Below are positions 1 through 64,000 of a stretch of 64,000 nt of DNA, one piece after another (position 1 is the stretch's first letter; each line of letters opens with the position of its first letter). The DNA lies in contig JAJKFJ010020701.1 of NCBI GenBank assembly GCA_027382625.1, forward strand, positions 62,001 through 126,000, read 5' to 3'. The translations under genes were made by a program, and so were the position numbers. Source of the DNA: Tetmemena sp. SeJ-2015 (Eukaryota; Ciliophora; Spirotrichea; Sporadotrichida; Oxytrichidae). Under the pieces are notes generated by a model. That model did not search any database, was not told where the DNA came from, and worked only from the letters and a program-made list of their open reading frames with translations.

Positions 1-1949
1 ATTTATACTTTCAGATTGCATTACTTTCCTTTCAGTTACTTTATTCATTCTTTAAAAGGTTTAAAAATCTCTCTAAACTATCAGAGAAAAACAATATTGC
101 ATTACTATGGGTATCTGGTTAGTCAGGTAGTTCGCGTTTATATAAATCCCAACATCAAGTATTATAAAAATAAAAATAAGAATAATTTTAATCTCATTTA
201 ATTTTTGTATTTATTCACGCTCTAAAATGATTTAAACTAAAAATTTTTTCCTATTTAATTATCTTTTTCACAGATCTTTCTAATAAACTCTAATTAAATT
301 AAGCGAAAATTAGTTGAATTAATTTTCAAGATTTATAAATCAGCATTAGAAAGATAAGAAATCTCTTCCTATAAATTTGCGCTGGCTTAACAGAATTGAT
401 CCTGATCTTGCTATTAATTTTCGCTTTAATTTTGAGGCTCCTTTCGTATTCTATACTCTTAGAACTTAATTTGATTCCATTTCAATATTCCCTCGTGCAT
501 ATCTTGCTCCAAAAATTAAGTTTCAGAGCTATCATAAATTCTTTTGTCTTAATATGGTGATGCCTTTTTTTCTTAGTTTTGTACCTCAGTTGCAACTTTA
601 AAATTTCAGAAAGATTTATACCTTAATGGTTTCGTAGATAAACTAAAGTAAAAAAATTCTATTATCCCAAAAATAAACAAACTTAAATTTGGGTTAAGCT
701 GAGTTGGCCAATCTAAATTTCTAGAAACTGAGTTGTGAAGATTATTAAATCAGCTATTGCTAATATGTGTTTAATAAGAATTTTAAATTTAACTTTTTAA
801 TAAAAATCATTGCTAAAGAATTTAGGTTAGAAATATATAAAATGCTCTTATTGATTCTCAAACTCTGTTTTCTATTCTTTATATGAGCGGCAGAGAGATA
901 CACATATTTTAGGTATATTTTATGCCTTCATGATCATTTATTTATAAATAATTTACCACTAAAGAGAAGTGCATATTTAAATTCCACCTTTTAAATTTGA
1001 GAAAAGAAGTGGATATTAGGATGGAAAGGAAATACTACGAGACTTTTACTTTAGATTTATATTTTATAAATCAGGCTTATATTTCATGAAGCACTTACTT
1101 AGTTTTAAACAGTCGCTGAAGCAGTTTATTAAATCGCAAAACTACATGTTTTAAATCTAAGTTTTAAACATTTATATTAAATAACTCTTTCAAAAATAAT
1201 TTGAAAATTTAAATTAAAAATTTCCATTTTACAAATCTTAGCACATACTTACCATTATTAAATATTTATTTCTGTTTTTAAATCTGGATTTATCTATATC
1301 CTTACACAATCAGATTATATTGTGATGAATACCTTTTCGGATCTATTTTTTTTTTAAATTATGAAATTTGCTTTTTTGTAATTTATTGCTAAATCTAGTT
1401 TGTGAGAGAGCCTCCAAACCATCTGAATCCATAGCAAACTTACCAAAAATAAATATTTAATTATTTTAATAAGTTATTAAAAAATTAATTGTATTTTGAA
1501 CCAAAATAATTAAAAAAAAATAAAAAAGATTAAAAAAAAACTTTTTCAAAATTAATACAAACCTATTCAGTTTTTTTAGTTTAAATCCATTAATTTTCAA
1601 AAAAATAAAAATTAATATAAATTTTTTTTAAAAATTTTATTTTTTTAAACCCTTAAAAACACAATGGTTCTTTTTTTTTTCAAAATCCAAATATAAAAGT
1701 TTAAAAGGTAAATAAATTTTATTTTAAATTTATTCTTATTTTTAAACCTTTAACTTAATGGACCTTTTTCCTTTTATTTTTTTCCCTTTGGGGCGAGCAA
1801 TTTTCTTTCGAATTCATCATCACATTCTCTTAAATTATAAAGATTGCAAAAATCAAATTTACTGAGATCTTTCCTTGAAACTAGCTTTTAAAAACATATA
1901 GGGACTTTATTTTAAGCTTTAAAATTACGGACTTTGCTCGGACTTTACA
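1..1949. other. AT-rich stretch with no recognisable gene
   Basis: I see no convincing coding segment. Because only TGA stops translation here, chance open stretches are long and were not trusted. By analogy with units 2-5 this is where the linker, and further left the REC-a half, of unit 1 should lie, but neither was recognised. From about 1480 to 1770 the sequence degrades into A/T homopolymer runs like the noisy patches in units 2 and 5. Confidence 0.5.
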
Positions 1950-2299
1950 AATTCATAATCAACGGCAGCTCAACTGTAAAAGTATTTCCAAAAATCATTA
2001 TATTTTTTATTATCTTATTTAAGTAGAGCCTAAGCCAACTTGAGACTAGAAAAGGAGATTTCCTCCAAGCACCTCAGCTAAGTTTTTGGAGATGGTGAGT
2101 CCTAACCCGCATCCTTCCTTGTTTAGGTTTCTATTATTCATCACCTTCACGTGCGCTTTGAATAAATTCTTCTAGTCTTGTTCTGGGATCCCCACACCAG
2201 AGTCCTCAACTGAAATATAAACCTAAAAATGTGAGAAATTTAATAAAATGCTGATCTTATCATCTATCAAGCGAGCCTTTATCTTTACGAATCCTTTAT
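1950..2299 (-). CDS. Unit 1: HATPase F/G boxes, C-terminal half of ATPase domain
   Basis: Read on the minus strand, it opens at the pointer ATAAAGGATTC (2289-2299, read on the minus strand), gives GFVKIKARL, then EDSGVGIPE (F/G1 box), EGCGLGLTISKN (G2 box) and ends in FTVELPL. These are the ATP-lid motifs of histidine-kinase ATPase domains. Two short IESs are inferred: an ATTT-bounded one before the EDSG motif, and a TACTT-bounded one between GST and FTVEL. The N box of the same domain lies 8 kb away on the opposite strand (10280-10525), sharing the 11-bp pointer. Confidence 0.85.
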
Positions 2300-2302
2300 A
2301 AT

Positions 2303-2874
2303 CATCCATTGTATAAAATATATTCATCATGATTTGCCTAAAGGAATGCAGATATATTTATAATATAATTTTCAATTAAAACCCTAAATATTTTATAAGA
2401 CTATTTGTGAAATTTCATTCTTAATTTTCTTCTGCTCTAGATAATACCGATTTCAAACAAAACTTATCTGATTTGTTCCAGGTTTATCGGCTTTAATGTA
2501 AATTACTCCAAAAAAAATAAATAGAATAACCTATAGTATATGAACAAAAACCAAATTTATTTGTGTCTACATAAAATTTAAAATATAAAAAGAAAATGTA
2601 TCACGACTAAAAAAAAATACAATAAAATCTTTGTGACAAAACATATTTTTTCTCATTGTCAATTTCAAACTTAAAATTAACATTATAAATGAATTTAATT
2701 GATTTTTATTGTGAGGCTTAGTGAAGATGTAATCAAAAGCCTGCTGAGCTTCTTCGTTATCTTTCAACCTATCATCTCCAGTGAGAAGAAGTAGACTAGT
2801 GAGGGTGGATAATTCACCCTTCTCCTGCTTAGTCCTAACTATTTGAGCCACTTGCAATCCATTCATCTGAGGCA
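2303..2874 (-). CDS. Unit 1: REC-b, second half of receiver domain, with a 226-bp IES
   Basis: It begins at pointer TGCCTCAGA (+ 2866-2874) with MPQMNGLQVAQIVR and runs through LLLLTGDDRL to IFTK. The conserved Lys-Pro of the receiver is split by an IES (2494-2719) bounded by AAGCC. After joining, KPINLEQIRQVLFEIG follows, the usual last helix of a receiver. TGA lies at about 2303-2305, giving a longer tail than in units 2-5. The first receiver half (with the phospho-accepting Asp) is not in the window for this unit. In unit 1 the sequence is clearly diverged (LQVAQIVRTKQEKG against LEMAQIVRARQERG in units 2 and 3). Confidence 0.8.
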
Positions 2875-3371
2875 CATAAAGATATTTTATCTAATGCGCT
2901 ATTAATTCATAATAAGTTAAAAATTCTATTATAATTACTCTCATTTAAGGAATTTCTCATCACCAGTTTTAAAAAAGGAACTAGAGTAAAGTACTAATAA
3001 TTTTAATATATATTATCGCCTATTAAGTCTAGAGCAAAAATAATATAAATTAAAAAAGATTATCCCACTACTATTTTTTAAATCAGAATGGATAATTAAA
3101 AACCCAATTATTCAATTTTCAATTTCAATTATTTCTTTCATATTTCTAACCCGAATTGTAAAATAAGCTAGTTTTTTATTTTAAGTGATAATAGGCCGCC
3201 TTAAAATTTCAGTACTCTAAAACTAAGCATGAGAGATTCTTTGTGATTTGAGGCCTCTTAGAACATTAGGTCTGTCGACCCAGACTAATCTTAGCACTAT
3301 AGTTTATAAATTAGCATATTACTGCACTTTTGTAATTAAGTTTGGTTCAGCAAGATGTTATAAACTAAATT

Positions 3372-4240
3372 TGGGGGGGACGGAAGTGCACCTCCCCCCC
3401 TTTTTATGGTCAAAATAGCCCCAAAATCTTCCATATAGGCCGAAATGGGCCAAAAATGCCAAAAAATTAAGAGTTTTCCAACGTCGAAATTTCCTTGAGG
3501 GTCAAATTTCATGATTTCAATTTTTTTCAAAAATTCTTGCAAAATATATTTCAAGTCAAATTCACCATTAAAATAATAGTTTTAAAATAATATAGGTAAA
3601 ATTTAGGCAGATACTTGATCAGTACCAGCAAAATCTACAATATTAGCCACAAATAGAGGCTATATATAAGTTAAAACAGCCATCAGTATTTATAAATATT
3701 GCATTTATTTGACGTCCTTCCAACATAGAGAAATCTTTCCTCGAATTTATTTACTTAAGAAGAATATGGCAAGTTGAGTTCAAAGTCAAGATAATTTCAT
3801 CTATTGCAGTTTTTGGGTTTCTTACTCTGACTTAAAAAAGAGAAGGTCTCGCAAATTCTATTTTATAAAAGATAGCAAACTTTATTTACGATTTGATAAT
3901 ATCATTTAAACTTCTTGGAAATCAATTGCAGAACAACTTCCACCTATTTTTGATAATCATTTCATAGGCATACTATTTTGAAGAAGAATATATAGGAGTT
4001 CAAATGTGATTCAGTCATTAAAATGAATGGGTCCAAAAACATGAAAGGATTCATCAAAATAAACTTAAGAACAAAAAAATAGAACATTTTGAAAAAATTG
4101 AAATCATGAAATTTGACCCTCAAGGAAATTTCGAAGGCAAAAAATCTTAATTTTTTGGATTTTTCCCATTTCGGCCTATATGGACGATTTTGGGGGTATT
4201 TTGACCATAAAAAGGGGGGTGAAGTGCACTTCTCCCCCCA
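3372..4240. mobile_element. MITE-like element with about 160-bp inverted repeats
   Basis: The left arm (3372 to about 3530) and right arm (about 4085 to 4240) are imperfect reverse complements over roughly 160 bp. Both ends start with a G-run or C-run and a subterminal palindrome around AGTGCACT. There is no transposase inside; the unique centre is about 550 bp. It is flanked by AAATT-like sequence that could be a target duplication, but the flank is palindromic and ambiguous. It lies between REC-b and the sensor part of unit 1, so it would be lost with eliminated DNA. Confidence 0.8.
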
Positions 4241-5320
4241 AATTATTGAAATTTAATTTCATTTTATTTGGTTTTAAAAGACAAGTAAATGTTTTTAAGC
4301 ATGAATAAAAAATATTAAATTATCTTGATGTTAAGATTTAATAATTATTTAGACTCCAAGTAATCTTCGTTTTAAATGAGGATATTCTATTTTGCAAAAA
4401 TTAGAAATAAATATTTGATTGCTCAAAATGAGAATCAATAGATCTTTGAATAAATTTTTCTAGCTCATAAATTAATATGAGGACCATATGTTTCTGTAAC
4501 TGTCCCATTAATCCTTAAAATGTTAAACCAATAAACAATTTAAGTTTTAAAACAATCTTTAAACGAGTATGAATGGTCTACAAGCTTTTTTATATAGTGA
4601 TTTTCAAGCATATCTATTTCATTATTAACCTAATATCGATAGCCATATTCTTACTCTCACTTTATTGAAACTCTAACTTCTTTACTTTTCCCCTATAATT
4701 TGAACTAGAAAGATAAAGTTATTTAAAAGGAATGGAATTCATAATAGGACAAAATGGTTTAGTCTAAACATGAATTTCAAATGCAAACCTCACAGTCATA
4801 GTAACAAGAAAACACACTCAATTTTTCAGCTTTCCAAAATGTCCAAAAATTAGATCCATAAAAAGAAGATTCTATCATTAAAGAGGGCTTGAAGCTTTTA
4901 ATTTCCATTTAATAATAAATATATTCTAGTTTTTGAAAAATATAAAGTGTTTTATCTGCTTCTTTAAATATAAATATTTGCTTTAATTAAATAGATTATC
5001 ATACTCAACTGCTCAGATTATATCTAATCCTTATCTTTTTTACATAATTTATAATGGATTTACCAAGAATTTATATGCCTAAAATATAAAAAGAAAGAAT
5101 ATATCCTTTTAATTTTTTATTAAGACCAGCAACTTCCTAGATAATTTGAGTTAAATATGTTAATTCGGTCAAAGGCACTAAATATCATTTTATTTTCAAT
5201 AATAACCAAAGAAATAATATCTAAATTCATTATAATAGAAATATTATTTGATTTATATATTGTTCCTGAAATTTAAGAAATCTATGATGATATATCATTT
5301 AAAAATAATTTAGCTTCTGA
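4241..5320. other. AT-rich eliminated spacer, possible first MDS of unit 1 inside
   Basis: Mostly featureless. At 4376 an ATG with AGGATATTC follows (MRIF), reminiscent of the MRISTN start of units 2-5, but the following residues do not match and the N-terminal MDSs of unit 1 could not be placed. Confidence 0.3.
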
Positions 5321-6960
5321 TGAATACGCTCTATGCAAATCTAGTCCTAGATGAATTTACCTATAAATTCAAAGATCCACAATTAGAGCTATTTTTTATT
5401 CAAAAAATTACTCATAATGATTTAATATTCTAAAAAAGAATTTTCCAATTAAAAGATAGAACTTTAGTAAATCATCCATTAAATACAGATAAGTAAATTT
5501 TAGTTAAAATAAGATTTACTTTCCATTTAAAAAAGCTTGCATTCGTCTGAAATCATATTTTACCTTTTAATTAAGTATAATATACTGTATGATTAAGTAA
5601 TATACATTTAAATAAATTAGATTAGATTTGTATATAAAAGTCTATTTATAAATTGAAGAAGTGAGCTAGAATTTTAGAAGTTTTTGCATGAGAAAATAGT
5701 ATACATTAGCAAGATGGCTGTTTGTGAGACAGTTCTTCTTTCGATTATATTTATCTCAGTAACCTTATACGCAGTTCTTTCCATTCAAAGCATATCTGCT
5801 TCTATCTCCATTGCTTGGACAGGGGCTGTCTTTGTCAGTTTCCTTAGCTACGCTCTTTATAGATATTCAGCTAAGAACATAAACTTTGCACTGCAGTTTT
5901 CTAATATTTATACAATAGGCACCGTGGTTACACTTTTAGAGTTGAGCTTTTCATTTTACAATGTGTAAAAACTAATTTACTTAAATGACAACAACAAAAA
6001 ATTAGACTTTTAGTTTCTTTAAAGTATTTAATTACTATTAAAAAATTAGTAAATTGAATTTACTATTCTATATTTAAGAGCATTATGAATCAGAAAGTCC
6101 CAAGAATTGAGTGTTTTCCAGTTATGATAGCTTTCATCACTTCTATTTCTGCGATTAGCTACTCTACTAAGACTCTTCTTTTCATCTACATTCTTTATAT
6201 TTTTGTATTAAAGTTTTTAATGTTTTAAATATGATTGGGCTCTACATTTACATAGGGATAAGAACCTATTTCTGGTTTGAAGACTTCTTTCATTACAAAA
6301 AATTTATTCTTTAATTTTCTTTCACTACTTGTACTTCATTTCTTATTTCTTGGTGGCTTTTATCTTCATCTACCTCTATGCAAGGTATCAGAATATTTTA
6401 TTCTCTTATAATAATTATAGCTGAAAATTTAACAAAAAAGAGATTAAAATTGATTTTTAATTAAATGGAATCAAAACTTATTCAAAGTGTGTCCAATTTA
6501 CATATTTTCTATACCATTCAATTCAGCGTACAATTTTAAGAATTTTATATCCTTGCTACTTTTGTGTGGGGGAGCACAGTAAAGAGTTATAAGAGACAAA
6601 AGTTCATTAAAAAGTGATATTTGGTTCAGGATTTTTCGAAGGACGCATCTCGCTGCTGACCAACACTACGAAGATAATTTAAGAAGAAACTCATGTTAAA
6701 TTTTTTATGAGTTACCTAATAAGCTGCAGAATAGAGGTCGCATCTACGATTTCAAACTGCCTCGAATTTATAACTCTCAATTTATTATTTTAATCAAGCA
6801 ATAGATTTTAATTTAATTTATGTATATTTTTGTATCTCACATACAAAGACCGTCTTCTTTTCAAGGAGCAATACAACTAGCAACAGCTTCTCAAAATTTT
6901 CCATTCACTCATTCGCACCCACCATGATGGAATTCAATCCGTTTTAAAAGAAGTTGTTAA
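5321..6960 (+). CDS. Unit 1: six-helix membrane sensor region
   Basis: Segments in order: LMNTLYANLVLDEFTYKFKD (5321-5380), the first two helices continuous with the next block at 5684-5965 (MHEKIVYISKM... LYRYSAKN ... TLLEL), NQKVPRIECFPVM from about 6085, IGLYIYIGIRTYFW from 6234, HYLYFISYFLVAF from 6323, and YLTYKDRLLFKEQYN to HHDGI ending near 6940. At the RYSAK position this copy has no IES, unlike the four others. Instead it has its own 447-bp IES (6390-6836) with pointer GTATC between AR and YLTYKD. The region looks like a 6-TM input module; no ligand-binding motif was recognised. Confidence 0.75.
6390..6836. other. Unit 1-specific IES, 447 bp, pointer GTATC
   Basis: GTATC occurs at 6385-6389 and 6832-6836. 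Joining them gives ARYLTYKD, the uninterrupted sequence in units 2-5 (for example unit 5: CAAGGTACCTCACTTATAAG). No gene was identified inside. Confidence 0.8.
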
Positions 6961-7052
6961 CATCATTATTTTATTCATTTCAAGCTATTACTATATTTAA
7001 GAAGAAAAATTTTTTAAAGTTTAAATAATTCCGTTCTCAATTTTTGTTAATT

Positions 7053-7840
7053 GTGTTCAGCACAGGAGAGCAGATTATATCTTTTAATACCAAAATAGGA
7101 GAGATCTTCAATACAGATTTAGATTCTTCTCTCTCTGATGATTTATATTCACAAAAAATATTTTATCTTCATTTTAAATGAAAGTGACGTTCCACCAACC
7201 TAGTAGAATATAAATATGCAATTACTATACTTATTTTTTTATTTAGAATAAGGGACGCAAGTTTTTCACAAAATATTGGCTACCTTTAAACTGCAAATAA
7301 TATTGTAGAAGAGGCTTTTTGTGTAAAAGGAATACAAAATATTCAGAATAAAAGAGCAGCCATTAATATAATGGAGAATTATAAAACAGTGAGAGTAAAC
7401 CTGTTTCAGTTATAAAAAATAAAAAAAGCTTGTATCAACCCAAGTCACTCAAATAGAATAGAAATGCTCTTAGGAATAGCTCACTAGATATTTTAAAATA
7501 AAAAATTAATATGGAACAATTTAATTCAAAAAATTTATGAGAATATGAAATATAAATGAATTTATAAGGAAAATATTTCTAAAAATTGAATTATAAATTC
7601 AGTGTATAAATATAAGTGAGGGAGATTTATTTTCATCTAATCGGTCTCAAAATTAAGAATAAGGAAATATCAAATTTTAAACTCCTCTTGATTTAGAAGA
7701 AGGGAAAAATAATAATTCCTAATAGTAGCGCAGCCTCAAAGAAAACAGTATTTACAGTAATAAAGTGATGAGTGGTTAAAGCTTTGAATCTTATAATTTT
7801 AATTTATATCTTTGAGTATATAATTCAAACCAGGAGCTCG
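7053..7840 (+). CDS. Unit 1: PAS-like segment and polar linker
   Basis: After an AATT-bounded IES the frame resumes at GTGTTCAGCACAGG (VFSTGEQIISFNTKIGEIF), matching VFTTGEKMISYNTKI of unit 5 and resembling a degenerate PAS domain. A second stretch from about 7618 (GDLFSSNRSQNQEQGNIKF ... LEEGKNNNSQQQ) is a Gln/Asn-rich linker using TAA and TAG for Gln. The material between (about 7140-7610) is AT-rich and probably IES. Confidence 0.55.
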
Positions 7841-8208
7841 GTTTTTTTAAAATAAGATTCTTAATCAATTAATCATATTATAATACTGGCGTTAATTTGG
7901 AGTACGATTAAAATATTTAAGATTTTATAAATTATACTTAAATTATTCTTTTTGAAACTAATTGCATTATAATAGGACTTCATATCTTGCTTTAAAATTT
8001 TAAACTCTGAAATACTTAAATTACTTTAATATGATAAATAAAAAAAGGAGTTAGTGCAATATTTAATGTTTACAAAAGAAGCTAATTTAAATTTTCAGAC
8101 AGAACAGAATTTTTTATTTATATATTTTTATATTTATTTTTCCTAAAATAAACCCAACTCTCTGAAAGATTTTTTAATTCTTTAAACGAGTCAACTTATA
8201 AAACTAAC

Positions 8209-8825
8209 GGGGGGGGCCTTTCCTCGTCATCCACTTTTTCATGAAAATATTTAAAATCATGACTCAGCCAAAAATTAGCCAAAAATCAATTTTTTAGTCC
8301 AAATTCAGATTAAAAGGGTCCATCTAGGCCATATTCTTTATTTGAGAAAAGTTGCATTAATTTTTTAAAATAAAAGTCTCTAGATTATCTTTCGGAAGAT
8401 TTTATTAAAACTAGCTATATTGTATATACAAAGTATAGAATACAAAGATAAGTAGTTTAAATAAAAGTATATAGACTTATATAAAAGAATAGCTTGTATT
8501 TTATTGGGTTCTTTAAGAATAAAGAAGATCCTAATAATTGATGTTTTATTTGAGAGATCTGAGCTTCTGAAATATTTTGTTAAATTTATAAAATTCATCC
8601 TATGTTTTTATTTATATAACAATTCTTTTGCAATTTAATATTTTTCCCTAAAAAAATGTTCATTCAAAGATCTTCTTAAAATACTAAAATAAAGAAGATG
8701 GCTATGATGGACCCTTTTAATTTGAATTTGGACTAAAAAATTGTTGTTTTTGGCTAATTTTAGGCTAGGTCATGATTGTTCATATTTTCATGAAAAAAGT
8801 GGATGACGAGGAAAGGCCCCCCCCC
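8209..8825. mobile_element. MITE with about 140-bp inverted repeats and an 8-bp target duplication
   Basis: The left arm starts with a G-run and GGCCTTTCCTCGTCATCC; the right arm ends GATGACGAGGAAAGGCC and a C-run. Inverted similarity extends about 140 bp inward (8209-8350 against 8690-8825). The element is flanked by AAACTAAC on both sides (8201-8208 and 8826-8833), a perfect 8-bp duplication of the kind made by hAT-type transposases. No ORF of its own is credible. It sits inside a non-coding insert of unit 1. Confidence 0.85.
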
Positions 8826-8989
8826 AAACTAACTTATTAAGATTAAAAATTTGAATAATTTATGAATGTATTCAAAATAGTACTCTAAATATTTAATTTA
8901 TTAGATAAAATATTTTTGGATCCAAGGATTCTCCTTTAGTGAGAAAGAGAGCACAATTAAATAGATAGGATGATAATCCTATTGACAAA

Positions 8990-9480
8990 AATATTTGCCA
9001 TTTTGAAAGACTCAAGGAGCTCTTAAACCTAAAAAAAAATACTATAAATTTAATATAACCATACTCAATTAGACAGATAAAAATTAAAGGGAGAAAATGA
9101 ACAATTTAATTATGGATTATAAAAATAAAGTTATCATTTATAAAGATGTTATGTAAAATGAAGAGGAAGAGACTTATTAAATTTATAAATGTTTGATTTA
9201 TAAAATGAAAAGTTTTCATAGGTGTAAGATATAATTTCAGAGAGGTGCAGAACTATCTGGAACTATATTCAGCTGATTTCTCAGCCATAGCTTTTAATCG
9301 ATAGAAATGTAACTGCTAATGATATGATAACTGAAGGAGTGTTTTAACTCTAATTTTATTTACAAGTAGTAAATATGTTTTTCAAGTACAAAAGACAAAG
9401 GGTGTAGAGGAATGGAGAAATGGGTAGTCACAAATTATTCAGCACCAAAATGCTTCAAGTTTTTCCCTAAAATAATTAGA
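8990..9480 (+). CDS. Unit 1: linker segments before the HisKA domain
   Basis: HFERLKELLN (about 8999-9030) matches ERLKEFLN of unit 5. RTIWNYIQLIS ... DMITEGVF (about 9247-9345) matches NIWEYIQYLS ... MNEGVF. FKYKRQRVQ ... KMLQVFPKII (about 9378-9475) matches the segment ending KMLQVFPQII. The three pieces are separated by AT-rich inserts that would have to be removed. Confidence 0.65.
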
Positions 9481-10002
9481 AATTATAAGGAATCCCGAAG
9501 GGTTAAATAAATAAAAGGGCACAATATTATTAGTGCCTCTAAAATTTAAATTTTACAATTATTGCATAACTGTTAACTTCAATATGGCAGCTCTATCAAA
9601 TTTCTTGATACATTAAAATTAAACTTTTTGGAGTTACTCGAAACACTTCTGATAAATAAAAATTAAGATGGACGGGTAGAAAATTACTTTAAGCCAAGAT
9701 TATATTCTAACCTTTTATAGAAATTTGAGCTTTACTATAGTTCTAACTTAGTTTCTGTATCAGGACTGAGATAATTTTTGCTACATTTCTCGCTTTAAAT
9801 ATGCATTTCTAACCAATTAAATAGCCATATTTTACTATAGTTAGGATATTAGAAGTTGAGATGGTTGAGTCTCGAATTGTCTCCCTCTTCTTATTCTAAG
9901 TCTATTTTAATTTCATAGAATCGAATTATTAATTTATATTTAATAAGGATAACCCTAAATAATCGTATTTATTGGTACAATTTAATGTAATAATCCAAAC
10001 TA

Positions 10003-10254
10003 GTGGTGAAGCTCTCGTGATTACAACTATTCGGGACATGTCCCACTGGATTGAGTTAGAACGCTAAAAAAACCTAAACCAATTCAAGACTCTAGCTTTT
10101 GCATAAGCTGCCCATGAATTCAGAAATCCACTGAGTGCAATAATGTCTTCACTAGACTTAATGAAGGGCAGTATTTAGCTGGACTCTGTGAATGAGTAGT
10201 ATTTTAGTACTGCCAAAAATTGCTCCAATCTTCTACTACATCTGGTTAATGATA
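10003..10254 (+). CDS. Unit 1: HisKA dimerisation/phosphoacceptor domain
   Basis: The frame reads GEALVITTIRDMSHWIELER, then AAHEFRNPLSAIMSSLDL, the H box with the phospho-accepting His, and NCSNLLLHLVND. TAA/TAG codons fall at Gln positions (for example ELERQKN, FAQAAHEF). An IES of 29 bp (10255-10283, pointer GATA) separates it from the N-box segment; joined, it reads NDILDYSQIES. Confidence 0.9.
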
Positions 10255-10279
10255 AAACCTTTTATTTAACTGAGTTATT

Positions 10280-10525
10280 GATATCCTTGACTATTCGTAA
10301 ATAGAATCGAGGAAGATTCAAACGAACAAGGACATCATTTCAGTTGAGAGTGTAATCAAAGAAAGCATTGAAATACTTTCATTCAAGGCGCTATCCAAGG
10401 GATTGGAACTTTCTTATCACATAGCTCCTCAGATTCCTTTAAGGCTTATAACTGACCAAAATAGACTGAGACAAATCATCATCAATCTATTATCAAATGC
10501 GATCAAATACACTCATAAAGGATTC
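10280..10525 (+). CDS. Unit 1: HATPase N box, ending at the inversion pointer
   Basis: DYSQIESRKIQTNKD ... LSFKALSKGLELSYH ... TDQNRLRQIIINLLSNAIKY is the classic N box (Asn of NLLSNA binds ATP-Mg). In this unit LSFKALSK is uninterrupted, whereas units 2-5 have a small IES there. It ends at ATAAAGGATTC (10515-10525), the same 11 bases that begin the minus-strand ATPase half at 2289-2299. Confidence 0.9.
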
Positions 10526-11266
10526 AACAATAAAAATGAAATCTAAAAATGGGTTTATATAAATTTTTTTATAAACTGAAAAATAAATTTAATCCTGCTT
10601 ATCCCCACAAATCAGGAAATTTTCTCTGAATACTATTTGTTTAAAGAAGAAATTATAAGGAATGGCCTCCTGCCTTAAAGGAATATTAAGCATTTTTTGA
10701 ATTTCAGAGTAATTGAATCCTTTTAAATTATTCATTATAATTTTATTGAAAAATAAATTATTTGAAAACGAAACACAATTTTAACTAGCAAAATTTTAAC
10801 CCGATCGCTCTCATAATTGCATCAATTCACTTAAGTATTTGAAGTCAACATACTCTGAAAAAGATATGATATACTATTGCCATTTTAGGTCTTTTCTTAT
10901 AAAAAAATAAATTTTGCCCTCGCTTGTTCAAATTTAAATGATAGTTGTGTTCCAGGTTTTCTTCTTAAATTCTTATATAAAATGAAGCTTATTTGATAAT
11001 ATAGAATATAGAATAGGTTCTTTAAAAAAGCATTTCAATGCTTCTTTTTTTATCATCAAATACGTTTATTTGTGAATGATAGATAATTTATCAAATTGCC
11101 CAGTTATTTAAAAATTAAATTAGAAAAAAGATATAAAGATAAATTGTCAGGCTAAAAGAAAAGAAATGCATCTATATTAATATCCATAATTGTGATAATT
11201 ATTTATTATTTATTCTCTCAAATATTGAATTTGAATATTAACTTTCCTCTACTGTCTTATTTGAAT

Positions 11267-11474
11267 TCTGAGGCATTTAATTATCGAGGATGAGTAGCTA
11301 ATAAGGAATATGATGTCTGCAGTTTATATCCCTGCCTGAAGTGTGAAAACTGCATTTAAAAGTTAGCTCAAAATTTTCTTCAATCATTTGGAGAGCTTTT
11401 ATCGGATCAAAACATTTATCTATGCTATTTATTCCTATCTATCCTAACATTCCATTCAATATCAGCACATTAAA
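11267..11474 (-). CDS. Unit 2: REC-a, first half of receiver with phospho-accepting Asp
   Basis: Minus-strand reading is FNVLILNGMLGQIGINS ... FDPIKALQMIEENFEL ... YQLLILDNQMPQ; the Asp of LILDNQMPQ is the expected phosphorylation site. It enters at pointer TTTAATG (minus sense of 11468-11474), joining to the VDDDPFN segment, and leaves at pointer ATGCCTCAGA (minus sense of 11267-11276), shared with REC-b at 16112-16121. Confidence 0.85.
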
Positions 11475-11938
11475 TCAATTAATTAAAAATTCTTTTAAAT
11501 TTAACTCATTAAACTTATAAATATAAATAATAAGAAAAAATTAGAGCAGAATGAAAAATTTAAAATTAGTTTTTAAATTGTATTCCAGTGAAAATTAACT
11601 ACAAATCCCATTTGTTAATTTGGTCCTTCAAACTATAACTACAATTCTTAAATTATTCATCTAAAACCTCAAGTATCGCTATAAGCTTTATTAAAGGTAC
11701 TTAATAGATATGAAATGTTGTAGTATTTTCTCTTTTGCTTAGATTATACAAATATTAAGGTTATTATATTTGAAAAAATAACTTTGATTAAATAGGGCTT
11801 CATCATAAATTATTATGTAGATAAACCCATGAAATCTGAACCAAAAACCAAAATATTTTAGGAAACTATTGTCTTTAAAAAAAAAGATTAAGGATAAAAA
11901 ATATTTTCTCCAATATTTAATCTCAAAAAATAATGAAT

Positions 11939-12760
11939 CATTAAAAGGATCATCATCTACTATTAGAATCTTAGGGTGAATGCATTAAGGTTCCCAAACA
12001 GTGAAAGAAACTTCATTGATACTATCTTAATTTTGATCATCAATTTAATTAAGCTGGTTCAACTACTGATCAATGATCAGTTGCTAGTTCGTAATATAGT
12101 TGTTGTTAATGAAAATATGCACATTCAAATAATATTTAAATCCTCTTCATTTTACATTAGAGCCACTAGAATCTTAAGACTCAATCTAACAACAAAAAAG
12201 AGAGTTTAAATTTAATCTAGTCAATTTAATTGTCAAGAGTCTGTTAATTTTCTTTTGCTCCTGAAATTACTGGTCTGTAGATGTGTTCACTTCTATTTAA
12301 GTTGTAGTCCTCAAATTTGACATGATTAGTTTCTATCAAGCCTTCGTCAAACTCTTTATCATACTCAGACTAAGTAAGAGTTTAGCACATTCTCTCTGAA
12401 AATAGTTATCTAGCTAAAGGATCTCTCAATATTTCAGCAAAAATAATATTTGAAGCATTATAACGAATATCATTGGGCCATTCAAAAAATCTAAAGGAAT
12501 TAATGAATAAAATAGAGTGGATTATTAATTGCAATTTGAAGACATTGTTGCGTTCATCTTTACAATATTTGAGATCTCTATGCTATCATTTGAAGTTTAG
12601 CTTATTAAGTTATTGTTCATAATAAAGGGTTATTAGTTAATTTATTCACTATTGGTATCTTGTATTTGCTTCAAATTGAGTATAGTAGTGCTTCTTTCTT
12701 TTATTTTTGGTTAGCTCTACCTTCTCGGACTTAATTAAATTTCGCTTAAGTTTGAGTCTA
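11939..12760 (-). CDS. Unit 2: linker and start of receiver (ILIVDDD)
   Basis: Going leftward on the minus strand: a polar linker including YDKEFDEGLIETNHVKFED and RSEHIYRPVISG (about 12240-12400), NNNYITNQQLIIDQQLNQ, then VWEPQCIHPKILIVDDDPFN ending at pointer TTTAATG (11939-11945). The acidic VDDD begins the receiver. A 471-bp IES (11475-11945) separates it from REC-a; joining gives DDDPFNVLILNGML. The outer part (12460-12760) is homologous to unit 5 linker but frame is uncertain. Confidence 0.7.
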
Positions 12761-13089
12761 TGTAGTTTAATTTGAAAAGCAAAATTATGTCTTAATATCA
12801 AAAGTTAGGACATTAAAAACACCAAAAATGAACTAAATAAAACTAGTAAAAATAAGTAAGGTTAAAATTTAATGTAAAAAAGATGTAATAATATAAGAAA
12901 AGAAGAAGTTAAGAATAGGCAATTGTTTCAAATGTCTTAGATTTGAAATATTACTTTTAGATGACTTTCATGTAAATCAAAGTATCATTCTAATAAGTTA
13001 GAAGAAAAAAAATAATTCTAAAGCATCTCTACTTGAAATTAAAATTTTGCACTTGTTTATAAGATAATATTGATGAAATATTAAATTTT

Positions 13090-14110
13090 TAAAGTAAGTT
13101 TTAGAGTTTAACTGTGTAGAGAAACCTGGCACTGGCATCTACTTAATGAAGGAGAGAGCAAAGGTATTCAGAGCACGGAAGCAAAATACAAGCATCGAGG
13201 TGAGCAAGCGTCTATCACTATACAAACTTAGGGACGACGAGATGCACATAGATGCGGGAGCAGGTTCGAAGATGAGGAAGCTAGGTCCATCTGGCCCAAC
13301 AGAAGAGAGAAAGGAACCTGAATCCCTTCTTCTCAGATAAGCAAAGGTGACTTAAGTCATTAAGTTAAGCTTAAATACTTTTCCTAAATATTCACTCTAC
13401 CTTATCTCGCACATAACTTTGTCTTCTCTTCTTCCACTCCTCTTACAACTACTCACTATTAAATCCTCTGTATCGATAGCTTAATTATGCATCAAGTGAT
13501 AGAGCAGCAGCTTCTTATAGTGTCCCTTAACTAAGTTCCAGCAGTAAAACTCAATCCGTTGAACTCTGGCGAGTATGAACATTAAAAACAGAGTGATGTT
13601 CAACTCAGCGTATGCCTTCTTCGCTTCCTTTTTGTGTACGCTGAGGTTGTCAACGAGTAGAACGATCTCACGTCTGTGATATTCTCTCTGAGCTCTTAAG
13701 GAACGCAACATTACTGCTCTCGCTTGATAGAGCGAGGATGAAGGACATAAGCTTCTTGAGTCTTCGTGATTCCTGCAAGTAACGCACTTGTAGTTATATT
13801 TACTTTCTACTCGTAAACTTCTATGTTATCGTGCTTCTTGAACCAACTCTTCTTCATGAAGGGTTGTGTGTGAACACAGCTTCGTCAGCAATATTACAAA
13901 CTCACGCTATCCCTCTCACACCTGAGCAGCTAGTCGTAAATATATTTCAGATTATTTAATAAAATGGCTTAGTGAAGTCTATAACGCGCTTCACTCGATT
14001 CACAGTTTTGTACGTTATGCCATTTCAACGATAGATGTTTGCTACAGTCTACGGAGAGATCTTGAGATAAGGAAACTATCTAGGGAAGATCTTCGCGCGT
14101 TTCTCATACC
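13090..14110 (-). mobile_element. TBE-like transposon remnant in the unit 2 linker
   Basis: The minus strand carries a broken DDE transposase (about 13480-14100) with VDNLSVHK, an IEFYCWNLVKGHYKK-type end and several one-base shifts relative to the copies at 23.6 and 39.3 kb. The plus strand at 13146-13340 keeps the tail of a second small ORF (RARKQNTSIEVSKRLSLYK). The insertion lies at the same linker position as the larger copy in unit 3, so it predates the duplication that separated units 2 and 3. Confidence 0.75.
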
Positions 14111-14299
14111 TTAAGTTGGCTTAGTAGCACCTTAAACTTTTTTTTAGAAGGATTTGATCTTGATAATTGACTATATAAATTGATAAGGTGATACATCTAT
14201 GCCTAAGAGTAAAACCGAAACTTAGATGAGATGAATTTCATATTTTCCTCATTATTTTAGTGATAATCATTCTTCATTTTGTGAATTTATGCACAGTTA

Positions 14300-14560
14300 T
14301 TCCATTTTATATTATCTATCTATGGGTTTTTATTGAAACTATCTTAAATGAGTTGGACTGCCGCTCTTGTCCTCGTTTTCCACTTCCTCTATTATTTCAT
14401 CATCTGATTTTAAAAGGTTTATTTATGTGTTCACTGCTTTTGGAATTTTTTCATCCTGAATTAAACCTATTTTTCTCTTCACTTTTTAACTTAAGAATTA
14501 TTTTTTATAATTTATTTTTATATTATTAAAACTGCTACTAGTTTTATCTTCAGCATAAGC
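14300..14560 (-). CDS. Unit 2: acidic linker between ATPase and receiver
   Basis: Minus reading gives KVKRKIGLIQDEKIPKAV and SDDEIIEEVENEDKSGSP. The segment is recognisable in all of units 2-5 (unit 5: SDDRIVEEEENEDGSDSP). It is low-complexity and acidic; function is likely only a flexible tether. It is separated from the rest of the linker by the transposon remnant. Confidence 0.6.
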
Positions 14561-15124
14561 ACTTATTTTATTTTCCTCTCTCATTATCTCAAAACTCAAA
14601 ACCCTTAAGATTATATATATATATTTTGAATCAATGACTCTATAAATTATATTGAATGCAAAAATTTAATGGGTTTTTATATTTCTTTGAATTTAAAAAT
14701 TTTGCCTTCGTTGTTTATTTTTAACTGTAGAATATAATAATAATTATGATTCATTAAGAAAATTGAACAAGAAATTAAGGATTCGTAAATAATATTTGTA
14801 GAATTTCTGATTTGCCAGAATTTATCTGTAAGCCATAGAAAGATAAAGAAAAACCGCATTCATTATTAAACTCAAGTAAAATGTCTGCAATAAAAAAATT
14901 ATTTATGCAAGACTAATTAAAGCCTCATACTTTTGAAGAATTAAAAAATTTAAATAAAATAATAATGGATAGAGCCAAGGCATTCATATTTTTTATTTAA
15001 ATTATAAATAAGCAACTTTTCATTTTTTTATTAATTTTCTGATATTATGGGAGTTTTAATTTGGATAGGAATTCTTAAAACCTTTTATAATAGTTTTCCT
15101 CAAGCCTTGGTTTTTATTTAAAGG

Positions 15125-15475
15125 CAAATTAATTGGCAGCTCGACCATGAAAGATTATTTTTTTCTCTTAATAATTTAAAAGTAGAACCGAATCCAATTT
15201 AAGATTTGAAAGTTAAATTTCCTCCAAGTGCCTCAGCCAGATTCTTTGAAATAGTAAGTCCCAGTCCACACCCCTCTTTGTTTAAATTTCTATCTTTCAT
15301 GATCTTCACATACGCTTTGAACAAGTTCTTTTAGTCATTTTCAGAGATCCCTACTCCAGAGTCCTCTACTGAAATTAGACAACATAATTATTTGTTTTAT
15401 TGAAACATTATATAAAACTATATTTAAATCTGGATCTTATTTTCTGCAAGGCGAGCCTTTATTTTGACGAATCCT
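15125..15475 (-). CDS. Unit 2: HATPase F/G boxes
   Basis: It opens at AGGATTCGTCAAAAT (minus sense of 15461-15475), a 15-bp sequence repeated exactly on the plus strand at 20389-20403. It then reads KARLAENKIQI, an ATTT-bounded IES, SVEDSGVGISEND, EGCGLGLTISKNLAEALGGN, and after a CTTT-bounded IES of about 30 bp, TFMVELPIN. All ATP-lid Gly residues are present. Confidence 0.88.
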
Positions 15476-15830
15476 TTTATTTTTAAAAAAGATTTAATAG
15501 ATTGGAGGAAATTATGGTGGAGAATTTATGGATTCAAAGTGCAAAAAATATTATATTGTTTGGGAAAATGGTCTTAGAAGCATCTTAAAATAAAATTATT
15601 ATATATTTTAAAAAGGTTCAGTATTAAATTTTAATTTAAAAAAAAAGAGTAATGAAGGAAATTAATTGAAATTAATTGCTATAGGACAGGTCTTAAATAG
15701 GGAGGCTTTAAAAACAATTTATCTCACTCCTTCAAAGAAACATGCTAAAATAAACTTATCCAAACAACAATTTAATTTAATTGCTACACAATATAGAAAT
15801 CATTTTCGAACTTGAAATTAAAATTGATAT

Positions 15831-16121
15831 TCAAACTTTATATAATAATTGGCTTTCATCTTTAAATAGCCCTATTTCAATTAAGACTTCCTTAAGCTCC
15901 AGTTAGTCTATTGGCTTAAATAAATTATCATAAGTCAAGCAACTTTGAATTATATTGTGAGGCTTGGTGAATATGAAGTCAAAAGCTTTAAGTGCATCTA
16001 AGTCATCTTTGAGTCGATCATCTCCCGTGAGGAGGATCAGTTTAGTTAGGGTTGATAAGTCTCCCCTCTCTTGTCTCGCTCGCACTATCTGAGCCATCTC
16101 CAAGCCATTCATCTGAGGCAT
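15831..16121 (-). CDS. Unit 2: REC-b, last MDS with the stop codon
   Basis: It starts at pointer ATGCCTCAGA with MNGLEMAQIVRARQERGD, continues through LILLTGDDRLKDDLDALKAFDFIFTK, and is split by a 48-bp IES (15918-15965, pointer AAGCC) inside the conserved Lys-Pro. Joined, it gives TKPIDQLELKEVLIEIGLF and ends KV-TGA (15831-15833). The Lys-Pro and the Thr/Gly of the receiver are intact. Confidence 0.88.
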
Positions 16122-16372
16122 ACATACTCTTATAAAATTTATTTATAAAGTGAAATTTTTTAATTAATTCTATGTTTACTATTTTAATTAAGTTTAATAA
16201 TTTGATGGAAATTTACTTGTTCTTACAAAGAAATTAATCTCATCAGTCTAACTTTTTTAATTAAAAGCTTTCAAACTCGTTTTAATCATTTCATATTGGC
16301 AGTTTATTTAATTCATCACAAGAGATCTCTCATGATGTCATTAATTATAACTAACTAAATTAATCTATATTT

Positions 16373-18487
16373 ATGAGAATATCCACCAATAGAAATTTGA
16401 TAACCTATTTTAAGCTTAATGAATTTGAAAAATAGACTTTCTCATATAGTGCTACTAAGATAGAAGCCAGAGAATCCATTAGTAGAGACTCCTAAATAAC
16501 ATAAAGACCAAGCCGAATTCATGATTCGTAAGATCGAGGCAAAACATATGGTAAATAATCATAAAATATTAACTTTTTTTTATTTAGGCTTGCTTGAAAA
16601 TCGTGGGAATTCTAGCGATTTTGAACGCTAGAGTGAAACAACTTTTCAAAACTTCGATTTAAATTGACTTATAGCTCAAGATAGAAGTTAATTGCGGAAG
16701 TATAGAATAACTTAATACAAGTTGAAAATTATTTCGCTGACTGGTTCTATGAGGGGGGGAGTAGTAGTAGTAGTACAGCACTAGTGCCAGAAGACGAGTC
16801 AGCGAATTCTTAATTAAAGTCCAATCACCCTTCCAACTCTGATCACATTAAAAATTAATCGCCAGCCACTCCAATGTCTTAAAAATTAATCAACCACTTT
16901 TTAATTAAAGGTGGCAGCCATCTCGACTTAGAATAATTAAGATCTCTAATTATCAAAAAACATTCTTAAATCAAACATGGAGTTGACTTTCACTTCCTCC
17001 CAGACTTCCTCTTAACATTTATCATATGACTTTTCTCAAAGCATTGGATGAATCTGATTTCTACAATCTACCTAATTAACGAAGATCGTAACCTATTAGA
17101 AGAAAAACATACAACTAGCACACTCCATCCAAAAATTTTAACATCAATTTTAGCAATCCTAAATTGGAGTCTACCTCAAAACTTGAATCTCAAAGTGAAG
17201 ATGAAATTATCAACAACGGTTTGAATATATTTCCCGTTTATTTATCATTCATCCATATAATTTGAAAAAGCTGATGAGTGCACTATATTCTACGCTAAAA
17301 CTAGATAGATTTACCTTTTAGTTTAAAGATCCAAAGCTTGAGCTAGAGTTTTAAATGTTTCTGCACAAGAATATTAAATATTTCAGCAAAATGGCATACT
17401 TTGAGGTATTTATGCTCACAGTAATTTTCTTTATGATAACAATTTACGGCATAATAACTAGTTATAAAGTTGATGATAGGATTTTGATTTCCTGGGCACT
17501 GGCGCTTTTTATATGCTTTCTTTGTTATATCACTTATAGAAATCTTTGTTAATTATTTATATTAATCAGAATTTTTATATAAAATTACTACACATTTATA
17601 AAAAACTCAAGAGTAAGTGTCACAAAAGGAGTGTAGAGATAACACCACTTAAGTAATTTTAAAATTTTTAGATTTTTCTTTCCATTTATTTTAAGTTGTA
17701 TAGTTATCTAAAGTAAGATATGTAGTCACCTAAATATAAGACTTCTTTAATTTTCAAAGAATTGGGGATATAAATTGGAAAAGTCTTAAACTCTGAAAAG
17801 CTTTCTATCTTTCTCATAAACTCTATTCCAAGTTTAGCGAAGTATCAAAAGGGGCAGTTATGTTAAACTCTCACAAAGGGTGCATGATACTGCAGATCTA
17901 CCCTTTTGGAGCTGTTAGCCTTTATCTATTAACTTTTTAATTTTCCACTTTATCAATATTTTAGATTTTTATATAGAGTTTCCGCAAAGCCTTTGAAGTT
18001 TGCTCTTCACTTTTGCACTTATATACAATTGATCCTTTACTACTCTTCTTGAGTTGAGTATAATAAACCAGAGAGTCCCTCGGATTGACTGCTTTCCATT
18101 GATGATGGCTTTTGTAACCTCTATCTCTGCGATAAACTATTCCCCTAAAACTCTTCTCATTGTTTACATTCATTTAATAAAAACCCTCTTTTATAAATTT
18201 TAATTTAATTCTTAACTTATTGGTTCTCTATTTATACCTCTGCATAAGGACATATTTTTGGTTTACCGTTTTTAATCTCTAATTAATGGATTACATAGAA
18301 TATTATTGAGGATATTTTTAATCATTACCTGTACTTCATATCTTACTTTTTGCTCACTTTCATATTTATCTACCTCTACGCGAGGTATCTCAACTACAAG
18401 GATAGATAACTTTTTAAGGAATAATACAACTAGTAACAGCTTCTCAAAATTTTTCATTCTCTCATTCGAACTCACCACGATGGAATT
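16373..18487 (+). CDS. Unit 2: N-terminus and membrane sensor
   Basis: Starts ATG AGA ATA TCC ACC AAT AGA (MRISTNR); an IES with pointer AATAGA (copies at 16388-16393 and 16431-16436) follows. The next piece reads out of frame after LSH because one base is missing relative to unit 3. Membrane part: LMSALYSTLKLD (17270), MFLHKNIKYFSKM, ISWALALFICFL, then a 437-bp IES (17541-17977, pointer TATAGA) joining as TYRVSAKPLKFALHFC. A single-base loss after FALHFC and one extra base before YLCIRTYFW also break the frame, so the copy is either a pseudogene or carries consensus errors. Segment 16680-17095 is an insert absent from units 3-5. Confidence 0.7.
16728..16815. repeat. Short imperfect hairpin with GTA microsatellite
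   Basis: TTCGCTGACTGGTTC near 16731 is roughly complementary to GACGAGTCAGCGAA near 16796-16809, with a G7 run and (GTA)4-5 in the loop. It lies in a 400-bp insert found only in unit 2. It may be a tiny foldback element. Confidence 0.4.
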
Positions 18488-18589
18488 CATAAAAATATTT
18501 TATACTTCTACTAAAATATTTTTTTTTAAAAATATTTAATTTTTAAAATTTTAATTATTGGTAAAAAAATTTTTAAAAAAAATTTTTCA

Positions 18590-19480
18590 ATAAAGATGGG
18601 GGAAAATTTTTTTACTCTGAGTTAGATTCTGCTCCCATTAAATCAAAAATTATTATTTCTTAATTAAATTTTCCCTTAAAAAAATTAGCCACAAAATGAT
18701 TTTAGATTTATTAATTAATCATAGCTTAAATTATAAAAAAAAAATTAAAAATAAGACACAGATGCAAAAAAAGAGATTTTCAATCTTCTAAAATAAAGAG
18801 ATACCTCTAGAAAAAGTATAAAAAAATAATTAAAGCATAAAAAACAGTTCCCTATAAATAAAAAGAGCCTCCAAAACTTCCAAACAGAAAACAAAAGGAG
18901 GAGTTACTGACGAGTAAGCATAATAAAGCAAATATTTCTGCTGTCCAAAAAGAAATATTTAGAATAAAAACTCTCAGAATAAAAAACGTTAGCTATAAAT
19001 AAAAAATATTAGCAATTATCAAGATTTTGAAATTTAAAAAATTGATGATTACTTTCAATCAGATTAGATTAACAAAAGCGGATATTCCTCTCCTAAAATA
19101 AAGATAATAAAATAAGAAAAAAGGGAGTGGAGTAAAAAAGCAAATATAAATGATAATAAAGACTTCTCATAGATAAATAAGAGTGGAAAAAATCAAAATG
19201 AATCTCTGAGCAATGATAAAGATTTACAAATTGAAAGACTGCAAGAACTTCTCAACTAAATTGAAAAATTTAAATTTTCTTTTATTAAACAAAGCTCTTT
19301 TGAATAAAAACTCGCTAAAGAAAAGTTTAGTGGGCATGGAAAAAGATTTAGTAGGGGCCTGGGGAAATATCTGGGACTATATTTAATATCTAGCAAAGTT
19401 TAGAAAAGCTCACTACTTAGATAGTAGGGTTATGGATATAATGAATGAAGGCGTATTTTTTAAGATAAAAATATAAAATT
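18590..19480 (+). CDS. Unit 2: degraded PAS segment and Gln-rich linker
   Basis: YSELDSAPIKS near 18615-18655 matches SELDSAPIKS of unit 3, but the bases before it are distorted into A/T/G runs. The linker (about 18760-19260, VTDEQAQQSKYFCCPKRNIQ ...) is open throughout and heavily uses TAA/TAG as Gln. The last part (19290-19480) gives NIWDYIQYLAK and MNEGVFFKIKI. The sequence ends at KMLQVFPQI near 19545. Confidence 0.6.
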
Positions 19481-19594
19481 AACAAACTTCTAATTAAAAT
19501 GGAAAATAAAAGAGTTACGAAACAAAAATGCTTCAAGTTTTTCCACAAATAATCTTTTAATATTTTAAACTATATTATAATATAAATTTCGTAA

Positions 19595-19817
19595 ATCTAA
19601 ACAGGGTGCGAAGCCCTGGTATTACAACTATTCGTGATATGTCTCACTGGATTGAGTTAGAGCGCTAGAAAAAAATAAAATTTAGTTCAAGACTCTGGCT
19701 TTTGCAAAGCTGCCATGAATTGAAATCCACTAAGTGCAATATGTCTTCCCTAGACCTAATGAAGAGAGTTTTAAAACTTGACTCTGTGAATGAGTAGTAT
19801 TTCAGTACTGCCAAAAA
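19595..19817 (+). pseudogene. Unit 2: HisKA segment with several small deletions
   Basis: The homologous phrases TTIRDMSHWIELER, KTLAFA and MSSLDLMK are recognisable, but single bases are missing at 'CTGGTATTAC' and through the H-box region (GCTGCCATGAATTGAAATCC against GCTGCCCATGAATTCAGAAATCC in unit 1). The phospho-His codon context is therefore destroyed as written. It then runs into a noisy homopolymer patch (19818-20100) that replaces the LLLHLVND end. Confidence 0.65.
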
Positions 19818-20139
19818 TTGCTATTTTTTCCCCCTGATTCCCTTTAATTTTTTTATTGAATTTTGCTTTATTGGTTACTAAAATTTTAATTTAAAAGTTT
19901 TGTTTTAAAATAAAAAAACTCTTTTTTAAGGTTTTTTTGCCTCTCTATTCACAAAAAAAATTTTAAAATTTTTAAAAATTTACTTTTTTTTTAATTTCCA
20001 TTTTTAAAATTTTTAACCCCATTTTTCTTTTTTGGGGGAAAAAATCCCCCTTTTTTATTTCTTTTGGAATTTTAATTGCTATTTTTATTAAAAAAAAAAA
20101 GTAAATAAAATGCTTTAACTATCGTGTAAATAATTTCTC

Positions 20140-20403
20140 AAAATATTCCCAAATAGAGTCAAGAAATATTAAAACGAACAAAGATGTAATTTCACTTGAG
20201 AAAGTAATTTAAGAGAGTATGAAAATTCTCTCATTCAAAGATTAATTTTTATTCAAAGCAATTTCTAAGGGTCTGGAACTTTCTTATCATGTAGCAAATA
20301 ATATTCCAAAGAGATTGATGACTGACCAAAATAGATTGAGACAGATTCTCATCAACCTTATTTCTAACTCTATCAAATACACTCACAGAGGATTCGTCAA
20401 AAT
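20140..20403 (+). CDS. Unit 2: HATPase N box with an 18-bp IES
   Basis: Reads NIKTNKDVISLEKVIQES, LSFKAISKGLELSYHVAN, TDQNRLRQILINLISNSIKY. ATTCAAAG is present at 20233-20240 and 20251-20258; removing 18 bp gives LSFKAISK as in unit 1. The segment ends at AGGATTCGTCAAAAT (20389-20403), identical to the start of the minus-strand ATPase half at 15461-15475. Confidence 0.85.
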
Positions 20404-20589
20404 TTAAATTAAAAACGATTATCAAATATATTTTCTATAAATTGTAAAAATGATAAAATGAGGGAAAAATCTACCAAAATAAAAGAAAAAGCTAATTGCA
20501 ACGTTTGCTAAATTACTAAAAAATAACTAAATAACATATCCTATCTAAATTTCATATTTTTTTTAAAAAAAATGGATGTATTCACCCTT

Positions 20590-20990
20590 ATTAGCAGTAA
20601 TAGATATCATTTCCATCGTAAAAATGTTGAGAGTGACACTCTTACTCTAACATTAAAAGATGTTTTGCATATGAGAAAGTTAGGAGTTGCAGCTGATCCT
20701 TATTACACTTCTAAGTTTAAAATGTGCGCAACAATTATTTGATTAGTCCTCAAACTCTTCGTCACTAAGCGAACCTCAGATTGGAGTATCAGACCTTCCA
20801 TAGATAGTTTCCTTATCTAGGATCGTAGCAAACATTTATCGTTGAAATGGCATAACGTACAAAACTGTGAATCGAAGTGAAGCGCGTTATAGACTTCACT
20901 AAGCCATTTTATTATAATAATCTGAAATATATTTACGACTAGCAGCTCAGGTGTTAGAGGGATAGCGCGAAGTTTTTTGTGCCTACATCT
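20590..20990 (+). mobile_element. TBE-like transposase fragment
   Basis: Plus-strand similarity to the N-terminal third of the transposase copy at 23.9-24.4 kb: MRKLGVAA, a degraded QTLRH...FSLE region, and NIYRWNGI. Frames are broken. It sits directly beyond the N box of unit 2; an equivalent fragment follows unit 3 (31680-32140), again indicating a shared insertion before duplication. Confidence 0.7.
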
Positions 20991-21222
20991 AATCTTTGCT
21001 TATTCAACTAAAAATATTGGGGTTTTAATTTTGACCTAAGAACCTCAAAATTTTCTTCACTCTAATATACAATACACTTAAGTCTTTACTAAAGTCATTT
21101 AAATTAGGAACATATTTAATTATAACTGAACAAATTCAAATATAGGATCTATAACTTACTATCTTTATCTCTTTAATATTGATATTGAATATTAACTTTC
21201 CTCTTCGATGTTTTATTTGAAT

Positions 21223-21430
21223 TCTGAGGCATTTAATTATCGAGGATGAGTAGCTAATAAGGAATATGATGCCTGCAGTTGATATCTCTGCCTGAAGTGT
21301 GAAAACTGCATTTGAAAGTGAGTTCAAAATTTTCCTCTATCATTTGGAGAGCTTTTATAGGATCAAAACATTTATCTATGCTATTTATTCCTATCTATCC
21401 TAACATTCCATTCAATATCAGCACATTAAA
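21223..21430 (-). CDS. Unit 3: REC-a, first half of receiver
   Basis: Nearly identical to unit 2: FNVLILNGMLGQIGINS ... LLILDNQMPQ. Pointers are TTTAATG at 21424-21430 (partner 21934-21940, IES 510 bp) and ATGCCTCAGA at 21223-21232 (partner 26667-26676). The phospho-accepting Asp is intact. Confidence 0.85.
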
Positions 21431-21933
21431 TCAATTTAAATAAACAATTCTTTTAACTTTTAACTAATTAAATTTATAACTATAAAAATGCTTTCAAAAT
21501 CTCGACTGGAATTTAATTGTCATCAATTATTTTTGGATCGTATTCAAGTGAAATTCAACAAGCCCTCTTAGTTGTTGAGGGACTTCAACTTCTTATTACG
21601 TTTTTTTTTTTAAAAAAAAATTATACAGCTAAAAATTTAAGTAGAAAATATTTTAGAAGGTTTCGATCTATCTCTAGATATAATCTATTATCTTTTTTTA
21701 TCATCTGCACTTTATTTGGCTATGAAATGATAAGTAATGTAGTTCTCTTAAGCATTGCTTTGCCAATTTAAGTTGATCATTTTTGCATTAAATTATCACT
21801 GACGAATAAGGTCTTCACCATAAATTAATTTCTTTGGCATACCCAAAAATCCAAAACTAATATTTTTAGATCGAATTAAAGTAAAGGTAAAAAATATTTT
21901 TCCCATATCTTTAATATCACAAAATAATTGTTT

Positions 21934-22480
21934 CATTAAAAGGATCATCATCTACTATCAGAATTTTAGGGTGAATGCATTAAGGTTCCCAAACAGTGAA
22001 AGAAACTTCTTGGATACTATCTTAATTTTGATCTACAATTTAATTAAGCTGGTTCAACTACTGATCAATGATCAGTTGCTAGTTCGTGATGTAGTTATTG
22101 TTTATGAAAATATTCACATTCAAAATAATAATTAATCCTCTTCTTTTTACATTAGAGTAATTAGAATCTAAAGCTTCCATCTAAAAATAAAAACAGAGAG
22201 TTTAACTTTAATCTGCTCTATTTAATTGTCAAGAGACTACTGTTAATTTTATTTTGCTCCTGAAATGATTGGTCTGTAAACGTGTTCGCCTCTATTTAAA
22301 TTGTACTCCTCAAATTTAACTTGATTTGTTTCTATCTTGCCCTCATCAAACTCTATATCATACTAAGACGAAGTTAGAGTTTAGCACACCCTCTCTGAAA
22401 ATAGCTTTTGATCTATAGGATCTCTCTATTTTACAGCCAAAAAAATATTTTAAGGAATACCATTGGTTCATTCAACAAAT
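21934..22480 (-). CDS. Unit 3: linker and ILIVDDD receiver start
   Basis: Homologous to 11939-12460 of unit 2 with matching HPKILIVDDDPFN at the pointer TTTAATG (21934-21940) and the acidic YDIEFDEGKIETNQVKFEE linker. Small indels relative to unit 2 make the full frame uncertain. Confidence 0.65.
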
Positions 22481-22807
22481 CCATAATAATTCAAAGATAT
22501 TGAGTAGAAATTATTAATTGAAACTTTAGGGCATTCGCTTATTTCTGGTTTCAATATTTTAGGTCTCTATGTTAGCATTAGAAGTTTGACTTATTTAGTT
22601 GTTGATTATAATTTAGGATTACTGAATTGTCTACTCCATATTAGTGTCAGGTCTTTAACTTAAATTACTTTGTCTAGGAAAATTTCTCTCTTGTATTATC
22701 TTGTAACTCAATCTTCTACGCATTATTTAAGGCCGCATTTATATTTCACTTAGCCTCAACATTTTTGAATTTACGTAGTTTAAATTAAAAAAATATTTTC
22801 AAATAGT

Positions 22808-23450
22808 TTGGATATTCTAAACTCCAAAACTAAAATTTTAATAAAAACTGATAAGAAGAAAGCTCTCAAAACAATCGATGTCAACATGATGGAGATCCCA
22901 AACTATCCTGAGATCTCAGTCACTAATATGTATGACGATGCGATGGGAGATCCGGAGGTTGCTCTATTCCTTCCTAACAAGGAACAACTCTCAAAAAAGT
23001 TGCCAGAACGAAGGTTCTTCTTTGGCGTCCTTGCTACTGTACGTGCAGAGTACCTCAAAGAGATCATTGAAGATGCACACAGGAAGAGATTCTAAGTAGA
23101 GGAGAACGACCCAAAGAAGCAAGGAATAGTTATCAGCGACGAATGGTTTGAGCAGCTTCAGAAGTATCCCTACTTCTCTAGTAAGTTTTAGAGTTTAACT
23201 GTGTAGAGAAACCTGGCACTGGCATCTACTTAATGAAGGAGAGAGAGCAAAGGTATTCAGAGCACGGAAGCAAAATACAAGCATCGAGGTGAGCAAGCGT
23301 CTATCACTATACAAACTTAGGGACGACGAGATGCACATAGATGCGGGAGCAGGTTCGAAGATGAGGAAGCTAGGTCCATCTGGCCCAACAGAAGAGAGAA
23401 AGGAACCCTAGAATCCCTTCTTCCCAGATAAGCAAAAGTGACTTAAGTCA
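22808..23450 (+). pseudogene. TBE small-ORF (22-kDa-like) protein, truncated and frame-shifted
   Basis: An open stretch without ATG gives KTIDVNMMEIPNYPEIS, RRFFFGVLATVRAEYL and GIVISDEWFEQLQKYPYF, continuing past TAA (read as Gln) to about 23190. A second block in another frame (about 23233-23450) reads RARKQNTSIEVSKRLSLYK and ends FFPDKQK-TGA. The second block alone is present in the copies at 13.1 and 38.9 kb. No domain was recognised; assignment to the TBE 22-kDa ORF is by position only. Confidence 0.5.
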
Positions 23451-23559
23451 TTAAGTTAAGCTTAAATACTTTTCCTAAATATTCACTCTACCTTATCTCG
23501 CACATAACTTTGTCTTCTCTTCTTCCACTCTCTTACAACTACTCACTATTAAATCCTCT

Positions 23560-24459
23560 GATAGCTAATCATGCATCAAGTGATAGAGCAGCAGCTTCTT
23601 ATAGTGTCCCTTAACTAAGTTCCAGTAAAACTCAATGCCGTTGAACTCTGGCGAGTATGGAACATTAAAAACAGGAGTGATGTTCAACTCAGCGTATGCC
23701 TTCTTCGCTTCCTTTGTCTTGTGTACGCTGAGGTTGTCAACAGAGTAGAAACGATCTCACCGTCTGTAGATCTTCTCTCTGAGCTTCTTAAGGAACGCAA
23801 CATACTGCTCTCACTTGATAGAGCGAGGATGAAGGCATAAGCTTCTAAGCCTGAGTCCTTTCGCTGATTCCTGCAAGTAACGCACTTGTAGTTATATTTA
23901 CTTTCTACCCGTAAACTTCTATGTTATCGTGCTTCTTGTACCAACTCTTCTTCATGAAGGTGTTGTGTGTGAACACAGCTTCGTCACACATACAAACTTC
24001 ACGCTATCCCTCTCACACCTGAGCAGTGTAAATATATTTCAGATTATTATAATAAAATGGCTTAGTGAAGTCTATAACGCGCTTCACTCGATTCACAGTT
24101 TGTACGTTATGCCATTTCAACGATAGATGTTTGCTACAGTCTACGGAGAGATCTTGAGATAAGGAAACTATCTATGGAAGATCTTCGCGCGCTACTCCAA
24201 ACTGAAGTGCGCTTAGTGGCGAAGAGTTTGAGGATCAATCAAATAATTGATGTGCACATCTTGAAACTTAGAAGTGCGATGAGGAACAGCTGCAACTCCT
24301 AACTTTCTCATCTGCAAAGCAACTTTCAAATGCGAGAGTATAGTGCGCGCTGGCACTCTCAACATTTTTGCGATGGAGTTGATGTTGAGAACTGGCTATT
24401 ACTACTGATAAGGGTGACTACATCCATACCTTAGAGTCAAAATGAAACTGAGATAGGAT
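23560..24459 (-). pseudogene. DD34E Tc1/mariner-like (TBE-type) transposase
   Basis: From the N-terminus: helix-turn-helix INSIAKMLRVPARTILSHLK (near 24380), a second HTH with FSLEQRAKIF and TVANIYRWNGI, then catalytic D in DEAVFTHNTFMKKSW (near 23985), second D in VDNLSVHKTKEAKKAY (GAC at 23736-23738) and E in FNGIEFYWNLVKGHY (GAG at 23631-23633). Thirty-four residues separate the last D and E. Scattered one-base indels break the frame, so it is unlikely to be active. Confidence 0.8.
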
Positions 24460-24579
24460 GGATCATGTAGTTATTTTTGAGTAATTTCGCGTTTGACTCG
24501 CATGATTATAAGTATTAATAAAGAAATTAATTATACAAAACTTATTCTCTTTTTCTTATTCTTTGGATTTTGATTTTAG

Positions 24580-24800
24580 CTATCTTTAATGATAGTGACT
24601 GCCGCTTATATCCTCATTTTCCACTTCCTCTATTATTTCATCATCTGACCTTAAGAGATTGATTTGTGTGTTCTTGATTTTTGGAATTTTTTCATCCTTG
24701 ATTAAACCTATTTTCCTCTTTTCTTTTAAGCTGAAGAATTATTTTATAAAAGATATTTGTAAAAAAATATAGCTGCTACTAGTTTTATCCTCTGCATAAG
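24580..24800 (-). CDS. Unit 3: acidic linker between ATPase and receiver
   Basis: Homologous to 14300-14560. Minus reading gives IGLIKDEKIPKI and a SDDEIIEEVENEDISGS-type acidic run. It is separated from the rest of the linker by the TBE copy, exactly as in unit 2. Confidence 0.55.
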
Positions 24801-25049
24801 CTCTATCTGATTATCATTTTTCAATATATCAAAACTCAAACCCTTAAGATTATATAATTACGTGTAAACGTTTTATTAGTTCCGTGCTAAAATTATCATG
24901 GGTTTGTATATTGCTTAGAGTTAGTAGAATAATTTTTTCTAGGATTTTTAAAATTTAAAATCTAATATTTATAATCTATGATTTACTAAAAATAGAAGAA
25001 TTAGAAGTGTTATTAAAATTAGACCTCATATGATCAAATGAAATTTAAT

Positions 25050-25335
25050 CCTAAAATATATATGTAATGAATGAGCTAGCTTTTCGCTTGCATACTCTTC
25101 GATTAATCTTAATTTATCAATCTTGGAGGCTGCATCAACCATTTATTATGTTAGGTCCTCCACATTTTGGCTTACCAACTTACTCTGACGCTGACACTGC
25201 CTTTTTAAAGGTTTGAAGGCTCCTTCTTGTAAATGAGATAAATTAGATGCTTGAGATTATCGAAATTTTCTTTTGCAAGGTTCTTCAATACATGACTCTT
25301 GTCGAAGTAGTTTGTCTGGAGGTAAATTTAAAAAG
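25050..25335 (-). CDS. Stray coiled-coil coding fragment inside unit 3
   Basis: Minus reading gives NYFDKSHVLKNLAKENFDNL and IYLIYKKEPSNL, then in the next frame RQSKLVSQNVEDLTQQMVDA and SKIDKLRLIEEYASEKL. One more A in the run at about 25213 would join the two. It is richer in coding character than its surroundings and absent from units 2, 4 and 5. It may be an MDS of a different, dispersed gene, or a captured fragment. No family was recognised. Confidence 0.45.
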
Positions 25336-25624
25336 TAATCTCTGTTAATTTTCTACGCACAAAAGAAATATTAGAGGCAGTGATCTATCAATTTAAAATT
25401 CTCATACATCTGCAAATTAAAAGCATTAGATAGAATGATAATGCATTTGGCCAAATACTAGCCTTTTTTAAAGATATTTTTCGCTATTTAAAATTTGATT
25501 GATTAATAAGCAATATTTCAATTTTTAAAAATTATGTAAAAATATTATAGGGTTTTAATTTGGATAGGAATTCTTAAAGCCTTTTATAGAAGTTTTCTTC
25601 AAAACTTGATTATGATTCTAGGGT

Positions 25625-25965
25625 AAATTAATTGGCAGCTCGACCATGAAAGTTAATTTTTCCTTTTATAATTTAAAAGTAGAACCGAATCCAATTTAAG
25701 ATTTGAAAGTTAAATTTCCTCCTAGTGCTTCTGCCAAGTTTTTAGAGATAGTGAGTCCCAGTCCACACCCCTCTTTGTTTAAATTTCTATCTTTCATGAT
25801 CTTCACATACGCTTTGAACAAGTTCTTTTAGTCATTATCCGAAATCCCTACTCCAGAGTCCTCAACTGAAATTAGACAACATAATTATTTGTATTAATTA
25901 CATCAAACTATATTTAAATCTGGATCTTATTTTCTGCAAGGCGAGCCTTTATTTTGACGAATCCT
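25625..25965 (-). CDS. Unit 3: HATPase F/G boxes
   Basis: Opens at AGGATTCGTCAAAAT (minus sense of 25951-25965; partner 31531-31545 on plus). Motifs VEDSGVGISDND, EGCGLGLTISKNLAEALGGN and FMVELPIN are intact after removal of two short IESs at the same sites as in unit 2. Confidence 0.88.
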
Positions 25966-26399
25966 TTTATTTTTTAAAAAAAAATTAATAGAAGGAAGAT
26001 ATTATGGTTGAGAATTTATCGGAAAAAAAGAATCTCTTTTTTTATATTTATCTAGGTGGAGTATTAAATTTTAAGAAATGAAAAATCCTTTGGGATATTT
26101 TCATATTTTGTGATGGAGCTCGATAAGAAATAAAGTTACAAGTTTCTGTTATTTTCGTTTAAATTAAGCCTTATTCTTTGACTTTGTTCTTGAAAAATGT
26201 GAAGAAGAAAATTAACCAGCAAACTCGTTTTAACCTAAATAAGAAAAAGGCTAAAATTTTAGACCAATCAAATAATTTATCTAACTACATATTAAAGATC
26301 CTTCATTTAATTTTTAACAACACAATTTAATTTAATTGCCACACAATATAGAAAACATTTTCGAACTTGAAATTAAAATTGATATTTAAACTTGATACT

Positions 26400-26676
26400 A
26401 TCATTAGCTTTCATCTTTTAATAGGCCTATTTCAATTAAGACTCCTTAAGCTCCAGTTAGTCTATCGGCTTAAAATAAATTATCATAAGTAAAACAACTT
26501 TGAATTATATTGTGAGGCTTGGTGAATATGAAGTCAAAAGCTTTAAGTGCATCTAAGTCATCTTTGAGTCGATCATCTCCCGTGAGAAGGATCAGTTTAG
26601 TTAGGGTTGATAAGTCTCCCCTCTCTTGCCTCGCTCGCACTATCTGAGCCATCTCCAAGCCATTCATCTGAGGCAT
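26400..26676 (-). CDS. Unit 3: REC-b, second half of receiver
   Basis: MPQMNGLEMAQIVRARQERG through DFIFTK, identical to unit 2. A 49-bp IES (26472-26520, pointer AAGCC) splits Lys-Pro; joined, it gives TKPIDQLELKE. One base is then missing relative to unit 2 (GGAGTC against GGAAGTC), shifting the last helix and moving the stop. Confidence 0.82.
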
Positions 26677-27014
26677 TTTTTTAAAAAAGAAAAATTAAAA
26701 TCTTTATCTTTAAGAAGTCGAAAATAAAAACAATTTTAAGAGGTTAAATTAAGAATTAAAGCTTAGATGGCTGAGTTATTTAATCGTCTTTAATTTTTCT
26801 TATTAATTTTACGTCTTGAAAATAAATTAAGTTTAATTTTTGAAGGAGTTTCACTTGTTCCTGCAATGAAATTAATCTTCTCACTCAACCTTTTTAATTT
26901 AAAGTACTCAAACTAATATTATGAAGCTTATTTATAGTGACAGCTTATTTAATTTATCACTAGAGATCTATAACAATGTCATCAATTTTATAACAATTAA
27001 ATTAATCTATACTT

Positions 27015-29528
27015 ATGAGAATATCCACCAATAGAAATTATAACCAAACTATTTTATAATATGGGGGGAATAAAGTTAGCACCTCCTCCTTACCCTAAAG
27101 TATGAAAAAATTGTACAAAGCTATATTGGCCTAAATTAGTTTTTAATAATGCCGAATAATTGAGAAATTTTGATATAATTATTAGCTAGAGGTTCAAATA
27201 ATAAAATTTAGAATTTATTTTTTTAAAAATCCAAAAAGATCATATATAGTCAAAATAATTATAATGCCTGAGTTAGAATAAATGTCTAAATCATTTCTTT
27301 TACGACTCTAAATCAATTCTTGTGTCTTCAAGCTAAGAATAAAAAGATACTACTGGATGGTCTTTCCCTTCTAGCCAAAATTTAAACACACAACTTATAT
27401 AAGTCCTCTTAAGATTTAAGCATTTTTTATACCTGTAAAAAGTACAAAGTAAATATTTAATTAAGCTCTTAAAATTAATTTAGACCGGAAAAGATAAAGG
27501 AGAAAACTTATATATTTAGAACACTTTTGTAAGTTTTTTTTTTGTTTTTTTTTGTTTTTGTTACCCATTTTAGCCTAAATGGAGATTTTCTTAAACTAAA
27601 ACTCAAACTTTTGTTTGGAGCTTAATGTCTCTCCCAATAATTATTTATATTGAAAATAGACTTTCTCATTTTAGTGCTACTATGATAAATGCTGGGGAAT
27701 CCTATTGCCGGGACTCCTAAATAACATAAAGACCAAGCCGAGTGCAAGATTCGTAAGATCTAGGCAAAAATACATTAAAAAATTCATAAAATTTAAGCTT
27801 CTTTTGTATATGAGGCTTGTTTGAAAATCGTAGGAACTCTATTGATTTTGAACGCTAGAGTCAAGCTAACTAGAGTGAAACGACTATTTAAAACTTCGAT
27901 TTTAATTGACTTAAAAGAAAGCCCTTCAACTAACACACACCATCCAAAAATTATAACATCAGGTTAAACAATCCTAAAGCGGAGTCTACCTCGAAACTTG
28001 ACTCCCAAAATGAGGATGAAATTATCAACAACGGTTTGAACATATCTTCTTATTTTGTTTCATCATTTAGGTATTAATTTGAAAAAGCTGATGAGTACTC
28101 TGTATTCTACATTAACTATAGATAAGTTTACCTATTAGTTTAAGGATCCCATACTTGAGCTGGAGTTTTAAATGTTCTTGCACAAGAAGATTATATATTT
28201 TGGGAAAATGGCATCCATTGAGACTGTTCTCCTCACTTTGATTTTCTTTAGCATAACAGCATTCAGTGCAATAGCTACTGAGCATGCTGATATTTAAATA
28301 AGGATTTCCTGGGGACTATCGCTCTTAATATGCTTTTTAAGTTACATAACTTATAGAATCCTTTAATAAATAATCTTTCATCATTAACAATCATTATATT
28401 ATGATTAAATATCTAAATTAGCAACTAAGTAGTGCATAAATAAAATGATCGTAATTTGAGTATGCTTGTCATTCAGTGATATTAGCTTTTAAAAATAATG
28501 CTTTATGTCCTTTAGATACTTTTAAGAGTGGGGAGGAGGAAATAATTTGCCCGAATAAATTTTATCATGCAATCATCTCAGATCCCTTAAAAAAACTTCT
28601 TCTAAAAGAATCTACAAAATTTGATTACCTATGGGACATAAGAAATCTCGCAACTTCTTAGCAAAGTCTTGGATACTCCAATATGTTAAACACTTATTTT
28701 AACTTCAGTAATTTAAAACTTGGGCAATTATATTCTCTTGTCAGAAACTAAGTTTCATATAACGAGGATGCTGTAAGGTTAAGGGATTAAATTTATCGAA
28801 AGGTCTTAATAAAAGACAGTATTTGCCAAAAATTGGGAAAACTCTCAACGAAGTTTTAGAGCTCACTTAAATCCTTGCATCCTCTAAATATACATGCCAT
28901 TTAATTATCATAATTTTTTTTTAAAGAGAAACTTATTATACACAGAGACTCGGTTTATTTTATAATCTACCCTTATATTGTTTTAAACTTTATATTTACA
29001 AATTTATATAATATTATTTGTTATAGAATTTCTGCGAAGTATCTGAAGTTTGCTCTTCATTTTTGCACAATTTATACAATTGCATCATTTACTACTCTTC
29101 TTGAGTTGAGTATAGTAAACTAGAGTATCCCTAGGATTGACTGCTTTCCATTGATGATGGTATTTGTAACGTCTGTATCTGCGATAAACTATTCCCCTAA
29201 AACTCTCCTCATTGTTTACATTCATTTAATAGTAATCTCTATATAAAAAGCTTTAATTATTTTTTAATTAATTGTACTCTACTTTTACCTCTGTATAAGG
29301 ACATATTTTTGGTTTACGGTTTTTTATCACCAAATTTATTTAGAGGTATATATATTTGAATCATTACGTGTACTTCACATCTTACTTTATGCTCTCATTT
29401 GTTTTTATCTATGTATATTCAAGGTATATGAACTATAAGGATAGATAACTTTTTAGAGAATAATACAACTAGAAGTAGCTTCTCAAAATTTTCCACTCTC
29501 TTATACGCACTCACCACGATGGAGTTCA
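27015..29528 (+). CDS. Unit 3: N-terminus and membrane sensor, with two inflated IESs
   Basis: MRISTNR (27015-27035), then an IES of about 625 bp (to 27660, pointer AATAGA), then LSHFSATMINAGES ... QITQRPSRVQD. After further short pieces the sensor reads LMSTLYSTLTIDKFTYQFK (from 28089), MFLHKKIIYFGKMASIETVL, ISWGLSLLICFLSYITYR. A 670-bp IES (28360-29029, pointer TTATAGAAT) follows, then ISAKYLKFALHFCTIYTIAS, IPRIDCFPLMMVFVTSVSAI, VLYFYLCIRTYFWF and the last helix to THHDGV near 29526. The same site has a 43-bp IES in units 4 and 5 and none in unit 1. Confidence 0.8.
27060..27640. mobile_element. Probable degenerate MITE inside an IES of unit 3
   Basis: Begins TATGGGGGGAATAAAGTTAGC and ends GGAGCTTAATGTCTCTCCCA, a partly complementary pair; further in, GGCCTAAATTAG and TTTTAGCCTAAATGG again pair imperfectly. 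It explains why this IES is about 625 bp while the orthologous one is 43-47 bp in units 2 and 5. Inverted-repeat identity is modest, so the call is tentative. Confidence 0.45.
28460..28750 (+). other. Open reading stretch inside the 670-bp IES of unit 3
   Basis: From about 28464, with TAG/TAA as Gln, an open frame of roughly 90 codons contains NNALCPLDTFKSGEEEIICP, DPLKKLLLKESTKFDYLWDI and NFSNLKLGQLYSLVRN. It uses a balanced residue mix unlike random AT-rich sequence. It could be a captured MDS of another gene. No family recognised. Confidence 0.35.
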
Positions 29529-29599
29529 TTAAAAAAATTTTTGTTTCTAATGACTATTATTGGAACATAATTTCTTTAAATATTAATTTAAATTTAAAG

Positions 29600-30600
29600 G
29601 TTTGATTGTATTCACAATTGGAGATAAAATAATTTCTTACAATACCAAGATAGGAGAAATTTTTGACTCTGAGTTAGATTCTGCTCCCATTAAATCAGAA
29701 TATATGCTTATTTTTTAATCCATCTAAAATTTAAGCTAGCCACCAAATGATATTTATTCTATATAATTTTTATAATCATTTAATCTATAAAATATAATTA
29801 GGAATAAGCCACAGGATAAAAATAGTTTTTCTTTTCAGCAAAATACATAGTAGCCTCGCGAAGGAGCAGCGACAAAGAACAATAAAAGCAGTTTTTATAA
29901 ATTGAAACGGGCCTCTCAAATATTCTAAGATGAATAAAAGAGGAAAGTTGCAAGTTCGCAGTAGTCAGTATAAATTAACAAATACTTCTGCTGTGCTAAC
30001 AGAAATATTAAAAATGAAAACTCCCAGAATTCTAAAAGCCAACCCTCATCTATAACCAACAAAAATAGTAAGAATTTGGAGATCTAGAAAGTAGATTAGC
30101 GATTTCTATCGGATTAGCGAAGCAAGAGCGGAAGTTTCCTCTCCTTAAAGAAGATATCGAGAGAGAAAGAAGAAGAGAGCAATATAAAGGAAAATAGAGA
30201 AAATAATTAAAAGGACTGCTCTAGGATAAATGAGGATGAATAATTTTAGAATGAATCTATAAGTCCAGATTAGGAAAAGTAAACTGAAACATTGAAAGAA
30301 CTTCTCAACTAAAATTAAGATTTTATAATATTCATTGTTAAACAAAGCACTATTGGATAAACATTAGTTAGAGAAAAGTTTAGTTGGAATGGAGGAAGAT
30401 ATAGTTGGTGATTGGGGAAACATTTGGGACTATATTTAAAATCTTGCGAAGCTTAAAAGAACTCATTTCATAGATAGTAGGGTATAGATATAATGAACGA
30501 AGGCGTATTTTTTAAGATAAAAATAGAGTAATAAGAAAAATTTATCTAATGTGGAAGTCAAAAGCGTTATGAAACAAAAGTGCTTCAAGTTTTTCCACAA
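29600..30600 (+). CDS. Unit 3: PAS-like segment and Gln-rich linker
   Basis: VFTIGDKIISYNTKIGEIFDSELD (from about 29608) joins to HHDGV through a TT pointer. The linker from about 29810 to 30310 is continuously open (VQINKYFCCANRNIKN, NKNSKNLEIQKVDQRFLSDQ, KEENNIKENRENN-like) and ends LKELLN. A short AAC-bounded IES then leads to KALLDKHQLEKSLV ... WGNIWDYIQNLAKLKR (to 30480), EGVFFKIKI and KVLQVFPQI (30595). Confidence 0.75.
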
Positions 30601-30654
30601 ATAATCTATACCATTTTTAGTCTAATTTATGATATGAATTGCTCTTATCCAGAC

Positions 30655-30912
30655 AGGGGGTGAAGCCCTGGTGATTACAACTATTCGTGATATGTCCCAC
30701 TGGATAGAGTTAGAGCGACAGAAAAACCTAATCAGTTCAAAACTCTGGCCTTTGCATAGGCTGCGCATGAGTTTAGAAATCCTCTGAGTGCGATAATGTC
30801 TTCACTAGACTTAATGAAGGGTAGTATTTAGCTGGACACCGTGAATGAATAATACTTTAGCACTGCTAAGAATTGTTCTAATCTTCTTCTCCATTTAGTG
30901 AATGATATCCTT
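30655..30912 (+). CDS. Unit 3: HisKA domain
   Basis: GEALVITTIRDMSHWIELERQKN, AAHEFRNPLSAIMSSLDL, LLLHLVNDIL. The first part of the H-box is written GCGCATGAGTTTAGAAATCC (AHEFRNP), so the phospho-His is intact. It matches units 1, 4 and 5 closely. Confidence 0.88.
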
Positions 30913-31279
30913 TATAATTTTTAATTAAATTTAAAGAATCCTTGATTATAGATTATAATTTAATTGAATGAAAAATGTTAATTAATAAATAAAGTTACTT
31001 AATGGAAATAGTTAAACTCACAATTTCGTTAATTTATCTTATGGTTTACTGAAAGTCTTTCATCAATTTTATAAGAGATTCTCTTTAAACTCTCCCTAGC
31101 TCTGATTTGCGAATTCTTTGCTTATCATTATATATGAAAGGAAATCTCATAAAAGGGTACGAAACTCGTGTTAATTCTATTTTATTTCACTTATATAAAG
31201 ATATTTAAAGATACTCTACTACCAATATATAGAAAAAGCATTTTTTAAATTATAAATTAATTTTTTATCTGATAAATTC

Positions 31280-31545
31280 TCAAAAATATTCCCAAATAGA
31301 GTCAAGAAATATTAAAACTAACAAAGATGTCATTTCACTTGAGAAAGTAATTTAAGAGAGTATCGAAATACTCTCATTCAAAGATTAATTTTATTCAAAG
31401 CGATATCGAAGGGTCTGGAGCTTTCTTACCATGTAGCAAATAACATTCCATAGCGGCTGATGACTGACCAAAATAGATTGAGACAGATTCTCATAAACCT
31501 TATTTCTAACTCTATCAAATATACTCACAGAGGATTCGTCAAAAT
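31280..31545 (+). CDS. Unit 3: HATPase N box with a 17-bp IES
   Basis: Reads YSQIESRNIKTNKDVISLEK, LSFKAISKGLELSYHVANN, TDQNRLRQILINLISNSIKY. ATTCAAAG at 31376-31383 and 31393-31400 bounds a 17-bp IES whose removal is required for the frame. It ends at AGGATTCGTCAAAAT (31531-31545), partner of 25951-25965. Confidence 0.88.
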
Positions 31546-31679
31546 TTTAAATAAAAATGATGAAATCTCAAGTTATTTAAAAATGGTAAAATTGAAGAAA
31601 AAATCTACAAAATAAAAGAGAATGCCAATTGTGAAGTAAATGAACTTTATTAAAAATAACTACACATCCTGTCTCAGTT

Positions 31680-32140
31680 TCATTTTGACTCTAAGGCATG
31701 GATGTAGTCACCTTTATCAGTATTAGCAGCAAGCTTTCAACATCAACTCCATCGCAAAAATGTTGAAGTGCCATCGCCCACTATACTCTCGCATTTGAAG
31801 GATGCTTGGTAGAATGAGAAAGTTAGGAGTTGTAGCTGTTTCTCATCGCAATTCTAAGTTTTAAGATCAGCAAATCAATTATTTGATTATCTCAAACTCT
31901 TTGCCACTAAGCGCACTTCAGTTTGGAATAGCGCTCAAAAATCTTTCATAGATAGTTTCCCTATCTCAAGATCTCTCCATAGACTGTAGCAAACATCTGT
32001 ATTGAAATGGAATAACGACTGTGAAACGAGTGAAGGCGTTTTAGACTTTACTAAGTCTTTTTACTATATAATCTGAAATATATTTACAAGCACAGGTGTG
32101 AAAGGATAGCGTGAAGTTTGTATGTGATGACGAAGCTGTG
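31680..32140 (+). mobile_element. TBE-like transposase fragment after unit 3
   Basis: Plus-strand remains of the transposase N-terminus: INSIAKMLK, ILSHLKDAW-like, MRKLGVVAVSHRNSKF, FSLE-region and TNICIEME-type degraded ends, with frame breaks. Same relative place and orientation as 20590-20990. Confidence 0.7.
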
Positions 32141-32373
32141 TATATTAAATTTAAATTAGTGAGGTTTTAATGTTGACTTCAGATCATTTAAATCTTCTTC
32201 ACTTTTAATATACTTTTTTTCAACATCTGTTTTTACGAAACATTTTTAGACTGATGGCAATGGAGAAATATTAACCGATTAAAATCATGAAAATATATTC
32301 TGAAATAGCATATTTTTTCTCTCTCTAATATTGAATTTTAATCTTAATTTTCCTTAATCCATAATTTTTGTAA

Positions 32374-32581
32374 TCTGAGGCATCTAATTATCAAGGATGA
32401 GTAGCTAATAAGGAATATGATGTCTGCAGTTGATATCTCTATCTGGAGTTTAGAAACTGCATTTGAAAGTGAGCTCAAAATTTTCCTCTATCATTTGAAG
32501 AGCTTTTATCGGATCAAAGCATTTGTCTATACTATTTATTCCTATCTATCCTAGCATTCCGTTCAAGATCAGTACATTAAA
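32374..32581 (-). CDS. Unit 4: REC-a, first half of receiver
   Basis: FNVLILNGMLGQIGINS, FDPIKALQMIEENFEL, LLILDNQMPQ, with the phospho-accepting Asp. Pointers are TTTAATG (32575-32581; partner 32837-32843, IES 262 bp) and GCCTCAGA (8 bp shared with 34756-34763). Confidence 0.85.
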
Positions 32582-32836
32582 TATTTTATATCAAACAAAA
32601 CTGTTTTAGAAATTATTCTCATTAAAAATAATTACTAGAGATAATCCAATTAATACCAAGCCAGAAGATAATTTATGATATATATGCTGTCGTAATTAAA
32701 GAAATAGCCTAAGAGATTTCTAAATTCTACTAGAGGCGAATTTAATGAAATATTCCATATATATGGATAATATTTCTCATACTATAGTATGATCATGTGT
32801 AAATATATATTCCTTTTAAATTATAATATATTCTCG

Positions 32837-34010
32837 CATTAAAAGGATCATCATCTACTATCAAAATTTTCGAATGAGTGCATTTTGACTTTTGAATATG
32901 CTGGAATGGTTCATTATTGCTATCATCACTTTCATTTTAAGCTAGATTCAGAGGCTTAGTCTCAATATTTTAGAGCTAGCTCGTATAGTAGTTGTTATTT
33001 ATGAAAATCTGCACATATTCAAAATTAAAATTAAAACCTCTACTTTTAACATTTGTATAATTTGAATCAGAAGCTTCAATCTTAAAATAAGAAACAAAGT
33101 GTGAAACTGATAATCTGGCCTCTGGAATTATCAAGAGGCTGATCATTTTCATATGCTCTTTCAATAATTGGTCTATAGAAGTGCTCGCATCTATCTAAGT
33201 TGTAGTCCTCGTATTTAACTTAGTTTGTTTCAATTAATCCCTCATCCAATTCTCTATCGTGCTAAGAATAGGTTTGAGCCAAACTCTATCTCTCGGAAAG
33301 TTGCAAATGAACTATATTGTTTCTCTAAAGTCCTGCCAAAAAATATGGAAAATTAAAAATTAAGGCCACCGAAGCATTCAAAAAATCCAAATAATTTTTA
33401 TGAATAGTATAAGTGGTTTATAAATTGTAAATTTAGGGTATTCGTTAGTATTTCTACACAAATTTTGGATCTTAAAGGTTTAAATTTGGGTTTTAAAGTT
33501 ACATTTCATTTATTATGTTCCTCCTTATATTCTATGATTACTGGATTTTCTGCTTTGCTGCGTTCATTAGTCCCTAACTAGAAAATTTCATTCTTGCCTT
33601 ATTTCTCTCTAGAATTTTCTAGTAGCTCTAACTTCTGAGCTTCTTTCTAGGACGAAATTGAATTTCACTCAACTTCACCATACTCGACTCTTGGTAGTTT
33701 AATTCAAATTGTTAATTATAATTTTTATGAATCGTTTGAGTATTCCATCTGTCTATGGTGATCAGGACTGTCACTCCCTTCCTCATTTTCTTCCTCCTCC
33801 ACTATCCCATCATCTGAGGTTAGAAGATGCCTCATTAAGTTTCTGTTCTTCGGTTCAATTTAGCGAATTAGCAATCCTTGGTTTCTCCTCACTTTGACAC
33901 TTAAACAAAATTCTATAAAGGTGATTACATTATATAACTGCTACTGAACTTATCAGTCGCATAAGCCCTTTCAAAATTCTCATCATTAGAAGGGGAATCT
34001 CTTTAACTTA
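32837..34010 (-). CDS. Unit 4: linker and ILIVDDD receiver start
   Basis: Minus reading includes HSKILIVDDDPFN at the pointer, the middle linker YDRELDEGLIETNQVKYEDY and RCEHFYRPIIERAYE (33140-33290), and the acidic SDDGIVEEEENEEGSDSP-type run near 33760-33840. A short AGT-bounded IES splits SSS from VKVRRNQGLL near 33890-33945. No transposon lies in this linker, unlike units 2 and 3. Confidence 0.7.
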
Positions 34011-34053
34011 TTGGATAAGCTTTGTTCACACCAATAATAAGTTATTGAATCTA

Positions 34054-34399
34054 GTTTATTGGCAGCTCCACAGTGAAAGTAAATTAGAAACTTTATAAAT
34101 TAATAATTTAAAGTTGAGCCGACTCCAACTTAGGACTGAAAAGTTAAATTTCCTCCAAGTGCCTCAGCCAGATTCTTTGAAATAGTAAGTCCCAGTCCAC
34201 ACCCCTCTTTGTTTAAATTTCTATCTTTCATGATCTTCACATACGCTTTGAACAAATTCTTCTTGTCATTATCTGAAATCCCAACGCCAGAGTCCTCAAC
34301 TGAAATCATACAACATAATTTAGGATATTATATCATTATAGAATTTTATAAATCCGGATCCTATTTTCGAGAAGGTGAGTCTTAATTTTGACGAATCCT
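34054..34399 (-). CDS. Unit 4: HATPase F/G boxes
   Basis: Opens at AGGATTCGTC (minus sense of 34390-34399; partner 41852-41861). Motifs EDSGVGISDNDKKNLFK, EGCGLGLTISKNLAEALGGN and FTVELPIN are intact after removal of two short IESs. Confidence 0.87.
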
Positions 34400-34486
34400 G
34401 TGAAGAAAGAATAAAATCATAAGAAAAAATAATGAAAAGAGAACAAATGAAATTAAAAGTTAAATTAATACGGGAAAATGATGGGA

Positions 34487-34763
34487 TCATTAGTACTACT
34501 CATCTTAAAATATTCCTATTTCTTATAAAACGTGTTCCAGCTTTTGAACATCAATTGGCTTTTAAAATTGTCAATGCAGAAAAATGAAATTAATTTAAAC
34601 CTAATGCTTGGTGAATATAAAGTCAAAAGCATTAAGAGCATCTAATTCATCTTTGAGTCGATCATCTCCAGTCAGTAGTATTAGTTTTTTAAAGGTGGAT
34701 AATTCTCCCTTTTATTGTTTAACTCTCACTAATTATGCCATCTCCAAGCCATTCATCTGAGGC
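34487..34763 (-). CDS. Unit 4: REC-b, last MDS with the stop codon
   Basis: PQMNGLEMA, LILLTGDDRLKDELDALNAFDF, then a 48-bp IES (34562-34609, pointer AAGC) splitting Lys-Pro; joined, it gives TKPIDVQKLEHVLQEIGIFQD and TGA at 34487-34489. Confidence 0.85.
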
Positions 34764-35064
34764 CTTCAAAATAATTTTCCTTTTTAAAAAAGAAATATGG
34801 GAAATGAAATTAAGAAATTAAAGGATTTATGTAAATCCCTGCTTATCTGATGAGATATTGTTAATTCTTTGAGTATGGAGTTTCCTTTAAGTGATTGAAT
34901 TTAAAATTTTAATGAGTGATTCCTTTCGAATTCAGGATTAGTACTTCTGATTATTTTAGATTAAAAGATGAATGCTTATTCATTCTATAATTAGTCATTC
35001 CTAATTATTTTGTTTACTAAATTCTCTGGCATCATTAATTAAAACTAACAAGTTTACTCCAACA

Positions 35065-37028
35065 ATGAGGATATCCACCAATAGAATAAGTCATTTAAAA
35101 TAAAAAGGATTTGATTATAAATTATGATAAATAGGCTTACCAATTTTAGTCCTTCAATGAGAAATGCTCCAGAGTTCATCAACCGGCAAACTCTGCCAAG
35201 AGAAAGGTAAAATCATTTTCAAGATTCCTAAGAGAAAGGCATATAATTAAGTAGATAATTAAAGAATTAACTATTTGTGGCATGATTTCAAATGCTGGGA
35301 AAATAAGCGAATTGGATCGCTTCAGTCAAGTACATCAGAGCGAAACCACCTTTTACAACTTCGATTATAATTTACTAAAAGCTAAATCTTAAAACTAGCA
35401 TGATCCAATCCATAATGAAAGCGTCAGTTTTAACATCCCTTAAGCTTCATCTACCACTAAGTTTGACACCCAAAGAGAAGATGAAGTAATTAACAATGGT
35501 TTGAACATAATAGTTTAAATGAAATCTTTCTTATAGGTTTGAAAGTGTTGATGAGCACTTTATATTCTACACTGACATTAGATAAGTTCACATTCTAATT
35601 TAAGGATCCAATTCTTGAGCTCTAGTTTTAAATGTTTCTGCATGAGAAAATTAAATATTTCGGCAAAATGGCGTCATACGAAACCATCCTTCTCACATTT
35701 ATTTTCTTTTCAGTAACAATTTTCAATGCTATAACAAAAAGGCAAATTGATTCTTAGAATTTTTTTAAAAAATAAGCTATAATTATTTTAAGTCATAGAG
35801 CTTGCAGCAAAATCGAAAAAATAAAAAAAATATGCCGAGAGACCATCAATCTGGTAAGGAGGTAAATTCTGTTTTATCTGTTTTTTTTTTACTTTTCATA
35901 ACTTCTAAATAGTTTTTATATGTGCTTTTACAACAAAAGCAAGTATTCAGAATGAGAGGTTTTTTCAGTTTAAAAGCCTACTAATCTTTTGAAAATAGCA
36001 TCGAAGTCATTACATAGTTTTAGAGTGCTCGAAAACTAGAGGGATGGCTAAGCAAGTTATGAGCATATTATATAAATGACAAGAGAGGTTTCTTAATTTT
36101 CAAAATAATGTTCAATAATTATTTGATTCATAGAATTATTTCCTGGGGACTAGCACTTTTTATATGCTTTCTTAGTTATATTGCATATAGAATTAAGCTT
36201 TAATTTATTGAAAGTTTTAATTTTTAATTATTGAATTTCAGCGAAGAACTTAAAGTTTGCACTACACTTTTGTACAATATATACTATTGGGTGCTTCGCT
36301 ACTCTACTAGAAATGAGCATATTAAACTAAAAAGTGCCACGAGTTGACAGTTTTCCAGTAATGGTTGCTTTCATTACTTCTGTCTCAGCTATAAACTACT
36401 CCCCTAAAATACTGCTTTTTGTGTACATTCAATAAAAAATAATATTTACTATTTTAGAATAAGGTGTAAATTCATTGTGCTTTACTTGTACCTCTGCATA
36501 AGATCTTATTTTTGGTTTTCCGTCTTTAATGATCAAAATTATTTTTGAAAATATTTAAAAATCAGATTAAAAAAAGATTGAAGAGGAAGTGGTTGGAGGA
36601 GGAGGGCTCAGTTTGGAGTTAAGAGATCCTATAATTAGATATTTCGATGATTGATGCTCATCTTATTTCGTGACTAAAGAGATTATGAAAAATTAAGACA
36701 GAAGTAGTGCCTTTTTTAATTTTTGATTATATTTCATACAATCAATAGGGAAAAAAGTAGTAAACTAAACTGCCACCTATATTCAGCCCCACCCTTTGAT
36801 TTTAAATAAGATGGATTTTAATTAAATTCTTTAATATGTATAAATCATTTAAATTATATTTAATGACTTCTTGTACTTTATATCTTACTTTTTGTTAGCA
36901 TTTGCATTCATCTATCTATATGCGAGATATCTCACTTACAAGGACAGATAACTTTTTAGAGAATAATACAATTAGAAGCAGCTTCTTAAAATTTTCCATT
37001 CACTCATTCGAACTCACCATGATGGAAT
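35065..37028 (+). CDS. Unit 4: N-terminus and membrane sensor
   Basis: MRISTNR (35065-35085), AATAG-bounded IES, RLTNFSPSMRNAPEFI, then NFDYNLLKAKSQNQHDP ... TKFDTQREDEVINNG and, through a GGTTTGAA pointer, LKVLMSTLYSTLTLDKFTF. Sensor pieces: MFLHEKIKYFGKMASYETIL; an IES of about 340 bp at 35780-36130; WGLALFICFLSYIAYR; a 43-bp IES (36195-36237, pointer GAATT) giving YRISAKNLKFALHFC; and a 334-bp IES (36533-36866, pointer TTTAATGA) giving VFNDFLYFISYFLLAF. It ends at HHDGI. Here the codon that is TGA in units 2, 3 and 5 is TTA. Confidence 0.8.
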
Positions 37029-37074
37029 TCATATTTTTATGCCCACTATTTTTTAAAAGAATTTTATAATATAT

Positions 37075-37170
37075 TTTGATTGTGTTCACATCAGGAGAGA
37101 ATATAATTTCATACAATACTAAAATAGAAGAGATTTTTAACGCTTAGTTAGATCTCGAGCCCATTTTTAT
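37075..37170 (+). CDS. Unit 4: PAS-like segment
   Basis: VFTSGENIISYNTKIEEIFN then AQLDLEPI, matching VFTTGEKMISYNTKI of unit 5. It is cut off from its linker (from 40440) by the 2.8-kb TBE-like insertion. Confidence 0.7.
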
Positions 37171-37429
37171 TATTTTCATTTATAATTTTAAATAAACATT
37201 AAAAGAGGAGGATAGACTCCAAAGGAGATATTTTGTTTTTAGTTTCTATAAATGTATAGATTTCCATTAAGAATAAGACATAAAAGTAAGCAGACAATTT
37301 TTCTGATAAATTAAATAATTTAAACCAAAGCAACACAAATAATAAAATTGATGAGATAAGAGAAGTATAATTAATTTAATTAGAAATTTTAAATTCTAAC
37401 CTATAATTTTAACCCTAAACAGGCAATCT

Positions 37430-38860
37430 AAAGTCTTCTAGGAAGGTGACCTTGACGTCTGTCTCATATTCTCTGAATTTTATACCTTTAAGTGCTTCTC
37501 ATATCTCAGATAACTGAGTGTTAGGTTTCATAGTTTGCTTGATTATTACTCTAACTTTTTAAAGGTTCTGATACCTTGTCTAGTCACAATGTCTATGTTG
37601 CGAATTATATTGCATCATCTTAACTTTCACACTAGTAGTATTCCTATTGGTTTCATATCGCATTCAGGTTATGATTGCACTATAGACCAAATTGTCCCAC
37701 TGCACTGAACCGTGAGCCAATCTGTCTCTATGGGAAGTTGCCTGCAGTTCCTTGCACCGATGCCCTCAAAGTTTTCTCTTCTTACAACTCTGGTGAAGTC
37801 TATGACAGTTGCTGCTACTGGTTCAAAGTTTATCATGATTTTCTCTTACTTGAGAGAAGCACGAATCCCAACTCATGCACTCCATCACTCCTCTAACGGG
37901 GTCAGTGAGAATAGCAGTAAGCTAGTACTGGTTGCGCCCGTGAGGAGAAATTCTCTTAGTGTGACCCCATTTAGGAAGGCGAATGCGATGTAATCATGAT
38001 CATGATTGAACACCAGCAAGATGAGAACGTACTACTGCAAGTTTTTGTCCCTCGCTTCTCTGAACACTGTCAGTTCGTTCGCGAACTCAAACCTCTCTCT
38101 TCCTTCTTTACTAGGTATTCGTAAGGAAGATCTTGTAAGCATACTATTCTTGTATGCTCTTCCGATCTTTCGCTTCGCATCAGCAAGGTGAGGTAATTTT
38201 GAACACACCTCCAAAATTACAACTCTCAAGCATTGGAGTCTTGCTTGAAGCTTACTGAAACTTTACTGAACACCATACACTAAGTCTTCCGATCTGAACT
38301 CAATCTTCCTCTTCTTCTCTCTTGCTTCCTCTTTAGTTAACTTGTCAAGTATACTTGCTTGCCTCTTAGCTGCACCATTCTTTAAAGTTTCTTTATACCT
38401 CAAATTACGAACTCAGCCATGTGCTTTTTCTCCATGTGTTTCTTGAGAAAGCAGAGTGAGAGAATTCTGCTCACAAGGTGAGCAAGGATAGCGACCGTCA
38501 CTTGCTAATGCTTTTCATATAGATGTAGGTTTGTTGAGTGGACTTCCATTGATGTGGCCGCTGTGAGGCTCTGAGGATATTCGAACTGTCGTTGACATTA
38601 CTCGCATTCAAAGTTTCTTCCTCCTCATTGAGCTCTCTGGAGCAGCAACAGGGAGCACTTCAGGTCGATTAGTTTAAACGCCCACGGACTTCTCAAACTC
38701 TTGGCTTTGACCAATTTAAACACAGAGATCTCTTGCTCGAGCTCAAGTTCAGAGAGCTCTCCCTTGCACTTAGTGCACACAGCATCTTGTTTGGTTGCTG
38801 TTCCGAACATTAGTTTAGCTTGTGTTTGCTAAGGTTGTACTTGTCTTCTTAGTTGGGTTG
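37430..38860 (-). pseudogene. TBE 57-kDa-like zinc-finger protein, frame-shifted
   Basis: Minus reading shows AVCTKCKGELSELELEQEIS, then NFECEQCQRQFEYPQSL followed by His residues, and YPCSPCEQNSL with a following KHMEKKH, which look like C2H2-type fingers. Downstream are KEEAREKKRKIEFRSEDLVY, RFEFANELTVFREARDKNLQ and AFAFLNGVTLREFLL. Literature describes the TBE 57-kDa ORF as zinc-finger plus kinase-like; the C-terminal part could correspond to that, but I could not identify catalytic residues. Multiple frame changes are present. Confidence 0.55.
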
Positions 38861-38879
38861 GTTTAAATATCCTTCTGTA

Positions 38880-39128
38880 AGTTTTAGAGATTAATTGTGC
38901 ACTGAAACCTGGTATTAATGAAGGAAAGAACAAAGTTATTAAAGAATGGAAGCAAATACAAGCATGGAGATGAGCGAGCGTCTATCAATATACAAACCTC
39001 GGCAAGAGGAGACGCACATTTGCGAGGAGCAAGTTCGAAAAAAAGAAAGCTTGGTCCATTTAACAGACCTAACTGAAGATAGAAAGGAACCTCTTAATAA
39101 TCCCTTCTTCCCAGATAAGCAAAAGTGA
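38880..39128 (+). pseudogene. TBE small-ORF remnant
   Basis: NTSMEMSERLSIYKPRQEE and NPFFPDKQK-TGA match the downstream block of the small ORF at 23.2-23.45 kb. The upstream domain (VISDEWFEQL region) is missing. Confidence 0.6.
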
Positions 39129-39239
39129 CTTAAGTCATTAAATTAAGCTTAAATACTTTTCCTAAATATTCACCTACCTTATCTCGCAAATAACTTTGTC
39201 TTCTCTTCTTCCACTCTCTTTCAACTACTCACTATTAAA

Positions 39240-40170
39240 TCCTCTGTATCGATAGCTAAATCATGCATCAAGTGATAGAGCAGCAGCTCTTATAGTGTCC
39301 CTTAACTAAGTTCCAGTAATACTCAATGCCGTAACAACTCTGGCGAGTATGAAACATTAAAAACAGGAGTGATGTTCAATCAGCGTATGCCTTCTTCGCT
39401 TCCTTTGTCTGTATACGCTGAGGTTGTCAACGGAGTAAAACGATCTCACCGTCTGGGATCTTCTCTCTGAGCTTCTTAAGAACGCAACATACTGCTTCTC
39501 GCTTGATAGAGCGAGGGTCAAGGACATAAGCTTCTAAGACTGAGTCTTCGCTGATTCCTGCAAGTAACGCACTTGTAGTTATATTTACTTTCTACTCGTA
39601 AACTTCTATGGTTATCCTGCTTCTTGTACCAACTCTTCTTCATGAAGGTGTTGTGTGTGAACACAGCTTCGTCAGAACATACAAACTTCACGCTATCCCT
39701 CTCACACCTGAGCAGCTAGTCGTAAATATATTTCAGATCATTATAATAAAATGGCTTAGTGAAGTCTATAACGCGCTTCACTCGATTCACAGTTTTGTAC
39801 GTTATGCCATTTCAACGATAAATGTTTGCTACAGTCTACGGAGAGACCTTGAGATAGAAAACCATCTATGGAAGATCTTCGCGAGATGCTACTCCAAAAC
39901 TGAAGTGCGCTAGTGGCGAGAGTTTGAGGATAATCAAATATTGATGTGGGCACATCTTGAAACACTTAGAAGTTGCGTATGGGAAACAGCTGCAACTCCT
40001 AACTTTTCATCAGCAAAGCAACTTTCAAGAGCTATAGGCGCCCCGTGCACTCTCACAATTTTTGCGATGGAGTTGATGTAGAGAACTGGATATTACTACT
40101 GATAAGCGTGACATCCATACATTATAGTCAAAATGAAACTGAGATAAGATGGATCATGAGTTATTTTTGA
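39240..40170 (-). pseudogene. DD34E transposase, third long copy
   Basis: The same order of motifs as 23560-24459: HTH with NSIAKI, KFHRWFSISRS-type degraded second HTH, SDEAVFTHNTFMKKSW, VDNLSVYRQRKRRRA, IEYYWNLVKGHY. Indels interrupt every domain. Confidence 0.75.
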
Positions 40171-40439
40171 GTAATTTCGCGTTTGACTCATAATTTAATA
40201 CATTATGAAAAGAATTAATTATGACCAACCTTATTCAATTTTTTTTTATCGAGCTTTGATTAAGAAGGACTTCAGATTAGTAATTTGAATAGCAATAGAA
40301 CCTCCTTTAAAGTTAAGAGAAACTCTTAATTTTCTAAGCAGTAGAAAAATGGGAAAATTTTCTAGTAGCATTTTTAATAGTAGTTAACTTTTAGCGTCCC
40401 TAATAAATAAGTTTAAAAAGAAAACTCATATATAACAAA

Positions 40440-40965
40440 TAATATTTAAAAATGTCAAATAGGGAGGATCGATTAGGATCCTCATAAGGATTAGATCATT
40501 AAAAATTTAAACCCCTCTCTTAAGGATATATTAAGAGAAAATAAAGATGAAGGCCCAAAAAATAAAAAAATAACTCAAATATAATTAAGAGATGATATAA
40601 ATAATTGGAATAAATAACTAAACATTGAAATGAACTAGCAAAATGAGAGATTAAAAGATCTTCTGAACTTAATACAAATATTTTTTAATTTAACCAAGCT
40701 ATTTTGGATAAACAATAGTTTAAGAAAAGATTAGACGGAGAAGTGGGAGATGATATACTTGAGGCTTGGAGAAATATCTGGGACTACATTTAGTATCTAG
40801 CAAGGTTTAAGAATACTCACTTCATTGAAAGTGACATTATTGATTTAATGGAAGAAGGCGTGTTTTTTAAGCTAAAGATATAAAATTCACAGAGCTCTAA
40901 TTAAACAGGAGACCCGAAGGGATATTAAACTAAGATGCTTCAAGTTTTTCCACAAATAATCATGA
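40440..40965 (+). CDS. Unit 4: polar linker before HisKA
   Basis: From about 40460, SLKDILRENKDEGPKNKK, RDDINNWNKQLNIEMNQQNE and RLKDLLN; after an AAC/T-bounded IES of about 45 bp, WRNIWDYIQYLARFK, MEEGVFFKLKI and KMLQVFPQI. Same order as units 1, 3 and 5. Confidence 0.7.
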
Positions 40966-41304
40966 TTATTATTCTTTCAGTATCTTTTTTCAAGATTATT
41001 TTAAAGATTTAATTTTCTATTTAGTTTCATACTTTTCTTTTTTACTGAACTATTATGTAGTTTACGAAAAGAGTCAGTCAAACTGTGTTTGAAAAAGAGT
41101 TCTTCTTTATTACAACAGACTTAAAAATTTTGAATTTTACTCTATTAGTTTTGGTTCCAAATAGATCTATATTATCAGATCTAAGCTCTTCTAAAAAAAA
41201 CGTGGTTTGTCTCTCCAAAAGCTACTCAAATTGGGAAACTGAAATAATTGTGGGAAATTGAAAATAAATTTGTAATATTAACATGTGATTTTTTATAATC
41301 TAAA

Positions 41305-41560
41305 CAGGCTGTGAAGCACTGGTGATTACAACTATTCGTGATATGTCCCACTGGATTGAATTAGAGCGACAGAAAAACCTAAATCAGTTCAAGACTCTGG
41401 CCTTTGCCTAAGCAGCTCATGAGTTCCGAAATCCACTGAGTGCAATTATTTCTTCACTAGACTTAATGAAGGGCAGTATATAACTTGACTCTGTAAATGA
41501 GTAGTACTTCAACACAGCTAAAAATTGCTCCAACCTTCTACTGCATTTGGTAAATGATAT
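41305..41560 (+). CDS. Unit 4: HisKA domain
   Basis: GEALVITTIRDMSHWIELERQKN, AAHEFRNPLSAIISSLDL, CSNLLLHLVNDIL. H box intact. A short IES with ATATCCT/ATATCCT-like ends leads to DYSQIES of the next segment. Confidence 0.88.
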
Positions 41561-41589
41561 TCTTTCTAATTTTTAATTAAATTTTGAAA

Positions 41590-41861
41590 TATCCTAGACT
41601 ACTCCCAAATAGAATCGAGGAAGATTCAAATGAACAAGGACATCGTTTCGCTTGAGAAAGTAATTTAAGAGAGCATCGAAATTCTCTCATTCAATATATA
41701 ATTGTAATATATTTTTCAAAGCTGTTTCTAAGGGTCTAGATCTGTCTTACCATGTGGCATCCCAGATTCCAGAGAGACTGATGACTGACCAAAATAGATT
41801 AAGGCAGATTCTCATCAACCTCATTTCAAATGCTATCAAATACACTCACAGAGGATTCGTC
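41590..41861 (+). CDS. Unit 4: HATPase N box
   Basis: DYSQIESRKIQMNKDIVSLEK, LSF + IES (41690s) + KAVSKGLDLSYHVASQ, TDQNRLRQILINLISNAIKY. It ends at AGGATTCGTC (41852-41861), partner of the minus-strand half at 34390-34399. Confidence 0.88.
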
Positions 41862-42263
41862 TCACATTATAAGATTATAAATTTTATGATGTAAGTACAT
41901 TTTTAGTTGTAAACTTAAAATTATTTGTAAAGTTTACCAAATTAAAGTGAAATCTACACTCTGAAAATAAATTTCTTTATTTGAGAATTAAAATATAATG
42001 TTTTAATTAGTTTTATCAAGATCATAAAATCTTATATCCATATGATAAAATATAAGCAAAGGAGCAATTTATGTTAAAAATAATTTCAGTCATAAAAATT
42101 GACTTGAAACAAATACATCAAAATTCTTTTAGATCCTAAGATAGAGTTAAATAATAAATTAGATAACCCAGGGAATGATTGTTGCATCTATTTATCATTT
42201 AAATATTTTTTTTCTCTGATATTGAATTTGAATATTAAATTTCCTCTACTGTCTTAATTGTAA

Positions 42264-42960
42264 TCTGAGGCATTTTTATTGGAAGTATAAAAAATATTTT
42301 AAATTATATTTTGGATTGCTGTTTTAAAAGTCTAAAAATTTTTTTCAATCTTTGGGGTTTTTACGGTAAAAGACCAATTTTATTTATTACCCTAGTTCCT
42401 TAGTTAAAAAAATAAAAAAATTTTATTTAAATTTTAAAATTTTCAAAAAAATTTACTAAAATAGGGGTAATAATAGAAAGAAAAAAAATTTTCTAAACGA
42501 TATCCATTTAAAATAATGGATAATTTATTCAAGGTCTAGCTGCTGTTGAATTAATAAAATTTTTGGAGTTAAGAAGAGAATAGTTGCAGCATCCTCTTAA
42601 AAATTTAAAAATTGTTAATGTCATATTGTAACTTAATAATTTGAGTAAGGGGATCTTAACACAAAGCTTAAAATCAATATGATTTACAATTCAAATTTTT
42701 AAATGAGGAAAATCAAATCTTTAATCAAAAGTTCTTGAGGAGATCTTACTTAATCTTTTTTATTAAAATTATAAAATCATCAAATATAGTGTGAGGATGG
42801 CTTATGCATCTTTTAAGAACCTTTTTACAAAATCAAATTAGGTTTTTTTCAAATTTTTCAAATAAAAAAAAAATTGCTTTAAAAATAATTTTAGAAAAAT
42901 GTCACTCAAATTTGAAAAAAAAAAATTTTTTTTTAAAAAATATTCCCACAAAATTTTTAT
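42264..42960 (-). pseudogene. Unit 5: corrupted REC-a / receiver start
   Basis: The pointer ATGCCTCAGAT is exact at 42263-42273, but beyond it (42275-42960) the sequence only vaguely tracks unit 4: TTTTACGGTAAAAGACC where unit 4 has TTTTATCGGATCAAAGC, and TTATTTATTACCCTAG where unit 4 has CTATTTATTCCTATC. A/T and homopolymer runs replace the LILDNQ and IVDDD codons. Either the receiver half has decayed or the consensus is poor here. Confidence 0.5.
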
Positions 42961-43009
42961 GCAATTACTCTAAACAATAAAATTAATTATATCCTACTTT
43001 TAAAACTTT

Positions 43010-44040
43010 AGCCATTTCGTTGCTCATTATTCATTGGCTATTCGTGTAGTAGTTGTTATTTATGAAAATCTACACATTCAAATGATAATAACTAAAGACT
43101 CTTCATTTTATCAATTCGCGTAATTAGAATCAGAAGCTGCGATCTAGGTTTAACTTTAGATCTTGGCTATTAAATTATCAAGTGGCTGTTCAATTTCATT
43201 TATAACAGGAATTAATGGTCTATAGATATGCTCGCATCTATCTAAGTTGTAGTCCTCGAATTTAACTTGGTTTGTTTCAATCAAGCCCTCATCGAACTCT
43301 CTATCATACTGGGAATAAGTGAGACGCTAACTCTCCCCCTCTGACAAGAGTTATAGAATTATAGGGTCTCTCTAAAGTGCTGCTAAAAAAGGAAAAATCA
43401 TTAAATTAAGCCTGTGGGCCATTTAACGAATCCAAATAAACTTATATAACCCAAAATAGCCTTTTTAATTGTAGCTTTGAGGTATTCTTGAGTATTTATT
43501 TCCAAAATTTAATGTTTATAAGCCTACATTTGAAGCTTATTGTTACGTTTGACTTATCTCGTTTGTGTTTATAATCTATGATTAGGGAATAGTCTGCTGT
43601 ATAGTGCTGACTAGTCCTTACCTAGAATGATTTCTTCTCGCCTATCCTCTCTCTTTAATTTTCTTGTAACTCTAACTTCTCAGTTTCTTTCTTGGACGCA
43701 TATGCAATTCACTCAACATCACTATGGTCGCTTCTTGGTAGTTTACTTTAAATTATCAAATAGAATTTTCTAAAAAAAGGTTTGAGTATTCCAATTCTCT
43801 TTTATTAGCAGGACTATCGCTCCCATCTTCATTTTCCTCCTCCTCTACTATCCTATCATCTGAGGTGAAAAGATGCCTCATTATATTTATGTTCTTCGGT
43901 TCTATTTAACGATTTAGCAATTCTTGGTTTCTCTGCACTCTAACACTGAAATGGAATTTGCAAAAAATATAACTGCTACTAGATCTATCCACAGCATAAG
44001 CTTTTCCAAAGTTCTCATTATTTGCTAGTTTTTGAAAACT
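43010..44040 (-). CDS. Unit 5: linker between ATPase and receiver
   Basis: Minus reading, from high to low coordinates: QTQRLNNGLNKSFQKLANNE, AYAVDRSSS, a 27-bp IES with pointer CAGT, VRVQRNQELLNRQIEPKNIN, SDDRIVEEEENEDGSDSP, then YDREFDEGLIETNQVKFEDY and RCEHIYRPLIPVIN (43200-43330), and FHKQQLLHEQPM near 43050. Coding is continuous apart from short AT-rich inserts. Confidence 0.75.
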
Positions 44041-44074
44041 TTTGTTCAAACCATTATTCAGTCTCTGTGTCTAA

Positions 44075-44405
44075 TTGATTGGCAGCTCCACTGTGAAAGT
44101 AATTAAAACTGTTAATAATTTTAAAGTAGAGCCCACTCCAACTTAGGACTAAAAGGTTAAATTTCCTCCTAATGCTTCGGCCAATTCTTTAGAGATAGTG
44201 AGTCCCAGTCCACACCCCTCTTTGTTTAAATTTCTATCTTTCATAATCTTCACATACGCTTTGAACAAGTTTTTCTTGTCATTTTCTGAAATCCCAACCC
44301 CAGAGTCCTCAACTGAAATCGTATAAGAATTTATTTAGAATATATTAAATATTATAAATGCGAATCTTATTATCAACGAGGCGAGCCTTTATTTTGACGA
44401 ATCCT
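44075..44405 (-). CDS. Unit 5: HATPase F/G boxes
   Basis: Opens at AGGATTCGTC (minus sense of 44396-44405; partner 48121-48130). KARLVDNKIRI, an IES of 40 bp with pointer ATTT, SVEDSGVGISENDKKNLFK, EGCGLGLTISKELAEALGGN, then a 27-bp IES with pointer TACTTT (44096-44122) and TVELPIN. All motifs intact. Confidence 0.9.
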
Positions 44406-44515
44406 ATTTATTGCAAATGTCATACCTTAAGAGAGAAGTAAAAAATATCCAAAGAACAAAAAATTAACTCTTAAATTTCAAATCATTTTGTGAAAAGTTC
44501 GTACTATGACTATAT

Positions 44516-44792
44516 TCATTCTTCACGTAAAATTCCTATTTCTTTTAACACATGTTTCAACTTTTCAACATCAATCGGCTTTAAAATTGACAAAAAAAGA
44601 ATAATGAAAGTAATTTAAAGTAATTGAAAAAAGCTTGGTGAATATGAAGTCAAAAGCTTTAAGTGCATCTAAATCATTTTTGAGTCGATCATCCCCAGTG
44701 AGAAGGATCAGCTTTGTCTATGTAGATAAATCTCCCTTTTCCTACTTCGCTCTAACTAATTGAGCCATGTCTAAGCCATTCATCTGAGGCAT
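44516..44792 (-). CDS. Unit 5: REC-b, last MDS with the stop codon
   Basis: MPQMNGLDMAQLVRAK, LILLTGDDRLKNDLDALK, an AAGC-bounded IES splitting Lys-Pro; joined, TKPIDVEKLKHVLKEIGILR and TGA at 44516-44518. Confidence 0.87.
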
Positions 44793-45132
44793 GTACAAAT
44801 AAAATTCAAAACTATAACTTTTTTTTTTAAAAAGAAGAATGAAGTTAATATATTGAGAGTATATACTACGAATATATATGCCCCTGCTTATATCAATTGT
44901 TTACAACTATTGCTAATTTATCTTTACAATCTTATAATTTAACTTTAACGAACGATTCTTACTTGTTCAAGCTCTGAATATGCTAACTCTACTGTTTTAT
45001 GTTTATAGGTGTGTCATTAAATCAAGTTTTTATTCAAATACATATTAGGTGTATATAGAGTCGTCACCCAATTATTTATTCTTCTCTCTGGTGGGAGATC
45101 ATTAATTATAACTAAATTTTTTATTCTAAACT

Positions 45133-46449
45133 ATGAGGATATCCACCAATAGAAATTTATGATAACAAATAAGTGCATTTTATGCGATATTATTCATAGA
45201 CTTTCTCAGTTTAGCCCTGCTGTTATTGCTGCACGCGAGTCCATGAGCCGAGACACCCAAATAAGAAAAAGATCCAGCCGCCTGCACGATTCTTATGATA
45301 TAGGCCATTTAAAAATTTAAAGATAAGCGCGAAAAAATGTAATTAAACTTTTTTTTTAGGCTTGCTTTAAAATCCTGGAAACTCGAGCGATAATGATCGC
45401 TTCAGTCAAGCTCATCATAGCGAAACTACCTATTACAACTTCGATTTTAATTGACACAAAAGAAAAACTTAAATTCAGCATGCTCCATCCCAAAACTTTG
45501 ACAGTAGTTTTAACATCCCAAAAGCATAGTCTACCTCAAAACTTGATTCCCAAAGAGAAGATGAAATAATTAACAGTGGCTTGAAAAATAAATAAAGGCT
45601 TATATAGTGTTTAATATGGTTATAAATTTGAAAGTGTTGATGAGCACTTTATATTCTAAGCTGACATTAGATAAGTTTACTTTCAAGTTTAAGGATCCAG
45701 TTCTTGAACTTGAGTTTTAAATGTTCCTACATGAAAAAATAATATATTTCGGCAAAATGGCCTCCTATGAAACAGTCTTACTTACATTAATTTTCTTTAC
45801 AGTAACAATCTTTAATGCAATCACAAGAAGGCACTTAGATTCTTAGATCTTGATTTCTTGGGCACTGGCGCTTTTCATTTGCTTCCTAAGTTTCATTGCA
45901 TATAGAATCTTTAATTAATTTTGAGATCCATTTAAACTTTGAATAAAGAATTTCAGCGAAGTACTTAAAGTTTGCACTACACTTTTGTACCATATATACT
46001 ATTGGGTGCTTCACTACTCTTCTTGAGTTGTGTATATTAAATTAGAAAGTGCCACGAGTTGACTGCTTTCCAGTGATGGTTGCATTCATGACTTCTGTCT
46101 CAGCTATAAACTACTCACCTAAAGTTCTTCTATTTGTTTACATTCATAAAGAAATTTCACTTTAATCAAAGATTGAAAATAATTCTAAAATAATTGCGCT
46201 CTACATATACCTTTGTATTAGGACTTATTTTTGGTATACCGTCTTTAATCATCAAATTAATAATTAAATGCTATGTATTTTTATCATTACGTGTACTTCA
46301 TCTCTTACTTTATGCTCGCATTTGTATTTATCTATGTATATGCAAGGTACCTCACTTATAAGGACAGATAACTTTTTAAGGAATAATACAACCAGCAGCA
46401 GCTTCTCAAAATTTTCCATTCACTCATTCGAACTCACCACGATGGAATT
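45133..46449 (+). CDS. Unit 5: N-terminus and six-helix membrane sensor
   Basis: The cleanest copy. Seven MDSs can be joined by pointers: MRISTNR (ATAGA) LSQFSPAVIAARESMSRD (TAGGC) LLQNPGNSSDNDRF ... (TTGAAA) KVLMSTLYSKLTLDKFTF, MFLHEKIIYFGKMASYETVL, ISWALALFICFLSFIAYR (AGAAT) ISAKYLKFALHFCTIYTIG ... LLFVYI (ATT) ALYIYLCIRTYFWYTVFN (ATCAT) HYVYFISYFMLAFVFIYVYA, LTYKDRQLFKEQYN, HHDGI. About six hydrophobic helices result. IESs are 35-56 bp. One codon after NFDFN is TGA as written. Confidence 0.85.
45909..45951. other. 43-bp IES, pointer AGAAT (reference example)
   Basis: AGAAT at 45904-45908 and 45947-45951. Excision of 43 bp restores AYRISAKY; unit 1 encodes LYRYSAKN without any insert. There is no GT...AG, so this is not a spliceosomal intron. 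Confidence 0.88.
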
Positions 46450-46533
46450 CATTTTTAAAATTTAAGATTTATAGATCTTTCACTTTTATGAATATGAGTT
46501 TAATAAAAATTCTCTATAAATATTTTGAGGTTT

Positions 46534-47522
46534 AATTGTGTTCACAACTGGAGAGAAAATGATTTCCTACAATACTAAAATAGCAGAGATTTTTAATGCA
46601 GAGTTGGATTGTGAATCCATTTATCATTAAAAAAAGCTTTAAAATCTTATTTATTGACCATTTAAAAAGGCTGCTAGCAATCTAATGATATTCATCATTT
46701 ATAAATTAATAACTCATAAATTTTCTTTATCAATTCCTGAATAAGCCACCACGGAGGCAAACAAACAGCTTTTCAATTAAAGTAAATAAAACTTTATCTC
46801 GAGAAAGGCTCCCCAATAGTAATAAAAGCAGTAGCAAAAGCAGCTCTCTAAAAATAAAAAGAGACTCGCAGGCTTCCTAACAGGAAACAAAAGGAGTTAC
46901 TGGGAAGTAAGTATGAGATTACAGCAAATATGTCTGCTGTTCTAAAAATAAAAATAATCAAAATGGAAACTCCCAGAATCCGAAAAAACTGGCCACGACT
47001 ATTAAAAGCAGAGAAGATAATGAAAGTGGAAGAGTAGATGAGGAGTTTTAATCAGAGTAGATTAACAAAAGTGGGGGATCCTCTCCTAAAAAGAAGATAC
47101 TGAGATAAATTTAAGAATAAGAGCAGGGAGCTCAAAATGAAAATTGTCGAAATTTTAGGAAATTTAGGAGTGAATCTATGAGCTCCGAAAAGTCGTAGTA
47201 ATGTGAAAGACTCAAGGAATTTCTCAACTATTTTTAAGTGTTTTCTATATTTATTAAACTAAGCATATTTAGATAAGCATCAGTTCAAGAAAAGATAGGA
47301 TGATGAGAATGATGATATAATTGGGTCGTGGGGGAATATATGGGAATATATTTAGTACCTATCTAAGATGAAGAAAACGCATCTCCTAGATAGTAAGGTT
47401 ATAGAGAAAATGAATGAAGGCGTGTTTTTCAAGCTGAAAATATTTAATGCCGATAATTCTAGCTAAAATGGAAGCTAAAAGGGTTATGAAACTAAAATGC
47501 TTCAAGTTTTTCCTCAGATAAT
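46534..47522 (+). CDS. Unit 5: PAS-like segment and linker
   Basis: Joined to HHDGI through an AATT pointer (88-bp IES 46450-46537): VFTTGEKMISYNTKIAEIF. The linker from about 46740 is Lys/Ser/Gln-rich (NKPPRRQTNSFSIKVNKT, SNKSSSKSSSLKIKRDSQ) and ends ERLKEFLN. A 31-bp IES (47231-47261, pointer AACTA) leads to QAYLDKHQFKKRQDDENDD, WGNIWEYIQYLSKMKKTHLL, EGVFFKLKI, KMLQVFPQI. An in-frame TGA near 46915 lies where unit 2 has TAA (Gln). Confidence 0.75.
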
Positions 47523-47564
47523 ACATTTATATTAAATCATTTAGATTAAGGTAATAATTTTGAA

Positions 47565-47833
47565 ATAATCCAAACTGGTGGTGAAACCCTAGTGATTACA
47601 ACTATTCGTGATATGTCCCACTGGATTGAGTTAGAGCGATAGAAAAATCTAAATCAGTTCAAGACTCTGGCTTTTGCATAGGCCGCTCATGAATTCAGAA
47701 ATCCACTGAGTGCAATTATGTCTTCACTAGACTTAATGAAGAGCAGTATTTAACTTGATACTATGAATGAGTAGTACTTCAACACTGCTAAAAATTGTTC
47801 CAACCTTCTACTGCATTTAGTTAATGATATCCT
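47565..47833 (+). CDS. Unit 5: HisKA domain
   Basis: Bounded by pointers ATAAT (47518-47522 with 47565-47569) and ATATCCT (47827-47833 with 47858-47864). Reads IQTGGETLVITTIRDMSHW, AAHEFRNPLSAIMSSLDL, NCSNLLLHLVNDIL; H box intact. Confidence 0.92.
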
Positions 47834-47857
47834 TAAAAGTTTATAACGATTTTTAAA

Positions 47858-48130
47858 ATATCCTAGACTACTCCCAAATAGAGTCGAAGAAGATTTAAAC
47901 GAACAAAGACATCGTTTCCCTTGAGAAAGTAATTTAAGAGAGCATCGAAATACTCTCATTCAATTTTATATAGGTATTTTTATTTCAAAGCTGTTTCTAA
48001 GGGTCTAGATCTGTCTTATCATGTGGCATCCCAGATTCCAGAGAGACTGATGACTGACCAAAATAGACTAAGACAGATTCTCATCAACCTTATTTCTAAT
48101 GCCATTAAATACACAAACAGAGGATTCGTC
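47858..48130 (+). CDS. Unit 5: HATPase N box, ending at the inversion pointer
   Basis: DYSQIESKKIQTNKDIVSLE, LSF then a 25-bp IES (47964-47988, pointer TTCAA), KAVSKGLDLSYHVASQIPER, TDQNRLRQILINLISNAIKY. The block ends at AGGATTCGTC (48121-48130), found in inverted orientation at 44396-44405. Confidence 0.92.
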
Positions 48131-48453
48131 TAATAAAAATTGATTACTTAAACAGAAGCTTGAGTGTATGTTTTTAATTTAGCAAAATTGAGAAGTAAAA
48201 TATAAAACAGACATTATAAATTCATTCTTAAAAGAGGGACTGATCGCAGAAACATCTACTCCACTATACTCTATAAATATTTTTTCCCCATTATAAGTTT
48301 AAAGTCACCATAAGTTTTATCATAAGCCATAACAAACTAGCTAATAACAACAAAACTTGAGATATCTCTTAGGAATAATCCAATTACACATACTAAGAAT
48401 ATAAAAACTGGCTATTTATTCATAATATGATTAAATAAGTTATTGTTTGCTGA
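48131..48453. other. AT-rich spacer after the kinase array
   Basis: No coding signal or repeat was seen. It separates the scrambled array from ordinary genes. No REC-a block follows unit 5, consistent with each left block belonging to the plus block on its right. Confidence 0.5.
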
Positions 48454-50389
48454 ATGTACAGGGCGATCCCAACCAGTAATAAGTTGCTTTAAAAGCGATG
48501 GGCAGATAAGGAGAGAGAAATTCACATGACCAAGTTAAAGGAAATCAAGCCCACCGTCGAAATAAGAGAACCAAGCTAATACAGGCATCTCAAGAAGAAG
48601 GCCAAGAAAACCTTTTTATTATGTAAATATATGCTTTTTTATTAACCCAAATGCTGGAAGGTAAGTAAGCGCATGCACAAGTGCGAGGAGCTATATAAGG
48701 CCAGAATTTTAAGATATTAAAAATATTGATGTCCTCTCTGCTAATCAATTCGAAGATTGAACGTTATAACTATATTAACTTTACTCTGTCTGTCTCTCAT
48801 CAAAAATTAAGCAAGAATAGTGCATTCAATCAATCGATTTACGATTTCTTTTTTAACACAAATTTTTTGTAGATAGATACACTGAGATCGAAAGAGAAAA
48901 CCGCATCCTCCTGGAGAAAATGACCAATATTATGCAAAACGGGAAGCAGACTGCAAACGCTGCTATAGTGGCGAGTGGTATGCCAGTGACAGCCTCGATT
49001 TCGCAAGGCCCAATCGGGAGTGTCTAATCTGCAGGAGTTGGCTTGGCAAAGAAGAGTCTCAACAGAGAGGCAAGAAAGAGAGAGCTTTTAAAAATCACTA
49101 TGGAAAATTAGGCGTTCCTCCGCAGACTCTAACTATTTTCAATTTTATACTATATTTTATTCCTCTAAGAGAAGCAGCCAAACTATAACGTATATCGGTG
49201 GGAAGAGGAAGAGCAGGAGCGTAAAAAGATACTAAGAAATATTTGCGAGTATGATTACATCATCGACAGCCAGGGGTTGCAGGCCAGTAGTCGCAAATGC
49301 AATCGTAATCCTAGACTAATTATAACAGTGGCCCACCAGATTACATTGTAAGAAACTTTTGTCTTTTTTTCTCGAGAAACTTACCTTGCTTGTATAGATT
49401 AAAAAGAAGGGAGGACTAACACAGCAGCCTCTTTATAAAAAGAGAGGGTACACGAGTGATAACGGAAATGTTGGAAGTCAGGTGCTGAGTGGAGCGCATC
49501 AAAGATAAGAAGTGCTTTACCAGGGAAAGCAAGATCTTGGAACAGGAATTTTTTAAATAGAGATTTTCCTTACTGCAACTCAAATCAATCATTTCCAACT
49601 TTAAGAAAAAGAGATATTTTTTACTCGAGACTTGATTATATCTGCATAGCACGGGGAGCGCAGTGATAGCTTTGTGATAGAGATCTAATCTGATAAGGTG
49701 CAGGGTCTATTAAACGAGTTCAAGGAAGACTATGGTCTGATGGCAGAGCATCTGAAAGTAATGAACCGTCGCATGGTGCTACTGAATCCTAAATTTACCA
49801 ACAGAGGAGGCTCGAAGTCTGTTTCTCCGGAAAAGAGTGGTGCTCTCAATTTGCAAGAGGAGTAGCAGCAATAACAAGAAAGTGAGCAGGTTGAGTTAGA
49901 AGAAGGAGGAGGTGGGGTACACTTAGCTCATATTCTATAATTAATTTTAAATTTGTGAATGAGGTGAGAGCAGCTAATAACATCTACAGAATCCCTTGGA
50001 GGATGTCACCCCAGTCAAAGTTTTTAATTTTGAATTCCTTTCTTTCCTTTTTAAAGAGAGGACCCCTGTAAAATCCTGACTTTTAGTTTTTAAATTAATA
50101 AATCCTAAAATGCTGGAAGCCCAGGAAAAGAGAATCATAAGAGTGTAATCACAAGCAGTTAAAAGAAATTAAATGCTCAGTAACAAGAGCAACCTCCTAC
50201 TCACCATCATCATTAAGCATAGCAGCAGGAATATAAGATAGAATCTGATGAGCAGCACGATCTTAGATTTATAATGAAAGTGAATTTTTTTAAAGATAAG
50301 GGACACCAGGTGATCCTGCATAAGAGGCAGGGTAGGCAGTGCAGAGTGAGTCGCAGCTTATCGCAGAGGAAGATAATGAGGAGCAGTGA
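48454..50389 (+). CDS. CFAP97/Hemingway-like ciliary protein
   Basis: Starts MYRAIPTSNKLLQKRWADKE with KLKEIKPTVEIREP, the N-terminal signature of the CFAP97/KIAA1430 family. A GT-AG intron (48623-48872) leads to YTEIERENRILLEKMTNIM, then SLNREARKRELLKITMENQ and FLRRLQ, the family's second conserved block. A 36-bp insert bounded by CTCTAA (49127-49132 and 49163-49168) precedes EKQPNYNVYRWEEEEQERKK. The C-terminal half includes SDKVQGLLNEFKEDYGLMAE, Gln/His-rich runs and an acidic end EDNEEQ-TGA; further introns or IESs there were not all resolved. Family members act in sperm and ciliary axonemes. Confidence 0.7.
49133..49168. other. 36-bp IES in the CFAP97-like gene, pointer CTCTAA
   Basis: CTCTAA flanks an AT-rich 30-bp core. 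Excision gives RRLQEKQPNYNV, continuous with the conserved ENQxFLRRLQ block. The length is a multiple of three and has no TGA, so the frame alone does not prove removal. Confidence 0.65.
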
Positions 50390-50756
50390 CCTCCTTTCTA
50401 ATCTAATAGTCCCAAAATTTGAATATATATTGTAATGAATGGTTTAATTTTTAAGTCCAACCTAATTGCATTGTCAATTTAGAATAAGTGCAAAGAATAA
50501 ACAATAAAGCAGTCTTATAAACTTATCTCACGCCCTAAATTTGTATTTAAAGTGGATCTAACTCAATTACAAGATAAATTGCTACTTAGCATCATATTTT
50601 CATTTATAAAGAAGAATTAATCTCAAAGAAGAGAAAACTAAAATACTTTTCGCTCCTTAGATTTTAAAACTATATAATATTGTATCCTACCCACAAATAT
50701 ACTTAATTTGTATTTATTAAGAACTGATTGGGCAATAATTATATTGAGAAAGAAAT

Positions 50757-52116
50757 ATGTTGAAGCACTTACTGTTCTTTAAGTTGGAGAACTTCTCAGT
50801 CAGAGTTGTTGGACCCATGCTGCGTCGCGCTGGTCAGAACTTATTCCATAGAGGCACTGAAATGCAAGGAGCAGTCCACAATAATGACAGACTTGTCCCC
50901 TCACTCAGATGCGTTCCTATCTCTGATGCTAAGTACCCTAAACTTCTTGATGTAAGTACGAAATAATAAAGATGAGACAGAATTAATATCGTCAATTCTA
51001 TCTTTCAAAGGACTATTTCTACTCATAAAGTGCGAAGAATATAGCTGGAAAATATAAGAGTGTTTGCAATAGATTTAGAAGTTCAAGCATAGATTTTTGA
51101 CTTATTTTAGACTTGTTCATTTTCTCATAATTATTTTAGTCCGATTGGATTGCTCCAAATGCAACAGTGGTTGGAGATGTGACTCTGGGCGCTGGCTCTT
51201 CTCTGTGGCACGGAACTGTCGTGAGAGGTGATACTGCTCAAGTGAAAGTGGGCAAGAACTGCGTAATCTCTGACAACGTGCATATCTCAAGCACTTAGAG
51301 AAAGGCCGGGGACAAGGTGCACATTGAAGATAACGTTTTCATCGGCCCCAATCAAAAATACCATGGTGAATAAATACATTTAAATCATTTGCCAATAGTT
51401 AATTAACGCCACTCTTAACTCTTGCCACCTCGAAAGCTTCAGTTTCGTGGGCATGGGAGCCACTGTTTCTCGCGGAGTCACAGTTGAGTCCTTCGGCGTT
51501 GTAGCAGCTGGCGCTATCATCCCCGAGGGAGTGACCGTCCCCTCTGGCCAAGTGTGGGCTGGTACCCCTGCTCGCTACTTGCGTGACCTCACCCAGGAAG
51601 AGAAAGCACACTATTGCTGAGAGCAACCTCGAGATGCAGCAGCTTGCTCAGATCTACTCCGAGGAGACTGAAAAGACCTTCAGAGAGCAGCTCGACACCA
51701 GAGACAACCTCATCAGGTATATGAGAGCTGATGTTGAGACCAAGATCGCAGACAAGTTGGCAGAGCATGGACTCCCTCTCACTCACGAAGACATGGAGCT
51801 GATTGAGCACAGAACTTACCACGACTACGTTGGTACAGTCGACTATGACATCAAGGATCACAATCACGAGCCTGGCGCTGCCAGCAAGGCTTGGTTGCCC
51901 TATGAGCAGGACATGACTCACTACCCCGAGGTATTCCACAAATACCAGGAGAACTACGATAAATGGGAGAAGGTGAAGCAGCGCTTTGACAATGAGGAGC
52001 CTCTTCAAGAGTATGCTGAGAGCCCCTTCACTCGCAAGATGCCCAAGGACATGTCACCCTGGGAGTCCAAGTATAACATGATCATGCCAAAGTTCACAGG
52101 TACTCTCTGTCAGTGA
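50757..52116 (+). CDS. Gamma-carbonic-anhydrase-like mitochondrial (complex I) subunit
   Basis: Left-handed beta-helix repeats are clear: IAPNATVVGDVTLGAGSSLW, VRGDTAQVKVGKN, VIPEG/ATVSRGVTVESFGVVA, WAGTPARYLRDLTQEEK. TAG is Gln in ISSTQRKAGDK. A GT-AG intron lies at 50952-51139 (LLD|SDW). An IES of 55 bp (51352-51406) interrupts GPNATL. The usual metal-binding His pair is replaced (FIGPNATLNSC where catalytic forms have GHxAxxHGC), so it is probably a structural subunit, as in complex I of plants, algae and ciliates. One extra base near 51606 separates LTQEEK from HTIAESN. A roughly 150-residue C-terminal extension (KAWLPYEQDMTHY, MPKDMSPWESKY) ends in TGA. Confidence 0.85.
51352..51406. other. 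55-bp IES in the gamma-CA-like gene, pointer AA
   Basis: AA occurs at 51350-51351 and 51405-51406. Removal joins GGCCCCAA to CGCCACT, giving FIGPNATLNS in frame; left in place it shifts the frame (55 = 3n+1). A GT...TAG inside it does not restore the frame if spliced, so an IES is preferred over an intron. Confidence 0.8.
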
Positions 52117-52824
52117 ATAATGCTCCAGTCACTGCTAGCTTAAATGCGGATGTATTGTTGCGCTTTTAAGCTAGTGGGAAGTAGTTAACCAAAGAAAAGA
52201 AGAGGAGAGACAGGCGTCTTCATTCACAACATTTATTTAAACCTAATCTTAAATTTCCACATCCCTCTTATTACAGACAAAGTCATCACATGGGGTTTTT
52301 GACTTGAGATAGATTGGGGGAATAATTTTTAAGGTTTGGTTTAAAGTTTTATCTGTAAAATAAATTGGGCAATGATGTCAGATTCAGTGGTGGAATAAAC
52401 TCTAAGTGATAAGGAAAATACTGCAACTCACATTTAAGAAACTTTTGCCTAGGCAAGGCAGGACTTTGTGTATTCATTGTCAAACTAAATCTTAATTGAG
52501 GATAGTGAAGGGGATGAAAGTAGAAATTTTATTAGAGAAATCAATGACTGATGAGATTCTTAGTAACCAGAATCTTCATCTAAATTTGTGGAGCAGAACA
52601 GTATTGGTGCTTCTTAGAAAGACAGTGGGTAAATGAATCATCAAAACTTAATTCACTCTAATAAAAGGCCCTTCAATTATATGGATTAGTCCATCCCATA
52701 ATAGTTTTCTAAACTTTTGCTTTAGTATTGTATTTATAATTGGGATTGATTGAGTAGGATAATTACCTTCAACAGATTTACACTCAACTAGAGTTACTGA
52801 ATCTTTAATTGCATCAATCATAAT
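52117..52824. other. Intergenic region
   Basis: AT-rich, with no coding segment or repeat that I could support. It probably holds the 3' flank of the gamma-CA-like gene. Confidence 0.5.
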
Positions 52825-53203
52825 TCATTTTATGATATTTAATGAAGGAGCAAGTGAGAATAAAATAAGATGAGCTGACGAGGTACTTACTCTAAAAATA
52901 TCAGCAGCTCCTTGCTCTTTAATAAGCTCATCCCAGCTAAGCCAAGTTTCCTTAAGCGCAAGATAGCATCATTAAAGAATTTGTATAAACTGATGATGCC
53001 AAGTAATAATACGACAACCTCCATATTTAGGGAATGCAAAAAGATCATCAAGCTTCTCCAAATAATTTAAACTATGAATCTAGAGCAATAAATAGCCAGA
53101 CTAATGCAGACAGTACTTAAAGTATTTAACATCATGAAGAGAAATTTAATCTTTTCAGGCCATGCCACCGTATTCAAATTCTTAACAAGAGCAGATTAAT
53201 TCA
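52825..53203 (-). CDS. Hypothetical small membrane protein
   Basis: With TAA as Gln, the minus strand is open from ATG (about 53201) to TGA (about 52825), starting MNQSALVKNLNTVAWPEKIK. Two hydrophobic segments stand out: FMMLNTLSTVCISLAIYC and NMEVVVLLLGIISLYKFF. About 120 residues, no family recognised. Chance openness is possible because only TGA terminates. Confidence 0.35.
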
Positions 53204-54080
53204 TTCAATCCCTCTCCTTTCCATCCCTTCTAAATGAATACACTTCTTTTGTCGAGAACTAAAGTTTAAAACGAGTTGGACTAAGTCTCATAAGTATCAC
53301 CAAATTAGCTTTTGAATAATCGCGCTTCTCATTAAGAAGATTCTGTTTGGCTTTATAAGAGCGAGCACCAATCAAATATGCTGCAGGATATTCACTTCCT
53401 TCAAGATCTCAAGGTAAGTTTTACTCGATGCTTTTAAAATGCATTTTACAAGTCAGTGATTTAACATTTTATAGAGCCATGTTTTGGCAGCAAAGAGACT
53501 TATTCAAAGGGACTTAAAAGATAAAAGAGCTGTCACCAAGCATCTTTTATTGTTTAAAATTTAATTCAAAATTATTACAAGAATTCACCCCCCTTAAGCC
53601 TATATTGTTAATACTTTAATTATCTAAATAATATTAGGGCTTCTTCAAATATAGCCAATTATAAATTCTTAAACTCTAATGAAATAAATCCAATTGCTTC
53701 CTTAAAATTATAACCTCTAATATAAAGTTTACTTATAACTTATTTTTTGTCTATAAAAATATAAATTATTCATCTTAGATTTAAAAGTTAATCATATTTG
53801 AGAATGCAGATTTTAAGTTTAGGAGTTTTGAGAACACTATTCGCTTAAGAATTCTACCGAGATGGCTAAATTAAGAAATTTATTCTCAAATTAAATGCCA
53901 ATCAATTAAGTAGTTGATTCAAGTATCATTTTTTTACTTTAAATTAACTTTTGAATATCAATTTTATCAAGTGCTCCATAATAACATAATTCGTCTTTAT
54001 TTTTATTAATAAAAAAAGATAGATCTTTAGAAAGTAGGAGATTTGTATTTGTTGTAAGCGTAATAGGTATCTCCAAAGGA
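53204..54080. other. Intergenic region
   Basis: AT-rich, with several short plus-strand fragments but nothing I can defend as a gene. Confidence 0.4.
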
Positions 54081-54084
54081 GGAG

Positions 54085-55928
54085 GATCTTTAAGAGGGAG
54101 AGGATGGAATGAATGACTCTCAAGAGCTCAGTTAGAAAGTGCTCGAGAGAACGCATCTCTCTGTCATTAAAGAGAACAATAAAGCTCCCTAGAGGAGGGC
54201 AGGTCAAGGCAGACTTCAGTTTATAATAATGAATACCTCACTCAGCAGACAAAAAGAGATTCAGATCCCTAGAATACTAGACACAAGACTAAGAACAAGT
54301 CAAGAACACCTGAGGCAAGATCTTACAGTTCAGTCATAGGTATCATTCTTATTGAAGATTGGTTTATGTGTTTGACATTATGAAATATCCAACCAGGAAT
54401 GAAAAGCAGATAAGGAGAGGAGGTGATGAAGCATCAAACAGCAACATCCACAATAACTCTGATGAATTACACTGCTTGCAGCAAACGAGCAAGAGCTTGC
54501 AGATTCAAAATATGGGAAGGATAAGCATGATCGAGTCTCTCAGTGGCTCTCAAAAACACCAACTTGAAAAGCAACTTCCTGATAACTTAATTAACCACTT
54601 ATCATTATTTTTAAATTTTAATATAAGACTGCGAAAATAAGATCGTGAATATTATAGACACTCCTTTACAAGATAAAGTATTAGATTCAAAAAGTAAGTA
54701 GGACTAAGGTGTGAACTAAATCTGATGGAGAGGAATCAGAGAACAGCTTCACAAAGCAGTAAAAGAGTTTCCACAGAGGCCATAATGAAACGGAAACTGT
54801 GATAGACAAAACTCTTGGGGGAGGAGATAGTGTAGAGGTCAAAATGAGAAGACTTGCTGTCAGATACAAGAAGAGTATCAAAGCTTCAGAATTGGAGACA
54901 GAGAGTGCTTATCATAACGAAAAAATTAATCAGGAATCCAATTAAGTCAATTTCACATCTCAAAGCCTTGTTGAGTAAAGCTTACCAGGCATGAAGGAAG
55001 GAAGCTATGTAAACTATGAGTCTAATTTGAAGCTGAAAGGAGGGAAGAGTCAGCAACTCACCTAGTAGGACTTTCATCTGAGTGCTTAGGATCAAAGCAC
55101 CATGAGATATGTTAGTTTAGTAAAATTGTTATGATTAAGATAGTTTTCTACTATTCACGGAGCTGAGGACAAGCTCCACAAGTTAGAGACAATAAGATAG
55201 AGAAAGAAGGAGCTGTTTGCAAAGTAGCAAGACACCCTCCATGTTTAAGAAATGAATGAGGATGATTAAACCTTCGCAGAGGTGAGCAAGAACTTAGCTC
55301 AAAGTCTAATTTAGAAGACTAGCTTCGGTCTAGGAGAAATTTTAAAGCAGAGGAAATAGACTGTACTTATTAAAAATGCTAAGCACTCTAACAAACAGTA
55401 GAAGTCTTTTAAATTCTGCAGATTTATTTTAAGATTCTTAAGCCTGGACCAGTCCAATACGATTTTCAACATCAGAAAACACATGGCTATCACAACTATC
55501 ATCTCCCTCCTAATGCTTAGATCATTATCTTAGATAGTTTGTTAAAAGTTATCTTAAGAGTGATCTATCATGCATCAGCAGACTAGCAGCAATAGCTTGA
55601 AGCATGAGCATAATCAAGAGGTGCAGTAGGAGTTTTGGAAGAGCAGGGTGAATCGACTCATGAATGAGAAAAAGCAGCTGGTGAAGTAGAATATGAAATG
55701 GCAAAATGAGATGTCAAAGATCCAACAAGAAAACTTCAACATCAAGAAGCAGTTTAATAGTCTCCACTTTTATATATTTAGATATGAAATTAATGCAGTT
55801 GAGACAGAAAGGGATGCTCTCATTCGATGATATACAAGAAATAAGTGAGATCTTAAAACGATTAGAAGCTTCTCTAAGAGGGGCTAGAAAGAGAAATGCT
55901 AGCAGAGTGGAATACATACTCAAAGAGT
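54085..55928 (+). CDS. Coiled-coil protein of unknown function
   Basis: Several exons or MDSs of good coding quality: QLESARENASLCHQREQQSS, TSVYNNEYLTQQTKRDSDPQ, GGDEASNSNIHNNSDELHC, NETETVIDKTLGGGDSVEVK, EDKLHKLETIRQRKKELFAK, HQQTSSNSLKHEHNQEVQQE, KKQLVKQNMKWQNEMSKIQQ. It ends MLSFDDIQEISEILKRLEAS ... YILKE-TGA (55926-55928). A 22-nt GT...TAG insert (55760-55781) must be removed to keep the last frame. Heptad-like Leu/Gln/Glu patterns suggest long coiled coils. The exact start and all junctions are unresolved; no family recognised. Confidence 0.6.
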
Positions 55929-56249
55929 GAAGTTTTAATTGATAATGGGCAGAGATAACAAGTTGAATGACAATTAAGTATTAAATTGTATTAAAAAAGC
56001 AACCTAAAAAGAAAAGAAATTAGATCAATCATTTAATTTTTGAGTATTTATTTCATTAAATAAGCTTACAAATATTTTCAATGCATCCAAATGATGATAA
56101 AAATATATAAATGTACTTTAGGATATTGATATAGATTTATTCATATGAATATCATAAAATCATCTTAATACATTGAAATAAGGATTCACCTCGAGCTTAG
56201 TTTGACTTATTGACTAGTTCTGAAATATATTTGCGCAATCTGCTTCCAA

Positions 56250-57310
56250 TTATGAAATATTTTACTCAGCTCGTATGTCTAGTGAAGATTTCTAAGCTTG
56301 ATCTTACTGCCCTGAAAAGACAAAAGCATTTCTGATAGCCTTTATAAGTTAACTCTTCTTCTTATATCCATCTTCTATTAATCCACTTTTCTTTTTCCTT
56401 TGACTCACCAGTGGCGAAGTCTGCTGTCTGTAAAGAGGAGCTCCATCCTCCTTAGTTTCTTGATCAACATGGTATGTGGAAAGCAAGCTCATCTACTATT
56501 TTATACTATAAAAATGAGATTTCATAAGTTAAAATTATTTATATTGATGCTTAGAGAGAAGCTAGAAATTATCCTGACAGTGGAGAAGTTAATTATGCCT
56601 TCTCAATCTATTTGAGTCACTTTTCAAACTTTCAAGATAGCTTCTACTGATCTGAGGTTGAATCACTGAAAACCTTTTCTAAAGTCCAAGTGGTGTAGTT
56701 GCTGAGTCCACTTAATTTAGACTGTTTCCTTGATCAGCGAAATGAACCTAGTCAGCCTTTTAATAAGTCTAGTCATTCATTTCTTACTAATTTTCAATTT
56801 ACTTTTCTGTGTCTCCTGGCATTGCTGTTTATCTTCGAGTGTGAGATGGGATTTTAGTTTTGCGATTATAAGTCTATGGCTCAGTAGTTAAAAGATTCTG
56901 GTTGTTCCTATAGTTGCTCTATCTGCTGTACGATATCTTCCTCTTGTACTTGTCATCTTAAATAAATAAATTCTATGTCATACATAATATTAACCATCTT
57001 GCTTCTGAGTTTTGAGCTTGTGGCTGGTGTTGCATCTCGAAATAAACTGTTTAATTTTATCTATTCTGTATAGTTTCTCTTCTCTGTGGTCCTCTCTCCT
57101 GAACTCCTCAGACTCCTATATCCTTAGTTCATCCTTGTTTTGGATCAAATATACTTTAATATATAATTGAATAAAAGTGTAATTCCTTTTAAAGGAACTA
57201 TAAACTTAATTCTCCCAGCTAAAAGCAAAATATCTTAGTTATTTTTGGAGTTAATTATTTGTTAATTAATTTTTAATTGGTGGATGAAGTTAGTTCTGTT
57301 TTCATTGTAA
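56250..57310 (+). CDS. Putative membrane protein
   Basis: An open frame gives IIYIDAQREARNYPDSGEVN and YAFSIYLSHFSNFQDSFY, then an in-frame TGA (near 56650), then SEVESLKTFSKVQVVQLLSP, DQRNEPSQPFNKSSHSF, hydrophobic FTFLCLLALLFIFECEM, a Cys/Ser-rich stretch (SGCSYSCSICCTISSSC) and further hydrophobic segments (MSYIILTILLLSFELVAGV). The TGA may mark an unrecognised IES or a real stop. Its 3' end overlaps the minus-strand gene below, so limits are doubtful. Confidence 0.4.
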
Positions 57311-60092
57311 GAGTTGGTTGCCCTAATTTGCTCCTCATCTTCATCTGAAGATCCAGCCTCTCATAATATTTAGTAAATTTTAATAGCCTCCACTTTTCTA
57401 ATGAAGTTCTTAATTTCCCTCCGGCCTTCTTGCCTCTTATCGATAACATAGTTTACGTACTTCAGATAGAAGTTAGGACAATTTGAATGATCTACTTTAC
57501 CCTTGCTCTATCTGTAGCTCAAGTCCTTCTTAATAGGTGAGGGGAATTACTTCTCAGCGTAAATCTACTCAAAGTTCTAAGAAAGTTTGTAGACATTGAA
57601 TTTATTCTTCTATCTGGAAAATTTAGCCCTATCATCTGCACTCTGCGAAGAATCATCTGAGTCGTCTGAAGCTTAATTCCCATTTATTCCAACTTACTTA
57701 GTTGGTTTATCTATAGGAGGTTGCGGCTTTGCGTTTACTAATGAGGGCTGAAGATGCTGCTTCATGAGTTTATAGCCCTTGATATTAGCAATTGCAGAGC
57801 TGCTAAGCTTACCCACACTGGCTCTACTCTGCTTGGCGCTTGAGAGCATACCTATTGCAGCAGCACTTGGATTTGACTTCCTGAAAATCTTATCCAGGCT
57901 TTGCTTGAGCTCATCAAACTGAACTTTGCTTTGAATTGGCTTCTAGTCGCTTCCTAGCTAATTATTTGAAGCGAAAGGATCATGCTTGGACTAGCTGGAC
58001 ATTTGATGGAAAGAGGTTTAGGGTCTTGACAAATTCCTCTGTGAGTGAAGTAGATTCCTATTCTAGAAAATTTAGCTCTTATTTGTAGTTGTTGCTTCTT
58101 CATTTTATAAAATAAATGGACTATATTGAATTAAGAAGGATTTAAAATGTAATTTTAGTTACGCGCTGAAGATATGACGCTCTTTCTTTGCTGGTAGAAA
58201 GAGTTAGTTCGATTGTTCCTCACCATTTTAAAAGATCCCGAGCTTGGAAAGTTCTTCTAATCGTTTGAGTCCTAGTCTTTATAAAAGCTAAGCCCTCTCT
58301 AAAGCTTTGTCTTTTACTCATCGTGATTGTAAGTATTCTCCTGTCTTAAGCCTTTAAGTTAACTCCCTCTTCTTGCGAATTACTGCTACTGAGTCTTTGG
58401 CCTACCATAATTATCACTTTCTTTTCTCTTAAGAGTAAAGATAATTTACTATATGATAAAAGAGTGCGACTTGTAGATTCGCCCTCTCGATTATTGAGAT
58501 CAAAGTCAGTCTCACTGAGTACTTTTCCATCTTTGCCCATCGACAATGTCCTCTCCCTTCGCTCCTTGATCTCCTTCTCTAAGTTTTCAAGTTCCAACTT
58601 GTGCATCTGCCTGCTGAGCATAGACTCTAGATCATGATAGTTGTGAGACAGTTGAATTTTAATATTATACTTTCAGCCCCGATTTTTGACTACTGGCTAG
58701 GAAGCTAGCTCGCCCAGTAAGTAGCTACTGTTTTTTTGTCTTTTTACTGAACTTTAGAGAAGTGTCTTCATACCCATCCATAATTAGCATATTAAATCCA
58801 TGAATTACCCTAAAATTGTGGGATTTAATAAATCTGTAAAATTACCTTATTTGTGACATTTTTGTAGCAATACTCGGCCGACAAGAAGCGCTTAGAGTAC
58901 CAAGTTTTAACCCAATGCTTCGTCCTCGTTCGTCCAGGCTTTACAGAAGGAAACTAAAAAGTTTTTGAAAAATCGGGGCTGAACGGATAATATAGTCGAT
59001 GTTCTCATCCTCACCATTTAGCCTACTTGAGTCAGGTTGATTGGAGAATCTCTGAAGGATTTCGAGGTCACTGATTTGCTTCCTCTTAGAGTTTTCTATT
59101 ATGTCGAGTATCTCTTAGAGATCTCTCTCGCTCTTCTCTAGCTCATAGGCATTTTAAGTTCTCTCTTAGTCTACTTCTAGAAATTAGAAGATCAACTTTT
59201 CTATTGCGCTATCATGCAAGCTAGCACCATTAATCAGGTTGGAGACAAATCCACAAACTCTAAAAATATTTTCACCTCTAAAGAATAGGTACAAGAAATA
59301 CATTTAAAACTGCTATATGATGGCGTGCAGTATCCTAATTTTCCAGGATGAGACTAATCCTCTCAATTATCTTTTCTTCCATAGTAAGCAGAATAGCCTT
59401 GCCGAGCAGAAAAGGCAAAACCTCCATGACTTGATCTTTGGGTACATTGATTTTCAAAATCAAGGAGAAGTGTTTCTTCTTGAGTAGGCTGAGAAGTTTA
59501 TCCTTAGGAGTTGAGTTATGATCAGTCTTTTACTGCAGCTGAATTATATAGAGCCAGAAGGTTATTGAAAACAGCTTCTTAATCAGCTTAGTCTAACTTA
59601 GATAATAAATTCTCCTTAGTCTTTAAAAATGAGTATCATAAAATTCAAACTCAATATAAGTACTGTGATAAGAGTCTTTGCTTATCGAGTTTGAGATACA
59701 TAAGAGCTCTTTCAAGGTAGGGGCTCTCAAGTAAGTGAAGCTAGAGCGGCATCTTTTGAAAGTCAAAGTCCATGAAGCTATATCGTGACTGCTGCTCGAC
59801 CTTTTAATCGTGCTGAGCTATAACATTTTCAAAGATTCCATAAGAAACTCCGTATACTTAAAATTTATCATCATAAAAATTTATTATATACTTAGGAAAT
59901 GTTAGGTATGAAAATGGGAGGCTTCTTTTCAAGTAGGATAGCTTCTAAGGGTATTGAATTCTCATGATCTTGAAGTGTTTGATACTCAAGGAATAGAGTT
60001 CTTTTATTGAGGGCACTAACGCGGGAGGTTTTACGGGCTGAGGAGATAGTCCTTTGAGTTTATAAAGTGGATAATGCGTCTAGCTGTTTCAT
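57290..60092 (-). CDS. Large Gln/Ser-rich protein of unknown function, interrupted by a MITE and short IESs
   Basis: The candidate start MKQLDALSTLQTQRTISSAR is at 60092. Segments in order: FLEYQTLQDHENSIPLEAIL, VYGVSYGIFENVIAQHDQK, ESPYLERALMYLKLDKQRL, LLSLLKKKHFSLILKINVPK, VCGFVSNLINGASLHDSAIE, ENSKRKQISDLEILQRFSNQ; then the MITE (58668-58989); then ESMLSRQMHKLELENLEKEI, KDKALERAQLLQRLGLKRLE, SSQSKHDPFASNNQLGSDQK, KVQFDELKQSLDKIFRKSNP, NFYLKYVNYVIDKRQEGRRE. The final stretch has a TGA near 57370 followed by acidic EAGSSDEDEEQ. It could be two genes. No domain family recognised. Confidence 0.55.
58668..58989. mobile_element. MITE acting as an IES inside the large minus-strand gene
   Basis: Terminal inverted repeats: TACTTTCAGCCCCGATTTTT at the left and TATCCGTTCAGCCCCGATTT read inward from the right. 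The element is about 320 bp with TA at both ends and no ORF. On the minus strand, excision at TA gives DYINIKIQLSHN and at ATATTA gives DYIKIQLSHN, both in frame with the coding sequence on each side. Confidence 0.85.
59869..59884. other. 16-bp IES with 9-bp pointer
   Basis: AAAATTTAT occurs at 59860-59868 and 59876-59884 (minus sense ATAAATTTT). Left in place, the minus frame meets two TGA codons; removing 16 bp gives SQVYNKFQVYGVSYG. Only seven bases are unique to the insert. Confidence 0.7.
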
Positions 60093-60335
60093 TTTAATGA
60101 TTTAATTACAGCTATCTATAATATTTAGTCCTCCAAATAATTTGGATTTAAATAGATATTACAATCTAACATTGAGATACTCTTAAATTTACAGTTAGTG
60201 AGTTCTTTAACCCATTTGTCGAATTGAATTGATTGTATAAACGAAATTAAAATTCATAAATCTTACTTCTTATAAAATATTATGCTTTGATAGTTTGAGT
60301 TTTCAAAAATAATTATCGGTTTTCATAATCCTTCT

Positions 60336-61830
60336 TCATTTTTAATTTGAGCCCTTTTGCTTATCCTCAGAGTCTGAAGAAGACGAGAGTCTATGAATGC
60401 TAGTCTCAGATATCATGGAAGCTCTCTGCTGCTCTTCTTGCGAGTATTGTTTATACTGCTGCGGGTTCTTTTTCATAATAAGTTTCTGATTAAGGATTGA
60501 GCCTGCTCTGAGTTTACTAACAAAGTTATTAACTTCTTCATATAATCTTCATCATAAATAATCACTTTATATGTTAATAGTAACTTACTTTTGCACAGGC
60601 TGTTTGGGTTCATATTCGCTCTCTTCACTCTAACTTTGGTACTTTTTGTTGCCGATCACAGGGCGGATATTTGACTTCCTCCTTCCATGGCTATCCACAG
60701 TTCCCTGGAGCTGATAAAAAGAAGAAGAAGTTGCATCATCATATTGATTAAATTGATTATTGCTTTTAGAGGGTGTTTACTTATTAGCGACTGCCAATCT
60801 GGCCTGTGGAAGACTGAGCCGCATTTTATTTGCTTTTCATGGACTGGTGGTTTTCCTCAGAGAAAGAAGATGAAGATGAGTTCAGCTGTTTTAAATCATA
60901 TTTTGGTAATCTCTCTCAGACTTGGAGAGAATGAATTTAAGGGAAATCTAGGAATTCAGCTTGTTGAGATCCAATAGAAGCGAATCTTAAAAAAAAATAT
61001 AGAGGATTAATAAATCTTATCCTGATCTGTTCAGGTCTTTAAAAAATATTAAATGTCATTTTCAGACTCCATGGATTCCAAAAGCCCGTCCTTCGTGCCG
61101 AGAGACAAATTGAGCTTGCCTTCTGAATTTCCTTGGAGCAAACTCTCTTGGCTCATACTAATTACGCTATCATAAAATGCATTGCTTCGTTCTCCTCCTT
61201 TCTCAAGAAAAAAATTAAGTTAATTAAGTATGATGAATTCTCTAAGTTCTTGTATATCCTTTTAGCTTTGGTTGATCGAATACTAATTTCTACATTAGCA
61301 GATGGAGACTTCTTGTCCTGAGTTGCGAGTGATCTATTAACGCCATAGGCCCATCAGAATTCTGTTCCAAAAGAAGTTTCTTATATTACTGGGCTTCTCT
61401 TTTCAAGGAAGTGCTTACTCGATAGTACTTTATCATAAGCATGGCAGCAATCAAGACTAGAGTAAAGGTAGCTGTGTAAAAGCCTTATGAAGTAGTGTAG
61501 ATATTCTCTTTCATAACAAGTAAGTCCAATGGTTCATAACCTATAAAGACAGTTAAGACCAAGCTTATATCTCGTTACTGGAGTGCTGGGTGAAAGGGAA
61601 GGGGGTGTTGTCAATGACTACCTTGGAGTCGTTAAAGGAGAACTCAATAAGGTTGTCTGTGTTGAAGTTGTACTCAATGCGTCCACGGTTCAACTACGAG
61701 CGCCTGCTGTCCTCTAAGAAGGAGCAGTGCTTGTTCCACTGCTTCTTCTCCACTGCGCGTTGGTAGCATTCCAGGTCTTCCTCCGACGAAAGGAAGAAGA
61801 AGTCGAAGTTTAAATGAAAAATATTAAAAT
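60336..61830 (-). CDS. Single-pass membrane protein of unknown function
   Basis: The GC-rich first exon gives FDFFFLSSEEDLECYQRAVE and KKQWNKHCSFLEDSRRSQL, then RGRIEYNFNTDNLIEFSFND and NTPFPFTQHSS. Next come KENIYTTSQGFYTATFTLVL and IAAMLMIKYYRV, a clear transmembrane helix followed by a basic stop-transfer and KREAQQYKKLLLEQN. The cytoplasmic part is Ser/Gln-rich (SLATQDKKSPSANVEISIRS, SSSSSFSEENHQSMKSKQN, SEESEYEPKQPVQK). A 42-nt GT-AG intron (60547-60588) precedes LYEEVNNFVSKLRAGSI. It ends RLSSSSDSEDKQKGSNQK-TGA (60336-60338). The start is not fixed. It is divergent from the glycohydrolase gene to its right. Confidence 0.6.
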
Positions 61831-61924
61831 GGTAATGATGATGAAATTGTATTTGCGTTGGCCTGAGCTAACCTGATGATGATATTCATTTTTTAATTGG
61901 AGTTACATGAATATCCTATTTTCC

Positions 61925-63547
61925 TTTTTATTGTAATCACTTCAAATCTGTATTCAAAGACTTGAAGGAGATTCTTGAAAGTTATCATTAAGCAGTAGAG
62001 CCAAAGCCTTTCAACTTCTACGATTTGCTGAGAGACATTCTTGAAATAAACGGTTTAGTTGAAAACTTCAAGGACATTTCCTTCCAGCCTTTGTAGACTT
62101 TTATTCAGCAACAGAAACCCTCAAGATAACAAAATAGAATTTGTGAATTATATTAATTTGAAAGAATTAAGTTCATGATGATTCCTTCCTATTATAAGTT
62201 TGTGATAGCTTCTGCCCTTGAGGTGGAAACTATATTTGGCTAAAAAGACAGATTAAAAGTACTCAGAAGTTAACCACTATAAAATCTTGCCTCTCAAAAA
62301 TAACAATTAGAATTTTTCTACTTATAGAAACTAAATGTAACAGCAATTTATGTAATTTAAAGCAATATTTTAGCTATAAGGTTATAAATCTGGACTATAG
62401 GGTGGGATCAACATAAGAATTGAAGATTTGGAGGAGATATAAAGAAAACAGAGGGAATAAAGACTCGATCAAACTAAATACATCGAAATTCAGAGGCGGT
62501 TTATAATAAATGATCCATTAAATAAGGAATATTTAAAACTTAAATGCATTATAAATTATTAAGAGAAGTACTAATCTAAGAATGAAATAGGGATAGATTC
62601 TGTGATAAATAAGAGAGAAGATTAAATTATTCTATTGTATATAATATCTAAAGACTTTGACTTTTGGGTGAGCTTGGATACTAACATGTCAAAATAAATA
62701 GTATAAGAGATTATAGTGAGGATGCTTTCCCAGAGAATTTTCAGCATAAGAACCCCGACTAAAAGATGCCTTTGATTTGCGATTTCGCAAACAGTTACAT
62801 TGGTGGAGGCACTTTGGGAAGGGGCCTAGCACAAGAAGAGATCTTGTTTCTTATATTCCCTCAAATGTTTGTCTCCACTCTAGTCTGTGAGAGAATGGGC
62901 GATAATGAGGTAAATAATTTGTTTTCAAGAACTTAGAGAGATTTGCAGATTACACTGGATATAGTTATGATAAAATTAATAAGGATTAAATGAATGTAAA
63001 GTGTTATAAATAGTTCAACTCTAGAATACAAAGAAATAGACAGGTAGGTTTAAAGAGTCTATCTTTATAGACTTCTAAACCTTAAGCGTAATTCAAAATG
63101 AACTTTATCCTCCGAGAATTGAACAAAGCCTTCATAGCCTTCATGGAAGATGAATCAGACTATTACAAAATTTTAATTAGCTATAGAAATCTAATTCAGC
63201 CCTATTCATAATTATAACAAGGGGAGCAAGCGATATCAACTGGGAAGTGGGGCTGCGGAGCTTTCAAAGGTCATCCGCAACTGAAATTCATAATTCAATG
63301 GATGGCAGCCTCTGCTCAGAAAAGGCCAATGATCTTCAGTACATTTGGAGAGATAGCTCTGCTCGAAAAACTCCCAGAAATAGTAAAGCTCTTGGCTAAG
63401 AGAACTGTTGGAGAAGTCATGATATATCTAGACAGGTATTCTCACTCAAATATATTCTCAAGAGCATCACCAAATTATAAGAAAATGATAAGCATATTTT
63501 ATGACACCTATTCGACAGTATCTTTCATCAGATTTTTAAATAGATGA
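61925..63547 (+). CDS. PARG: Poly(ADP-ribose) glycohydrolase
   Basis: The catalytic signature is intact: CDFANSYIGGGTLGRGLAQE then E (62770-62850), i.e. the Gly-rich loop and the Gln-Glu-Glu motif that hydrolyses ribose-ribose bonds. Other PARG landmarks: YLKLKCIINYQEKY before it, then FLIFPQMFVSTLVCERMGDN, FADYTGYSYD, ELNKAFIAFMED, ISTGKWGCGAFKGHPQLKFI and MIFSTFGEIAL. The N-terminal part is FKDLKEILESYHQAVEPKPF. TAG/TAA are Gln and TGA ends the gene at 63545-63547. Several small inserts (for example after GDNE near 62910 and near 63000-63090) interrupt the frame and are introns or IESs. The start ATG was not located. It would remove ADP-ribose chains in DNA-damage and chromatin signalling. 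Confidence 0.85.
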
Positions 63548-63776
63548 GTGGGAAAAACTAAGAAAAGAAAGGAGACTCAAAGATGAGGAGTAGATTATGA
63601 TGTGAAAGTAATTGTAATTTAAAATTGATTCGTAAAGCTTAACACACTTATTTAAGATATTTATTAAATACTCATAAAGTTTTGATATTGTCAATCTCTG
63701 TTTAAAGTTGAGTAAGCTCTTGCTTTTAACTTATTCTTGGCACTATTTTCTGATTTCTCAAATTATAATTTTAAGT

Positions 63777-63885
63777 TCATTCATCTCTTCTACTGCTATT
63801 TAGCTTACTGTTCATTTTCAAAAGGAACCTTGAGTTTGAAGAATCCTCGCCATTTGAGCTTTCTTTGATAGTTTTGGCTTAGATT
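63777..63885 (-). CDS. Probable C-terminal end of a minus-strand gene entering from the right
   Basis: Minus reading gives KTIKESSNGEDSSNSRF then LLKMNSKLNSSRRDE-TGA. It is short, polar and has balanced codon use, with the remainder of the gene outside or in the AT-rich tail. Low confidence. Confidence 0.3.
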
Positions 63886-64000
63886 ATAAAAATATCAAAT
63901 AATTTTAAAATACAAGTCTCTAAAAGATAAATATTACAACTAGGTGAGCTGTCTATCTAGTGAAGATTAATCAAGCGTTTGTCCTCTCATTATTTACACT

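Follow-up and report, generated by a model that had tools for sequence, protein, structure and literature searches.

The window, a stretch of 64,000 nucleotides from Tetmemena sp. SeJ-2015, is germline (micronuclear) DNA of a hypotrich-like ciliate. Using tblastn we located an array of seven units (UA, UB and U1 to U5) at positions 45768-110133 of its contig, C1781. An initial sequence-only reading had described five tandem histidine kinase loci. Five units (U1-U5) do lie at 1950-48133 of the window, but the whole array has seven, as UA and UB are located to the left of the window. In U1-U5, HisKA, Nmid and the N box are encoded on the plus strand, and the F/G block and RECa on the minus strand. 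A census of the contig (E<1e-5, 176,000 of its 176,884 bases) gave seven copies each of HisKA, Nmid and the N box, all on plus, together with seven F/G blocks and six copies each of RECb1, RECb2 and RECa, all on minus. Within this scope no block had a copy on the opposite strand, and the strand assignment made in the initial reading holds in every unit. A looser table (E<=1e-3) added only two matches, namely a partial RECb1 of U5 and a weak minus-strand RECb1 match within the U3 HisKA (35%, 5e-4).

The receiver is split into three germline pieces: RECb1 (ending in KILIVDDDPFN) and RECb2 (ending in LLILDNQMPQ) to the left of the F/G block, and RECa (MNGL to TKP) to its right. Along the plus strand, each gene thus reads RECb2, RECb1, F/G and RECa (all minus), followed by the membrane region, HisKA and the N box (plus). 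We took the order in the product from database relatives, all of which (42/42 tested) have the blocks in the order N, F/G, RECb1, RECb2, RECa. The coding segments of the array are therefore both out of order and inverted with respect to the product. Both receiver halves had been ascribed to every unit; inside the window both can be read in U2, U3 and U4, three of the five units there. The N-terminal receiver half of U1 is found to the left of the window, at contig positions 60380-61264. Transposase-like pieces are present among the array units. Pfam families were detected neither in six long reading frames located between 48 and 59 kb nor in four frames of the transposon regions.

Table. Coding blocks of units U1 to U5 in window coordinates.
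Feature	Position	Strand	Basis
U1 F/G block	2019..2294	-	tblastn
U1 RECa (C-terminal receiver piece)	2696..2875	-	tblastn
U1 membrane-spanning N-terminal region, approximate, several pieces	5678..6936	+	
U1 HisKA	10005..10253	+	tblastn
U1 Nmid and N box, ending at J1 pointer ATAAAGGATTC	10289..10525	+	
U2 RECb2 (..LLILDNQMPQ)	11268..11471	-	
U2 RECb1 (linker and KILIVDDDPFN)	11940..12425	-	
U2 F/G block	15172..15474	-	
U2 RECa	15942..16121	-	
U2 membrane N-terminal region, approximate	17096..18501	+	
U2 HisKA; small deletions break H-box frame	19621..19821	+	
U2 Nmid and N box; J1 pointer AGGATTCGTCAAAAT	20144..20404	+	
U3 RECb2	21224..21427	-	
U3 RECb1	21935..22427	-	
U3 F/G block	25669..25964	-	
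U3 RECa	26497..26676	-	
U3 membrane N-terminal region, approximate	27804..29540	+	
U3 HisKA, one frameshift	30659..30912	+	
U3 Nmid and N box; J1 pointer AGGATTCGTCAAAAT	31287..31546	+	
U4 RECb2	32375..32578	-	
U4 RECb1	32838..33297	-	
U4 F/G block	34112..34398	-	
U4 RECa	34607..34762	-	
U4 membrane N-terminal region, approximate	35269..37043	+	
U4 HisKA	41313..41564	+	
U4 Nmid and N box; J1 pointer AGGATTCGTC	41597..41861	+	
U5 RECb2, possible remnant, many small deletions, ending at ATGCCTCAG	42265..42408	-	score near chance
U5 RECb1, linker only; DDD end not found	42995..43365	-	
U5 F/G block	44116..44404	-	
U5 RECa	44622..44792	-	
U5 membrane N-terminal region, approximate	45349..46488	+	
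U5 HisKA	47580..47834	+	
U5 Nmid and N box; J1 pointer AGGATTCGTC	47866..48133	+	

A composite protein built from several units matched HATPase_c (7.9e-24), HisKA (6.3e-16) and Response_reg (5.5e-9), all above the Pfam cut-off, and the H box AAHEFRNPL and the receiver motif LDNQ are readable in the sequence. Judged by sequence, the array genes are putative membrane-bound hybrid histidine kinases, with predicted kinase activity of their products. Identity to the nearest relatives was either 64% across 54% of the part searched or 49% across 98% of it. Part of the hybrid histidine kinase relatives we take, from their number range, to belong to Oxytricha trifallax. The hybrid kinases of O. trifallax and Stylonychia lemnae contain HisKA, HATPase_c and receiver domains like those of the array, and several have a similar membrane N-terminus. 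These kinases, known here as protein records, are colinear, whereas the array genes are scrambled.

Not all units are intact. RECa is missing from UB, as is most of its HisKA, the F/G block of UA is damaged, U2 and U3 carry small indels in the H box and HisKA, respectively, and U5 has no readable RECb1 end. We initially considered U5 a unit that had merely lost RECb2; this was dropped in favour of a possible damaged remnant, which scored 110 against the U2 piece (maximum of 200 shuffles, 99) and 100 against the U4 piece (shuffle maximum 103). At best this may be a deletion-riddled RECb2, near chance by score, yet in the correct position and ending at the pointer. The damage in UB, U5, UA and U2 perhaps reflects poor consensus or decay. 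In the intact units, strong purifying selection acts on the coding sequence of both halves: dN/dS was 0.04-0.07 for the N half (six pairs among U1, U3, U4 and U5) and 0.01-0.10 for the C half (ten pairs among U1-U5). The C halves of U2 and U3 differ by 23 synonymous changes and one nonsynonymous change, and U4-U5 gave 0.06 (N half) and 0.08 (C half). Higher values were obtained for the U2 N half (0.11-0.26) and the UA-UB C half (0.65); 17 of 42 pairs were saturated and gave no value.

Pointer repeats were found at the junctions of the scrambled blocks. At J1, between N half and F/G block, all seven units carry a pointer in register (UA 10, UB 11, U1 11, U2 15, U3 15, U4 10 and U5 10 bp); random in-register runs of at least 10 bp occurred at a frequency of 0.00015 in 20,000. 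At J3, between RECb2 and RECa, the five units with both sides share 8-12 bp, here as a common substring irrespective of register, and in U4 the longest match is not the pointer. As a pointer test, the longest common substring without register proved too weak, with matches of 10-11 bp not being rare. Using the ciliate code, the join was in phase at J1 in six of six units (UA, with its damaged F/G, was omitted) and at J3 in all five with both sides, 11/11 in total. Past J1 the frame continues into SVEDSG only in UB, U1 and U2; in U3, U4 and U5 it is lost within a few residues, which we interpret as another small eliminated sequence. A joined copy was not among the matches listed in the same assembly (150 of 358 candidates scored).

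The scrambled units were monophyletic in three trees, based on HisKA to F/G (SH-aLRT 95.3/UFBoot 100), on the N half alone (97.4/100) and on the C half alone (99.4/100). The first tree was computed without C1369b and without loci of fewer than 120 aligned columns. N and C trees gave identical branching of the units, ((UA,UB),(U1,((U2,U3),(U4,U5)))), with modest support at some inner nodes. Monophyly and matching branching bear out the proposal that the scramble arose once and was then multiplied by tandem duplication. In the HisKA-to-F/G tree the array formed a clade with two further loci, C512 and C2810 (88.9/96); these two paired with each other at 54/53 in the C-half tree. In both, only the last receiver piece is inverted. 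C512 carries RECa (minus, 11398-11598) ahead of TM (plus, 12161), with the other blocks on plus; in C2810, RECa (plus, 123085-123271) lies ahead of TM (minus), an arrangement that was predicted beforehand and then found. Ordinary eliminated sequence occupies the J1 site in C512, C2810, C2499_268k, C2499_322k and probably C2499_264k, that is, in four (probably five) of ten relatives with N half and F/G in line, and is absent from the other five; C3698 duplicates the C2499_322k locus and was left out before counting. The inverted layout recurs on contig C1369 and, in part, on C1423.

We wondered which halves belong together. At J1, all 16 pairings among U2-U5 share 10-16 bp in register, which makes their pointers interchangeable, and their RECb2|RECa pointers are also alike by common substring. 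The N half of UA shares 13 bp in register with the F/G of UB versus 10 bp with its own damaged F/G, and that of U3 shares 16 bp with U4 versus 15 bp with its own. The U2-U5 and UA matches would suit an inversion of the F/G-RECb block in place, after which every N half would be joined to the C half of the next unit on its right, by a path from a C512-like state that is equally short. We consider this improbable, as both array ends would have to be lost, the N half of UB shares 11 bp in register with its own F/G but 3 bp with that of U1, and N and C trees agree unit by unit. The same three observations lead us to within-unit pairing; if it applies, there are no nested (Russian doll) loci. A distance-matrix correlation was too weak to settle the matter (0.38 against 0.14). 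Given the interchangeable J1 and similar RECb2|RECa pointers of U2-U5, we also speculated that the array might be a combinatorial cassette store, in which an N half from one unit could be combined with a C half from another to yield chimeric sensor kinases. If true, this would account for purifying selection in the rest of U5 and U2 despite an unreadable segment, but we see only a slim chance of it. Mixing would be limited in one direction, as the N halves of UA and UB have only 1-4 bp in common with the F/G of U1-U5; the N halves of U1-U5 share 5-10 bp with the F/G of UA and UB.

The head-to-head layout also fits a published model for scrambled loci (PMC9797194, in the excerpted text), by which one of two head-to-head copies would have kept the N half and the other the C half while the complements rotted into eliminated sequence. 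We grant this a minor chance. The E<1e-5 census, over 176,000 contig bases, contained neither F/G nor receiver pieces on plus and neither HisKA nor N box on minus, the E<=1e-3 table likewise held no such complementary-strand remnants, and the sister genes C512 and C2810 are in a simple inversion state instead. Missing or damaged blocks in UB, U5, UA and U2 and the transposase-like pieces might suggest a graveyard of germline-limited pseudogenes, halves flipped by chance and never assembled; the low post-duplication dN/dS of both halves and the in-register pointers in 7/7 units make this very unlikely. Some patches do resemble poor consensus, but that the assembly produced the arrangement is hardly credible when seven diverged units and C1369 (C1423 in part) all have the inverted layout and the sister genes show graded differences.

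We thus regard it as very probable that the locus is a germline array of seven scrambled tandem paralogs that need inversion, with a single origin, a stepwise build and subsequent duplication of whole units. The need for inversion, already proposed from the sequence, is supported by N halves and F/G blocks on opposite strands in 7/7 units, by constraint on both halves, by in-phase, in-register pointers and by the colinearity of 42/42 relatives. We infer the somatic joining, as well as how many inversions took place and where exactly each of them ended. During somatic development the minus block would be inverted relative to the plus block, RECa would be brought behind RECb2, and ordinary eliminated sequences would be cut out, with short pointer repeats marking the joins. 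At least two steps led to the scramble, and the first, inversion of RECa to the 5' side, predates the array since it is common to the sister genes C512 and C2810. At the start, an ordinary eliminated sequence would already have lain between N box and F/G. A first inversion would have reversed RECa at the 5' side, an arrangement still seen in C512 and C2810. A second inversion, with a breakpoint in the eliminated sequence between N box and F/G, would have reversed the F/G-RECb block against the N half, and the finished scramble would then have been multiplied as whole units by tandem duplication.

Scrambled genes as such are of a known kind; this tandem array with intermediates adds an instructive new example. 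Stylonychia lemnae actin I is a scrambled hypotrich germline gene that needs inversion; in the excerpted text of that report, its segments are likewise permuted and partly inverted, with pointers of 3-19 bp, and ordinary eliminated sequences adjoin the scrambled junctions (PMC2394655). Unlike actin I, described there as a single gene, the array is a seven-member tandem family with one permutation plus relatives in an intermediate state. A higher number of paralogs is reported for scrambled genes in the gene families of Oxytricha, Tetmemena and Euplotes woodruffi (PMC9797194, as excerpted), in line with the array. Its authors, in the same text, stress local duplication and decay, whereas the array favours inversion at an eliminated sequence that was already present and, unlike their model, has no decayed complementary segments at the cut-offs used.

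How gene scrambling originates is an open question. Here, colinear, one-step and two-step states of one gene family are found in one genome, the second junction coincides with a position where relatives carry an ordinary eliminated sequence, and the final arrangement was multiplied seven times. Three states in one genome and a junction at eliminated sequence make the stepwise inversion model directly testable. Intact units are still under selection, and the array suggests that a scrambled arrangement can be passed on and copied as a functional unit.

Contig C1781 was mapped for conserved blocks over all but its last 884 bases, and seven scrambled histidine-kinase gene copies (units UA, UB and U1 to U5) were found. 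Along the plus strand the unit order is RECb2, RECb1, F/G and RECa, all on the minus strand, then the membrane N-terminus, HisKA, Nmid and N box, all on the plus strand. The sequence-only reading had recognized a scrambled tandem array and counted five units; the array is confirmed and the count rises to seven. Its strand assignment, said to hold in every unit, is correct for each block present: at E<1e-5 the census of C1781 returned seven HisKA, seven Nmid and seven N box copies, all plus, and seven F/G, six RECb1, six RECb2 and six RECa copies, all minus, with no opposite-strand copy of any block. The units are not all complete, as UB lacks RECa, U5 lacks the RECb1 end and RECb2, and UB HisKA retains 21 of 85 columns. 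The receiver pieces present do flank F/G, RECb on the left and RECa on the right; the RECb of U1 lies outside the window.

Coordinates of the array and of features near or related to it
Feature	Sequence	Position
Seven units	C1781	45768-110133
UA, UB	C1781	left of window
U1-U5	C1781	right of UA/UB
U1 RECb	C1781	60380-61264
Broken DDE transposase pieces, between unit blocks	window	13077-14160, 20560-21000, 22784-24460, 31640-32100, 39250-40200
MITE-like elements	window	3370-4250, 8210-8830
Long reading frames	window	49260-50591, 51535-52116
Indel/homopolymer patches	window	19800-20100, 42265-42995
Indel/homopolymer patch	C1781	47311-47514
RECa of C2810	C2810	123085-123271
Second membrane N-terminus	G000:C2810	124098-124595
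RECb2-like match	G000:C3936	31001-31225

Read at the sequence level, the permuted pieces are the parts of one protein. A composite of 938 residues, built by combining several units and arranged as N half (membrane N-terminus to N box), F/G, RECb1, RECb2, RECa, matched HATPase_c, HisKA and Response_reg. The blocks found kept this order in every one of the 42 relatives examined, which were the top 42 among 120 listed out of 4106 matches; seven blocks were found in 28, six in 8 and five in 6. The proposal that such a protein would require inversion and reordering of DNA is borne out by the opposite-strand halves and the relatives' block order; somatic joining is predicted.

Candidate pointers, short repeats at both flanks of a join, were found in register at J1 (N half to F/G) in all units: 10 bp in UA, U4 and U5, 11 bp in UB and U1, and 15 bp in U2 and U3. 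Random in-register runs of at least 10 bp made up 0.00015 of 20,000; shared strings of 10-11 bp are not unusual when the register condition is dropped. Cross-unit J1 pairings were often equally long (13 bp for the UA N flank with UB F/G, 16 bp for the U3 N flank with U4 F/G, and 10-16 bp in all 16 pairings among U2-U5). The UB N flank shared 11 bp with its own F/G and 3 bp with that of U1. At J3 (RECb2 to RECa), repeats of 8-12 bp lay around ATGCCTCAGAT, taken as longest shared strings with no register condition; for U4, where an 11-mer unrelated to the pointer was longest, the 9 bp repeat at the expected place was taken. Phase was kept in 6 of 6 joins at J1 (UA left out) and 5 of 5 at J3; a second occurrence of the UB J1 pointer is off-phase. 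Past J1 the frame continues into SVEDSG in UB, U1 and U2 and is lost within a few residues in U3, U4 and U5, probably where one more small eliminated sequence intervenes.

The view that the scramble arose once and was then multiplied by tandem duplication was upheld by three trees. From HisKA, Nmid, N box and F/G (60 sequences), the seven units and C1369 formed one clade (95.3/100), joined by the array's sister genes C512 and C2810 at 88.9/96. The scrambled clade returned in the N-half (60 sequences, 97.4/100) and C-half trees (58 sequences, 99.4/100), and the seven units branched identically in both; support for inner nodes was modest (for example, U2-U5 75.6/80 for the N half, U4+U5 73/99 for the C half). 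C1369 has the array's inverted layout, with 92% identity across 4.7 kb. C1423 (8000 of 10764 bases read) carries F/G and RECa at 96% over 4.4 kb; both contigs may be alleles. A RECb2-like match on C3936 is 67% identical.

We compared ten loci in which the N box and F/G are colinear. By matches spanning RECb2|RECa, RECa is in line in C2499 (three places), C2013 (two), C3489, C1759 and C1782 (two), a listing that excludes C2499_274k and C1049. In C512, RECa lies on the opposite strand ahead of the N-terminus. In C2810 none was found down to 117300; as predicted beforehand, RECa was then found on the 5' side in reversed orientation, with one frameshift. Inspection by eye gave AAATGAGTGGA and AGATGAGCGGA as the J3 pointers at these two loci. 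Directly past the C2810 RECa, a second membrane N-terminus suggests that a further kinase copy, or part of one, lies there. The J1 site holds an ordinary short eliminated sequence in C512, C2810, C2499_268k and C2499_322k (pointers by eye CACTC, ACAAA, ACTCATCA and ACAGA) and probably in C2499_264k; it is absent from C2499_274k, both C2013 loci, C1049 and C3489. In the HisKA to F/G tree a branch (93.5/89) splits the array and the five loci with this sequence from the five without, which group with Halteria. Given this distribution, an ordinary eliminated sequence was probably already at the site of the array's inversion junction. From a C512-like state, one inversion of the RECa-to-N-box stretch would, by parsimony, yield the array order, and the scramble would have arisen stepwise.

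Both halves had low dN/dS (Nei-Gojobori counts, ciliate code; C half as F/G, RECb2 and RECa, U5 without RECb2): 0.04-0.07 for the N half (six pairs of U1, U3, U4 and U5) and 0.01-0.10 for the C half (ten pairs, U1-U5). Values were higher in U2 N-half pairs (0.11-0.26 where computable) because the H-box frame is broken, and reached 0.65 for the UA-UB C half because UA F/G is damaged; synonymous sites were saturated in 17 of 42 pairs, every one involving UA or UB. Damage in the U2 H-box, UA F/G and U5 RECb2 could be read as decay; its form, clusters of small indels, suggests poor consensus. Of three patches with clustered small indels or homopolymers, two lie in blocks whose remainder is conserved; the patches are possibly poor consensus.

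The window (G000:C1781:62001-126000; assembly of 146 Mb, 5213 contigs) belongs to the germline genome of a hypotrich-like ciliate, on three grounds. In-frame TAA and TAG occur within conserved blocks, which give kinase domains when both are read as Gln. In 11 contigs, CCCCAAAA repeats start no later than the ninth base (a reversed-pattern control was uninformative, the pattern being identical backwards). The nearest proteins, among the best 120 listed of 4106 matches, are from Stylonychia lemnae and 'eukprot'-numbered records, which we take to be Oxytricha trifallax. The assembly also includes contigs that look bacterial, where receiver-domain frames run for as many as 1232 residues with no stop. 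The broken transposase pieces resemble TBE elements of hypotrichs; one of three tested, from the 22.8-24.5 kb copy, matched DDE_3 (PF13358) at 6.5e-8. The two short MITE-like elements have long terminal inverted repeats beginning with C/G runs. Right of the array, GC-richer DNA holds frames of 443 aa (code 6) and 193 aa without reassigned stops, neither with a Pfam match.

Genes whose segments are inverted, permuted and flanked by pointers are well documented (PMC2394655, PMC9797194, PMC10901763). According to PMC9797194, paralogs are more numerous for scrambled genes, and duplication followed by decay is the favoured origin. The array differs from that model in showing no decayed complementary segments at the cut-offs used (E<1e-5 census, E<=1e-3 table). 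No tandem array of scrambled kinase genes was found in the open-access literature searched. A second tandem histidine-kinase array, on G000:C1782 with at least five units, has all matches on the minus strand and is colinear by them, so tandem duplication alone need not bring scrambling. As judged from sequence, the core claim of a scrambled array stands, with seven units, a stepwise origin and predicted somatic joining.
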